A stretch of DNA of 64,000 bases from Amphibalanus amphitrite (Eukaryota; Arthropoda; Thecostraca; Balanomorpha; Balanidae), in contig NW_024881787.1 in assembly GCF_019059575.1 (NCBI RefSeq), forward strand, positions 186,001-250,000, given 5' to 3'. The notes beneath the pieces were generated by a model, which saw only the letters and a list, made by a program, of their open reading frames with translations, did no database searches and had not been told where the DNA came from. Shown piece by piece: positions 1 to 64,000 of the stretch. Position numbers and translations under genes: made by a program. Every line of letters begins with the position of its first letter. Position 1 is the first letter of the stretch.

Positions 1-330
1 GGCCCCCTGGGCGACTAGGGACCCCCAGGCGATCAGGGGCCTCATGCGACCAGAGACCCCCCATGCGACTAGGGCCCCCTAGGCGACTAGGGGCTCCCAG
101 TCGATCAGGGGCCTCATGCGACCAGAGGCCCCCCCATGCGACCAGGGCCCCCTAGGCGACTAGGGGCCACAGGCTATCAGGGGCCCCCATGAGACCAGGT
201 CCCCGGCTACCAGGGGCCCCCTAGGCGACTAGGGGCCGGCCCAGTCGATCAGGAGCCTTATGCTACCAGAGGCGGCCCCCATGCGACCAGGGCCCCCTAG
301 GCGACTAGGCATAGGCGCGGGAGCCGGGGG
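1..330. repeat. GC-rich tandem repeat array (about 25-30 bp units)
   Basis: Degenerate units built on 'GCGACCAGGGGCCCCC' and 'AGGCGACTAGGGGC' follow one another from the window edge to about position 310. Unit length and order vary, as in a minisatellite. Related 'AACCAGGGGCCC' units recur at 540-690 and near 32.68-32.85 kb. The open frames here are by-products of the repeat. Confidence 0.8.
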
Positions 331-539
331 GGGGCAGTGGGGGCAGCTTGCCCCCCCCCAACTCTGGGGCCGTGGGGGCGGTGCCCCCACAGCTTTGAGA
401 CGGAATACCACACTTTTTTGCAAATGTTTTCTTTTTTTGTTGAAAAAGCCGAGGGGTGAAAAATAAGTGGCCTAAAACCGGTGAGAAAGCTAGATTTGGG
501 GGTACCCTAGGTTGATCTCTATTATGGTGTGCCCCCCAG

Positions 540-690
540 TCGGAAAGTAGTTCCCGCGCCCCTGCGACTAGGGGCCACATGCTATCAGGGGCCCCCATGA
601 GACCAGGCCCCCGGCTACCAGGGGCCCCCTAGGCGACCAGGGGCCCAGGAAACTGGGGGCCCTTGGATGACTGCAGGGGCCCCTCGGGTA
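540..690. repeat. Second block of the same GC-rich tandem repeat
   Basis: The same 'GACTAGGGGCC', 'ACCAGGCCCCCGGC' and 'ACCAGGGGCCCCC' units as at 1-330 resume after about 230 bases of non-repeat sequence. Confidence 0.7.
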
Positions 691-699
691 ACCAGGGCA

Positions 700-1182
700 C
701 ATACATGAAACTTTAATATCAATTTTTCTTCCGGGTAAAAGACGTTTTATCCAGTGTTTAAAGAAAAATATCCTGGGGCCTGAGGGGCCCCCTGAGCGCC
801 GAAAGCGCTCAGGGGGGGGGCATGGCCCCCGTGCCCCCCCCCCCCCTTGGGTACGTCACTGGTTTGTAATGCTTTGTAACTCTGCTCATGTAACCCCGAG
901 CGGCGAGCGTTGACTGATATCGATGGGGTGTGCCCGATGTCAAAGAAGAGCCCATATGACGAAATGATATGCCCCTATTCGAAGCAAATGCAAGATCGCT
1001 AAAGTTGAAAGCAGTTCGCCGAAATTGAATGAAAAAATGTTTTTTTGAGGTGCAAAAAGGTATAATTAGTACAAAAATATGAATTTTGGTAAACAAGAAA
1101 TTATATGTAGAAAACATTTCACTTCACGGCAACGCTGCATACTTGATCAAACTTTGATATTGTTTACGACTGGTGTTTGGCT
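700..1182 (+). other. 5' flank of IFT20; promoter not resolved
   Basis: This stretch lies between the tandem repeats and the IFT20 start codon. It contains a C/G tract near 815-846 ('GGGGGGGGCATGGCCCCC', then a C run) and AT-rich sequence at 1020-1160. I see no convincing TATA box or initiator, and none of the short reading frames resembles a known protein. By position it should hold the IFT20 5' UTR and core promoter. Confidence 0.4.
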
Positions 1183-1315
1183 ATGTCAGCTGGGGAGGAT
1201 CCCCTGCTAAAGGCAGGACTTCACTTCGATGACCTCCATAAGTTACGTATCCTAGATCCTGAGATAGCTCAGCAGACTACACAGCTTAAAGATGAATGTG
1301 GGGAGTTCATGGAAA
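1183..1315 (+). CDS. IFT20: IFT20 coding exon 1
   Basis: It encodes the first 44 codons plus one base: [12 protein letters not shown], then the '[15 protein letters not shown]' motif, then [15 protein letters not shown]. The frame stays open past 1315, but conservation stops at the donor GTGAGT at 1316, which leaves a phase-1 intron. Confidence 0.93.
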
Positions 1316-4300
1316 GTGAGTATGAACCCGTTTCCAACTATTGTCGTCTGTCGCATGTGCGCAGTATTTGTCAGAATTTCCGCTTTCTGCTAGAATCTCA
1401 TGCTTGGAAGCTCATATTTTCTTTCAGGTCCTGGAATTCAAGGCTTGGAGTTTTTTATGTGGGCGAGGATGGATGACATGATTATGATTAATATAAGGAG
1501 GCTTGAAATGATCTCACACGTGTCAAAGTATTTTTATTTTAGGCAAAATAAATATCTAAAGCAGTAAAACAAGCTTTCAGCATTACGCCATTATCAAGTT
1601 TCAGGTTAAGTACGTAGTTTAATGGCATTATGCCATTAAACATGCGTGAGCTCATTTCAAGCCTCCTTATATTGGAGTTTTTTATGAAGTAATGCGAACA
1701 AAACTTTGTGGTACCTTAATCTGTAGATTTGTTTAGTCAAGCAGCGCCAGCTTTTACCCTCCATTGGCAAATCCCACCTCACAATATCATTTTCCCTACT
1801 GTCCAGTCCTTACTCCTGCTTGTCCTCCCTGCTTATGGTTTGTTTGTTATTCTTTTCGAAAGGACTCTGGCTCCAAGTATGTTTTTCAAAGAAGCATGTG
1901 TTCTAGTGGGCAAAAACAACCTGAGAAAATCGAATGTCAATTAATTTAAACATTTGATTTCTTCCCGATAATTTCCATGCGTGCGTTTTGGGATTTATAT
2001 TAGAACAGTGGTGACATCATGCTGTCAAACTTGTATTGCAATGTAATGTATAAATACCTGTATTAGGAGAGCAGATGTCACACAAATATTTTCCAGCAAG
2101 GAGAGGCGCTATACCCGTAGGTGCTACTTTCTAACAAAACCTAAACAATCCTAACGTAACCTGACCTAACCTAACCTACAACCTACAAACCTACAAACCT
2201 ACCCTACAACCCAGAAACCTACAGTGCCTCTGCTCAGTTGGAAAACCTTCGTGTGACGTCTGCTCTACTAATGTCTAAATATTATGGACGGAACCGCTTA
2301 CTCGATTATAACCTCAGCAACAGTGAAAAACAGTTTTCCCCAATATCAAATTCTTATCTGTATTCAATGTAAACGCGTTTCGATTATTTCTTTATCAATA
2401 CATTGATACAATACAGATAATGTCAATGTATTGATAAAGAAATAATCGAAACGCATTTACATTGAATACAGATAAGAATTTGATATTGTTTTTCATTAAA
2501 GTAAACATTTGTCAAAATGAACAATATACAGTTTTCCCCAAGTTTGTCGACACTTTGTTCCATTGAACGGACATTGGGCGCCTGCTGCCACCAGTGAGGT
2601 CATCATAATATGTTAATTTTTCAAGACACAATTTCAAGACTGACATCTCCATGGAAACCCAATTTGACTTGTGTAATAGCAGTGTGCTGCATCATCAGTG
2701 AAATACCACCATGGTTGCATTCACGTTGTGTGTGTGCCCATGTGTGGTACCTATAATAGCTGGTACCTATAGTAATATCAAGGGGTTTAATGGGTTACTA
2801 TTTTCGTGTCTTTGTAAATTTATGCGACATCTAAGCATCATATACTGTATGTACAGTCATCAGCTGATCATTCACTTTGCTCTTAGTAATGGATTTCCTG
2901 GGCTGGCTGGAATTTTATTTGCTTCCTAATCCTATGTTACCTCACATAGCTACATATATAATATGTACTCATATCAGCTACCTGTATTGAATATGTAGTA
3001 ACTTGATTTTTCATGCATGCTATTTCCCACTGGCCTCTATCAAGTAACCACACTCCTATGATAAGTTATGATGCCACAGGGTTCAGACCATCTACCTGTA
3101 GCTCTCTCTATATTCAGATCTATATTCCACTTATTGTATTCAGATTTGTGGAACTTCACAAAACTTATCACATTATATGTGATGTGTGGTATCATATGGA
3201 CACCAGCTGTGACATCACTTGGTCTCCCTGCTGGATATCTTCATTTCATGATCATAATCTCTATGATTCAATAATGTGAGATTTAATTCTCACGCTGGCT
3301 CTGGTGAATGGCTGTGAAAGTGGCTGACCCTAATTATCATTCTCACATCTTGATGCATCATTAGGTGCCTGTGAGTGGAGTGCAAAGACTGTGTGGTGCA
3401 TCTTTTGCATTTGCATGGTGTACCTCCTTGGTGCCTCTAAATGAAGCAAAGTGATTGGTGGTATGAATGATGAGCCAGTGCTTTGGCACCAGGACCAGCA
3501 ATGGATTCCTTTTTAAGTTTTGCATGGATGGATGGATGAGCACCTCTGGTGCCTAGCCTTCATGGCTGTTTTATCAAGTTTTAATCTGAATGGAGTGTCT
3601 GAGCACTGCAGTGAACTGAGGAATGAATGAACACTGCAGTGCCTGGCTTGGCAGATAAGTCATTTTATCCTTTTAATCAGTGTGGGATATGGATGAGCGC
3701 TTGCGCCCAGGCCAGGCAGAATGGTCTTTTTATGTATGAGTGCTGTGATGAAGAATGCATGTATGACTGTGCCAAATGCCTGTTACTGAGACCCTGCTGG
3801 CTGACGCAGGGTCTCGGTGGCCTACCTATAAATGGGCCAAACTGAGAGGATAAGATGAGTTGGCCGAAAAGCATACTTGTCATTCACCGGAGCTAAATTG
3901 CTTAGTATAACTCAAAATATGTGACTGAAATGTTGACCTCCTGCGTCTGACTGGGTTTTGTACGCGGCTGAACAGTGCTCTGTTCTTACCAAATGTAATT
4001 GTCAGAAAATGGAATGCATTTGGCATGCCACCTCATAAAGCACATACCTATGTTGATAAAAAATGGTGAAGTTGTAACTTCAAATCAAGATTTTCTCACA
4101 TGATCCGTTTTAAGAGAGCTATTGGGTAGCAAATGATATTCATTGTCTACTGTCTAGTACACCCACTAATGCGTACAGCTTATTCCAACTGTATGCCTAC
4201 TTGTGTACGCAAGTAACGACCATACTCCCAATCCTGCACTGTTTTGTATCAAATAATCCTATCGTCCAGCCAGCCCGGGTGTCCTGAAGTATATGGTGCT

Positions 4301-7300
4301 TTACATCAGTATCTTCATCTCACCATGATATGTTTCGGTATTGGCCTTTGCTCTCTCCCGGTGGGGCGGCCTGGCGAATCCTCGGGCTGCCGTCTGGGGG
4401 CCTGGACGCTATTGGGGGGGGGGGGGGGGCGGTTGGACGGGGGTTGCTGCCCCTTTTCAGCTGCTGCCCCATCGTCTCGCTGGTCGGGTATGATCCCTCT
4501 GCCTCCTTCGGTTGGTGGTGCGAGTTTTTCTGCCGGCCGCCGGCGCGGCTGCTGCTCTCGAATCGGGCTCCTTTCCTTTTCTGGGTGTGCTGGCCCTGCC
4601 CGTTCCGGGGCCCTCCGGACCCGCTTGTGGGCGGCGGCGCCCTCGTGGTGCTGGCGCGCTGCGGGGGTGCCCCCGACCGTGGGCGGCTCCTACGGGGCTG
4701 CTCGTCGGGTGCGGTTTGCGCGCCTGGGGATGGTGGCGTCTGGGTGGGGGTGGCCGCGGTGCCGCCGCTGACGCGTGGGCTGTTTTCCGGACCACTGCTG
4801 GGTGGTGCTTTGGCTGGCTCATCGGTGCGGCTGCCGCTAGGTGGCGAAATGACAGCTATACAGATGGCGGTAATGTAGTCTAAAGTAGCCGCATCCTTGC
4901 ACTCTGCTTAGCACTCTCATAATCATTGAGTTCGAGCATTGGGCCCCCGCCCCTATGACCCATCCGGGCCAACCTGGGTACCGGTCCCACTTGAAAGGGA
5001 CCGGTCGGCCGCCCGGGCGGGCGGGGCGCCGGCCTGTCGGGTCGGGTCGGCGCTCCCCTCGCCCGGGCGGTGGCTAGGGGGCACCCCCGGGAAAGATGTT
5101 TTTCCGGGGGTGCGGGCGGGGGCTCGCGGCCCGTCTGCACCCGATGAGCCTAACACTTGCATTCCTTTCTTAGAGTGTTATGCATATACTTTATGCACAA
5201 TTTATAAGATGCTGATTTACATTGTGAATAATGTAATGAGCACGTACTTAGATCCCGAGATGTTGACATAGCATATTTCTGCTAGTACCTACCTATACTG
5301 ATATTCATATTACCCACTCATCCCAAGCACAATCGATTGCTTGCTGAGTTTTTTTCTTTCTAGTTACATACTCTGTGGTATAACCCTAGTGTTGTATGCC
5401 ACTGACTAGAATTAATGACAATGAACTACCATTGTTATATGACAAGGTATTTCATCCATTCCAAGATACTGATACTTATCTTGATCATGATGTTAGTAAC
5501 GAATTCGAATCTATACGAACCAACTGTAAATATTACACTGTCACAACAAATAACAACACCTTTTCTCAAGACACTGAGAAACTTTCTATATTGCACCTCA
5601 ATACTCGTTCTCTTTTAAGTGTTGAGAAATATGAAGCCCTGAATACCTTTCTGCATTCAACTGGTACACAATGGGACGTGATCTGTGTATCCGAAACATG
5701 GTTACACGATGATGTTGATAAATATCGCAACATACCTGGCTATACAGCATTCTTTCAAAATCGCACAGGTCGCACAGGTGGTGGCGTGGCTGTATATGTT
5801 CGTACAGCCAGTGTAGTTTCTACCATGCGTGTTCCCATTGACTGTCCAACTGGTACGGAAGCAGCCTAATTCTGCAGTGCTGTCTACCTTATTCTAAGGT
5901 AATTCTTGCACAGTTCTACAGACCCCCTGATACTTGTCTAGGCTCTTTTTTGTGAACAGCTGTCAACTATACTCGACTCCATGGATATCTCATCCAGCAC
6001 AATGGTCGTCACTGGTGATTTCAATTTTGACCTTTGCACGCTGGACAATGATCATGATGCGGAGATATTCTTTAATATGATGTTGTCCTATGGCTTTCTT
6101 CCTCTTATATCCCTCCCAACCAGACAATGTGAAACAAGACTATCTCTGCTAGACAACATATATTGTAACAACACATCACTTGCTAACGACACTGGAGTAA
6201 TTTACGATGACCTATCTGACCACTTCCCAATATATGTCACCCTAAAAACATATAAACCAAGAAATACGAGACCGAAGAAACAAATCACATCATTTAATTA
6301 TAACAGAATCACTGACCTACGAATGCATCTACAATCTGATTTACTACATCTCACTGATGTAACTGATCCTAACTTAGTTTGTGAAAAAATAATTCGAGCC
6401 TACTCAGATGGAATACAAAAGTTCAGCGCAACTTTTGTGCCGTCGCGGAAAAATACGCCTATAAAACCCTGGATCACGCCTGGTATCTTGGCCTCGATAG
6501 GCAGAAAAAATGAATTGTTTGTGTCAAAAAACAGAGAGCCGGTGCTTGAAAATGCCAACAAGTATCGCAGATATCGCAATTTACTTGTGAAAATAATAAG
6601 AGAGGCAAAGAAAGCATATATTGAAGCTAAACTTAAAACATCGGACTCTAAGAACACGTGGAATATCATCAAAGAATTGTCCACGGGCTCCACCGAAAAC
6701 ATTAAATTGCCTAATGCGTTCAAAACCAACAGAGGCGTAGTGCAAGACACTAAAGACATAGTTGATAAGTTTAACACATTTTTCACGAACATTGGAAAGG
6801 AGCTGAAAAGTAAAATAAGAGATACTGAATGCAACCCAATTGATAACCTCCCTAACTTTGTGGGAACACCACTTCATCGATTCTCTGCCACGAACGAAGA
6901 TGAAGTAAAGAAGATCGTAAACAATATGCGTAATGTGGGAAGTGGCCATGACAACATTAATACTAAGATATTTAAATTAACGTATGCATCAATACTTACT
7001 GAGATTGTACACTTCATGAATCTCTGCCTTGATCAAGGTGTGTTCCCCACTCTATTAAAAAGAGCTGTTGTAAAACCAATCTTTAAGTCTGGGGATAAAC
7101 AGTTATTCAACAATTACCGACCAATTTCGCTACTCCCGGTTATCTCGAAATTATTAGAAAAAGTGATTTATGCTCGATTAAGTGAACATTTGACTCAAAA
7201 TAACATCATTTGCGACAATCAATTTGGTTTTAGGCAAGGTATGAGTACCTACATGCCTATCGTAATTCTCCAAGAAAAAATTGTAAGTGCTCTTGAAAAC

Positions 7301-10300
7301 AACCAAAGCACATGTGGAATCTACCTTGACCTCCGCAAGGCATTCGATACGGTGGATATCGAAATATTACTATGCAAACTGTATAAATATGGTGTATGCA
7401 ATGAAGCGCATATGATGTTAAAATCATACCTAAATGAACGCACTCAATGTGTACAAATTGATGGTACTCAATCATCTATTCTTCCGATAAACATCGGAGT
7501 ACCACAGGGATCTATTCTAGGTCCACTTCTTTTTATATTGTACATAAATGATTTTATCTCCATATGTGATGACCACATATCTGTACTTTTATATGCGGAT
7601 GATACTGCCATTTTTATAGAAGGTGAAAATGAAAACGTACTTCAAGCCAGATTAAATATACTAATGCCTAAAGTTGCTGAATGGTTCGCTTCTAACCAGT
7701 TGTCCTTAAATTCTGATAAATCGTATTATCAGATATATGCTAATAAACGAACAGATTCTGAACTAGCAATTCAAATTGATGGTGCTGGAATTGCTCGTAC
7801 TAATACCGTTAAATACCTTGGTGTATTTATTGATGAAAATCTAAAGTGGAAATCACATATAGCCAAACTTCAAACCATATTGTCAAGGAACATCGGAATC
7901 ATGAATAGGCTGAAGTACCTCTTGAGCTCAAAACACCTTTTGTTGTTGTATCATTCTCTTTTCTTGAGTTATATTAACTACTGTTGCTTTATTTACACAA
8001 ATACATATCCAACTAATCTGAGTGAATTAGAAAAACTTCAAAAACGAGCGGTAAGAATCATCGATGGACAGCCGAGACTGGCACATACTTCGCCAATATT
8101 TAGGAAACTCAAACTCCTTAAAGGTAGTGTGCCAGCTTTCTTGGACCGTATGGAGTTAATGGCCCAGATAAGGAGAACCGGATTTTTAGAACTTATCCAT
8201 ACCTTCAAAACTCATGGAAACGTCTTAAATTCTTCAAATTTTGAGTACCCCAGTGCGAAATTCGCCCCGACGGGTTGTCGGTCGTACCCCAACCACATTT
8301 CACACCACTATGAACAATAAATGCACACACTGAAATCGCTATTACCGATATGCTCATCCAATCAAGTTTCGATAAACCCGTTCATCATCAGCTCCTGCGG
8401 TTTCGAACACGCCTGTTAGGTGGCTTCTGATGCTCGTCGAGGTCGGAATTTCCAAATACGCGTGGTGCGTCGGGCCGCGCGCTCTGACTTCGGCCAAGAA
8501 AAATGCGTCAGCTGATCATTGTCATTTCTGCCACTTGCGTGTGGTGAAATGGGGTCATAACTTATAAGACGGCTTTTTCATATCAATTATTTTACATAAA
8601 ATCATATTTCAAACCATAAATAATGTTCGACAGCCAAATAAAAGAAACAATACCAATACGGGCTTACAGTTTAAGGCTCGACATTGTGTTGTCTACGATT
8701 AGACAGCTGATAACTCATTCCCGTACGTCGTATGGTCGTAACACTATAATGACCTTTGCTTATTGTCACAAGTGCGCCGCATTCGCGATTGTTGCCCGAC
8801 GCCTGTTTGCAGGTGAGCCCACTACAGTTGTTATACATATCTAAAAACCGAAAAACTTTTAGGCGAAAAAGGCACTATTCCAGGCCCATTTTTGATTTTT
8901 TTTTTGCGATATTAGGTAAAAACAGAAGCTTCTTATCCTAGGAAAAATAAAATGGGAAATCTTTCAAAGGTGGCACACTACCTTTAAACTTAGGGATCTT
9001 GGACAACAACAAATGCTATTACTACTGTTTAGAAAACTCAATGGAAGCCTGCCTACTGCTATTGCTGAGTTATTTGTAACCTCTGAATCTAGTAGAACAA
9101 TTCGCTCCATTAAACATTTCCAAGAATCATTTACATGTAGAGTCTATAAAACACACACTTTATCATGGACTGGGCCTAGAGTTTGGAACAGAGTAATGGT
9201 GCCTTTATTTCCTAGACTATCTACGGTACCCAATTCGAAATTCATTATCAAAAAGCTCTCTAAAGCTTTCTTCCTAAGTCAGTATGATTGATTCACTTAA
9301 CCCGCGCACCGACGGGGGTCTGCGCCAACTTAGTACCGACGGGGGGGGGGGGCGGATGACCGCCCCCCCTGAGATCTCGAGAACGAAGCAAGATAGCGAC
9401 AAGCGGTAAACGGCATCGGATACGCACGGCCAAGATCTACAATTTTTACTAAGGTCATTTTCAGGTCAGGTCAAAGATGACGTCACAGGGGTCGAAAAAG
9501 TCAAAATGGCGGCGCTAGATATGGAGAGAGTTTTTCTCGAATAACTTTCGAATTAGTCAAGATAGGAACAAACTAAGGGCATCATCGTGATCCTCTCGTC
9601 AATCCGCATCGAATGATATATATGTTGACCTCGAAAGGTCAAGGTCAAAGGTTGACCTCAGGTCACGTGACCTCGAGGTCATCATGTATATCATTCGATG
9701 CGTCTTGACGAGCTGAACACAATGAGACCATCCACGCGTCTGTATCTTGTTCCTGTACGGAGTTATTGGCCAAAAACCTTTGGTGACCTTTGATGACGTC
9801 ACATGACCTCACAGCTGCCCAACAGCAAAACAGACCTCAAGGTAGTGAAGGTTGATCGTATATGAAGTCATGTATGGTATATGGGGCCATTCCGACCCGT
9901 TTTAGTGGTAAAAACAGGGAGTTGATTTTTCCCCCATTGACTTATAATGGGGAGGTCGCGAAATTGACCTGACCTTAGGTCACCGATATCAAAATTCCGA
10001 GATATACAAATTGTAGCTACTAATGACCTTATAATATCCTGCGACTTTCAAAGGCCTCCGACATCTACTGTAGCTCTGGCACGGTGACAAAGTTGCAAAA
10101 AAGTGACTTGAGGTTGGGTCATTCAAAGTGACCTGGTGACCTGACCTTAAAAGGTAGGAGGTTCAAACTTGCACACCATGTGTAAAATTGATGAGGTTAT
10201 AGTCATACCAAATTTCGCGGCGCTACGCGCCGCGGTTTTCCCGCTATTCGCGAAAAACCTCAGGGGGGGGGGGGGCGGATATCCGCCCCCCCCCGTCGGT

Positions 10301-13300
10301 GCGCGGGTTAATACAGTAGCTTTCACCAATATACGCTTCTAGCAAATAAATAGTACGCATGTTTTTTTATGCACATTATTTAGGGATTCATTTTCTCCAA
10401 CAAAACGATTTGCCTAAAATAGACAGGTGTTGCGGACAGTGTACGGCAGATGTGGTCTGCTGTGGGGCCAGGCGGGCTCCGCCGGCCTGGCGGAGCCCTG
10501 AGTTGCCGAGCATTGGGCCCCCGCCCCTATGACCCATCCGGGCCAACCTGGGTACCGGTCCCACTTGAAAGGGACCGGTCGGCCGCCCGGGCGGGCGGGG
10601 TGCCGGCCTGTCGGGTCGGGTCGGCGCTCCCCTCGCCCGGGCGGTGGTTAGGGGGCACCCCCGGGAAAGATGATTTTCCGGGGGTGCGGGCGGGGGCCCG
10701 CAGCCCGTCTGGCCGTCAAACATTAAAACCACGTTTATTGTAGGGTAGTAGTTCTCTTGCCCGTCTTTCCTTCCCAACTGTATTCCTTCTCCGTTTTTTT
10801 TTTCTCTCGTTGATGTTACCTCTCATTTTCGTTATATTGCTTAACCCGCGCCCTGCTGGGGGGGGGTGTTTGAACACCCCCCCTTGTGGTTTTTCGCGAA
10901 TATCTCAAAAACGGCGGCGCGAAGCGCCGCCGTTTTTGGTACACCTTATCATACATCAATTCTACACATGTTGTGAAAATTTCAGACCAAGGTCATTCAA
11001 GGTCAGGTCACCAGGTCACTTGAAGTGACCTCACCTCAAAAAAACTTTCAATGTCTGTCATAGCTACACCGAGTGACCGATCGCTTTGAAACTTTCAGCG
11101 ATTGCTAAGAGCAATAGCATGTACAAAATGTATATCTCAGAATTTTGATATCGATGACCTAAGGTCAGGTCAATTTTGCGACCTCCCCATTATAAGTCAA
11201 TGGGAGAAAATTGAAATGCGCCTCTTTTGGATGATTCACATTATAAACACTCCCAAACACCGAATTACAAGTGGTTTAGACACACTGAACTTGAAAATTG
11301 TGTCCGTGACCCTTGTTTATGCCCTGAGGTCATCTTAGGTCACGAATGGTATCTAACAGTTTTTCGCAAATAACTTTTGATAGAGGCATGCTAGAGCGAT
11401 GGAAACGCCTTAGATGTGTTCAGCTTGCCGATACGGATCGACTGATATGCAACATGACCCTTTCCGGTCAGTTCATGACCTTGACCTGAGGTCAAATTTT
11501 CAAGTTGACCTTTCAAGGTCAAGTTATAGTTCATTCGATGCGTCTTGACGAGAGGAACACGATGCCGGTAAAAGTAAGCTCGTACAAGGCTTGGGTCAAA
11601 AGTTATTGCAGAAAAACTGTTTTCGAAAAAATCGGTTATTTTTGCAGTTTTTGCCCCCTGCAGGCAAAACCGTTGACGTTAGGTCAAATCTGAGGGAATT
11701 ATTCAGAAAGGGCGTTAATAGGGCTATCGAATGCGCTTTTCCGCGGCGCTGTAGCTTTATTGGTTCCCGAGTTATGCGTTGGCTTCTTGGAAATTTTCGA
11801 CATTCGACCTGGAAATCGGCGAAATTTTGCCTTTAATGACCTCTGGTGACCTGACCTTTGACCTGACCAAAAAATTGACCGAAGTGATTTCGTCATTATT
11901 TTTTACGCTCTTTCGAACGCCGCCTTCCGCGTATCGCTACGTGGCCCAGGAGCCGAGTTACAAGGGGGGGTGTTCAAACACCCCCCCCCCCCCCCCAGCA
12001 GGGCGTGGAAATCCAGGACCCCCAGCAGGGCGCGGGTTAAATTGCATTAATTTTCTACTCCAACCACCTCGGAACTGGCCTCTGTGGGCTGTCTGACAAC
12101 AAGCTCTGCTTAGTTGGACAGCTTTACAGAGGCTCAGTGAATGACCTTGCTTGAATTTGACCAGAAATGACCATCTACGACCATCTTCCATGTATGTATG
12201 ACTGCTCCCCCTCTAATCCCTTCCTCCCACTAACAATACCCTGTGTAAGTGTGCATCAGTGGGCGTTTCAGGCGTAGAAGGGCAGTCACCAACTGTTTTC
12301 AGTTGTGACTACTTTGCTTCTCTTAAGCTACTATATTAACAGCATGCATACTCCACTGATATTTCTCTCGTTTTTTGCATTTTTTTTGTTTTTTTCCTTA
12401 CTCTTAGCTGGGAGTGCCGCGACTTATCATTTTAAGTTCACTGGTGTTAACGTAAGGTTCTGTGTGTCGCTGGGATAGAGGGAGGGGGCACTCCTGGTCA
12501 CCTGTTCATGGGTGGCGGTGTAGAAAAAAATCTGGTTTCAGGACATCAAATAATGTGAGATTGTGTAATTTGTTTGAAAATTGTACTTTTTGTAAAGTAA
12601 ATATTTACCAAAATACATACCATTCTTTTTCACAGGGATCAAAGACTTCAAAACAATTGTTGATGGATTTATTACAATGGTTGATGGACTCTCAAAAGCA
12701 GTGGAAGAAGAAAAAATCAAAGCAATTGGAGCCAGAAATCTCCTGAAGTCAATGAGCAAACAAAGAGAAGCTCAACAACAACAGCTTCAGGTTGGTAATC
12801 TCCATTTTTGCAAATCAATATGTGGTCTTCAAGTCACAGAACTAGAAGTGATGGTATATGTAGGGCTAATAATTTTTTTTTGCATCTAACATTATAACAG
12901 GTAATGCAGATTAATGAAACTTAAATCACATATTTTGCAACAATTATGCATGTGCACACGGGCGGTTGCAGACAGCGTTTGGGGGGCCAACTTGGCATAG
13001 GGGCCCCTGCTGACCCTCGGGGGGGGGGCTGTGCTTGCTTTAACCCGCGCCTGGCTGGGGGTCCTGGATTTCCACGCCCTGCTGGGGGGGGGGGGGTTGC
13101 TTGCTTGAACACCCCTCTTCTAACTCGGCTCTTGGGCCACGTAGAGATACGCGGAAGGCGGCGTTCGAAAGGGCGCCAAAAATAATGACGAAATCACTTC
13201 GGTCACTTTTTTGGTCAGGTCAAAGGTCAGGTCACCAGAGGTCATTGAAGGCAAAATTTCGCCGATTTCCAGGTCGAATGTCGACAATTTCCAAGAAGCC

Positions 13301-16300
13301 AACGCATAACTCGGGAACCAATAGAGCTACAGCGCTGCGGAAAAGCGCATTCGATAGCCCTTTTAACGCCCTTTCTGAGTAATTCTCTCAGATTTGACCT
13401 AACGTCAACCGTTTTGCCTGCAGGGGGCAAAAACTGCAAAATAGCCGATTTTTTCGGAAACAGTTATTTTTTTAAAATTTAATTTAATTCTTTTTTAAAA
13501 ATTTAGTCCAAACCTTTTGATTGGAAGGATTCACAAGGACAGAGCCACCGCTAGGCGAAGCTTGTTGCGGTGACCCTGCCCTCTACCCTCCGATCGCGCA
13601 ATTCCAGTTCTATGGCAGAATTTAGATTCCAAAGTTTAACGTGCGCACATAGCCGCGCACGGCCGGTCCCCTCACTGACTCCGTCTGGCTACGGCCTGCC
13701 ACCAACCGCAACCATACCTGTCAGGAGGCCCATAAATGTCAAGCGCCCGTCGCGCTTCGAACCCGGACTGTTATAACCGGGAACGCGTGCTCTCACCACG
13801 CGGAGTCCAACGCTCTACCAATTTAGCTACGGGACCGGCAATAACTTTTTTTTTGCAATAACTTTTTACCCAAGCCTTGTCCCAAGCCTTGTACGAGCTT
13901 ACTTTCACCGGCATCGTGTTCCTCTCGTCAAGACGCATCGAATGAACTATAACTTGACCTTGAAAGATCAGCTTGAAAATTTGACCTCAGGTCAAGGTCA
14001 TGATCTGACCGGAAAAGGTCATGTTGCATATCAGTCGATCCGTATCGTCGAGCTGAACACATTAACCCTCGCCCGCACATGGGGGGGGGGGGTGGTTGCC
14101 ACCCCCCCAGGCAGTCTTTCTGCTCTGCACTCAACATTTATAGAGCTAGAAGGCTGATTTTTCGTATAGCTGCTCGTCTATCCTTTCTTGATGTCCACTG
14201 AAAATTTCAAGTTTCTGTGATTTTTGGTTTCGGAGATATGACCTTGTTTTTCAGGTCATGTCATGACCCAAATGGCCAATTCTCAACATCTTGCGTTTGC
14301 CATGGGCCTTGTGAGCTTTTGACACCCTGATTTCGGCCTTTTTTGCCAGTCTTACCTCCCACCTATCATGGAACATGTTGTTGGACGATGTACAGGGGTC
14401 AAGGTCAGGGTCAAGGTCAACCTAGGTCATCTAAGATAATTGCGTTTTAGGCAAGCTGAATTTACTTTTTGTGAATTTGTTTGACTGCATTTCTGGTAAA
14501 AGCTTCTCAGATCATGATTTCATGTGATATGGACCCAAAAACAATCGGTGCACACATCAGTATACACACAGACACACACAGACATACAAACACATATAAT
14601 TGACCTTGACCTAACTTGACCTGAAATGACCTCAGCAGCAAAATTCTGGTCGGATAGTGTGACAAAGTGGTTCTAGCTGGCTTGGCACCAGAAAACAGCA
14701 TCGTCATCGGTATTTGATAAGCAGCGCACTTGATATCCAACGGTGACCCAAAACAGCAACATTTTTTAGTTTGACCTGACCTGGAAGGTCAATGACTGAC
14801 CTGAGAAGGTAAAACTGGGTATCATTGGATTCGTCTCTTCCCAAAGAATCTTTTTGGTCTTTACTGCTAAGCTCTATCTCCAACAGGAACGAAATGGCGC
14901 GGGGGGGTGGCAACCACCCCACCCCCCCATGTGCGTTCTAGGATGGGAAAATGGCATGTGCGGGCGAGGGTTAAAGGCGTTTTCATCGCTCTAGCATGCC
15001 TCTATCAAAAGTTATTTGCGAAAAACTGTTAGATACCATTCGTGACCTGAGATGACCTCAGGGACATAAACAGGGGTCACGGACACCATTTTCATGTTCA
15101 GTGTGAATAAGCCACTTGTAATTCAGTGTTTGGGAGTGTTTATAATGTCTCGTCCGAAAGAGGCGCATTTCAATTTTCTCCCATTACTTATAGATACCTA
15201 ATGGAGAGGTCGCAAAATTCATCTGACCTGCTTAGGTCATCGATATCAAAATTTTTGAGGTATACATTTTGTACATGCTATTGCTCTTAGCAATCTCTGA
15301 AAGTTTCAAAGTGATCGGTCACTCGGTGTAGCTATGACAGACATTGAAACTGTTTATGAGGTGAGGTCACTTTAAGTGACCTGGTGGCCTTACCTTGAAT
15401 GACCTTGGTCTGAAATTTTCACAACATGTGTAAAATAGGTGTACGAAAAACGGCGGCGATCCGCGCCGCCGTTTTTTTTTTTAGATATTCGCGAAAAACC
15501 ACAGGGAGGGGGGGGGGGTGTTCATGAAGCTGAAGTCAGCGGAGGGTCATCTGATGGGTCGGACGAGACCACTGTTATCGGCCGAGTGTTCAGCAGCGCC
15601 TCAGCACGACAGAAGGCAGTCTGCAGCTCTTCATCAGTCAGATCAGCGCTTTGTAGCGTTTTGCGCAGCGCTGTTTTAGCGAACTTCACCATAGCTTCAC
15701 AGCCGCCATTGAAGTGTGGTGCTCCGGGAGGGATGAATTGCCACTTGATGTAGAGATGTGCCGTCTTGTCCTGGATTTCATCTTCCTCCAGCTGACGTAG
15801 AAGTCGGCGTATCTCCCTGTCGGCGCCCACGAAGTTGGTGGCATTGTCGGATGTCACATGGCTCGGCTTTCCTCTTCTCGCGATGAATCGCATGAAGGCG
15901 CGAAGAAAGCTGTCTGTGTCTAGGCCATATGCCATCTCTAAATGAATGGCCTTCGTGTGTAAGCAGTAGAACAAGCACAGGTAGCGGTTCTGTCTTGTTT
16001 TTCCGCGTCCTTGTCGGGTCTCGAATGGTCCAGCAAAATCCACTGTTATGTGTTTAAATGCTGGGTAGGTCGGCTGCACGTGACACTGCAGCTTCGAGCC
16101 CATCTTCTGCACCACTGGCGGGCTCCGTCTTCTCACGCACTCTGGACAGGTGCGTATGGCACGCTTCACCGTCTCTCTGGCAGCGACTATCCAGAACTGC
16201 TGTCTCAGCTGAGACACGGTGTGCTCCACTCCCATCTCGTGGTCTCCGTCCTTGTGTGTCTGTCCAACGATGAGACGCGTTACATCATGCCGCTTGGGTA

Positions 16301-19300
16301 GTAGCGCCGGGTGTTTGGCTTCAAATGGTAAGTCTGACCGCTGCATACGACCGCCAACACGAATGATGCCATCTTCATCAATGAACGGTGACAGTCGCCT
16401 GATGCTACTGTCCTTCAGCTTTATCTGACTTGAGTTTTCCCGCCGAGTGATGAGCTGCTGCCTTTCCGGTTCAAACTCACTTTGAGCCTGCTTAATCCAG
16501 AATACTTCTGCAGTCTTCACCTCTGAAGGGTCCAGCGGAGGTACAGATGAAGCGCTTGAGGTCTTCTGATGCTCATGGCCTGACCGTCGCTTCAGATTTG
16601 CCACGAACCTGAGCACGTAACCAGTGATTCGCAGCAACTTCTTCGAGGTTGAGAAGCGAGAAGACTGCAAGCGGCAGTCCTCGTCCATCGTCTTCACCTG
16701 GGTGTTCTTCACGACACATTTCGTTCGTCGATCTTCACTTTTGTCGAAGTTCTTCAAGAAGCCCAGTCTTGCAGGCCATCTGTCGGCCGTCTCGCACAGA
16801 AAGCTGGGACCTTTCCACCACAACTCGCTGGCTGTCATTTCGTCCAAAGACTGACCTCTGGTAGGCAGATCAGCTGGGTTGCTGGCCCCAGGAACGTGCT
16901 GCCACTGTCTTGGTTCCGTCATCTCTCTGATTTCTGACACACGATGTGCCACAGAACTCTGAGAAATCGGCTGACCTCGTTGCGAACCCAGCACAGCACA
17001 TTGACTGAATCTGACCAGAAGAAGACTCCAGCCATTGGGATGTGCATCATCTTGCACACTTTCTTCACCAATCGAGCACCAAGAAGTGCTCCCCATCAGC
17101 TCAAGGCGCGGTATGCTCACTTCTCTCGACTTCGGTGCTACCCTGGCTCTTGACATGGCCAGTCTTGATGACCTTATGTCGCCCTGCTGACTCACCACAT
17201 ATATCGCAGCGGCGTAAGCTGACTCAGATGCATCAGAAAACACATGAATTTCCTGTCTGCTGACATTTTCGAACGGGTGGAGGCAGCGTGGCACGGTTAA
17301 CGCTTTTTTAATGTCGGCTTTCCATTTCCTCCATCTGTGCTCCAGCTCTGGTGTGAGGTCATCATCCCATCCCAAGTTCAGCTACCAAGTCTCTTGAAAC
17401 AACAGCCTTGCGGTGATCGTAAATGGAGAACAGAGACAGAGAGGATGGAATACGGATGCCAGTTTTTTGAGACAGTGTCTTTTTGTCTCCCTGTTTTCTC
17501 CATCTTCATTTGTCTTCGAGCTGGCTTCATTCGTCTTCAGACCGGAACTGACGCCGAGTGTGTCTTCTTGAGCCATCCAGATGACTCCCAACGTCTTGTT
17601 TGGAGAGGAATCGTGTTCAATCGTAACTGCTGGCCGCTGAGCCCTGTCTTCAGACGGTATACTCTCCATGACATCTGTATGGCTGCTCATCCATCTTCGA
17701 ATCTCCATTCCCGCCTCTTCCATGAGCTCTGTCAGCTGCGTCCGAGCCTCCACCGCCAGGCGCCATCTCTACGTTTTCAGAGGAAGTGATTGCGTCATCC
17801 ATGTAGAAGGAGTCTGTCACGACTTTTGAAGTGATTGGTAGCTTCTCTTCATGGATCCTGGCATTTCCGTTGACGACAAACTGCGCCGCGAACGGAGCTG
17901 CTGCGTTTCCGAATAGCCATCTGTTTGCTTCATACCGGGTGGCCCAAAAACAAAAAACGTTCCCAACTTTAAATCAATATTTCTCAGAAAGTGATAAAGA
18001 TACAACATTGAAACTTCGAATAGTCAATGCGGCACACATTTTCAGTAAATGGTGCGATTTTCATGGTGTTTGGTAATTTACTTCTTAAACGGTTCGTGTT
18101 TCAAGCATGCCATGTAAAAATTACTTTTTTGCTCCGATGCTTACTAGAAAATTTTAGTGAACGGGTCACTTTCACCCCGCGACACCGCGGCCTAGAGCCA
18201 TGACTTCAACTGGCAGCTAGTCTCATTGATGGTTCGGGTATCAGGATGACACATTCCCTCAGGCAACCACGATGGGTCTGTGCCAGCGGCATCGGAAGAA
18301 GTTTCCAGTTTTCTAACCATCTTGTGGCTCAAATGCTTTCCTGGCTGAATAGCCATCTGTTTGCTTCATAGATGTCGACTTGATGTTCTGGATCTCCATT
18401 CCGCCACAGCACCCTGTGGTACACCTTCGATCTTTAGCTGGAAGCTTCACTTGGAGAAACATCTCCTTCACATCCCCTACCAGCGCCACCGGGTGGTGAC
18501 GGAATGCAAGCAGAACTTCAATGAGATCGTTGCATATTGATGGACCTGCGTAGAGTTCGCTGTTCAGACTTCTTCCCTTAACCCGCGCACCGACGGGGGG
18601 GGGGGGGCGGATATGCGTCCCCACTCCCCCCTGAGGTTTTTTGCGAATAGCGGAAAATCGCGCCGCGAAATTTGGTACGACTATTCTCTCATCAATTTTA
18701 CACATGGTGTGCAAGTTTGAACCTCCTTACTTTTAAGGTCAGGTCACCAGGTCACTTTGAATGACCCAACCTCAAGTCACTTTTTTGCAACTTTGTCACC
18801 GTGCCAGAGCTACAGTAGATGTCGGAGGCCTTTGAAAGTCGCAGGATGTTATTAAGTCATTAGTAGCTACAAGTTGTTTATCTCGGAATCTTGATATCGA
18901 TGACCTAAGGTCAGGTCAAGCTCTCGACCTCCCCATTATAAGTCAATGGGGGAAAAATCAACTCCCTGTTTTTACCCCTAAACCGCGTCGGAATTGCCCC
19001 ATATACCATACATGACTTCATATACGATCAACCTTCACTACCTTGAGGTCTGTTTTGCTGTTGGTCAGCTGTAAGGTCATGTGACGTCATCAAAGGTACC
19101 AGCGGTTTTTTGCTAATAACACCGTACAGGAACAAGATACAGCTGCGCGGATGGTCTCATTGTGTTCAGGTCGTCAAGACGCATCGAATGATATACATGA
19201 TGACCTCGAGGTCATGTGACCTGAGGTCAACCTTTGACCTTGACCTTTCGAGGTCAACATATATGTCATTCGATGCGGATTGACGAGAGGATCACGATGA

Positions 19301-22300
19301 TGCCCTTAGTTTGTTCCTATCTTGAGTAATTCGAAAGTTATTTGAGAAAAACTCCATATCTAGCGCCGCCATTTGGACTTGTTGACCCCTGTGACGTCAT
19401 CTTTGACCTGACCTGAAAATGACCTTTGTAAAAGTTGTAGACCTTGTCCGTGCGTATCCGATGCCGTTTACCACTTGTCGCTATCTTGCTTCGTTTTCGA
19501 GATCTCAGGGGGGGGGGCTGTCATCCGGCCCCCCGTCGGTTCTAAGTTGGCGCAGACCCCCGTCGGTGCACGGGTTAAATCTGGCGACAGCGTCGTACAC
19601 CATTCTGACTTTTGTCGTGGAACGATCGTTCCTAACGACCGGGAAATGGGGGGCAAAAACCAGCCGTCCAGTTCAGCTGCCTGTCGTTCCTCGCCTTCAA
19701 GCTTCTTCATGTATCCTTTGGACAGCTAGTCTTCAAATATGGCGTCATACTCCGTCAGCAGGTCGGCTCTCTTCAGAGACTGTTCTGTCTTGGTTAGCCT
19801 TTTTTTACTGCTTGGTCATAGTTTCCGCTCAGGTTTGGTCTGTCAGCTCGCCATGGCACAGCCACCTCGTATCGTTCGCCATCAAACTTCATGGAATCCT
19901 TCACCTTCTTTTCTGCTTGTTTTTCCTTCATGTGACAGAGCTTCTTCATCTGAATTGTGCAGTGTGCACCCCAAGAAGATCCAAGCTGTTCATGACTTTC
20001 ATGGCTTCGATTTCTTCTTTGTTTTCTTTTTCCAGTTTCAGCGGAGCTCGTACATCATCAGGTATGTGCATCTTTAGATGCGTTCTCATCGTCTTGCTAT
20101 TGCTCCCCTGCTTCACATCACCCAGCGGGCCGAATGCCGTCTACCCCAGCAGCGTCTTGATTCCCACTGGATCACATTCGCCACCTCTTACTGTCTCGAA
20201 TGGAACAAAGAGGGACGTCGTGTTCTGTGTCAGCCCGATGAGCACATCCGCATCATTCTTCTCCGTGCCCGCTGGAAATGGCAGGGACTTCAGATGCTCC
20301 CACTTGAACTTTATGCCGTTCCAGTCCGCTGTCGTAAAAGCGCTGGAGAGGTCGTCAATGATGAACATGTTGACCTCGGTCCTCAAGCTGTCGTCAAGAG
20401 AACCCATCTTCACTTTCGATTTCTGCATGGTCACGTGCTTGTTTCCTTGCACTGTTCCCAGTTCGAGCTTCTCTTTGAACCCACTGAGGCCAAGTTCTTC
20501 AGTAACAGCTTCCGTGACAAAAGTGGCGTCTGAACAGGAGTCTAGGAGCGCGTTGACCACCACAGATCGGCCTGCCCAGCTCAACTTCACCGGCACTGTT
20601 CGGAATGCTACGGAGCTGGCTTCTTCAGATGTATGTTCTGTGCTGAAGACTTGAGAAACATTCGCGTTTGTCCTCTGTGGTGTCTCCAGAACAGCGGAAG
20701 TCTCGGCAGCTGGTGCCTCTGGCTGTGACGTTACATTCGTTTCAGCATGCAGTAGCGTATGATGATTGCCGCCACACGTCGAGACTGAGCAGCCGGGATA
20801 TCCGCGGCAATTGCGCCCGTGGTGAATCCCTGACAAACAGCGGAAGCAGACACCTTTTGCCTTGCAGAAATGGTACCTGCTGCCGACTGTCCACTGACGG
20901 AACATTGGACACACCTCCAACATGTGTTCTCCACTGCAGTATATGTTGAAAAGCTTTCAGAGCTTTTAGCAAATCAGCGTTTGGCTCAGCTTGAGCTTAT
21001 TCCGTAGAAGTGAAGAAATGATAGAGACACACTGAAAGGATAATACATGCACTGTCAGGCGACAGCTCATGCAGCAAAAGGGACAACCGACGGCAAGCAC
21101 ATGCAACACACATAACCAAGCATTTACAGCCAGCATGCTAAGCGACACATGCGCTAGCACCGACAAGACATCATAACGGGTACACTGTTTCTGTTTACTT
21201 TCCTTGTCGGAGGCTGTGGTTCTGGCATTGAAAGTCTTGTTGTCTTTCATCATGTTTTGATCTTTTTCATTGTTTTCTTTCTTCGAACTGACTGTTGCCA
21301 CTTCCGGTGCCACTTCCGGTGCCACTTCCGGAGCCACTCATCTCTTGGGCGTCTCTCTCGCATACTGCTTCATCTGCCAGCCAGCTGGCAAAAAGTGTGA
21401 AGCTGTCCGTTTCCTTCTGGTGTTGAACCCATCGCTTGTAGCTTTTAGGTAGCTGGCGGGCAGCTTTTCCTGAACAAGGATGTAATATGCAGAAATATGT
21501 GACAAATCTCCGGCATAGCCATGTTCTTCCAGGTTTGTACTCTGCACTCGGTCGGCTAAATCTTCCAGATCTCTGTATGAGCCGTGACGGACTGGCTTTA
21601 GCTGACGGATTTCATCAAGTTGGTACCGAATCCGCCGTCCCACTCCTCCATACTTCCGGTCTAACTCGCTTCTGGCCTTGCTGTACCCAGTTTCATTGGG
21701 GCTGTATCTTTGAACCATCTTCAGGGGATCTCCTGCTAGACAAGTGCGAAGTTGAATCATTTTAAATTTGTCCGGGATCTTTTCATTGCCAACAAACGCA
21801 TCAAATGTGTTTTTCCAGTCTTCATATTTGCGTTTATCCCCAGAGAACACCGGCAGAGACGGACACTTCAAGCCATGAGCGCTCCAGTCTATACGATCTG
21901 CGTCTTGCTTTTCTCCCGTCGGTGCTTTCGTCGGTGTTTCCGGCACTTCATCACATCTCTGGGCATTCGCAGAAGCTAAACTCAGTTTATCACGAATCAT
22001 TTTGTTTGCAAAACGGACCGATTCCCTTGCCTCCTTCTCCATTTGTTCAACTTCAGTCATCAGCTCCTCTCTTTCCGTTTGATCGCTCATCTTCTCACTT
22101 AAAGTTTCTCCAATTTCGTTCAATTGCTCAGTCAGCTGATCTAGAGACTCAAAGATGTCATCTGCTTTTTCTGCCGTTATTTCTGCACTTTCTACCAGTG
22201 AGTTTAACCTCCTCTGAGCCCTATGATGCTCTCTCACTGTCATTGCCATCTTCTTCTTCAGAGACATTTCGGTTTCTTCCGCGGCACCAGAGTCCCCGGG

Positions 22301-25300
22301 AAGTTCCGTTCCTTTCCTTTTCTTCCCTGCCATCCTTAAATCTTGCTGAATATGAATATTAAATCTTAAGCTCTCCAATAAGTGACAACTTACTGCTTAC
22401 TTTATTTGTTAGCCTTAATTCAACTCAAACTTCAGAGTCACATTCATATCAGCTACTCAGGCACATTCATATCAGCTACTCAGGCAAGGTTCAAAGGCAA
22501 TGTCAAGTCACACTAAACCCGCGCCCCGCTGGGCTATTCAGCCATACGCGCCCTGCTGGGGGGGGGGGGGGCAGATTCTGCCCCCTGTCTAACTTCCGAA
22601 CCGATGGTCGTAGAAAGACGGGGAAAACGACAATCGGAAGCTCTCAACAAGGCAGATCTTTAGAGCCCATTTTTTTTGCTTTATTAGGTAAGAGGTCAGT
22701 TCAAGGTCAGGTCAAGGGTACAAAATGCAAGTTTCTACATTATCGGCCTTGCACCGTAGTTGCCGAAGAATGGACGGAGACTGATTGCCCAAAACGTGTT
22801 CTTAGGCTACCAAGACAATATTCGTTGCATAGAATATCATTCAAAGGTCAAGGTCAAGGTCAGGTCAGGTCAAGGTCACCAAAAACAAAATATAGAAAAG
22901 GGCATGTGCGACACATGTTGTATGGGTCATTTTATTCATAGAATTCAATAGGCACGTTCATAAGTGATATGGACCACATCTGGATGAATTTCAGGTCGAG
23001 GTCAGGTCAAGGTCTTGCAAGTGAGGTCAAATTTTTAAGTTGGTTGTTAAGACCTAAAAAGGTGTCTATCTGATGCAGTTTTTCACGGCGAATCGAATGA
23101 TGCTATTTTTGTTTCCTTATAAGGTCTAGAACTTCCAAAAAATTATTTTTTTCTCAAATTTTGTGTGTCGTGACGTCATACAATTTTGAATAACTCCCAC
23201 ATTTTTAACCGATTGTTCTAAAAATTGGTATGTAGGTGCGCATAGACCACTTCTCTGACATATATTCCGTTTTTTTTCGATACACTCAAAATTCAGGATT
23301 TTATAATTATTTTTCCACAAATCTTTTTTTTTTTGGAAAATATTTGGCCAAAATCCAAAATTTTCAAAAAAAAACCGAGGTAGCCATTTGCTAGACAAAG
23401 TAAAATCACATATAACCTTTTTTTGTTACGTCTTGATTCCTTTAAAAATGATGATAGCGGCGTTTGAAATTTTGACGTTTTTGAGGCGAAAATGGCGGAC
23501 ATGACGTCATTAAAACGTCATTTTCTCAAAAAATTCCGATAGATTTCGCTCACATTTTCAGGGAACGTGTCAAATTGATGTATGATAAGGTACTTGTCGA
23601 AAAACGGGAGGCGGGGCATATTCTGCCCCCCCCCCCTATCGGGGCGCGGGTTATTAATGCTTCAGAAACTCAATGCTATGTTTTAATTTGGGTCACATGC
23701 ACCATTGTTAAATGGACCCTCCCACCTTAACATTAGATTTGAGTTGAGATAGCCAAAATGGGGTCCCTGGCTCACAATTACCGGTTTCGGCACTCACAAC
23801 ATCGAGGAATGCCTTAAATCGGAAATATTGAATTTCAAAATTGCAGCATTTTGATTCAGAGGGGCTAATGCTTAGGAATACCCCTCTGAATGTGTGACGT
23901 CAGCGCAAATATCTAACGATTTTTAAATGTTTGACTAAAACGTTTTGTAGCACGCGGTGGTATATGCTATTTGCGCGCAACATCTGCCGCAAACGCCGCT
24001 TTTCTAAAATAAAGTTGCTAGAAACAGCGGAGATCCCAAAAAAGTAAACAAAAGTAAAGTCTACTATCTTGAAAACCGGTGAATATTTTTCGTTGAAATT
24101 TGGTAGATATTCGTTTTCGCTCTTTCTGAACCGAGCGACATCACTTTCATGCCAATTCATAAACTTTTTTGAAGGTGGGAGGGTCCCTTTAACCGTCGCC
24201 CGCACATGCCATTTTCCCATCCTAGAACGCACATGGGGGGGGGGGGATGGTGGTGGTTGCCACCCCCCGCGCCATTTCGTTCCTGTTGGAGATAGAGCTT
24301 AGCAGTATAGACCAAAAAGATTCTTTGGGAAGAGACGAATCCAATGATACCCAGTTTTACCTTCTCAGGTCAGTCATTGACCTTCCAGGTCAGGTCAAAC
24401 TAAAAAATGTTGCTGTTTTGGGTCACCGTTTGATATCAAGTGCGCTGCTTATCAAATACCGATGACGATGCTGTTTTCTGGTGCCAAGCCAGCTAGAACC
24501 TCTGTGTCACACTCTCCGACCAGAATTTTGCTGCTGAGGTCATTTCAGGTCAAGTTAGGTCAAGGTCAATTATATGTGTTTGTATGTCTGTGTGTGTCTG
24601 TGTGTATACTGATGTGTGCACCGATTGTTTTTGGGTCCATATCACATGAAATCATGATCTGAGAAGCTTTTACCAAAAATGCAGTCAAAAAACTTCACAA
24701 AAAGTAAATTCAGCTTGCCTAAAACGCAATTATCTTAGATGACCTAGGTTGACCTTGACCCTGACCTTGACCCCTGTACATCGTCGAACAACATGTTAAA
24801 TGATAGGTGGGAGGTAAGACTGGCAAAAAAGGCCGAAATCAGGGTGTCAAAAGCTCACAAGGCCCATGGCAAACGCAAGATGTTGAGAATTGGCCATTTG
24901 GGTCATGACATGACCTGAAAAACAAGGTCATATCTCCGAAACTAAAAATCACAGAATCTTGAAATTTTCAGTGGACATCAAGAAAGGATAGACGAGCAGC
25001 TATACGAAAAATCAGGCTTCTAGCTTTGAAAATGTTGAGTGCAGAGCAGAAAGACTGCCTGGGGGGGGGGGGGTGGCAACCCCCCCCCCCCATGTGCGGG
25101 CGAGGGTTAATGTGGTAATCTACCTTGCGTTGTGTTCTTAATGGACTTAATTCCTTTGTCTCAATTACTTCATGAACATAATAAAAACTTAACCACTTCC
25201 CATCACATGCTTTATTTTTAGCTGCCCCCTAAAAACTTCCATTTTTCGGCCACACCATTTCAAGTACGAAAATATTTTCATAACGCGTGCCGAGTTGCAC

Positions 25301-26012
25301 CCGCACATATGGCGGACGTTCCTCTGGAACACTGAGGTTTCGCCCTGAAATTGCAATTGTGTTGGAAAACAAAGACCAAAACAATGCAGTATGATCATTA
25401 ATGAACAAAATGTATAGGTTTCATTGCACTTCCACAAAGTTCGATTTTTTACCCATGTCGTGCTAGAACTGGCGATCCGCCCAGTGTGCGGTGGCGGGCA
25501 AGATCTGATGCTGGGTCCGTGGTGTCATTCCCAACAAGCTGAGCTTGGCGTGGCACCCGGGCCCAAAGCCCAATTCATCCATTCGGAAGAAATTTAAAAA
25601 AAGTATAATATTGATTTACAAATTAATTAGTTCACTTCGCAAAGAATCGTTTTGGATCGAAGCTTTCGAGATGTGATTTCGAAAAGCTACGACCCGAAGC
25701 GATTCATGTGTGGTTAAGTTGTTTACTCGATAACTTTTCCAAATTTTGCGTCATATCATGAGATGTATCGGTTTGCAAATACAGGTAGCTGTGTTGTTTT
25801 GCCCCCCCCCCCCCCCCCCCCCCACACACACACTTTAACCACACTTGTCTGACTCAGCTTCACGGACGTTCAGATATGATCTTCTGTTGTCACAGAGCCT
25901 CATCACTGAAAAGAAGATGGAAATGGAAAGGCTTCGAGTGGAGTACGAATCTCTTCTGAAGGTGCAGGCGGATCAAGAACAATTAATAGAGGACTTCGTG
26001 TCACAGAAGTGA
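1183..26012 (+). CDS. IFT20: IFT20, intraflagellar transport protein 20 (three coding exons)
   Basis: The coding sequence is join(1183-1315, 12636-12790, 25896-26012), 405 nt with the stop, giving about 134 residues; animal IFT20 proteins are about 132. IFT20 is a small coiled-coil subunit of the IFT-B complex. It moves cargo from the Golgi to the cilium base and binds the IFT54 coiled coil. The family signatures are seen directly: '[16 protein letters not shown]' near the N-terminus, '[11 protein letters not shown]' and '[11 protein letters not shown]' mid-protein, and '[10 protein letters not shown]' near the C-terminus. Both introns obey GT/AG (donors A|GTGAGT and CAG|GTTGGT; acceptors CACAG|GG and CACAG|AG) and phase is kept across the joins. 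The ATG at 1183 is preferred to an in-frame TTG six bases upstream. Introns of 11.3 and 13.1 kb carry at least ten mobile elements. No frame break is seen, so the gene looks intact. Confidence 0.95.
1491..1672. mobile_element. Short TIR element (MITE) in IFT20 intron 1
   Basis: The terminal inverted repeats read ATATAAGGAGGCTTGAAATG at the left and its near-complement CATTTCAAGCCTCCTTATAT at the right. The interior is AT-rich and non-coding. A 15-bp direct repeat (TTGGAGTTTTTTATG) lies at 1445-1459 and 1672-1686. It could be a target duplication for a slightly larger insertion (1460-1671) or a chance local duplication. Confidence 0.7.
2150..2225. repeat. Degenerate CCTAA/CCTAC short repeat
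   Basis: A run of CCTAAC, CCTGAC and CCTACAA units. It resembles arthropod-type telomere repeat (TTAGG/CCTAA) only loosely and is too short and irregular to call telomeric. Confidence 0.4.
2341..2488. repeat. Near-perfect 66-bp inverted repeat (foldback)
   Basis: The left arm 2341-2406 (starts CAATATCAAATTCTTATCTG) is the reverse complement of the right arm 2423-2488, with about one mismatch and a 16-nt loop. It can form a long hairpin. It may be a foldback MITE or the trace of an inverted duplication in IFT20 intron 1. Confidence 0.85.
2489..4349. other. IFT20 intron 1, no recognised feature
   Basis: AT-rich intronic sequence. Short open frames on both strands lack recognisable domains and look random. 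No tRNA, TIR or splice-bounded conserved exon was recognised. Confidence 0.6.
4350..4870. other. GC-rich block with a G16 homopolymer
   Basis: Strongly GC-rich DNA within an AT-rich intron, with an uninterrupted G run at 4414-4429. Long frames on both strands (for example 4244-4771 and 4330-4878) are expected at this composition and encode low-complexity G/A/R/P/S stretches with no domain. Probably a GC-rich repeat; origin unknown. Confidence 0.5.
4933..5137. repeat. 205-bp GC-rich dispersed repeat, copy 1
   Basis: Nearly identical to 10507-10711: same length, about five substitutions seen, same orientation. Both copies contain GGTCCC...GGGACC and GCACCCCCGG...CCGGGGGTGC hairpins. Similarity begins at CGAGCATTGGGCCC and ends at CCCGTCTG. 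The two copies bracket the LINE and element A. The compact length and paired stems could suit a SINE or RNA-derived repeat, but no A or B box is evident. Confidence 0.75.
5396..5869 (+). pseudogene. LINE ORF2, endonuclease N-terminal part
   Basis: 157 residues carrying the start of an exonuclease-endonuclease-phosphatase domain: '[12 protein letters not shown]' near residue 62, '[14 protein letters not shown]' near residue 94, then 'GGGVAVYVR'. A stop at 5867-5869 ends the frame. The next piece ([11 protein letters not shown], about 5914-5946) is in another frame, and the frame returns by 5981. At least two indels therefore break the endonuclease. Confidence 0.85.
5981..8320 (+). pseudogene. 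LINE ORF2, endonuclease C-terminus plus reverse transcriptase
   Basis: It begins with the endonuclease block '[10 protein letters not shown]' and the late 'LSDHFPIYV' (catalytic D/H). The RT domain covers roughly residues 330-620: '[19 protein letters not shown]', '[10 protein letters not shown]', '[11 protein letters not shown]', '[19 protein letters not shown]' and catalytic '[10 protein letters not shown]'. Genuine LINE coding ends at about 8117. The last roughly 68 codons to the stop at 8320 are translated from the inserted TTAA element, so the native C-terminus lies downstream at about 8988-9291. The long intact RT frame indicates a fairly young copy. Confidence 0.9.
8118..8987. mobile_element. 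TTAA-flanked TIR element (AGGTAGTGTGCCA family), copy 1
   Basis: Inserted in the LINE ORF2. It is flanked by TTAA at 8118-8121 and 8984-8987. Termini are AGGTAGTGTGCCA at the left and TGGCACACTACCT at the right. Removing it, with one TTAA, rejoins the LINE protein. The interior matches 46993-49484 closely. TTAA duplication is the piggyBac hallmark, but the terminus lacks the usual CCY start. No transposase frame is present, so it is non-autonomous. Confidence 0.88.
9013..9291 (+). pseudogene. LINE ORF2 C-terminal segment
   Basis: 92 residues continuing the LINE protein after the inserted element. 'TSSGPRVWN'-type endings are common in CR1/L2/Jockey proteins; here it reads '[18 protein letters not shown]'. 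The frame opens before 9013 (LRDLGQQQ at about 8989), so the listed start is only the first start-like codon. The stop is at 9289-9291. Confidence 0.82.
9297..10311. mobile_element. AGGTCA-rich TTAA element A (CACCGACGGGGG subfamily)
   Basis: Bounded by TTAA at 9297-9300 and 10308-10311. Termini are CCCGCGCACCGACGGGGG and its complement CCGTCGGTGCGCGGG. G-run/C-run hairpins lie just inside each end. The right end carries 'TTTCGCGGCGCTACGCGCCGCGG' as two complementary halves. The body is dense in AGGTCA/TGACCT, with an IR2 palindrome AGGTCACGTGACCT at 9660-9673. Elements E and T are the same subfamily. No coding frame. Confidence 0.88.
10507..10711. repeat. 205-bp GC-rich dispersed repeat, copy 2
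   Basis: The near-identical partner of 4933-5137. Differences noted include C to T in the GGGGCGCCGG stretch, GGCTAGG to GGTTAGG, and GATGTTTTT to GATGATTTT. The flanks of the two copies are unrelated, so this is a dispersed repeat, not part of a longer duplication. Confidence 0.75.
10841..12040. mobile_element. AGGTCA-rich TTAA element B (CCCTGCTGGGG subfamily)
   Basis: TTAA at 10841-10844 and 12037-12040. Termini are CCCGCGCCCTGCTGGGG and CCCCAGCAGGGCGCGGG. The left end hairpin is GGGGTGTTTGAACACCCC. A second hairpin arm pair GGCGGCGCG...CGCCGCC lies next to 'TATCTCAAAAA'. The body is rich in AGGTCA/TGACCT. The right part has 'TTTATTGGTTCCCGAGTTAT', the sequence later amplified at 37.44-37.6 kb. 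It is the intact reference for partial copies C, O, V and 37.6 kb. Located in IFT20 intron 1. Confidence 0.9.
12041..12635. other. End of IFT20 intron 1
   Basis: No repeat or gene recognised. A T-rich tract (12361-12408) and the tract CATTCTTTTTCACAG before the exon 2 acceptor at 12635 are the only notable signals. Confidence 0.6.
12636..12790 (+). CDS. IFT20: IFT20 coding exon 2
   Basis: 155 nt. The first two bases complete the split codon (A|GG), then come 51 codons: [20 protein letters not shown] followed by [20 protein letters not shown] and [11 protein letters not shown]. This is the most conserved, coiled-coil part of IFT20. The acceptor CACAG is at 12631-12635 and the donor CAG|GTTGGT at 12790/12791, a phase-0 intron. 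Confidence 0.95.
13466..13838 (-). mobile_element. tRNA-derived SINE inserted in element C
   Basis: On the minus strand it begins near 13838 with a tRNA-like head. The A box TAGCTAAATTGGTAGAGC falls at 13811-13828, and a B box GGGTTCGAAGC at about 13755-13765. A non-tRNA body (about 270 nt) follows, then an AT-rich tail (TTTAAAAAAGAATTAAATT) at 13466-13500. The spacing suits an internal RNA polymerase III promoter. The equivalent site in element O near 55,255 lacks it. The anticodon identity is not clear. Confidence 0.82.
14062..14974. mobile_element. AGGTCA-rich TTAA element D (CCCTCGCCCGCACATG subfamily), nested in C
   Basis: TTAA at 14062-14065 and 14971-14974. Termini are CCCTCGCCCGCACATGGGGG and CATGTGCGGGCGAGGG. 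Element C resumes with AAGGCGTTTTCATCGC immediately afterwards, as in O at 55,457. Body hexamers include TGACCTTGACCTAACTTGAC. The right end carries a short extra segment (CGTTCTAGGATGGGAAAATG) between two terminal repeats. H (24189-25110) is a reversed copy. Confidence 0.9.
15522..17375 (-). pseudogene. BEL/Pao copy 1: RNase H and integrase part of Pol
   Basis: 617 residues. RNase H begins with '[18 protein letters not shown]' near residue 45. The segment after 'IPRLELM' (about residues 95-140) does not match copy 2, which here has 'FWSDSLN'. It looks like compensating frameshifts that removed an RNase H active-site aspartate. The integrase shows an HHCC zinc motif ('[10 protein letters not shown]', 'CPECVRRR'), then 'VDFAGPFE', 'TSDNATNF' and '[11 protein letters not shown]', i.e. 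the D, D, E catalytic residues. The protein stops at 'PLTSAS' where host sequence changes to element C, so the integrase C-terminal domain is missing. Confidence 0.88.
17382..17934 (-). pseudogene. BEL/Pao copy 1: RT catalytic region and connection
   Basis: From 17934 down it encodes '[20 protein letters not shown]' and then '[10 protein letters not shown]', the RT catalytic YMDD box. A frameshift follows, then '[20 protein letters not shown]' and so on to '[10 protein letters not shown]' with a stop at 17382. Each block aligns with copy 2 ('SFYMDDALCS', 'IIFQETW'). At least two frame breaks separate it from the RNase H piece. Confidence 0.85.
17935..18346. mobile_element. 412-bp insertion in BEL/Pao RT with 24-bp target duplication
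   Basis: The 24 bases GAATAGCCATCT...TTCATA occur exactly at 17911-17934 and 18347-18370. Between them is unrelated sequence starting CCGGGTGGCCCAAAAACAAA. A target duplication this long suggests target-primed reverse transcription (LINE or SINE type), not cut-and-paste. No reading frame or Pol III box was recognised in the insert. Confidence 0.82.
18371..19740 (-). pseudogene. BEL/Pao copy 1: N-terminal RT, split by element E
   Basis: The part at 19579-19740 encodes '[20 protein letters not shown]', matching 'CEGWFLPHFPVT' of copy 2. After element E, 18371-18577 continues with '[20 protein letters not shown]' and '[17 protein letters not shown]', the latter the D-containing RT motif A. A frameshift follows around '[12 protein letters not shown]', where copy 2 has 'KKYHRVLWRDGE'. 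Confidence 0.82.
18578..19578. mobile_element. AGGTCA-rich TTAA element E (A subfamily, reversed), inside BEL/Pao RT
   Basis: TTAA at 18578-18581 and 19575-19578. It starts CCCGCGCACCGACGGGG and ends CCCCGTCGGTGCACGGG. It is the reverse of A and parallel to T. It carries AGGTCATGTGACCT near 19209 where A and T have AGGTCACGTGACCT. Confidence 0.9.
20141..20923 (-). pseudogene. BEL/Pao copy 1: zinc knuckle and aspartic protease
   Basis: 260 residues. A CCHC-like cluster '[20 protein letters not shown]' lies at about residues 18-37, followed by a second cysteine set ending 'HHTLLHA'. The retropepsin core is '[17 protein letters not shown]', aligned with 'SALLDPCSDASYLTEA' of copy 2. The canonical DSG is DSC here, as expected only for diverged BEL-type proteases. 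The frame ends 'VGIKTLLG' with a stop at 20141; copy 2 continues 'VAVKTPLGWTAFGPV'. Confidence 0.86.
21338..22333 (-). CDS. BEL/Pao copy 1: Gag (DUF1759-like)
   Basis: The ATG at 22331-22333 (MAGKKRKG) is preferred; the frame is open 15 codons further. The product is about 331 residues. An N-terminal coiled coil ('[20 protein letters not shown]', then a K/E-rich helix to about residue 125) is followed by '[20 protein letters not shown]', '[20 protein letters not shown]' and '[14 protein letters not shown]', the DUF1759 Gag signature of BEL/Pao elements. It ends '[12 protein letters not shown]' at a stop; the partial copy at the window's right edge ends similarly. The frame looks intact although its Pol is dead. 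Region 20924-21337 between Gag and the zinc knuckle contains a short CCACTTCCGG(A/T)G triplication. Confidence 0.85.
   Translation of the reverse strand: MAGKKRKGTELPGDSGAAEETEMSLKKKMAMTVREHHRAQRRLNSLVESAEITAEKADDIFESLDQLTEQLNEIGETLSEKMSDQTEREELMTEVEQMEKEARESVRFANKMIRDKLSLASANAQRCDEVPETPTKAPTGEKQDADRIDWSAHGLKCPSLPVFSGDKRKYEDWKNTFDAFVGNEKIPDKFKMIQLRTCLAGDPLKMVQRYSPNETGYSKARSELDRKYGGVGRRIRYQLDEIRQLKPVRHGSYRDLEDLADRVQSTNLEEHGYAGDLSHISAYYILVQEKLPASYLKATSDGFNTRRKRTASHFLPAGWQMKQYARETPKR
22515..23654. mobile_element. AGGTCA-rich element F with decayed TTAA ends
   Basis: Left end CTAAACCCGCGCCCCGCTGG, right end CCCTATCGGGGCGCGGGTTATTAA. Inside the left end is a G-run hairpin (GGGGGGCAGATTCTGCCCCC). 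Hexamers are especially dense at 22844-22878 (AAGGTCAAGGTCAAGGTCAG and so on). P (57858-58983) shares its interior in reverse, including 'CTTGCACCGTAGTTGCCGAA'. Confidence 0.8.
23708..24192. mobile_element. TTAA-flanked element G (GGGA-CCCACC family)
   Basis: TTAA at 23708-23711 and 24189-24192. Termini are ATGGACCCTCCCACCTT and AAGGTGGGAGGGTCCCT. The interior starts 'GAGTTGAGATAGCCA', shared with U (42726-44709). No AGGTCA array, so it is a different TTAA family. Its right TTAA is also the left TTAA of H. Confidence 0.82.
24189..25110. mobile_element. AGGTCA-rich TTAA element H (D subfamily, reversed)
   Basis: TTAA at 24189-24192 and 25107-25110. Termini are CCGTCGCCCGCACATG and CATGTGCGGGCGAGGG. 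Near-identical reverse of D, including (TGTGTCTG) repeats at about 24590. The terminal G/C hairpins flank 'GTTGCCACC'. It lies in IFT20 intron 2 about 790 bp before exon 3. Confidence 0.9.
25111..25895. other. End of IFT20 intron 2 with a poly-C tract
   Basis: No gene recognised. A homopolymer C run (about 25803-25823) followed by CACACACACA lies about 70 bp before the exon 3 acceptor. A region near 25,470-25,580 is GC-rich and unlike its flanks but was not identified. Confidence 0.5.
25896..26012 (+). CDS. IFT20: IFT20 coding exon 3 with stop
   Basis: 117 nt after the acceptor CTTCTGTTGTCACAG. It encodes [20 protein letters not shown], then [18 protein letters not shown] and TGA at 26010-26012. 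This matches the IFT20 C-terminal helix in length and pattern. The terminal 'DFVSQK' is close to the family's usual 'FIFQK'-like end. Confidence 0.95.
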   Translation, partial: SLITEKKMEMERLRVEYESLLKVQADQEQLIEDFVSQK

Positions 26013-26565
26013 TGGACTTTGGTCGTTGAAGCCTGGCTGTCCGGTCCCAGGCAAGGAGCCCGGGGCGTGATCTCATGCATCCGTCCGTCACTCTCGCTCT
26101 CAACTCTTTTTATTGCAATGGGCCATTGTATGGGTCCCTGACTTGTCTTTGCTGCTGTGTTATCGGCGCTCAGAAATTTTCACCGTGCCCTGATTCTTAC
26201 AGCTGCACGGCGTGAAAGCACTACTGAATTATCGGGCCATTGTCGCGCACTCACTGTTACGCTCCGTTGCCGTGCATATCTGCCAAGACGCTGAGCGCTA
26301 CGAACAGCGGACGGCAGTTATGGCACGAATTTATGTAATCGTGTACAGAAAAACGCTTGGACGTATTAGGGGTGGCCGCTAGCATGTATGACGTGTTAAT
26401 ATATCCACCATTTTAGTGAAAATGTTTGCAGGTAACAGAAATTATATGCTGATGATTTTTCTTAGTCTGAATGACACTGAGAAAAAGGGAGAGAGGACCA
26501 ATGTTCCAGTCGAGTTCACTGAGGAGATGTAGGTCCATATACGCGTATGCCCTTGGACCCGTATG
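26013..26565. other. IFT20 3' flank
   Basis: It should hold the IFT20 3' UTR. No canonical AATAAA was noticed near the stop. Nothing else was recognised before element I. Confidence 0.45.
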
Positions 26566-27629
26566 TTAACCCTCGGCGGCCGAGGAGAGGGGGGCGGGTG
26601 CCCCCCCCCGGGTTGTTTTCACGATAGCTCCGAGCACGCCTGCGATAGAGAGAGCTAAAACTGCATACCTGACCTTCGCTTCACGCCGGATATTGTGACA
26701 CCAGCCTTATTTTCAGGTTAGGTCAGGTCACTGACCTATGACGTCATAACTCATAAGTGAACCTCTGCAGGTCCTCAGATGTCGTAACTTCGCAACGCCC
26801 TCGGTGCCAGAGCAGCCTTCACAGGGAGATGAAACTTTCAGAACTAGTATCCTCCAGAGGTCTCACAGCTTGTATATCTCGGATTTTGTTTTACCTAAAT
26901 GTCACATGAGGTCAGGTCGGTCACGTGCCCTCACCGTTATGTCAATAGGGAAAAATGAAAACTGCTATTTTGGCGCCGGGAAAGATGTCAAACTATCTCA
27001 AGCACACGGAACCGTGATTTCATGCGCTTCTTGCAAGATACGATGCTTTACTTTTGCATTGTTGACCTTGCGTGACGTCATTTATGTCGTCACTTAGGTC
27101 ATACGAACTTTTCGTCAGTAACTTCCGATCAGATTGAGCTAGTGAGTCGGGAGAGCCACCTAATGGACTCGAGAAGACCTGCCGAATCAAATGCTATTTG
27201 ATATAACCTCCGTCGTCAACTTCGTGATCTGGCGGATCTGACCTGAAGTTGACCCGAGGTCAACACCTTAAGTTGACCTCAAACGAACAAAAAGTATACC
27301 ATTCGACGCGCCTGAACGGGCGGACACGATGGTTCCAAAATCCCGGCTCTGCGGCCATTTTTGCGAAGTTATTTACCAAAAACTGAACCCGTGCCTTCGG
27401 ACACTTGACCTGACTTCAGAGGTCACCGGTTGACCTGAGATCTTAGAATCGGGTACCAGTCGCTGCATCTCGTAACGGTCGTGTTTTTTTTTTCGGCGAG
27501 ACTCTGGCTCCAACGGGCGAAACGGCGGATCTGTGTGTGCGTGCGTGTGTGTGTGTGTGTGGGGGGGGGGGGGTATACCACCTCTCGCCGGCGGGTATGT
27601 AGAAAACCAATAGGTCCGGCAAGGGTTAA
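26566..27629. mobile_element. AGGTCA-rich TTAA element I (CCCTCGSCGGCC subfamily)
   Basis: TTAA at 26566-26569 and 27626-27629. The left terminus is CCCTCGGCGGCCGAGG. The right end contains CTCTCGCCGGCGGG and finally TCCGGCAAGGG. The interior shares 'TGACCTATGACGTCAT' and 'GAACCTCTGCAGGTCCTCAG' with Q (38945-40931). A (GT)n-G tract lies at 27,537-27,572. Confidence 0.82.
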
Positions 27630-27693
27630 CATTTCTGGAAAGTTTGTCATTCAGACCACGTAGCCTGTTCCCAACGTTCATTTGAACCTGCAC

Positions 27694-28587
27694 TTAAGCT
27701 TCCAGGCGGTGGGGGGGGGGGTATTTTTTGCCCCCTTTAGTTTCTTCGATATATCTCCAGAACCGCCTCGCTGATCGTCACCAAACTTTCAGTACCCTCC
27801 CGTGAATAGCTATTGCACATTGTGATCAATTTTTTTTTTCCAAAGGCTATGATAGGTTGGCCGCTAACGACGTCGGAGTGACGTCATTTCTGCCATTTTC
27901 GACTCAAAAAAGGTTTCGCGGGAAGAGCTGTCAGGCCTACAGCTTTAGAGATACAGGAAACTATTTCAGATATAAAAGGTGTAGAATTAACCTTCCAGGC
28001 GGTGGTGGTGGTGGGGGGGCATTTTTTGCCCCCCCCCCCTTTAGTTTTTCGATATATCTCCAGAACCGCTGTGCCGATCGTCACCAAACTTTCAGTACCC
28101 TCCCGTGAATAGCTATTGCACATTGTGATCAATTTTTTTCCAAAGGCTATGATAGGTTGGCCGCTAACGACGTCGGAGTGACGTCATTTCTGCCATTTTC
28201 GACTCAAAAAAGGTTTCGCGGGAAGAGCTGTCAGGCCTACAGCTTTAGAGATACAGGAAACTATTTCAGATATAAAAGGTGTAGAATTAACCTTCCAGGC
28301 GTTGGTGGGGGGGGGGGCATTTTTTGCCCCCCCCCCCTTTAGTTTTTTTCCGATATATCTCCAGAACCGCTGTGCCGATTGTCACCAAACTTTCAGTACT
28401 CTCCCGTGAATAGCTATTACACATTGTGACCAATTTTTTTCCAAAGGCTATGATAGGTTGGCCGCTAATGACGTCAGAGTGACGTCATTTCTGCCATTTT
28501 CGACCCAAAAAAGGTTTTGCGGGAAGAGCTGTCAGACCTACAGCTTTAGAGATACAGAAAAATGTTCTGGACACAAAAGGTGTAGAA
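27694..28587. repeat. Three tandem TTAA-headed units of about 300 bp (J array)
   Basis: Units start at TTAA positions 27694, 27987 and 28287, each followed by (A/C)CTTCCAGGCG(G/T)TGG and a G-run/C-run hairpin around 'CATTTTTTGCC'. Each carries 'TCTCCAGAACCGC', a TGACGTCA site and an end 'GGTGTAGAATTAA'. Units are highly similar, with periods of 293-301 bp. An inverted single copy is at 36528-36826. They may be short TTAA elements inserted end to end, or a tandem amplification. Confidence 0.85.
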
Positions 28588-29505
28588 TTAACCCGCGCCC
28601 TGATGGGGTCTGCCGAGCAACGCGGTCTGATGGGGGGGGCATTTTGCCCCCCCCCCCCCTAAGATCTTGAGAACCACGCAACATAGCGACAAGCGGCAAA
28701 CGGCGTTGGATAGCCCCAACGGAACTACCTTTTGACCCAATTTCATTGACCTCGGTCTAACCGATGACGTCACAGGTCAGGTCAAAGGTCGAATTTTCAC
28801 CGTTTATAGGCATTTCAAGAAATGCGTTGTACAATCGAGTAAAATGCATTTCATTGAAAATCATCGATGGGGAAATTTTCGTCACACACATATTTTGCTA
28901 TTTGAGGTCACTGATACCAGGCCAGGTCACAGAGGTCAGGTCACTGAGGGTCACAAATTGAAAATATCATGTGATGCATGTTTTATGGTCAATTTTATAT
29001 GCCAAATGCGATTATGTGGGACAGGCTTTATGTGGGATCAACTTGGGGTCAGTTGATATTATGTTTTGGTGAAGGTCAGGTAAAGGTCAGGTCAAATTAG
29101 GTCGAATTTCAAAGTTGATATTTTTGCATAAAATGGGTATCGATTCGATGCAGCTCGTCCAGGGAAGTTCAATGGTGGTCTTTGTTTTGCGCTACGTGGT
29201 CTAGAATTGCTAAAAATTGAGTTCAAAAATTTGACTTTATCAATTTTGAACAGTTTTTTCGCTATAACTTGGCCAAAAAAGTAGGTATCGATCTGAAATT
29301 TGGTATGTATATCGAAGAGTGCAGGGACTATCACATATATTCCAGTTTTTTGAAATTCGAAATTGTTTTGGGATTTTTTGAGTTTTTCTAAAAAAATCGA
29401 TTTTTTATTTCTGAGGGTGAAATCCCAAACTTTTGAAAATCCGAGATAGCCGTATTGTTGCGCCGTCTTTTCTCTACACAACCACATAAAGAACCTAATT
29501 GCTTG

Positions 29506-30432
29506 TTAACCCGCGAGTTGCTGGGGGGGGGCGTTAAACGCCCCCACTTTTTTCGCCGGGCTATAGCATAAAAACGGCGCGCCGCAGGCGCGCCAAATTT
29601 TGCGTACCTGTAGGGAATCGATTGAAGTTTATTTTGACAAAGTTTCAAAAAAATCGGTCGGAAAAATTTTTGAGATATCGAGGTTTTAGTGACGTCATGA
29701 TTTCTGAGTTTTCGACCAAAAACGGCATATGTTCAAAAAATCATATAAAATCACAGAATAGACATACAGACATGCCGTAAACGCCATCAGACTGCCAATA
29801 CTATGAAAAATCAAATGGCTATCTTCGATTATTGATTATCGTGCCGCATTTTCCAAAATCTTGAAGTGAATCTTGGCAATTTCTCGTGACTACTTCACGA
29901 CCATGATACATGCATTTCTTAAATTTAACTTTTTGAGCCAAACACGTACACATATGATAAAATTAATGTCACCATCGTGTTCTACGCCCCAAATTACCCA
30001 TAAAACATGTGTCACAGGCTGCGAATATCAGTTCTGATTTTCGGGGATATGTGCCTACCCGGTTGACCTGACCTTGACCCTGACCTATGCTTGACTGACC
30101 CCTACATGGAGCTGACACTCTTGTAGGCCTTATATGATGGATTGTGCACCGTTTTGACAGAGTTTATGACGAGAGGCGCCCATTGCGAGGTCCTGAAGTC
30201 CATGCTACTGAAAGCCCGATTTCAGGTGTTTGACCTGACCATGACCCGACCTGTGACCTCAAATTCAAATTTAAAGTACTCATCTGAAGCGTCTCGTCGC
30301 GTTCTTTCGTTTGCCGCCTCGTGCGTTTCGCTGCGCCTATTGGTTCTCGAGTTATCGGCTGGGGGCGTTTAACGCCCCCCCCCCCCCCAGCAAACGGTGG
30401 GTGGCGAAATACCCCAGCAACTGCCGGGTTAA
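29506..30432. mobile_element. AGGTCA-rich TTAA element L, nested in K
   Basis: TTAA at 29506-29509 and 30429-30432. Termini are CCCGCGAGTTGCTGGGG and CCCCAGCAACTGCCGGG. The left hairpin is GGGGCGTTAAACGCCCC. The uninterrupted sequence is present in K' with a single TTAA at 35548-35551, which proves insertion with TTAA duplication. Fewer hexamers than in A or B, mostly at 30,060-30,260. Confidence 0.93.
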
Positions 30433-30582
30433 CTGTAGATTTGGTGAGTGTTTCAAGATGTCATGTTTTTTGCTCATTTTTACTTGAACATGACCTCAGT
30501 TTGACCTCAATAACTCCTGACCCAAGGTGACCTGTGACTTGAAATTTTGTGTGAATGTGTCAAATTGATGCGCAGGAAGGTA

Positions 30583-31816
30583 GGGGAGAGTGGGGTAATT
30601 TGGCCGCTTTTTTTAGAAAACGATGTAACTAAAAATCGACAACACATTTCTGCATTTTCTCAACGCTGACAGGTGTGGCATACACTTTACTTTCTTGGAC
30701 AGGAAACTTTAAATGATAGAGTTTCTACTTATATTGAAATTGTGGCGTATTACAAAGGTCTGCAAAGCGGCCAAATTGCCCCACTAGCAGGGTTATTTGG
30801 CCGGGGGTGTGGGGCAATTTGGCCGGTGTTAGTTTGAGGCCATGATTTTTGTTATAGGCGAGTCAGCTTCACATTCAGCAATGACGCGTGTCCTACGACG
30901 CATTTGAAGCATTTTGGAGGTTGACTCAGCCGTCACAGGGGTCGAAAATAGTCAAAATAGCGGCTCTAGATGCGATGACAGTTTTTTACGAATAGCTTTT
31001 GAAGTAATCAAGCTAGGCCAAAACTAAATGTACCATTGTAATTCTCTCGTCATTCCGCATCGTAACATGTATGTGTTGACCTCGAGAGGTCAAGGTCAAA
31101 GGTTGGCTTCAGGTCACGTTACCTCAGGTCGCTTGACCTCAAGGTAACGTGATTTCAAGGTCATCATGTATATCATTCGATGCGCCTTGACGAACTGAAC
31201 ACAATGAGACCATTTGCGCGGCTGTATCTTTTTTCTGTAAGTATTTATTAGCAAAAAAGCGTTAAGTAACCTTTGATGACGTCACATGCCCTTAAAGCTG
31301 TCCAATAGGAAATATGGCATCAAGGTAGTCAAAGTTGGTCATACATTATGTCCTTTATGGTATAATTGACCATGACAACTCGGCCGTTCCAGCATAGTGA
31401 CTCTGAGCGCACCGGCCAAGTTGCCCCGCTAGTCCCGGCCAAATAACCCCACATTGCCATTCTGAAAATTGTTGTCTATAAAGTCGTCATGGCTGTACAG
31501 AACTAGATAAAATTGCTCTTGGAACCGCTGAACACCCTCAAAAATGGCGCTATAATGTTGGAATTCGTTTACAGCCCAAATACTACGTGTTATATAAGTT
31601 TTTAAACGGAAGTAAAAGTTACCATTTTTTAACGAAATTCACCTTTTATTTATTTTGAATAAAACTAAGAGGGGGAAAGTTTTGACATTTGTTCTCGAGT
31701 TAGTTCTGCCGATGACAAATTAATAGAGACTAAAGTTATTTCATTCACTTTTATCAGCTTTCGTACAGGTGGGGGCGGCCAATTGACACCACCGGCCAAA
31801 TTACCCCACTCTCCCC
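30583..31816. mobile_element. TA-flanked TIR element N, nested in K
   Basis: TA at 30581-30582 and 31817-31818. Termini are GGGGAGAGTGGGGTAATTTG and CAAATTACCCCACTCTCCCC. K' has the empty site near 35398-35402 (AGCACCTTCC). 'GGGGCAATTTGGCC'-like sub-repeats recur inside. TA duplication fits a Tc1/mariner or ISL2EU-type transposase, but no coding frame is present. A fragment of an A-type element is carried at 30933-31368. Confidence 0.88.
30933..31368. mobile_element. Internal fragment of an A-subfamily element carried in N
   Basis: From 'GTCACAGGGGTCGAAAA' to 'GTCCTTTATGGTATA' it matches about 9481-9885 of A, including hexamers and 'TCATTCGATGCG'. Neither TTAA end is present, so this is a captured or end-deleted piece and not a fresh insertion. 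Confidence 0.75.
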
Positions 31817-32159
31817 TACTCAAAATTTGCCGGATCTGCGCGCCGCCGTTTTCTCGCTATTAAAGAAAACACAGGGGGGGGGGGCAAAATTGCCCCCTAA
31901 CAGGGCGAGGGTTATAAGGGCTACAACATTGCGATCTCGGATTTTTGAAATTTTTGGATTTTGACCCCAACAAAATAAAAATAGATTGTTTGAATGTAAC
32001 AGCCAAAAAATCCAAAAAGTTTTTCTTTTTGAATTTCGAAAAACCGGAATATATGTGATAGTTCCTATCGCCCTCTATCCACATACCAAATTTGAGATCG
32101 ATACTTCTTTTTTGGCCAAGTTATAGCGAAAAAACTGTTCAAAATTGATGACGTCATAA

Positions 32160-33990
32160 TTTCTGCGGCGTCAAAGGGCCCTGAGCTCGCGTCAAACGAC
32201 CCTCTGAAGGCCTTAAAGAGTCCTTAGCTTGTGTCAGAGGGCCCCCAGCTGGTGTCAGTGAGCTCTTCTCAGCTGGCGCCAAAAGTCCATCTGAAGGCCT
32301 CGAACGGTCCTCAGCTGGAGTACAACGGTCCTTAGATGCCGTCAAGCGGCCCTCAAAAGCCTCAAGGAGCCCTTATAAGGTCTTAAAGGGCCCTCATTTG
32401 GCCTCAAAAAGCCCTCAGCTGGCGTTAACTGGACCTCAGAAGGCCTTAAAGGGCCCTTATCTGGTGTCAGAGGGCCCCCAGCTAGTGTCAGAGGGCTTTC
32501 AGTTGGCGCGAAATGGCCATCAGAAGGCCTCAAATGGTCCGTAACTGGAGTCCAACGGTCCTCAGCTGGCGTCAAGCGGCCCTCAAAAAGCCTCAAAAGA
32601 AATAGAGGGACTTGCTGAGAAAAAGGAGGCCGCAGTGTGCCGACGACCTTAAACTGTACGGCAACGCCAGACAAAGGTAATCAGGGGGCGCTCAGATGAT
32701 CGGGAGGTTTCAATTGATCAGGGACCCACCAGGTGACCAGGGAACCCTCTGATAACCAGGGGCCCTTCCAGTAACCAAGGACTCCTTCAATAACCAGGGA
32801 CCCCTCAGTAAACGGGGGCCACTCAAGTTACTGCAAGAGACAGGAGTCCTTATAACCAGGGGCCGGCAAGGTCTCTCAGGTCCGTTTTTGACAAAGCTGT
32901 TATTGACGTCATGTGCGAGACTTTTGCCACCAGCAGAGGGCCTTTTCAAGCCTTTTTAGGGCCGTTTAACGTCTCTTGAGTTCCCTTTGAGGCTAAGGGC
33001 CTCTTCAGCAGCCGAGGGGTCTTTGAGGCCTTTTTGAGGGCCTCTTAACGTCAGCTGAGGACCGTTGGACGCCATCTGAAGACCGTTTGGGGCCTTCTGA
33101 TGGCCAGTAGATGCCAACCGAGGGCTCTCTGACACCAGCTGAGGGCCCCCTGACACCAACTGGGGGCCTTCTGACACCAGCTAAGGGCGCTTTTATATCT
33201 GACACGAGCTCAGGGCCCTCTGACGCTAGCTCAGGGCCCTTTGACGCCCTTTGAGACCTTCTGAGGTCAGTTTGACGCCTGCAGAGGACCCTTTGCTGCC
33301 TTCTAAGTGGCCTTTGAGGCTTTTTTGAGGGCCGCTTGACGCCAGCTGAGGACCGTTGGACTCCAGTTACGGACCTTTTGAGGCCTTCTGATGGCCATTT
33401 CGCGCCAACTGAAAGCCCTCTGACACTAGCTGGGGGCCCTCTGACACCAGATAAGGGCCCTTTAAGGCCTTCTGAGGTCCGGTTAACGCCAGCTGAGGGC
33501 TTTTTGAGGCCAAATGAGGGCCCTTTGAGACCTTATAAGGGCTCCTTGAGGCTTTTGAGGGCCGCTTGCCGGCATCTGAGGACCGTTGTACTCCAGCTGA
33601 GGACCGTTTGAGGCCTTCAGATGGACTTTTGGCGCCAGCTGAGAAGAGCTCACTGACACCAGCTGGGAGCCCTCTGACACAAGCTAAGGACTCTTAAAGG
33701 CCTTCAGAGGGTCGTTTGACGCGAGCTCAGGGCCCTCTGACGCAGGTTAAGGGCCCTTTGACGCCCTCTAAGGTCTTCTGAGGTAGGTTTAACGTTGGCT
33801 GAAAGCCCTTTGAACCCATCTGAGGGCTCTTTGAGGCCATCTTGTGGCCCTTCATTTGGCCATCTGAGGGTCCTTTGACACCAGATGAGGGCCATTTGAC
33901 GCTAACGAGGGCCCTTCGAGACCATCTGAGGACCCGGTGACCCCATCTGTGGGCCCTTTGAGGTCTTTTGAGGGCCATTGAAATTTCACC
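32160..33990. repeat. CAGCTGGCGTCAA-type tandem repeats arranged as an inverted repeat
   Basis: Degenerate units of about 30-40 bp ('GGCCCTCAGCTGGCGTCAA', 'AGGCCTTAAAGGGCCC') fill the block. The segment about 32180-32600 is mirrored in reverse complement by about 33310-33728, with unit order preserved. The centre (32,620-33,300) has 'ACCAGGGGCCC' units like those at 1-690. The several translatable frames are periodic artefacts. Confidence 0.85.
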
Positions 33991-35035
33991 ACAATACCCC
34001 TGGCTGCGCTACTGGGCATTTATCGATAGGCGTTATCACAAGTGTATTCGCGGCCATTGGGGCGACGTAAGAAAAGAAGAAACCAACTGGCCCCAAGAAC
34101 TTTAAATTATCATTAGCATGCACCTTTCCTGATTTAGAGAATTTTACCATATTTGTACAGAAAATTGCATTTTAAATCTTCCATTTTGTTTTTTTATCGT
34201 TTGCACAATATGTTCTTTTACTAAGCTAGAAACACTAATTAGAAATAGTTCCCGCATCATCAAGAACAATAGGGAAGGCTTGAAGTGAATAAAATAATTT
34301 AAACGGTTTTGTAATCTATGTGAAGGCACTTCTAAAATTGCCTGTAGAAATATTGAAGGCAAAAGTTCAACTTTTTCACAAGACGGATGTCTATAAACCT
34401 ATTTAACTTGTGACAACTCAGCCGGTATTTCGTCGCCTACAGCCCAGCTTTCCCTAGTGACCGATAGAGGCGCTGCTATCGATGTCCGCCGGTGCCGCCT
34501 AACGTGGACTCGTAGTCGTATGGGCCTGCTGGGGAACGAGATGGGCCCTCCCGGTCTTTTCAATCATTATTTCAGTTCATCTTACATGGTCTTCGGCGGT
34601 CTAAAGATTATGGGCCCCAACTCGAATGGGGGAAGGCCAGTGTGCCCTCTCCTTGTTGGCCTTGCTGACACTACACTGCTTCCCCTCCCTCCGCCATAAA
34701 CGCACTGCTGTTAGGCGCCGACAAATGGACCGGCGCCGCCACCGGCTCCCCCGCGGCCTGCCTCGCGTTGACATAGCCCTTCCCGAACACCTGCACCAGT
34801 GCAACCCCCACGCGGCCTAGGTATCGCCGCGCCCACCTGTCCGCGGCGCGGCCTCTGATGGCGTATCGGATCATTGATGGTGCGATACATGTTTTGGGTC
34901 AGATTTTCGCAAGTATCGCGAAAAATTGCCCAAAACACTTTTTAAATTTCATATTGAAAAAAAAAATCAAAAATGACGTGAAAGTGACCGTTTCAACGTG
35001 TAAATGTAAAACGCTCTAGCGCAGCCATTTTTTGA
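33991..35035. other. Unassigned spacer inside the large inverted structure
   Basis: No mate on the left arm. A GC-rich block at about 34,440-34,870 has short frames on both strands without recognisable domains. Nothing else supported. Confidence 0.45.
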
Positions 35036-35299
35036 AGAAAATTTGAAATTATGACGTCATCAATTTTGAACAGTTTTTTCGCTATAACTTGGCCAAAAAA
35101 GAGCTATCGATCTCAAATTTGGTATGTGGATAGAAGGCGATAGGAATTAGGAACTATCACATATATTCCGGCTTTTCGAAATTCAAAAAAAAAACTTTTT
35201 GGATTTTCTGGCTGATATATTCAAACAATCTATTTTTTATTTTGTTGGGGTCAAAATCCAAAAATTTCAAAAATCCGAGATCGCAGTTTTGTAGCCCTT

Positions 35300-36531
35300 T
35301 TAACCCTCGCCCTGATGGGGGGGGGGGCAATTTTGCCCCCCCTGTGTTTTCTTAAATAGCGAGAAAACGGCGGCGCGCAGCTCCGCCAAATTTTGAGCAC
35401 CTTCCTGCGCATCAATTTGACACATTCACACAAAATTTCAAGTCACAGGTCACCTTGGGTCAGGAGTTATTGAGGTCAAACTGAGGTCATGTTCGAGTAA
35501 AAATGAGCAAAAACCATGACATCTTGAAACACTCACCAAATCTACAGTTAACAAGCAATTAAGTTCTTTATGTGGTTGTGTAGAGAAAAGACGGCGCTAC
35601 AATACGGCTATCTCGAATTTTCAAAAGATTGGTATTTTCACCCTCAGAAATAAAGAAATATATATTTTTTTTTAGAAAAACTCAGAAAAATTTAAAAAAA
35701 TCAAATTTCAAAATACTAGAATATATGTGATAGTCCCTGCGCTCTTCGATATACATACCAAATTTCAGATCGATACCTACTTGTTTGGCCAAGTTAAAGC
35801 GAAAAAACTGTTCAAAATTGATAACGTCAAATTTTTGAACTCAATTTTTAGCAATTCTAGACCACGTAGCGCAAAACAAAGACCACCATTGAACTTCCCT
35901 GGACGAGCTGCATCGAATCGATAGGATTCGATGCAGCCCATTTTATGTTCGAATTTTATGCCCATTTTATGCCCATTTTATTATTCGAACCTACCCATTT
36001 TATGCAAAAATATCAACTTTGAAATTTGACCTAGTTTGAACTGACCTTTACCTGACCTTCACCAAAACATAATATCAACTGACCCCAAGGGCAGCCTGTC
36101 CCACATAATCGCATTTGGCATATAAAATGGACCATAAAACATGCATCACATGATATTTTTAATTTGTGACCCTCAGTGACCTGACCTCTGTGACCTGGCC
36201 TGGTATCAGTGACCTCAAATAGCAAAATATGTGTGTGACGAAAATTTCCCCATCGATGATTTCAATGAAATGCATTTTACTCGATTGTACAACGCATTTC
36301 TTGAAATGCCTGTAAACGGTGAAAATTCGATCTTTGACTTGACCTGTGACGTCATCGGTTAGACCGAGGTCAATGAAATTGGGTTACAAGGTAGTTCCGT
36401 TGGGGCTATCCAACGCCGTTTGCCGCTTGTCGCTATGTTGCGTGGTTCTCAAGATCTTAGGGGGGGGGGGGTAAAATGCCCCCCCCCATCAGACCGCGTT
36501 GCTCGGCAGACCCCATCAGGGCGCGTGTTAA
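35300..36531. mobile_element. AGGTCA-rich TTAA element K' (inverted, uninterrupted copy of K)
   Basis: TTAA at 35300-35303 and 36528-36531. It starts CCCTCGCCCTGATGGGG and ends CCCCATCAGGGCGCG. It carries the empty sites for L and N. The matching flank 35036-35299 mirrors 31916-32160, so the inverted duplication is larger than the element itself. Confidence 0.9.
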
Positions 36532-36826
36532 TTCTACACCTTTTATGTATGTCCGGAACATTTTTCTGTGTCTCTAAAGCTGTAGGCCTGACAGCTCTTC
36601 CCGCGAAACCTTTTTTGGGTCGAAAATGGCAGAAATAACGTCACTCTGACGTCATTAGCGGCCAACCTATCATAGCCTTTGGAAAAAATTGGTCACAATG
36701 TGTAATAGCTATTTACGGGAGGGTACTGAAAGTTTGGTGACGATCGGCGCAGCGGTTCTGGAGATATATCGAAAAAACTAAAGGGGGGGGGGCAAAAAAT
36801 GCCCCCCCCACACCGCCTGGAAGGCT
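36528..36826. repeat. Inverted single J unit (J')
   Basis: Reverse complement of the J units at 27694-28587. It starts at the TTAA shared with K' and ends CACCGCCTGGAAGGCTAA. It contains the G/C hairpin around 'CAAAAAATGCCC' and a GACGTCA site. Confidence 0.85.
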
Positions 36827-37439
36827 AATTCTAAACCTTGTGTGGCTGCCTGGTGTGACGAGGAGTGATGAAAACAGCGAGCACAATGGGAGAAAATCTC
36901 CTCCCGCAAACACCTTTTGTCGATGGATAAATACTTCATAAGAATTTTACAACTGAGGAAAATATCAAATTTCTTAATGGTCTACTCGTTTAGGGGCATT
37001 AATATATTTGTACCAAGCAACCCCAGGAGGATTGCTAGCATATGGCTCCTCAGCGAAGCCACTATTATTGACTGTTCTATAGCAACAATGCAAGCTTACT
37101 ACATATAATTAATTGTACTTTAAAAATTCCCATAAATGCATGGTTATGCTTCCATTTAGTCGTAATGTAACAATAAATCACCAATCTGGCCCGGAAAACG
37201 TTTCCCAGCATAGGTACTTAACAGAAGTTGCCGCACCACCTGGTGTTAGATACAACCCGCCGGCCCGCCCCACTATGGGAGACTGCAACGCCTGAAACGC
37301 GAGTGCAGACCTTTGTTCAACAGCAAAGCGCCCATGTAGACACTTTTCCAATCGCACTAAAAATTTGCATGTGATGTTCTAAAGGTATGAGGCCACTTTT
37401 GCACTTGTTGTAGGCTGCAGTTTCCAAAAATCGTTTCGA
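36827..37439. other. No recognised feature
   Basis: AT-rich, then mixed sequence. Short frames only. Confidence 0.5.
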
Positions 37440-37444
37440 ACCAC

Positions 37445-37600
37445 CCTAGTGTATAGCTCTATAATTGGTTCCCGGGGTGTCTAGTCTAGCTCTATAATTG
37501 GTTCCCGGGGTGTGTAGCTCTATAATTGGTTCCCGGGGTGTGTAGCTCTATAATTGGTTCTCGGGTTTGTAGCTCTATAATTGGTTCCCGGGTGTGTGCC
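37445..37600. repeat. Tandem repeat of about 26 bp (GCTCTATAATTGGTTCCCGG units)
   Basis: Five units of GTAGCTCTATAATTGGTTCC plus CGGG(GTGT) follow each other. The unit corresponds to 'GTAGCTTTATTGGTTCCCGA' inside B-type elements (B at about 11750), and a B-type right end begins immediately after it. The array therefore probably arose by local amplification inside an element. Confidence 0.82.
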
Positions 37601-37853
37601 GGTGTTTCGAAAAAATGTGGAAATAGGCAATATTTTTCATTTAATGACCTCTGGTGACATGACCTTTGAGTTGACCTATAAAATGAATGACATATGTTCG
37701 TCCTTATTTTGGACATTTTTTCAAATGCCGTTTACTGCTTGTCACTACGTGACCCAGGATCCGCGTTTAAAGCGCGGGGTGTTGGAACGCCCCCCCCCCC
37801 CTCCCCCAGCAGGGCGTGGAAACCAAGTACCCTCAGCGGGGTGCGGGTTAGAC
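37600..37853. mobile_element. Right-end fragment of a B-subfamily element
   Basis: It follows B from about 11790 to its end: 'TAATGACCTCTGGTGACATG', the hairpin GGGGTGTTGGAACGCCCC, then CCCCCAGCAGGGCGTGG and a terminal GTGCGGGTTAG (decayed TTAA). The left half is replaced by the tandem repeat. Confidence 0.8.
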
Positions 37854-37929
37854 ATCTTGAGGCGACAACCAAACAGCATGTTTTCTTTTGGACGACAACC
37901 ACCGAAACACTTTTTTTCAGTCCTGGCGA

Positions 37930-38220
37930 CAATCGTGTCCGGTCCGAGACGCGGCCGGCCGGCGCGGGCGTGTCGCCTCCGTCCTCCGGGAGCGGCGCCG
38001 GGGGAGGGGAGGGGGGCGCTGCTCTGCCGTGGATGTACGGTGCGCCCTACAGCCGCCGCAGCCCAGGTGAACCTCCGGCTGCCGACCGGCCGGCCGAGAT
38101 CAATAGTGCCGCTGACAGCGCGCCTCTGGCGGCTTCCTCATGGAGATGGGTAGTAACTAGTGACTGGCGGCGCCGCGTCCGTCCGTCCGTCTGCCCGCGT
38201 GTGGGCGCTCAGCTCTGAGC
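37930..38220. other. CpG-rich block, possible promoter or first exon
   Basis: A sharp rise in GC and CpG with no repeat signature. One + frame (within 37694-38218) reads 'GGAALPWMYGAPYSRRSPGE', then 'ADRPAEINSAADSAPLAAS'. I recognise no family, and no splice-bounded exon can be asserted. It may be an unmethylated CpG-rich regulatory region. Confidence 0.35.
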
Positions 38221-39802
38221 CCCCACACTGCCGCTTGCTGCTGAGAGCACAACGGGACACCCTGTCGTTTGCTTTCAGCGCCTCTTGAAGAATGAACATG
38301 TCACTGAATTTACAGGACCAGGGACATACATGAAAATAGCCCGAATACTTGAATTGACGGATTGGCAGAGCCGGAGCCAAAGCTAACCAGAGCTCGTTGC
38401 GCAGGCGCCGACCCATGTCATCCGATCGCGCAATGCCGGCCAACGGTTTTTACGAGAGAGCGAGCTAGCGAAGCAGTCTGTTCAATATAGGTACCTAACG
38501 GAAAAATATCAGTATGAGCAGCCCGGCCCGGCCCGGCCTGTTGAGAAGCACACTGTTTTGTTCTGTGTCCCCTCTGAGCTCACTGTGTGGGTAGGGTACG
38601 CTTGAACCGGCCGGTTCGAGCCGCGCCCCGCTCGGCACATTGCTCCAACAGACGGTAAATAACTTTTGAAAATACCCTAACCCATCTCCAATTTTAGTGT
38701 TTTCTGAACCAATATTTTGCGAGGAATCCGATGGTGTGGTCCCCGAAATCTGAAAAATTTCCATTTTGGAGATATCACCTAGTTTTTGAAAAGTAAATAT
38801 TCGTCATGCACAAAAGTCAAATAAATTGAAAATATAATGAGTGAATATTTATATTAACACTAGAATGTATCGAACAAAAAATTAGTGACATATTTTAGCT
38901 GAGATGATACTATATCTGCGCATACATGTGCATAAACTAGTATATTAACCCTCGCCGGCCGAGAAGGGGTGGGGCGGATGCCGCCTCATAGGTTTTTTCG
39001 CGGTAGCTCAAAACACGCTGAGGGAAAACAGCTGAAACTTGGCATACCTAATATTTTTTCAAGCTGGATCTTTTGACACAAACTGCGTTTTCAGGTCAGG
39101 TTAGGTCACTGACCTATGACGTCATAAATGAACCTCTGCACGGTCCTCAGAAGTTGCAACTTTGCAACGCCCTCAGTGCCAGAGGAACTTTCACAGGAAG
39201 TTGAAACTTACAGGACGTAGTATCCTTTAGAGGTCTCACAAATTGTATATCTCAGATTTTTCCCAAATGTCACATGAGGTCAGTTCGGTCACGTGACCTC
39301 ACCATAATAAGTCAATGGAGGGAAATATGAAAACGGTTATTTTGGCGCCGGAAATTGTCTAAAAACTGTCCCAAGCACATGAAATCGTGGTTTCATGCAC
39401 TCTTTGTAAGGTCCGATCATGAAACCACGATTTCATGTGCTTGGGATAGTTAAAGATCATTTCCGGCGCCAAAATAACAGTTTCAATATTTCCCCCATTG
39501 ACTTATAATGGTGAGGTCACGTGACCGACCTGACCTCATGTGACATTTAGGTTAAATCCGAGATAAACAAGTTGTGAGACCTCAGAAGGATACTACGTCC
39601 TGTAACTTTCATCTTCCTGTGAAAGTTCCTCTGGCACTGAGGGCGTTGCAAAGTTGCAACATCTGAGGACCTCGCAGAGGTTTATTTATGACGTCATAGG
39701 TCAGTGACCTGACCTGACCTGAAAACGCAATTGAGGTCAAAAGATCCAGTTTGAATAAAAGATTACGTATACCAAGTTTCAGCTGTCTACCCTAAGCGAG
39801 TT

Positions 39803-40868
<1,066 letters not shown>

Positions 40869-41432
40869 GCTAATCGCGAAAAGCCCTATGAGGCGGCACC
40901 CGCCCACCCCTTCTCGGCCGACGAGGGTTAATGTACTATTCATGTACATGTATGCGCAGATATAGTATCTCAGCTTAAATATATCTCTAATTCAGTTCGA
41001 CACATTCTAGTGTTGTTCAAAAATTAACTCATTATATTTTTATTTTATTTGACTATGAAATAAATTGCCTGACGAATATTTATTTTTTCAAAAAAAAATA
41101 GGTGCTATCTCCAAAATGGAAATTTTAGATCTCGGGACCACACCATCGGATTCCTCGCAATATTTTGGTCCAGAAAACACTAAAATTGAGATGATATTTT
41201 CAAAAGTTATTTTACCGTCTTTTGGGGCAATGTGTCGGGAGTCGCGCGATCAGCGCTTGTCACGTGACCCTTCCCGCCGCCGAGATTTACCTGTGTTGGG
41301 GTCGCGCGGCAGAGGGTCAGTCGACCATAAGATCCACCATGAGATCCCGACTTGTCATAACTAGCAGCGAATGCAGTCAGAGGCGACCGAACGCTTACAT
41401 ACGTTCTGGATTTTTTTTCTCCACAAATCACC

Positions 41433-42440
41433 TTAACCCCGCACCGACGGGGGGGGGCGATATCCGCCCCCCCCTGAGGTTTTTCGCGAATAGCGGAAAA
41501 CCGCGCGCGTAGCGCCGCGAAATTTGGTATGACTATTCCCTCATCAATTTTACACATGGTGTGCAAGTTTGAACCTCCTACCTTTCAAGGTCAGGTCACC
41601 AGGTCACTTTGAATGACCCAACCTCAAGTCACTTTTTTGCAACTTTGTCACCGTGCCAGAGCTACAGTAGATGTCGGGCCTTTGAAAGTCGCAGGATGTT
41701 ATTAGGTCATTATAGCTACAATTTGTTATATCTCGGAATTTTGATATCGGTGACCTAAGGTCAGGTCAATTTCGCGACCTCCCCATTAAAGTCAATGGGG
41801 GAAAAATCAACTCCCTGTTTTTACCACTAAAACGGGTCGGAATGGCCCCATATACCATACAGACTTCATATACGATCACCTTCACTACCTTGAGGTCTGT
41901 TTTGCTGTTGGGCAGCTGTGAGGTCATGTGACGTCATCAAAGGTCACCAAAGGTTTTTTGGCCAATAACTCCGTACAGGAACAAGATACAGACGCGTGGA
42001 TGGTCTCATTGTGTTCAGCTCGTCAAGACGCATCGAATGATATACATGATGACCTCGAGGTCACGTGACCTGAGGTCAACCTTTGACCTTGACCTTTCGA
42101 GGTCAACATATATATCATTCGATGCGGATTGACGAGAGGATCACGATGATGCCCTTAGTTTGTTCCTATCTTGACTAATTCGAAAGTCATTCGAGAAAAA
42201 CTCTCTCCATGTTCAGCGCCGCCATTTAGACTTTTTCGACCCCGTGTGACGTCATCTTTGACCTGACCTGAAAATGACCTTTGTAAAAATTGTAGATCTT
42301 GACCGTGCGTATCCGATGCCGTTTACCGCTTGTCGCTATCTTGCTTCGTTCTCGAGATCTCAGGGGGGGGGGTCATCCGCCCCCCCCCCCCCCCCGTCGG
42401 TACTAAGTTGGCGCAGACCCCCGTCGGTGCGCGGGGTTAA
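41433..42440. mobile_element. AGGTCA-rich TTAA element T (A subfamily)
   Basis: TTAA at 41433-41436 and 42437-42440. It starts CCCCGCACCGACGGGGG and ends CCCCGTCGGTGCGCGGGG. Parallel to E and the reverse of A. AGGTCACGTGACCT is at 42058-42071. Right side: 'CGGTACTAAGTTGGCGCAGA', shared with A and E. Confidence 0.9.
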
Positions 42441-42725
42441 ATTCGATGTCTATAGTGCGCGCAGCCCCTACTTGTGGACATGGGTGACTGCATGAGTGCC
42501 AGATGGATGATGTGAGACTGTCCCATATAGTGCACTAAGGTAAAGGATGTCCTCGGCCGACGTAGTATAGAAGACGACCTTTGATGATGTGAGTGTGCAT
42601 GATCGACTTTGAATAAGCGCCATAGATACCTGCTGATCTCACCGAACATTCGCCTTGCGTAATCCCCAGACAAACTATATACATTGAGGGTCAGGTCAAT
42701 TTGCGACCTCTCCATTACCTATTAG
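42441..42725. other. Short inter-element spacer
   Basis: No feature recognised. The last 40 bases (GAGGGTCAGGTCAATTTGCG, then ACCTCTCC) resemble an AGGTCA element fragment. Confidence 0.5.
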
Positions 42726-42773
42726 TTAAAGGGACTATCCCACCTTTAACATGGGTTTGAGTTGAGATAGCCA

Positions 42774-42919
42774 CAGAGGCGGATCCAGCTCAAGGTTTGG
42801 GGGGGCAAACCATAAAAATTTATCGATTCTTTCCATGCATCGTCCATAGGCGCAATGTTAAAATCATGCCGTTTGGGGGGGCAAATGCCCATTTTGCCCC
42901 CCCCCTGGATCCGCCACTG
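42774..42919. mobile_element. hAT-type MITE with 8-bp target duplication
   Basis: Termini CAGAGGCGGATCCAG and CTGGATCCGCCACTG are flanked by GATAGCCA at 42766-42773 and 42920-42927. Element G has the empty site GATAGCCA at 23748-23755. An 8-bp duplication with CAG...CTG ends is diagnostic of hAT. It is 146 bp with a G/C hairpin inside and is non-coding. Confidence 0.93.
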
Positions 42920-43126
42920 GATAGCCAAGTTTGCGGCGAGGTTCAGAAACCACTATCTATCTAGTTTGCAACCCCCGCGGCCTCTTGGTGTTGAAGAAAT
43001 TCGTTCCCTTCATTTGAAAATGGGCCTTGTACAAGGTCCTATCTTCAACATGGAGCGACCGTTAGTGTGACGTCACCTCTCGTTTAGTCATTCTGATTTA
43101 AATAGGTTTGTTCGTTGAAAAATCGC

Positions 43127-44460
43127 TTAACCCTCGCCCGTAAACGGCGATCTGCCACCTTCGCCCATGCAGGGGGGGTGCGACCCCCCCCCCTTGGCGT
43201 TTGAAAACGGAGCGTCGTAGAGCTTAGCGGAAAAGACCAACGGATTGCTCTCGCCGAGATCTCGCGATTGGTGGTATATTTTTTGGTCCTAGGTCAACAT
43301 TTGACCTACTTTTGACCGGTCAAAGGTCAAATTTTCGGAAAGAATAGACTTTTTCAACTTTCCGCGGCGATTGCGGCAAAACGGTGGGAGATATCGACTT
43401 GAAACCTTCACTATCGTGTTCCTTGATCAATTCTCTATCGTTTGGTATGTATTTCGTTTCCCTAGCTCTAAAAATGGCGCGTTGGGAGCGACGGAAGTCG
43501 GCAAGGTCACAGTCGGCGGCAGAAATTCGAAAAATCAAAATTTAAATTTTTGAAATCTGATTGTATTTTTGGATTTGGGAGGTCTATTTGCTCCCTATAG
43601 AAGCTAATATTGCTGCATATTCCCATTGAGGTGACAAGAATTAGCAAAATAGTGGTTCGGGCGCTTTTCAAATAGTACCGGACGCTGTTCCTCTTGTGAC
43701 GTCATAGCTCCGTGACCTGGGCCCTGTTTCACCGGTGATAGCAGCACGCTGCTATCAAATTGCGCGAGCTGACGTAATGTGATGACGTCATACTGCTGAC
43801 GTAAGGGGCAATTCTGGCGCACGATTGCCGCAATATTGTTTTACGTCATCAGCTAAATGTTCGAAGTTAATGTCCAAATTTTTCCTAAACCCAACTTCTT
43901 TTAAATACATCATATTAGAAAAATATATATCAAATATATTACTATCATGACTGCGTAAACTCTTACTTTTAGGCTAATACGTCACTTAATGCCGCCGCCA
44001 GGGTCGCGGCAATCGTGCGCCGTAACTACCCATTACGTCAACAGTATGGCGTCACGACATGACGTCAGCTCGCGAAACGTGATAGCAACTTGCTGCTATC
44101 ACCGGTGAAACAGGGCCCTGACCTGACCCGGTCAAGTTTCTTATACCATATGATAGCCATACTTGCCCTAACATGCATGGGAAGTTTCATCACGATCCAT
44201 CAACCGATGTCCGTACCACCGGCAGGAAACCTCGGGCGTTGGCACTCAGTTTGTGAAAATCCGGCCGGAGGCTGTTCCCTTTGTGACGTCATAACTCCGT
44301 GACCTGACATGACCCGGTCAAATTTTTTTATCAAAAGATGCGCAAGGTTTGCCCCATAAGGTTCCCAAAATTTGGCGGCGCTGCGCGCCGCCGTTTTTGC
44401 ACTATTTCCGAAAAGCCTCAGGGGGGTTGCACCAACCCCCCCTACATGGGCGAGGGTTAA
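43127..44460. mobile_element. AGGTCA-type TTAA element W (CCCTCGCCC subfamily), nested in U
   Basis: TTAA at 43127-43130 and 44457-44460. It starts CCCTCGCCCGTAAACGG with an inner CGCCCATGCAGGGGGGG, and ends CCCCCCTACATGGGCGAGGG. Hairpin GGGGGGTGCGACCCCCC. It contains TGACCTGACCCGGTCAA and TGACGTCA motifs, and the 400-bp insert X. Confidence 0.87.
43719..44118. mobile_element. TIR element X (GGGCCCTGTTTCACC), nested in W
   Basis: Termini GGGCCCTGTTTCACCGGTGA and TCACCGGTGAAACAGGGCCC are perfect over 20 bp, with 'TAGCAGCA' near both ends. TGACCT flanks both sides but is also the host's repeat motif, so the duplication length is uncertain. The termini resemble PIF/Harbinger-type MITEs. 400 bp, non-coding. 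Confidence 0.85.
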
Positions 44461-44705
44461 AACTTCTGAACTTTGTTGTGGTGCCTACAGAGTAAAAAGA
44501 ATCAGCTTTATGACAGTAATGTGGCCTGGGGAAGGAGGTAATTTTGGGCTGTGACGTCACATATTTGAAAGTTTGTGTTTGGAATATGGGAAGCCTAAGA
44601 TGTTTGAAAAATAAATGCCAGAACCGTGTTCCTGGTCGTCCAATCTATAAAGTCTGGCACAATTTAACTGGTTTTAACAACATTTTAGAAGGTGGGATAG
44701 TCCCT

Positions 44706-46211
44706 TTAAACCGCGCCATGCTGGTGGCCTGTGTTTTCCGTGTCATGCTGGGGGGGGGGGGGTTCATGTGACCCACTCTAACTTGGCTCCTGGGCCACGT
44801 AGCGACACGCGGTAAGCGGCAATCGAAAGAGCGTCAAAATAATGACGGAAACACTTTGTTTAGTTTTCAGGTCAGGTCAAAGGTCAGGTCGCTAGAGGTC
44901 ATCAAAGGTCAAATTTAGTCCATTTAAACAATTTTGGAAACTGCCAATGGATAAATCGGGAACCAATAGAGCTACAGCGCCGCGGAAAAGCACATTCGAT
45001 AGCCATTTTACAGACCTTTCTGATTATTGCCCTCAGAATTGACCTCGGGTCCACGGTTTTAGCCTCCAGATGGCTAAACTCCAAAAATATCTGTTTTTAA
45101 GAAAAACGTTTTCTGCAATACCTTTGCCTCAAGACAGTGACGAGATTTATTTTGCCAGCATCGTGTTCCTCCCGTCGAGACGCGTCGAAAGAACTATACG
45201 TTGACATTGAAATGCCATTTTAAAAATTTGACCTCAGGTCGAGGTCATGACCTGACTGGAAAGGGTCATGCTGCATATCAGTCGATCCGTATCGTTGAGC
45301 TGAACACATCTGACGTAGTTTCACCGCTCTAGCATATTTTTATCAAACGTTATAGCCAAAAAAACTGCTGGTGACCGTTCATGGCCTGAGATGACCTCAG
45401 GAGCATACAGAAGAGTGACAACTCACTGGTGCATTTTTCCTATTCAGTGTGTTTTGTTTACCTATGAACCGATGTTTGAGAGGGCATTGAACAACATTCG
45501 TCCAAAAGAGGCGCATTTCATAGTTTCTCCCATTGACTTGTAATGGAGAGGTCGCAAAATTGACCTGTCAAAAGTCCGAGAAACATGTTATACCTACATA
45601 TTGCTAAGGTCGTTCTCCACGGTACATGTTTTGCGCGTTTTTAATGTCGTTTTAGCGCTTTTTGATGTTTTGCGAGTTTTTCATGATCCGGCGTTGATCT
45701 GTACCATTAAATTACATGGTGCCATCTCTACGGCGGAAGATTTGTCAAAAATCGAAAAACGCGTGACTTCATAAAATCAAAAAACTGCAAAACTCGTAAA
45801 ACGCGTCAGTTGTGTCGGTTGTGTCATGCAAAACTCGTAAAACTTTTAAAAAGCGCAAAACTCTCATTTGTAAAAACGCGCGATTTTATCCAAACATTTG
45901 GATCGAATGTCTTATCAATCTTCTTATCAATCAATCAGTCTTATCAATCTCTGAAAGTTTCAAAGGTGATCGTTCAGTCGGTGTAGCTATCGCGAGTCTT
46001 TAAACTTTTTCTGCGGTAAGGTGACTTGACGTGACCTGGTGACCTGACTTTGAACGACCCGGGTCAGAAATTTTCTCAAATTGTTTTGAAAAGATGTATA
46101 AACACATGTACCAAAAACGATGGCGCTTGGCGACGCCGTTTTTGAGATATTCGCGAAAAACGTAAGGGGAAGGGCGTAAAAAACGCGCCCCCGTCAGCAC
46201 GGCGCAGTTTA
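44706..46211. mobile_element. AGGTCA-rich element V (diverged B subfamily, reversed)
   Basis: It begins at the TTAA shared with U, then ACCGCGCCATGCTGG and a G run. It follows C and O ('CTCCTGGGCCACGTAGCGAC', 'GAACCAATAGAGCTACAGCG') with many substitutions. A non-homologous insert of about 340 bp (45,610-45,950) has AAACTCGTAAAACGCG repeats. It ends with GGCGTAAAAAACGCGCC and CCCGTCAGCACGGCGCAGTTTA (decayed end) at about 46,211. Confidence 0.78.
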
Positions 46212-46992
46212 TTGGGAGAAAATTGAAATGCTCTCCTTCTAAACGAAAACACCCTCAGACATCGGCATACAGGTATATATGACACATTTCATCGGAAAAT
46301 TTCACTCGTGATGTGACCACTTTTATGTTACTGAGGTCATCTCAGGTCATGAAAGGTCTCCAGTAGGTTTTGGACAATAACTTTTGATAGAGATATGGTA
46401 GAGCAATGAAACGCCTTATATAATTATTTTCCTTCTCGACAATACGGATCGACTAATACGTAATATGACCTTTCCCGGCTAGGTGATGACCTTCACCTTA
46501 GGTCAAATTCTCAAAATGCCCTTTAATGTCAAATTCTATTTCATTTGACTAGTCTCGAAAAATGGAACACGATGCCGGTTAAACTAATCTCGTGCAGGTC
46601 TGAACCGAAAGGTATTACAGGTAAACGTCCCCTGCGAATACGTATATTTTACGGCTTAAACGTTTACCTACCTTAGGTCAAATCTGAGATAAGTAATAGG
46701 AACGAGCATAAAAAGAGGTATCGATTGCGCTTTGCTGCGGCGCTGTTGCTCAATCTCTTTATGAATCCTGACTTATGCGCCGCTTTGTCGAAAAATGCCA
46801 AAATCGGCGAAATTTGATTTGTCTCTGGTGCCCTGACCCTCCACCAGTTCGACCTAACCTTAACAATGACCTAAGTAGTTTGATAATAGTTTTTGACGCT
46901 CTTTCGAACGCCGCCTGGCGCCTACTGCGTGTCTCGACGTGGCCCACAAGCCGAGTTAGAAGTGGGTGTTCAAACACCCCCAGCAGGTTCAA
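46212..46992. mobile_element. Left-truncated diverged B-subfamily element
   Basis: Runs like B from 'GGGAGAAAATTGAAATG' to the right hairpin GGGTGTTCAAACACCC and CCAGCAGG, followed by TTCAATTAA. It joins V head to head and lacks a left end. It abuts the AGGTAGTGTGCCA element at TTAA 46993. Confidence 0.75.
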
Positions 46993-47206
46993 TTAAAGGT
47001 AGTGTGCCAGCTTAGAAATTCGCCCCGACGGGTTGTCGGTCGTACCCCAACCACATTTCACACCACTATCAACAATAAATGCACACACTGAAATCGCTAT
47101 TACCGATAGGCTCATCCAATCAAGTTTCGATAAACCCGTTCATCATCATCTCCTGCGGTTTCGAACACGCCTGTTAGGTGGTGCGGTAGACCGCGCCCAA
47201 AGCCAG

Positions 47207-47397
47207 GGCCCCGGTAACGTGAGGTAGCCGAGTCGGGGCAGCGTGCGCTGACCCAAGCCGGGGCCGCGCGTCCTCCCGGTGTCATGTGATAGCCCGGGGC
47301 TGCCCGGGGATGCAGTAGACCGCGCCCAAAGCCGCGGCCCCGGCTTGGGTCAGCGCACGCTGCCCCGACTCGGCTACCTCACGTTACCGGGGCCCGG
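47207..47397. repeat. GC-rich hairpin inside the long-TIR element
   Basis: About 62 bases from GGGCCCCGGTAACGTGAGGT to AAGCCGGGGCCGCG are followed, after a spacer of about 60 nt, by the reverse complement (CGCGGCCCCGGCTTGGGTCA to GTTACCGGGGCCC). Only the left end of the element has it, so it is an extra foldback within one TIR. Confidence 0.85.
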
Positions 47398-47652
47398 GTG
47401 AGACTAAATGCTTACTTCGAAATCTAAGCTGCGTTGCGGCATTGGCGGTTATGTGCGGCGTGTATGCCGCATGATTAGTAAGCGGCGACCACTAAATTAA
47501 AAATTCAATAGCTTCGACCTGTTTTCAATGGATAACACTGCATACCAAAAATGTCCATCGCTCTCGTCATAGGATATTTAGATTTAAATAACTAACTTAT
47601 CTACATCATTGTTTTGAACCAAATTAATACTCAGCCGCGAACGTATAAGGTA

Positions 47653-48477
47653 TAACCCCTTGCCGTTTCGCTCCTGATCAAGCTAGAGCTTTGCGGAAAA
47701 AACGAGCGTGTTGCCCGTGACGAGAGAAAGCCGATGATACCCAATTTTAAGGTCCTAGGTTATCGGTTGACCTTCCAGGTCAGGTCAATGACCCGGCCAA
47801 AAGGCGGGAAAATTGGGACCTGTTAGAACGTCGTAGTGTGGCTGCTATGGGGTTTTTCGGGGTGCTGATCACGAATATCATGCTAATTTTGATCACAGAT
47901 GATGTCTTCATTCATTTAGGCCAGGTCGGGTTAGGTCAGGTCAGGTCAACCAGTAGAGGTCCTGCCAGGTATTTGTAGTAGGTGTCAACCGCCTCTGACA
48001 GCCTCGTAACATGTTACGAAGGCACCAAAACTACTTTGTAAACGTTCATGTGGTTGCTTAATTCGAATTCAGCTCGAAAAAAACTGACCTAGAAACATGT
48101 CAAACTCGAAAAAGTGAACCGAGGTCACCAAAGGTCAATGACCTGACCTGACCTTCAGGTGACCTTGACACCCACCCTAATGCATGGGGGCAACATCATA
48201 TCACATGTTTGAACGCTTGAAACCACGAAAAGACTGCAAACGCGCTGCTAATGCGAGCCGACATACGCTGAATCGCGGTTCCGGCCAAACATGGTCTCGA
48301 AAAGTAGGTCACAGGTCAAAGGTCATTTGGGTCAGGGTCATGAAATTTTCAGGATGGGTGTTAAATTGATCAATGCGAGGGTACTGAAAGTTTCGTCGCG
48401 ATCAGCCGCTTTTTAAGCGAGTTATTCGCGAAAAACCTTAGGGGGGTTGCATCAACCCCCCCCCTGTGCGGGCGAGG
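47653..48477. mobile_element. AGGTCA-rich element S (R subfamily, reversed), innermost nest level
   Basis: Starts TATAACCCCTTGCCG and ends TGTGCGGGCGAGGTCATG; both ends have lost clear TTAA. The interior is the reverse of R: 'AACGAGCGTGTTGCCCGTGA', 'TTCGTAACATG...GTTACGAAG'-like sequences and TGACCTGACCTGACCTTC. The right hairpin is GGGGGGTTGCATCAACCCCC. Confidence 0.82.
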
Positions 48478-49494
48478 TCATGTTTTGATAGCAAGACTGA
48501 AACAGACTTTTTTGGGTAGCCAGGAAATCGCATGCCAGAGCCTATTCAAATTCTTTTATCGGCCTTTATATGCACCAGTCGCATACAGGTACGGGATTTA
48601 GCATACGATTTCCAGACAATCGAACGACTGTTTGGAGACAACAAAGGAAGGAATGAGTGAGTTAAGTTGAAAGTATTAATTTGGTTCAAAATGATGATGT
48701 AGATAACCTAGTTATTTAAAGCTGAATATCTTATGACGAGAGCGGTTGGCATTTTTGGTATGCAGTGTTATTCATTGAGAACCGGTCGGAGCGTTTGAGT
48801 CTTTAATTTAGTGGTCGCCGCTTACTAATCATGCGGCATACACGCCGCACATAACCGCCAATGCCGCAACGTAGCTTAGATTTCGAAGTAAGCATTTAGT
48901 CCCACCCCCGGGGCCCTGGCTTTGGGCGCGGTCTACCGCAGGTGGCTTCTGCTCATACTTTGTGGTGCGGTGGTGGTGCGTCGGGCCGCGCGCTCTGACT
49001 TCGGCCAAGAAAAATGCGTCAGCTGATCATTGTCATTTCTGCCACTTTCATGTGGTGAGATGGGGTCATAACTTTAGAGACGGCTTTTCATATCAATTAT
49101 TTTACATAAAATAATATTTCAAACCATAGATTAATGTTCGACAGCCAAATTAAAGAAACAATGCCAATACAGGCTTACAGTTTAAATTCGACATTGTTTT
49201 GTCTACGATTAGACAGCTGATAACTCATTCCCGTACGTCGTAACTCTATTATAACCTTTGCTTATTGTCACATGTGCGCCGCATTCGCGATTGTTGCCGA
49301 CGCCTGTTTGCAGGTCAGCCCACTACAGTTGTTATACATATCGAAAAACCGATAAACTTTTAGGCGAAAAAAGCACTATTTTAGGCCCATTTTTGATTTT
49401 TTGCGATATTAGGTAAAAACAGAAGCTTCTAATCCTAGGAAAAATAAAATGGGAAATCATTGGAAGGTGGCACACTACCTTTAAAAAACGCATA

Positions 49495-50640
49495 CGCTGG
49501 GGGCGGTACCGCACTGCTAGGCGGGGGCGGCATCGCAATAATGGGCGGCACTGCGCCTGAGGGGTACCACTTGCATTGAGGAGTGGCATTGTACGGTGAA
49601 GGGGCGGCGTCGCAAATTGAGGGGCGGTATCGCAACGAGGGGTGGCACTAACGAGGGTGCCTTTTAAGAAACGCTTGGCACATCCTAGCCCAGCTCGGCG
49701 CCGCCTGGCTGCTGCATCTTGAAAAAGGCCCTTGGTGTCGATGAGAAAGCCCTATTGTCAAATAATTACCTAGCGTCAGTGGTTTCAGGAGAGAGGGGGG
49801 GGGGGCGCTATCGATCTTGAATGGGGCGGGGCGCCATTGATCTCGGATGGTCTGGCGGGGATTTTCAGAGGGGCGCCAGTGGTTTCACAGGGTCGCCATT
49901 GATCTAGGATGGGCCGACTGAAGTCCCGGTTCAGATGGGCGCCAGTGGCTCTTGAGGGGCGCCAGCGATCTCTGATTGATGGGGCGACTGTGATCTTTAG
50001 ACTGTGTTGAATGCACCATTGGGCATGGATGGGGCCACTGTTGTCTTCAGCAGGGCGCCGCACGCTCTGGAGGGGCGCTTTGAGCTTGGGTGGGGCGACT
50101 GTAGTGTCAAGGGGCGTTGTCTCGGATGGGGCGACCTCGGATGAGGACGACTGTGATCTTCAGAAGCGCGCCGGACGCTCTGGAGGGGCGTCGTTGGGCT
50201 TGAATGGCGACTTTAGTCTCAATCGGAACAACTTCAGCCTCAAGGGGGGGGGGGCGCTAGTGGCTCTTGAGGCGCTATATTGATCTCGGATAGGGCGCTG
50301 TGATCTTGAGAAGAATGCGGGTGCCTTAGAGGGGCGCCAGTGGTTTCAGGGGGCGCCATCGATCTTGAATGGGGCTGATTGGGGCAGCTGTGAACTTCAG
50401 AGGGGCGCCGGTTACTCTAGAGGGGCGCCATCAACCTTTAAAGGGGCGACTGTTCCGTTCAGCTGGGTGCCAGCGGCTCTTCAGGGGTGCCATCGACACT
50501 GGGGGGTGCGGAATATTCTGGTTTCCGGAGGGGCGCCCTTCATAATTGAGGGCTCATGTCCTAGTTGGGGGTGTCCTGGAGAACATTCGGGTGTCCAGGC
50601 ACCCCCAAAGAGATATTGAGTTCGATCCCTGCCTTCACAT
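49495..50640. repeat. Degenerate GGGGCGCCA-type tandem repeats
   Basis: Units such as 'AGGGGCGCCAGTGGTTTCAG', 'GGGGCGACTGTGATCTTCAG' and 'GGGGCGCCATCGATCTTGAA' recur irregularly every 25-55 bases. Several frames stay open because of the periodicity. No coding evidence. Confidence 0.75.
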
Positions 50641-50814
50641 CACTCTTTAATTCATGTTCCCTCTGTAAAACGGCATCAGCCTAGTCGGCGCTAATTGGGG
50701 CGCCATCTGGGCGGCTGGGCGGAAAGGGGGTAGGCCATGGCCCCCATGGCCCCTTCCCCTGAAAACGCCACTGCCCACTAGGCACTGCATATCCATGTGC
50801 CAGAGTTGGGGTGC

Positions 50815-51090
50815 TGCTGCACGTGCGCACGTGCAGGGGTCGTTTCCAGATCTCGAGAACGGCTCGACCGATTGCGCTCAAATTTGGTACAGTTAGGTAC
50901 CGGTTAGAAGGGTGCCGTGCAAAAGTCAGTTGGTACCCATTTTGCACGTGCGCACGTGCAGGGTACCGCTTCCAAATCTCGAGAACGGCTGGGCCGATTG
51001 TGCTCAAATTTGGCACATCGCTAGAGACCGGTTAGTAGGGTGCCGTGCACAAGTCAGTTGGAGGTACCCCCTCGCAATTTCACACGTGCA
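50815..51090. repeat. Two-and-a-half copies of a repeat of about 130 bp
   Basis: 'CACGTGCGCACGTGCAGGG', 'TCTCGAGAACGGCT', 'GCTCAAATTTGG', 'GACCGGTTAG(T/A)AGGGTGCCG' and 'AAGTCAGTTGG' occur in the same order twice (from about 50818 and 50945). A partial third start (CACACGTGCAAGG) lies at about 51080. Each unit contains the palindrome CACGTGCGCACGTG. Confidence 0.8.
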
Positions 51091-51109
51091 AGGCCCACCC
51101 TCTCGCTCG

Positions 51110-52190
51110 CTCCGTTAGTCGCCCCAAAAGGCGTTGTCTTTATTGTATTGTATTTACATTTAAGAGCGATTCACATACAAAGTGCGTGGCGATTACTGCT
51201 CAGAATCCGTATCCGCGGTTGCTAATCTAATCATTCAAAACATTTGCACATTCATTCACGTTAAAACACGGACAAAACACTCGGGACAGCCTCGTCGCTC
51301 TTATCCACCCCCGCCCTATTGGTCAGCGACGATGTGCTGATTCATCGTCCACGATTGCGGCTTTAACAGCGCGGGCGAAGCGGGCGGGAGGCAGCTGCGA
51401 CAGGTGAGGTGGCAGGCTGTTCAGCAGAGCTGCAGCTCGATAGCCGAACCGCCGCTTGCCCGTTTCCAGCCGCGGACGGGGAAAATGGAAGAGGCGATCT
51501 TGCCTGGATTATCTCTCGCGGATAGCGCATTTTGCGACGAACAGGACTGCTAGTTGCTCGGGTTCCGGCGCTGTATGACCTTGTGTCCGATGACAAGGGT
51601 GTGGAAATCGGACATACCGCGCGGGGACAACCACCCGAGTTTTGTTCGCAGGTCGGAGACATGGTCAAATTTACGGCGGCCGAAAATAACTCTAGCGGCG
51701 AAGTTAATAATTTTTTGGAGTCGATCGAAATTTTTTTGGGACCCATTAGGTACCATAAACTGAAAGGCAGTACTGGATACGCGATACAACGAGTGCCGTC
51801 ACGAGCGTTCGAAACTTCGAATGATGCCATCTGGGAGACAGTGGCGCGCGTGTGAAAGACCAATCAACAGTCCCGTTCACCGGCGGCAGAGTTCAGAGAC
51901 GTGTGCGTCCCATGACAGAGTGCTGTCAAAAGTGACGCCAAGGTTCCCGACTTGTGCGCACGGTTGCAACGCTGCGTTGCGGAATGGTACTCTAAAGTCT
52001 GGTAATTTACGAAGATTTTGACGAGTGCCAAATACAATAAGCTGTGTTTTACTTGCGTTCACTTTGAGGGCGTTAGCGCAAAACCAGTCGTTGAGAGACG
52101 CGAGCGAGTCCTCCATGCGCGAGATGAGAACTTCGAGGTCCCGAGCTGGACCGCTAACCATACGTTATACAATATACTGGTTCATCATAT
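51110..52190 (-). pseudogene. 5'-truncated LINE RT fragment
   Basis: On the minus strand, 51877-52161 encodes the end of an RT domain: 'SLNDWFCANALKVNASKTQL' and 'LGVTFDSTLSWDAHVSELCR'. 51550-51789 encodes 'LQKIINFAARVIFGRRKFDH' and 'LGWLSPRGM'. 51,361-51,540 encodes a C-terminal 'RRFGYRAAALLNSLPPHLSQ'. The pieces lie in different frames, so it is dead. It is distinct from the LINE at 5.4-9.3 kb. It belongs to the Jockey/CR1 group by the 'FAAR' and 'LGWL' motifs. Its 3' tail is AT-rich near 51,140. Confidence 0.82.
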
Positions 52191-52999
52191 TCATCATACA
52201 TAGCCTTGCCTATATAAGGCAAGGCTATGTAAACCAGGTAGAACGCTCCCGACGAAAAACTGGGGACAAAAATGAATTTAGGAACCGTGACTCTGGAGAC
52301 CAAACAAACTCAGGTTGCCATAGTAACGGGGCAAATTTGGCATGAGTAGAGTACCCATCTAATAACTCATTTTTCAACGAATTGTTTCAGAAAAAAGTAA
52401 AAAGACTTGTCGGACCACTACAAGAATGAATTGCAGTTTTCATAAACGATCCGAGTTTTTATCAGACTGGCCTAAATAATGTCAAAATCAAGTCCTTAAC
52501 TGAACGGCCCGTGCTGCTATAGGTTACATCTAACGCTCTGGCCCCCCAAATCGTCACTGGCTTATCAGCCAATGATGAATGAGCGTCGAGTATTGACGTA
52601 CGCTGATCGGTGGGATTACTGCATTTGTTGTTTAGAATGTTCACGGTGCTGACAGCGCTAGCGAAGATGTTTCCACTTTTCGTAATGTTGAAGTTCGGAG
52701 CGCACCCCCTGATATAAGGCAAGAAAATAAACGTGAATCAAATGAGGCGTGGTAAAATTGGTGCAAAGACCTCCAGTAAAGGGAATCAAGTAAGAACTCG
52801 CCACACCCCAAAAGCTGTTTACTGGCTTTAATAGCACATGATTTGCAAACAGCCCGCCTATTGCTCGATTACTAAACGAAGATCGATTATGTTGTCTCTA
52901 GCCGTGCCTGTCTTTCGTTCTGTCACACTCGGGTATGACAGGAGTATGATAAGTGTTGACGGGTGCACTCGTCCACAGTCACACTCTAGGTATGCCCAC
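52191..52999. other. No gene recognised; short perfect palindrome
   Basis: A 14-bp arm palindrome (ACATAGCCTTGCCT / AGGCAAGGCTATGT, 5-nt spacer) lies at about 52199-52231. The rest is unassigned. Confidence 0.5.
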
Positions 53000-53390
53000 A
53001 GAGGCTGGCTGCGCTGCCGGAGTCCTGTCGTATCGGTGGTGCGCCGTGCGCGTGCCGCCGAAGGAGGGCGGGGGGAGGCGGGGGCCGCCTCTCGCGGTGC
53101 CGTGATTAGTGGGAGCTGCAGCTCATATCCTCAGGAGCGGCGCCTTATTAGAAATAGCTGGCGGGCGGCGGCGCGCGGCCGTGCGCCGGTGGCGGTGCTG
53201 CTACCTGGCGGTCCCGGCCGGCGCGGAGGTGCGCGGCCACCACTCCACTCGGCAGCCGGCGCGGCGTCGGCGGTGTGTCGGCCGGCCGTAGACAGCCGGC
53301 CACCCCATGGCGGATGGAGACCGCCGGCAGCCCCAGCGAGCACAGCGCGGCGCGGCGCCCGCCGCCGACACCACAGGTGGGTCCCAGCGG
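53000..53390 (+). promoter_or_regulatory. CpG-rich block with possible first coding exon (53307-53381)
   Basis: GC- and CpG-rich sequence before a minisatellite. An ATG in good context (CCCATGG) at 53307 opens MADGDRRQPQRAQRGAAPAA-DTTG, followed by CACCACAG|GTGGGT, a plausible splice donor at 53381/53382. No family is recognised and no following exon could be linked. It could be a real gene start or a chance GC-rich frame. Confidence 0.35.
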
Positions 53391-53905
53391 GCCGGGACAG
53401 AGTGTGGTACAGAGGGCCGGGACAGAGTGTGGTACAGAGGGCCGGGACAGAGTGTGGTACAGAGGGCCGGGACAGAGTGTGGTACAGAAGGCCGGGACGG
53501 TGTGTAGTGCGGGCAGGGACGGTGTGTAGTGCGGGCCGGGACAGAGTGTAGTGCGGACCGGGACGGTGTGTAGTACAGCGGGCCGGGACGGTGTGTAGTG
53601 CGGGCCGGGACAGAGTGTAGTGCGAGCCGGGACAGAGTGTGGTACAGAGGGCCGGGACGGTGTGTGGTACAGAGGGCCGGGACGGTGTGTGGTACAGAGG
53701 GCCGGGACGGTGTGTAGTGCAGGCAGGGACGGTGTGTAGTGCGGGCCGGGACGGTGTGTGGTACAGACTACAGAGGGCCGGGACGGTGTGTGGTACAGAG
53801 GGCCGAGACGGTGTGTAGTGCGGGCCGGGACGGTGTGTAGTGCGGGCAGGGACGGTGTGTGGTACAGAGGGCAGGGACGGTGTGTGGTACGGGCCGGTTC
53901 GGACG
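53388..53905. repeat. Minisatellite, units of about 22-26 bp (GGGCCGGGACAGAGTGTGGT)
   Basis: About twenty alternating units of GGGCCGGGAC(A/G)GAGTGTGG and TACAGAG or GTGTAGTGC follow without interruption, mixed in two or three sub-types. Long frames on both strands (minus 53131-53940 and 53148-53918) are products of the repeat. Confidence 0.9.
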
Positions 53906-54830
53906 AGAGTCTGGACAAATTTGATCCCTGTCGTGATCACGACTCTAGTTTATAGTAGTACACACTGGCGTTGTACTTCAGAATAAGAAGGGGGATATGT
54001 TGATTGACGAGTAAAAGTGTTGCAAGTACAAGGTGACCACCACTACTTGCGCTTGAGCGCATTCCACGAGTCATAAAAATACAGTTAAATTCACTTTCAT
54101 CTGGTTTAGGACAACTTAGCAGGCCCACATATTTTCTATCACATGATTTCCCATTTCCTCGTTTCCAGCTTGCAGTGCCAGGAATCAGCATTGGCCCAAG
54201 TCAGGCGATGTCTCGCGTTTGTTTCACAATTTTCATTCAGTCCCACGAGACAACATCAGCTCCGTGATCGTAACCTCAAGTTTCTTGTGCTGTTATCCTC
54301 GCACAAAACCCAGAGCATGAAGCCGCCTCCACCGTCTCACTCAGCTGAATCACCAGCATCTGCTGTTGAAGGTCAAAGAGCAAGCAGCTTCATCGGAATC
54401 AATTCGGTATCACGACTGTGTCAAGGTCATAATCGGCGTCAATGGGAGATCAGCTTCGAGGAGGTGGAGGAGCTTTCGTTTATGGGTCCTTGTTTGTAAA
54501 CGTCATATACAGCGTCTTTACGCTGCTAAAAAAACTAATTTGCTGATGCAAATAGGCTTAATAGCTACGTGCCCCACTAAATTCAAACGCGAGCTGGTCA
54601 CACGATTTAGCATCATGGCACGGTGCCTACAGATGAGCATGCCTGAGTTTGGTTATGCATATTGCAAGTGGCGCGACTAACGAACGCTATGAACAACCAA
54701 CAAAGCATAGTCTTCGACATAGAAAGTGAGAGCGACTCTGGTTTATCCAGAAGGATGATATCACACACAACAGGGACCTGCAAAAAGTTTGAAAATTTTC
54801 GTACCTAAACTCCTCGGATTTCGCTTTCTT
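53906..54830. other. No recognised feature
   Basis: Mixed sequence. The + frame 54143-54499 has no recognisable domain. A T/C-rich tract ending TTTCCAG at about 54169 could be a splice acceptor, but no conserved exon follows. Confidence 0.45.
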
Positions 54831-55912
54831 TTAACCCGCGCCCTGCTGGGGGTCCTGGATTTCCACGCCCTGCTGGGGGGGGGGGGGGGTGTTTGAACAC
54901 CCCCCTTCTAACTCGGCTCCTGGGCCACGTAGCGATACGCGGAAAGCGGCGTTCGAAAGAGCGTCAAAAATAATGAGGAAATCACTTCGGTCAATTTTTT
55001 GGTCAGGTCAAAGGTCAGGTCACCAGAGGTCATTGAAGGCAAAATTTCGCCGATTTCCAGGTCGAATGTCGACAATTTCCAAGAAGCCAACGCATAACTC
55101 GGGAACCAATAGAGCTACAGCGCCGCGGAAAAGCGCATTCGATAGCCCTATTAACGCCCTTTCTGAGTAATTCTCTCAGATTTGACCTAACGTCAACGGT
55201 TTTGCCTGCAGGGGGCAAAAACTGCAAAATTAGCCGATTTTTTCGAAAACAGTTTTTCTGCAATAACTTTTGACCCAAGCCTTGTACAAGCTTACTTTTA
55301 CCGGCATCGTGTTCCTCTCGTCAAGACGCATCGAATGAACTATAACTTGACCTTGAAAGGTCAACTTGAAAATTTGACCTCAGGTCAAGGTCATGACCTG
55401 ACTGGAAAGGGTCATGATGCATATCAGTCGATCCGTATCGTCGAGCTGAACACATATAAGGCGTTTTCATCGCTCTAGCATGCCTCTATCAAAAGTTATT
55501 TGCGAAAAACTGTTAGATACCATTCGTGACCTAAGATGACCTCAGGGCATAAACAGGGGTCACGGACACCATTTTCATGTTCAGTGTGTCTCAACCACTT
55601 GTAATTCGGTGTTTGGGAGTGTTTATAGTGTCTTTCGTCCAAAAGAGGCGCATTTCAATTTTCTCCCATTGACTTATAATGGGGAGGTCGCAAAATTGAC
55701 CTGACCTTAGGTCATCGATATCAAAATTCTGAGATATACATTCTGTACATGCTATTGCTCTTAGCAATCGCTGAAAGTTTCAAAGCGATCGGTCACTCGG
55801 TGTAGCTATGACAGACATTGAAACTTTTTATGAGGTGAGGTCACTTCAAGTGACCTGGTGACCTGACCTTGAATGACCTTGGTCTGAAATTTTCACAACA
55901 TGTGTAGAATTG
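54831..55912. mobile_element. AGGTCA-rich TTAA element O (B subfamily, reversed), right-truncated
   Basis: The left TTAA is at 54831-54834 with CCCGCGCCCTGCTGGGGG, a repeated CACGCCCTGCTGGGG and the hairpin GGGGTGTTTGAACACCCC. It follows B in reverse without interruption as far as ACATGTGTAGAATTGATGT, then stops before the terminal hairpins. It supplies empty sites for the SINE and for D in element C. Confidence 0.87.
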
Positions 55913-56261
55913 ATGTGTTTTAGTTCTCTTTCTTTATGAAGAAAACGAAACAAAATCGTCAAAGTCGGATCCTGGAACCAATCTTACCATTGCCGTAAAT
56001 AGGATTTGGCAGCACTGGCCGGAGTTAACTGCACTGATATCAATGATATCCTTTTACATCCAGCTAATCTTGTCCAATGATTTTGATAGCGTGAATGCTT
56101 ATAGATATTAGATGTTGCCTGAACGAAAGAATAAATGCATGTTGAATAGTTATGAATGTTATCAAATGCCGTGAATGCACATTCACGGCATTTGGTTAGA
56201 TTTTGCCCGAGTTATAAATGTCCGTAATGTTTCCTGCATCCGCCAGTGGAGGAAGAAGGGA
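55913..56261. other. Spacer with a short hairpin
   Basis: CAAATGCCGTGAATG and CATTCACGGCATTTG pair at 56163-56194 (2-nt loop). Otherwise nothing recognised. Confidence 0.5.
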
Positions 56262-56515
<254 letters not shown>

Positions 56516-56783
56516 TACCATTGCACAAAAATATCTTCAGCATATTAAACATAAACAGATTGAACAACGTCGAGAACAAACTATTTACTATGGTAGGAAT
56601 GTATAGACATACATGCATTTTCTAATTATTTTCTACCTTAATTACTAATTTATTTGCAAAAGTCCATGTAGGTGTGTCTTTAGGGATGCACGGGGACAGT
56701 CTGGTTAAATTACATATGTTTTGGCACAGTATATCCATAAATACATCTATATAACAATAACTGCTCATATTTTTGACTACGCC

Positions 56784-57182
56784 AACGCCGAGTGGCAACT
56801 ATAGTTGCCAAAAAACAAAACAAATATAATACAAATAATTACAAATCACTATAGTGCTTTGAAGTTTTGAGACGCTGGTAGCATGCCTACATCCTTTCTG
56901 GATCAAAATAAGCCGAAAATGCTCAGAAATATCGGACACTCTGGAAAATCGGCGTCGTTTTCTTCGGGGCCGTCAAGCCAATATGGCGGCCGTATCTGCA
57001 CCGTCTGACTATTTCTTGATTTGTGAAGCATGTTGCGCACAAGACATGACCAAAACCGTCTGATCATGATGAGAAATGACTATGCTGATTAGGCATCCCA
57101 CAATTACTGTTCTGAAGTTACTACCTTGCCTTCAGCAGTAGGTTTTTGTAGCTGGCAACTATAGTTGCCACTCGCCGTTAAT
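56784..57182. mobile_element. TIR element (AACGCCGAGTGGCAAC), possibly TTAA-targeting
   Basis: Left AACGCCGAGTGGCAACTATA and right TATAGTTGCCACTCGCCGTT are inverted repeats. Each contains the palindrome TGGCAACTATAGTTGCCA. The right flank reads TTAATTAA; the left flank lacks a clear TTAA. About 400 bp, non-coding. Confidence 0.78.
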
Positions 57183-57857
57183 TAATGAGTTAATTTCAAT
57201 CCGCTGTATATTCTCGGAGCTGTGACCAAAACAAATGATAACGTTACTTAGTTATGGGACACCATGCATGTAAGAGAAGCCTATATATTGGCTTCCAGAA
57301 TTTAGAAGAAACGTTTGGAAAATGTGGCAATGGGATAAAAAACGATAAATGACGTCAACGTAGCGTCCATTGGCGTTTTTATTCGAAGGCACGGACAACG
57401 CCCAGGCCGGGCTCCGACAGCGCGTAGTCAACGGACGAGAACACGTCTCTCTGTCTTCATCAGTCAAGCAGTTTAGTGTAACAGACAGTTTCATCGCATT
57501 ATGTCAAACTAAGGTAAAAAGGTCTCACGGTTGCGGTGTTTCTGGATCTCATTATGTTCGGTCGAGAGCCACGACGAATGTGACAGCCAGTCTCTCTTAG
57601 GAGTGCCGGCTGGTCTAAAGGATGGGGCTGGTAAAAAGAGCGGGGCGCTCACCGGTCCGTTTTCGGAGTTCCAAAGGTCGGGATCAGGCTCGTTTGCTGC
57701 TCTCCGCTCAGTAGACCAGATCTACTGCTTATTGGACAATGCTATGGCCAGAAAGTTGGCACATACATAGATAAGGTGCAGGCGGCGCTGTTCGCTCGCC
57801 AACAGGCTGGTAGATGCTAGAAACCGTCGAGCAAGATGCGCATTATGTCGTCCTTTC
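57183..57857. other. No recognised gene
   Basis: The + frame 57370-57600 (MAFLFEGTDNAQAGLRQRVV and onward) might contain an exon (a donor AAG|GTAAAA lies near 57512), but no family is recognised. Confidence 0.4.
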
Positions 57858-58983
57858 TTAACCCGCGCGGGGCTGGGGGGGTAAATTTTACCCCCCTCGC
57901 GAATTTTTGCGATATCTCAAAAACGGCGGCGCGCAGCGCCGCCAAACTTTCAGTACCCTTTCTTACATCAATTTGACACCTTCCCTGAAAATTTGAGCGA
58001 AATCCGTCGGAAATTTTTTGAGAAATTGACGTTTTAGTGACGTCATGTTCGCCATTTTCGCCTCAAAAACGGCAAAAGTTCAAACGCCGCTAACATCTTC
58101 ATTTTTAAAGGAATCAAGACGTAACAAAAAAGGTTATACGTAATTTTACTTTGTCTATCAAATGGCTATCTCGGTTTTTTGAAAATTTTGGATTTTGGCC
58201 TAAATTTTTCAAAAAACTGATTTTTTTGGGAAAATCATTATAAAATCCAAAATTTTGAGTCTATCGAAAACACCGGAATATATGTCAGAGAAGTGGTCTA
58301 TGTGCACCTACATACCAAATTTTAGAAGAATCGGTTCAAAAATGTGGGAGTTATTCAAAATTTTATGACGTCACGACACACAAATTTTTTGAAAAATGAC
58401 TTTTTTGGAAGTTCTAGACCTCGTACGGAAACAAAAATAGCACCATTCGATTCGCCGTGAAAAACTGCATCAGATAGACACCTTTTTAGGCCTTAACAAC
58501 CAACTTCAAAATTTGACCTCACTTGACCTGACCTTGACCTGACCTCGACCTGAAATTCATCCAGAGGTGGTCCATATCACTTATTGAGTGTGCCTATTGA
58601 ATTATATGAGTAAAATGACCCATAAAACATGTGTCGCACATGCCCTTTTCTATATTTTGTTTTTTGGTGACCTGACCTGACCTGACCTGACCTTGACCTT
58701 GACCTCTGAATGATATTGTATGCAACTAATATTGTCTTGGTAGCCTAAGAACACGTTTTGGGCGATCAGTCTCAGTCCATGACTCCATTCTTCGGCAACT
58801 ACGGTGCAAGGCCGATACTGTAGAAACTTGCAATTTGTACCCTTGACCTGACCTTGACCTCAAACTTTAAATTAAGTACATGTTTTTAGTAGTTCGTGAT
58901 GAGAGCTTTCGATTGGCGTTTGAATTTTCCAAATCGGACCATTAGTTCGGGAGATAACAGGGGGGGTGCCCCGCGCGGGTTAA
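57858..58983. mobile_element. AGGTCA-rich TTAA element P (F subfamily, reversed)
   Basis: TTAA at 57858-57861 and 58980-58983. Termini are CCCGCGCGGGGCTGGGG and CCCCGCGCGGG. Hairpin GGGGTAAATTTTACCCC. GGCGGCGCG...CGCCGCC follows 'TATCTCAAAAAC'. A TGACCTGACCTGACCTGACC array lies at about 58671-58703. It shares its interior with F in reverse. Confidence 0.88.
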
Positions 58984-59490
58984 GAGCCAGCTAATGACGT
59001 ATTTGCCATGGTGTAGGACGCGGGCTCCTATTTTAGGAAGCCAATGCCGGCCTCGTTCAATAGAGGTCGGCGCGCGCTGCCGCTGGCCGCCGCAGCGCGT
59101 CGCTCCCCCGGCCGGCTCGACCGGCTGGGTGCTTCGGCACGGGATCGCCCGAGGCGCTGGGCCGGTCAAATTGTCTTAGCCTTTTAATAGCTTAATTAAA
59201 CTTAACGTTATATTCACAAACTGTATTCACCTTTCTCTCGTTTTGTATTTCCCCTCTTTTTTTCCGACATCAAAAAAAAAAATCTAAGCACAAATTTCTT
59301 TAGTTCCTCGCGCATGGAGGCACATGCTATTTCTGCTGTTTTACTTTCGAGAGTAACACCAGAGTATTATCCGGGATCCTCCGGAACATCACCCCCCACT
59401 CTGAATGAACCTCCGGTCATTCAGAATCACTTCAGACCACATCAGTTGCATCCCTGGATCATGACAGTCACCCACCGATGGCGTCTACAG
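58984..59490. other. Sequence 3' of BEL/Pao copy 2
   Basis: A GC-rich stretch (59,030-59,165) is followed by AT-rich DNA, then about 150 bases leading into the pol stop codon. This is where a 3' LTR would be expected on the minus strand. No second LTR is in the window to confirm it. Confidence 0.4.
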
Positions 59491-62400
59491 TCATCCTCTC
59501 CAGACATCCAGCTCCAGTCGAACAGTCTTCGTGACTGGCCTCTTATATACACCTTTTGCCGTCTTAACTTCTACAACACGGACGAGCCCATCTGGTCCTG
59601 GGAACGTCTTCGTGACCCTGGCTAGCGGCCACAGTCCTCTGGGTGCATTCGGATCCACCAACAGCACCAGTTCACCTTCACGCAGGTTTTCAGATTGCTC
59701 AGTCCATTTTTGCCTGCCTTGCAGAGTTGGGAGGTACTCGCGAATCCAGCGTCGCCAGAACTCCGAGCTCAGTTGCAGCAGGCGGCGCCAGCGTCTTCTT
59801 GTCGTTTCTGCATCTCCATCATCATCAGGCATGAAGTCGAGCCTGGTTTGGCCCAACATGAGCGACGCCGGAGAGATGGGCGGCTGGTCATTCGGATCAG
59901 ATGAGACACTCGTCAAAGGTCTCGAGTTAAGCAGAGCTTCAGCGCGGCAGAACGCTGTCTGTAGCTCCTCATCGCTGAGATGAGCTGATTCCAGCGTCTT
60001 CCGAAGCGCACGTTTTGCGCTCCTCACCATTGCTTCACAGCCTCCGTTGAAGTGAGGAGCGCCTGGAGGCGTGAAGTTCCACTTGACACGCAAGTGCGCG
60101 GTCCTCGTGATGTCGCCCTGGTCCAGGCTGCTCGCCAGCTTCTGTAGTTCACGGGTCACTCCGATGAAGTTCTTCCCATTGTCTGCGGTCATTTCAGCAG
60201 GTACACCTCTGCGAGCTACAAATCGCATGAAAGCTCTGAGAAAGCTGTCTGTGTCAAGGCCAAAGGCGACCTCGAGATGCACCGCTCTGGTCTGCTGAAA
60301 CAGAAAGAGGCACAAGTAGCGCTTGGTTCTTGACTTGCATCGGCCCTGCTTGGTTTCAAACGGCCCAGCAAAATCCACTGCACATCTCAAGAAAGCCCGA
60401 TAGGGCCCCTTTACTTCACTGGTGCGTTTTGGAGCCATGAGCTGGCTTCTGGGTAGTCGGCGCCTCTTCACACATTCTGGGCATGACCAAATGCATTTTT
60501 TCACTTGCTCTCTGGCGCCGATTATCCACACCCTCTGACGAAGCTCAGAGACGGTGTGTTCGATTCCCAGCTCGTGATCACCATCTTCATGAACGTATCG
60601 CACGAACAACTTCGTCACGTCATGATGCTTCGGTAGCAGCACCGGATGTTTGGCGTCGAAGGACAGTCCACTCTGCTGTAGACGGCCGCCAACTCTCACT
60701 AATCCGTTGCTATCCAGCACTGGACACAAGCGACGGATCTTGCTGTCTTTGCACACGTGCCTTGAGTGCACTACGTCATTGTCTTCCTCTTGTGCTTGCA
60801 GATGACGTCGCTCGTCCTCGAAGCACTCCTGAGCTTTCAGGAACCAGAAATACTCGGCCTGAGTCAGTTCTTCACTCGAGAGAGAACCACAGGAGCTATC
60901 CGAGTTCTCAGATTCAGCCTCGGTTCTTCTTTGTTTCAGCCTTTTCACGAAGCGGAACACCCATGCTGTCACTCTGATGAGCTTCATCCACTTCGAGTAG
61001 CGTGCTGGCTGTAGCCGGAAGTCTGTGTCCATCTTCTTTGCCCGCGCTGAGTGAGTAGTTACTTTTTCTTTGCGGAACTCACTGGGGTCGCATGCCTGTT
61101 CAGAGATGTCTCTCTGTTTTGGCCAGTTCTCAGGTGACTTCAGAAGGAATGGAGGTCCTTCCCACCAGAGGCTGATGTGCTTCAGGTCTTCCAGCTTGAC
61201 ACCTCTACTGGGGAGATCTGCTGGATTTTCCGTTCCAGGAATGTGTCTCCACTGATCAGGACTCGTGAACTCCCGGATCTCTGAGACGCGGTGGGCGACA
61301 AACGGTTGGAAGCGCTTGACGTCATTTTTTATCCAGCAGATAACGTTGAGCGAGTCCGACCAGAACACCACGTCCGTCAGTTGAATCTCAAACGCAGCGC
61401 AGACCTTCTTCACGAGCCGCAAACCAAGTAGCGCAGCCATAAGCTCGAGTCGAGGTATGGTGACCTTTCTTGACCTTGGTGTGACCCTAGCTCGAGCCAG
61501 AGCTATTCTTGACACGATCCCTTCTTCACAGTCAGTGACGACGTAAATCACAGCGGCGTACGCCTGCTCCGATTCGTCTGAGAATACATGCAGTTGTTGT
61601 GCGTTTTCACTGGAAAATGAATGAACGCACCTTGGGACAGTCAATGAGCTCACCTCCTGAATATCTTCAAGCCAGGTCAGCCATTCAGCTTCCATGTCGG
61701 GCGGCAGTGGATCGTCCCAATCCAGACCGCGAGCCCAAGTCTCTTGAAAGATGATCTTGGCGGTGATGGTGAGCGGGCAGATCAGACACAGCGGGTCGAA
61801 AACCGCAGCTATTTTCTTGAGACAGAGTCTTTTTGTTGGCCGATTTTCAGGCGCGGCGTCTGAGGAAGTGGAAGCACAGATTCCAAGAGTATCTTCATCA
61901 GCATTCCACAGAAGACCCAGCGTCTTGCTTGTCTGATTTGGGCCATCTTCGATCTTGAATTCCGGCTCCTTAGCGCGCTCCTTTTCCGGGATACTTGCTG
62001 CTACATCCGAGCTGCTGCTTCGCCATTTCCGTATGTGCATGCCTGCCTGCTTCATCACATCAGTGAGCTGCTCTCTTGCTTCTTTGGCTTCCTCTTCAGT
62101 TTTGAAGGAGCAGAGCGCATCATCCATGTAGAATGATCTTTCCACGGCTTGAGCGGCGAGAGGGAACTCGGCAGCGTGTATCTGAGCATTTTCCTTCATG
62201 ACATACTGAGCAGCGAAAGGTGCAGCCGCATTTCCAAATATCCATCGCTGGGCTTCGTATATATCTGGCGCCCTCTCTGCTTCACCGTCGCGCCATAGGA
62301 CGCGGTGATACTTCTTGTCTGCGGTCGCCAGCTTCACTTGGAGAAACATCTCCTCGACATCACCCGTCAGAGCGATGGGATGACGCCGGAGTCCCAGTAG

Positions 62401-63684
62401 AATCTCGATCAGATCGCTGCAGATTGAAGGACCTGGGTACAGCTCGTCGTTCAAGCTCCTTTCCTGGTACTTTGCGGCAGCGTCGAAGACCAGTCTGATC
62501 TTTGTTGTTGCCCTGTCTTGTCTTGTCACTGGAAAGTGAGGCAAGAACCACCCTTCACAGGTGGCGGCTGTCCAGTTTTCATCACCGGCGGCTATCTTCA
62601 GAAAGTAGCCTTTCTTCACGTAATCTTCGAAGATCTCACCGTACTTTTTCTCCATGGCTTCATCTTTACGTTTTTTCATATTTTCCTCCGTTTTTCTCAG
62701 CCTGCTGAGCGCATATCCGAAATTTCCGGACAGATTGGGTTCATCATTTCGCCAGGGGACATTCACTTCATATCGCCCTCCTTCATGCTTCATCTTCTCA
62801 ACTTTCTTCATCGCTTCTTTGTCTTCAACTGACAGAATCTTTTCTTTCTGCTCCCTTACACCGATCACTTCTAGCTCTGTCATCTCTCGCATGGCCTTAA
62901 TCTCTTCCTGATTTTCCACTTTCAGCTTGCTTCGGATATGGGTTCTCAGGGTCTTGATGCTTTCCATTTCGGCTCCACTGACCGGCCCGAAGGCGGTCCA
63001 GCCCAGTGGGGTTTTCACCGCCACTGGATCACCGGGAGGCCCCTGGATGGTTTCCTCAGGTAGAAACAGGGACATGGTGTCGCCCGTCAGGCCGATAAGC
63101 ATATCAATGCCGCCTTTCCTGGATACGGTCGGGAACGGGATCTTCTTCATATGATCCCAGCGATCTTTCATCAGGTTCCAGTCGATTTTTGTTGATGCGC
63201 TGGACAGATCTTTGATGACAAATGCGCTGAGCTTGGCCTTGTAGCCTTCATCCACTGAGCTGAGTTGAATCTGAGTTTTCTTCATCCTCACTTGTGAGCT
63301 TCCGTTCTCCGTCTCCAGGTCCACATCTTCATTTTCTCCCTGCAGCTGTAGCTCATTCGCAGCGGCCTCCGTCAGGTAGCTGGCATCAGAACACGGGTCC
63401 AGAAGTGCACTCACAATGACTGATCTCCCATTCGCAGAGAGCTTCACTGGCACCGTCTGAAACGCCACTCGATCGGGGTTCGATTGAGCGTCTCCAGATG
63501 ACTTCTTTGTGCGAAACGACTGCTTGGAACTTCTCTGTGTCTGGGTGGATGGGACGTATTCTGCACCAGCTACTTCAGCTTCGTGAGGTACCGACCGGCC
63601 TCCCATGGCTCCCTCACGGCCAGTAGTCGCGGGCTTGGCTGTAGCGTGCAGCAGTGTGTGGTGCGTGCCTTCACATGAATTCAC
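59491..63684 (-). CDS. BEL/Pao copy 2: Pol polyprotein, largely intact
   Basis: A 1397-residue uninterrupted frame; it is open further upstream through the zinc knuckles (to about 63,850). Order: protease 'SALLDPCSDASYLTEA' (about residue 95); RT with 'KIRLVFDAAAKYQERSLNDE', '[13 protein letters not shown]' and catalytic 'SFYMDDAL' (about 520); RNase H 'LHVFSDESEQAYAAVIYV' (about 700) with 'FWSDSLN'; integrase HHCC ('VHEDGDHELG', 'CPECVKRRR', about 1000-1060), then 'VDFAGPFE' (about 1103), 'TADNGKNF' (about 1166) and '[11 protein letters not shown]' (about 1214); C-terminal DUF5641-type 'GELVLLVDPNAPRGLWPLAR'. All catalytic residues I can check are present except the protease DSG, which is DPC. 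No envelope-like frame follows. This is a candidate recently active element. Confidence 0.93.
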   Translation of the reverse strand: MNSCEGTHHTLLHATAKPATTGREGAMGGRSVPHEAEVAGAEYVPSTQTQRSSKQSFRTKKSSGDAQSNPDRVAFQTVPVKLSANGRSVIVSALLDPCSDASYLTEAAANELQLQGENEDVDLETENGSSQVRMKKTQIQLSSVDEGYKAKLSAFVIKDLSSASTKIDWNLMKDRWDHMKKIPFPTVSRKGGIDMLIGLTGDTMSLFLPEETIQGPPGDPVAVKTPLGWTAFGPVSGAEMESIKTLRTHIRSKLKVENQEEIKAMREMTELEVIGVREQKEKILSVEDKEAMKKVEKMKHEGGRYEVNVPWRNDEPNLSGNFGYALSRLRKTEENMKKRKDEAMEKKYGEIFEDYVKKGYFLKIAAGDENWTAATCEGWFLPHFPVTRQDRATTKIRLVFDAAAKYQERSLNDELYPGPSICSDLIEILLGLRRHPIALTGDVEEMFLQVKLATADKKYHRVLWRDGEAERAPDIYEAQRWIFGNAAAPFAAQYVMKENAQIHAAEFPLAAQAVERSFYMDDALCSFKTEEEAKEAREQLTDVMKQAGMHIRKWRSSSSDVAASIPEKERAKEPEFKIEDGPNQTSKTLGLLWNADEDTLGICASTSSDAAPENRPTKRLCLKKIAAVFDPLCLICPLTITAKIIFQETWARGLDWDDPLPPDMEAEWLTWLEDIQEVSSLTVPRCVHSFSSENAQQLHVFSDESEQAYAAVIYVVTDCEEGIVSRIALARARVTPRSRKVTIPRLELMAALLGLRLVKKVCAAFEIQLTDVVFWSDSLNVICWIKNDVKRFQPFVAHRVSEIREFTSPDQWRHIPGTENPADLPSRGVKLEDLKHISLWWEGPPFLLKSPENWPKQRDISEQACDPSEFRKEKVTTHSARAKKMDTDFRLQPARYSKWMKLIRVTAWVFRFVKRLKQRRTEAESENSDSSCGSLSSEELTQAEYFWFLKAQECFEDERRHLQAQEEDNDVVHSRHVCKDSKIRRLCPVLDSNGLVRVGGRLQQSGLSFDAKHPVLLPKHHDVTKLFVRYVHEDGDHELGIEHTVSELRQRVWIIGAREQVKKCIWSCPECVKRRRLPRSQLMAPKRTSEVKGPYRAFLRCAVDFAGPFETKQGRCKSRTKRYLCLFLFQQTRAVHLEVAFGLDTDSFLRAFMRFVARRGVPAEMTADNGKNFIGVTRELQKLASSLDQGDITRTAHLRVKWNFTPPGAPHFNGGCEAMVRSAKRALRKTLESAHLSDEELQTAFCRAEALLNSRPLTSVSSDPNDQPPISPASLMLGQTRLDFMPDDDGDAETTRRRWRRLLQLSSEFWRRWIREYLPTLQGRQKWTEQSENLREGELVLLVDPNAPRGLWPLARVTKTFPGPDGLVRVVEVKTAKGVYKRPVTKTVRLELDVWRG

Positions 63685-64000
63685 CGAGCAGCTATTGAAC
63701 TGCCGGCAGTTACGCCCCAGATGATGGCCAGACAGGCAGCGGAAACATATCCTGTTAGTTTTGCAGTAGTGGTAGCGACTGCTGACAGTCCACCGGGTGA
63801 AGTGCGGGCAGTTATCCAGACTGTGCGGCTCGTTGCAGTACAGACACGTTGCTCTTCATCAGGCTGTCCGACGGTTTCCGTGCTGAAAACTCTTCTCGGC
63901 TTCTTCGGTACGGTCTCCGCCTTGCCTCTGCCTTCAGGTCTCTGCTGACCGGCCAAGCTTATCTCCTGCGCCTCCCGCTCACATACAGCTTCATCTGCCA
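63681..64000 (-). CDS. BEL/Pao copy 2: zinc knuckles and Gag end (partial, window edge)
   Basis: In frame with Pol, minus-strand sequence from about 63,850 encodes 'CLYCNEPHSLDNCPHFTRWT', then 'HYCKTNRICFRCLSGHHLGR', a cysteine/histidine knuckle set. The adjoining upstream sequence is open in another frame (63681-63956, reading '...ETVGQPDEEQR'), so either a programmed or a mutational frameshift lies near 63,850. At the window edge 'WQMKLYV' matches the end of Gag in copy 1 ('WQMKQYA'). The remaining Gag lies outside the window. Confidence 0.78.
   Translation of the reverse strand, partial: ADEAVCEREAQEISLAGQQRPEGRGKAETVPKKPRRVFSTETVGQPDEEQRVCTATSRTVWITARTSPGGLSAVATTTAKLTGYVSAACLAIIWGVTAGSSIAAR

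What the first reader, a model, noticed from the sequence alone, without database searches (positions are those of the whole stretch)
9297..58983. A superfamily of TTAA-targeting elements saturated with AGGTCA nuclear-receptor half-sites
Seen: about twenty elements (A-F, H, I, K, K', L, O-T, V, W and fragments) share one architecture. It is TTAA, a TIR beginning CCC, a G-run/C-run hairpin, often a GGCGGCGCG...CGCCGCC hairpin beside 'TATCTC-AAAA', and a body full of AGGTCA/TGACCT in mixed orientations and spacings. Known: AGGTCA is the half-site of many nuclear receptors, and TTAA duplication with CCY ends is piggyBac-like. Inference: a diverse non-autonomous family has kept or amplified half-sites across subfamilies whose remaining sequence differs greatly. 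That suggests selection on the hexamer, for example receptor-driven expression, transposase or host-factor recruitment, or a structural role. It could also wire receptor binding across host introns.
Basis: partly seen in the sequence, partly recalled or inferred. Interest (0 to 1): 0.88.

Follow-up and report, generated by a model that had tools for sequence, protein, structure and literature searches.

The report
Barnacle transposons with 170-bp site lattice
A group of jumping genes in a barnacle carries the DNA word AGGTCA in clusters about one nucleosome (170 bases) apart, and this spacing has been kept while the rest of the sequence changed almost completely, which suggests that the jumping machinery needs it.

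Summary
AGGTCA occurs 287 times in 24.1 kb of element territory (10.9 expected) against 25 in the other 39.9 kb, and 594 times in a 200-kb genome sample (88 expected). The sites form clusters on a lattice of about 170 bp that runs from TTAA end to TTAA end; several gaps hold TGACGTCA. The autonomous partner was found: an intact piggyBac-type transposase in a 4.7-kb element with matching ends and a lattice in both arms. Relatives down to 38% protein identity carry lattices too (both ends paired in one, one end in two, none in one), though distant arms hardly align. Four other, delimited piggyBacs hold 0-3 scattered sites. AGGTCA is conserved above background. DNA between clusters has a 10-bp A/T rhythm typical of nucleosome positioning. 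Best reading: a cis-acting array of binding sites, most likely for the transposase, spaced by one nucleosome. The binder is unproven; a nuclear receptor is not excluded.

The parts
9297..10311 (.). Element, 1015 bp, 5 AGGTCA clusters, TIR TTAACCCGCGCACCGACGGGGG; family F2
   Evidence: copies at 18578 and 41433
10841..12040 (.). Element, 1200 bp, 6 clusters at 170, 323, 494, 658, 843, 1010; family F5
13040..15516 (.). Damaged F5 copy split by other insertions, with element 14062-14974 inside
14062..14974 (.). Element, 913 bp, 4 clusters; inserted in an F5 copy, empty site seen
18578..19578 (.). Element, 1001 bp, 5 clusters, inserted in a damaged BEL/Pao copy; the BEL copy at 59491-63855 spans the junction at 74% identity
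22570..23600 (.). Partial copy of the 57858 family, inverted; outer limits approximate
24189..25110 (.). Element, 922 bp, copy of 14062 in the other orientation (96% identical)
26566..27629 (.). Element, 1064 bp, ends paired by eye
28588..29505 (.). Left part of an F11-family element with 3 clusters; element 29506-30432 is inserted in it and at least 30433-30581 continues it
29506..30432 (.). Element, 927 bp, 2 clusters plus TGACGTCA at about 184; homologs span the junction
30931..31364 (.). Fragment of the F2 family
35300..36839 (.). Compound of F11-type pieces with AGGTCA clusters
38945..40931 (.). Element with element 39803-40868 nested in it
39803..40868 (.). Element, 1066 bp with a 189-bp G run, 4 clusters; homologs span the junction
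41433..42440 (.). Element, 1008 bp, F2 copy, ends paired by eye
43127..44460 (.). Element, 1334 bp, sparse sites; carries another inverted-repeat element at 43719-44118; a homolog in L014 spans the junction
44705..46211 (.). F5-related copy, 77% identical to 10841 over its best stretch
46313..46981 (.). F5-related fragment, about 68% identical
47656..48435 (.). Copy of the 39803 element body without its ends
54831..55916 (.). F5 copy, 97% identical to 10841
57858..58983 (.). Element, 1126 bp; clusters at 672, 829, 994 and TGACGTCA at about 180 and 508

Best explanation
These are deletion derivatives of a clade of piggyBac-type DNA transposons whose long arms (about 0.7-1.2 kb in the arms that could be measured, with one shorter exception) hold a lattice of short binding sites, AGGTCA clusters or TGACGTCA, one every ~170 bp counted from the TTAA tip. 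Shown: the lattice, its tie to this transposase clade in the loci read, its conservation, and the absence of short derivatives in the sample. Inferred: the sites are bound in cis by the transposase, probably through its C-terminal zinc-binding CRD, and the spacing puts one nucleosome between sites so that they fall in linker DNA. A chromatin-wrapped arm can then load several transposases and be synapsed with the other arm. Elements that lose the lattice stop moving, so only derivatives with about 5-8 intervals amplify. My separate odds: cis-acting feature of this piggyBac clade 0.93; bound by the transposase 0.5; spacing set by nucleosomes 0.5.
For: Autonomous element: C33, 4,723 bp, TTAACC(T/C)(T/G)CGCCCTGGTG ends, intact transposase frame, 33 AGGTCA, clusters 165, 324, 488, 652 bp from one end and 189, 356, 530, 674 from the other. 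Three transposase copies are 100% identical by the tool's rounding, and two loci are 99.95% identical over 4,102 bp, so movement was recent. Four relatives examined have clusters in their flanks: L039 with both ends paired, L038 and L041 with one end, L040 with none. Four delimited other piggyBacs hold 0, 1, 2 and 3 AGGTCA and no TGACGTCA; a fifth (L031) was not delimited. The 5 and 5 separate 100/100 in a tree. Arms of the distant members do not align apart from one 28-bp piece, yet keep the spacing. Lattice: cosine score 0.72 against null 0.11 +- 0.07, 0 of 2000 trials, and 0 of 1000 in three further sets of 12, 11 and 6 families; AGGTCA ranks first of 967 hexamers for 150-190 bp spacing. 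Conservation: 20 of 20 pairs above background; with sites masked before alignment 11 of 13; within four young families 336 of 352 kept against 11,307 of 12,814 background hexamers. None of 28 two-ended elements is shorter than 880 bp. Inward polarity 129 of 165. A second copy of the tip motif about 27 bp inside: at one end only in 15 of 33, at both in 0, which recalls the asymmetric ends of T. ni piggyBac. A/T-dinucleotide power near 10 bp: 3.35 against 1.51 in controls, 0 of 5000 bootstraps; 2.32 against 1.65 in 60 non-homologous groups, fraction 0.0001 of 20,000.
Against: No binding or chromatin data exist here. A minimal working T. ni piggyBac has 35 and 63 bp ends, so sites 165-700 bp inside would be a new demand. 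Clusters in the flanks of L040, whose ends were not found, could belong to neighbouring elements. In the pooled ranking AGGTCA is 8th of 216 hexamers by conservation; seven rarer ones (n 25-52) score higher. Masked alignment went the other way in 2 of 13 pairs. The centre phase of the A/T rhythm is weak (p 0.025-0.076), a smaller excess at 7.25 bp is unexplained, and in the autonomous loci alone the top period is 9.25 bp. Some elements lack clusters in one half (29506, 57858, L016_1247), and L039's right arm has one cluster and one lone site. Family F3 left ends point outward (0.37). The elements share deep ancestry, so they are not independent trials.
Confidence: 0.55

Rival explanations
1. 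The lattice recruits host factors: a nuclear receptor with strict AGGTCA preference and a bZIP protein for TGACGTCA. They keep the element open, or drive transposase expression in the germ line, with linker spacing for access.
For: AGGTCA is the textbook receptor half-site and TGACGTCA the CRE (recalled). Of the single-step variants GGGTCA (49) is the most raised after ACGTCA (71), which fits RGGTCA.
Against: Elements without a gene keep the array, so expression alone cannot be the reason. AGTTCA, tolerated by some receptors (recalled), is not raised (12). The commonest same-strand step is 5 bp (44), not a DR1-DR5 step, though 10 (29) equals DR4. In the loci read the motif follows one transposase clade. 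Inward polarity relative to ends.
Confidence: 0.28
2. Ancestral low-complexity or satellite-like tandem unit of about 170 bp with an AGGTCA box, now decayed; spacing is a relic.
For: Spacing near typical satellite monomer lengths (recalled); families share deep ancestry.
Against: Units within an element are hardly more alike than shuffles (median 18.0, mean 21.0, shuffled mean 18.1, n=37; five pairs reach 28-66). TRF lists no such array in the window. AGGTCA is conserved above the rest. Spacing outlasts alignable sequence.
Confidence: 0.05
3. Simple descent with neutral decay from an ancestor rich in AGGTCA.
For: Many elements align to each other at 65-97%.
Against: In 16 of 20 pairs, those most diverged, the hexamer survives intact in 53-80% of cases against 11-34% for other hexamers; with masked alignment 47-72% against 11-31% in 11 of 13 pairs.
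Confidence: 0.02
4. The clusters position nucleosomes or fold the arm for a structural reason (for example hairpins or a chromatin fibre bringing the ends together), with no specific protein reading AGGTCA.
For: 10-bp A/T rhythm between clusters; at least one cluster lies in a local inverted repeat (I5).
Against: Six-base specificity: most single-step neighbours are near background. A purely structural role would not need one hexamer.
Confidence: 0.1

Closest known systems
piggyBac of Trichoplusia ni and its transposase (PDB 6x67/6x68)
   Same: TTAA target, CCC ends, DDE_Tnp_1_7 domain, Foldseek E 4.9e-29, phmmer E 1.6e-56, unequal ends, zinc-binding tail, CRD half-site TGACGCATG and cryptic site TGACGTACG close to TGACGTCA (passages)
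   Different: T. ni ends work with 35 and 63 bp; here sites repeat every ~170 bp through long arms, with AGGTCA as main motif
piggyBat of Myotis lucifugus (PMC11707139)
   Same: Several transposase sites in one end, repeated with a fixed step; extra sites affect activity (title and passages)
   Different: Step of 44 bp over about 120 bp, motif GCGGGA plus palindrome; only 79 bits to this transposase
hAT elements (Hermes, Ac/Ds) with subterminal repeats read by transposase zinc fingers
   Same: Several transposase domains contact one end (Hermes), and Ds derivatives share subterminal repeats (abstract starts in search listings)
   Different: Different superfamily and target site; no nucleosome-length step known to me (recalled)
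Other piggyBac families of the same barnacle genome (TIR CCCATTA(G/A)NGC)
   Same: Same superfamily, open frames, several copies
   Different: 0-3 scattered AGGTCA, no lattice, and a separate clade
Alpha satellite with CENP-B boxes (recalled)
   Same: A short protein-binding box at nucleosome-length steps, with a link to a transposase-derived protein
   Different: True tandem monomers in arrays; here units are not homologous and sit inside a transposon

Membership tests
piggyBac superfamily | TTAA target site duplication | tested here: met
   TTAA at both ends; homologous DNA spans the junction with one tetranucleotide for 5 of 11 elements tested, small gaps in some alignments
piggyBac superfamily | Terminal inverted repeats beginning CC(C/Y) | tested here: met
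piggyBac superfamily | Related transposase with DDE_Tnp_1_7 domain in an element with the same ends | tested here: met
   E 9.4e-60 inside the C33 element with TTAACCCGCGC right end; L039 carries the CCCTAGAACGCC end of family F8
piggyBac superfamily | Transposase fold | tested here: met
   model of homolog P0121, mean pLDDT 73; best PDB matches piggyBac and piggyBat
piggyBac superfamily | Seamless excision and insertion activity | not testable with these tools
   needs a transposition assay
MITE (short non-coding derivative) | Non-coding, many copies, ends shared with an autonomous element | tested here: met
   contig C290, which holds the window, has no row among the 116 DDE_Tnp_1_7 matches listed
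MITE (short non-coding derivative) | Short length, usually under about 600-800 bp (recalled) | tested here: not met
Nuclear receptor response element | RGGTCA half-sites | tested here: met
Nuclear receptor response element | Preferred dimer spacing (DR1-DR5, IR1 and the like) | tested here: inconclusive
   Commonest same-strand steps 5 (44) and 10 (29), which follow from AGGTC runs; 10 equals DR4
Nuclear receptor response element | Receptor binding | not testable with these tools
   needs DAP or ChIP
Satellite-derived array | Homologous head-to-tail units | tested here: not met

The most novel reading that the evidence does not exclude
A transposon clade has built nucleosome spacing into its DNA: transposase sites are placed one per linker across both arms, so that the chromatin-wrapped element, not naked DNA, is the true substrate. 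Element length is then counted in nucleosomes. The spread of this design made AGGTCA one of the commonest words of a whole animal genome, about 3 per kb in the sample.
Probability: 0.35. Interest if true: 0.9.

Novelty: new variant of a known kind. Interest (0 to 1): 0.82.

Why it matters
How DNA transposases find and pair their ends inside chromatin is little known, because most work uses short naked ends (my judgement). Here is a natural system with arrays of sites at nucleosome-length steps, signs of recent activity, an identified transposase and a contrasting set of piggyBacs in the same genome without the arrays. If the sites are read by host receptors instead, about 13% of the sampled bases lie in such arrays (26,668 of 200,000, flanks of 170 bp counted in), which would be a very large sink or network for the receptor. 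Either answer can be reached with standard assays.

Tried and rejected
Tandem-repeat origin: units compared with motif masked, within and between families; little excess. The shuffles kept single-base content only.

Neutral descent: rejected by hexamer conservation with plain and masked alignment; rows against it: pairs 40036/48435 and 22698/58860 in the masked test, and seven rarer hexamers rank above AGGTCA in the pooled list.

Nucleosome dyad phase: only weak support. Phase from site edges: no clear signal.

In one search the family F11 was represented by a piece cut short by an insertion, its right 'end' not being a true end. One search repeated the test with a complete copy, without F11, and with six families: best scores 0.72, 0.74, 0.77, none of 1000 random trials as high in each.

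Papers: searches listed no report of AGGTCA or nucleosome-length arrays in piggyBac elements; this covers only the open library and those terms, and only listed titles and abstract starts were looked at. Passages were read of PMC7351741 and PMC11707139. Hermes (PMC10368747) and Ac/Ds (PMC3260210) were seen in search listings only.

A whole-genome count of an AGGTCA run did not complete. The end word TTAACCCTCGCG was counted genome-wide: 510 and 517 on the two strands against 72 and 69 for the reversed control. The loci L001-L008 came from that word, so family F7 is over-represented among the 31 elements.
Full report
WHAT AND WHERE. The window is G000:C290:186001-250000 of an 807.6-Mb genome. 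The first 480 residues of the BEL/Pao frame at 59494-63855 are 97% identical, over 68% of that stretch, to an Amphibalanus amphitrite protein, and two A. amphitrite proteins match the transposase below at 98% over 51%. The host is therefore a barnacle, A. amphitrite or a very close relative (inference; the tool names no species for G000). An IFT20 exon lies at 12638-12790.

THE OBSERVATION. AGGTCA occurs 312 times on both strands: 287 in 24.1 kb of element territory (10.9 expected), 25 in the remaining 39.9 kb. Most single-letter neighbours of the word lie near background in the elements; ACGTCA (71, largely from TGACGTCA) and GGGTCA (49) are the most raised. Elements have TTAA-CCC ends with perfect inverted repeats. 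For 5 of 11 elements tested, homologous DNA elsewhere spans the junction of the two flanks, so these are real insertions; for 14062, where the letters were read, the duplication is 4 bp.

THE LATTICE. Distances between AGGTCA sites in the window peak at 10-20, 150-180 and 320-370 bp, with few at 60-110. In 20 stretches of 10 kb from the genome (L009-L028) AGGTCA is the third commonest hexamer (594 against 88 expected), with peaks near 165, 345, 515 and 685 bp and no pairs at 80-100. Among 967 hexamers with 90 or more occurrences in that sample it has the highest excess at 150-190 bp: ratio 26.5, median of all 1.0. Thirty-one two-ended elements from the window and fetched loci mostly show one plan: TTAA end, about 165-190 bp, cluster, about 170 bp, cluster, to the other TTAA, with some double gaps and some bare halves. 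In 12 family representatives 52 of 61 gaps lie in 130-220 bp (median 172); the cosine score is 0.72 at a period of 176 against 0.11 +- 0.07 for random placement, 0 of 2000 trials as high. One of those representatives (F11) was a truncated piece; with a complete copy instead, without F11, and with six families only, the scores are 0.72, 0.74 and 0.77, each above all 1000 random trials. In three elements with double gaps that were printed, TGACGTCA stands at missing points. Over the window and sample, TGACGTCA (107) lies mostly at 0-40, 140-200 and 300-360 bp from AGGTCA sites and peaks at 160-200 bp from element ends. Not every gap is filled: 29506, 57858 and L016_1247 have a long stretch without AGGTCA clusters.

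NOT A DECAYED SATELLITE. With motifs masked, units within one element are hardly more alike than shuffled sequence (median 18.0, mean 21.0, against a shuffled mean of 18.1, 37 comparisons; five pairs reach 28-66), and TRF lists no such array in the window.

SELECTION. In 20 pairwise alignments of related copies AGGTCA is kept whole more often than other non-CpG, non-run hexamers in 20 of 20; for example 71% against 21% for a pair about 66% identical. With all AGGTCA sites masked before alignment, so that they cannot steer it, 11 of 13 pairs still show the excess (for example 20 of 31 against 193 of 974); two pairs do not, 12 of 30 against 436 of 978 and 12 of 26 against 697 of 1209. In the pooled list AGGTCA is 8th of 216 hexamers; the seven above it are rarer (25-52 cases against 424). 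Within four young families (18 copies) 336 of 352 consensus sites are kept against 11,307 of 12,814 background hexamers. Neutral descent does not explain this.

THE AUTONOMOUS PARTNER. The genome holds at least 116 matches to DDE_Tnp_1_7. I read the DNA around ten transposase loci, nine of them from that list and one (C1010) from a protein search, plus a second copy of one. Five (L029-L033) show no lattice of their own. Four of these have ends CCCATTA(G/A)NGC and hold 0, 1, 2 and 3 AGGTCA and no TGACGTCA between their ends; L031's ends were not found. Clusters do lie outside the ends of L030 and L032, in neighbouring DNA, so clusters in a flank are not proof by themselves. L034 (contig C33) is different: an intact transposase frame in a 4,723-bp element with ends TTAACC(T/C)(T/G)CGCCCTGGTG and 33 AGGTCA, clusters at 165, 324, 488 and 652 bp from one end and at 189, 356, 530 and 674 bp from the other. 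A second locus is 99.95% identical over 4,102 bp, including the gene and the right end but not the left 620 bp; a third has the same transposase. Four relatives of this protein (38-54% identical over the longest matches; L038-L041) were then read, and all four have AGGTCA/TGACGTCA clusters in the flanks. Both ends could be paired for L039 (3,971 bp, 13 AGGTCA and 4 TGACGTCA); L038 has a left end with its first cluster 172 bp inside, L041 a right end with its first cluster 200 bp inside; for L040 no ends were found and its clusters could be a neighbour's. L039 carries the end CCCTAGAACGCC of one of the non-autonomous families (F8). In a tree of 24 proteins the 5 lattice and the 5 non-lattice transposases lie on opposite sides of a 100/100 branch (one row is a fragment, stops read as X, long branches flagged). 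Arms of the distant members show no similarity beyond one 28-bp piece when motifs are masked (L034 and L041 are closer and do align in part), yet keep the step: L039 left 172, 185, 187, 204, 171, 180; L034 left 165, 159, 164, 164. Spacing and word have outlived the sequence around them.

THE PROTEIN. Homolog P0121 (72% identical to the L034 protein) matches T. ni piggyBac (phmmer E 1.6e-56, 195 bits) and, more weakly, piggyBat (79 bits). An AlphaFold2 model of P0121 (mean pLDDT 73) has piggyBac and piggyBat as its best PDB matches. The L034, L039, L040 and L041 proteins end in a cysteine/histidine-rich tail like a CRD, with an insert after the first CxxC that the five non-lattice proteins lack (tails printed; L038's tail was not read). 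In T. ni piggyBac the CRD dimer binds a 19-bp palindrome whose second site is TGACGCATG, and TGACGTACG is a cryptic site (passages of PMC7351741). TGACGTCA on the lattice has the same TGACG half, and AGGTCA shares GTCA. This is a lead, not a test.

FEATURES THAT POINT TO TRANSPOSITION. Between 100 and 260 bp from an end 129 of 165 sites point inward (55 of 76 left, 74 of 89 right; family F3 left ends are the exception at 0.37); at 260-430 bp 149 of 206, at 430-600 bp 68 of 116. In 15 of 33 elements one end, and only one, has a second copy of the tip motif about 27 bp inside; 0 of 33 have it at both ends and 18 miss the 7-of-8 cut-off, which recalls the asymmetric ends of piggyBac. Of 28 two-ended elements in the window and sample none is shorter than 880 bp although 60 bp was allowed: the short derivatives usual for such families (recalled) are missing there. 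Non-coding elements have no gene to express, so a pure promoter role does not explain why they keep the array.

NUCLEOSOME SIGNAL. DNA between clusters shows a rhythm of A/T dinucleotides near 10 bp: power 3.35 against 1.51 in 473 control stretches, 0 of 5000 bootstraps, with a smaller, unexplained excess at 7.25 bp, and 7.7 SD above 60 dinucleotide shuffles. With one interval per homology group (60) it is 2.32 against 1.65, fraction 0.0001 of 20,000. The phase at the centre of the interval is the one expected of a nucleosome dyad (recalled) but only at p 0.025-0.076, and the autonomous loci alone peak at 9.25 bp. I take nucleosome-length spacing as shown and nucleosome positioning as likely.

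VERDICT. A real and conserved feature, widespread in the sampled genome: about 13% of the sampled bases lie in such arrays. In the loci read it belongs to one piggyBac clade. Most likely the sites are read by the transposase in cis, with one nucleosome between them; a host receptor is the main rival.

Noticed in passing
window 43719-44118: A different inverted-repeat element (arms about 113 bp, ends GGGCCCTGTTTCACC) sits between two copies of TGACCT, as if it had used a lattice site as its 6-bp target.
   Followed up: partly
window 27694-28593: About three tandem copies of a 301-bp end segment (TTAACCTTCCAGGCG...) lead into the F11 element at 28588.
   Followed up: no
window 39821-40009: A 189-bp run of G (96% match) in the end hairpin of the 39803 element.
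   Followed up: no
window 59494-63855 and 15522-22396: One open BEL/Pao frame and one damaged copy; the damaged copy carries element 18578-19578 and the open one spans that junction.
   Followed up: partly
window 5390-8988: Non-LTR retrotransposon with a reverse transcriptase frame at 5942-8320; a related piece at 48973-49485.
   Followed up: no
window 12638-12790: Exon of IFT20 (Pfam E 7e-19), so some of the elements probably lie in introns of a host gene.
   Followed up: partly
G000:C103, C188, C913 and others: Another piggyBac family (L032 type, CCCATTAGTGCCCA ends) has nine copies with the same profile score and two very close to it, which suggests recent activity beside the lattice clade.
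   Followed up: no
window 32168-33961, 53385-53897, 56264-56510: Degenerate 21-bp repeats, a GC-rich minisatellite and a long AG run.
   Followed up: no
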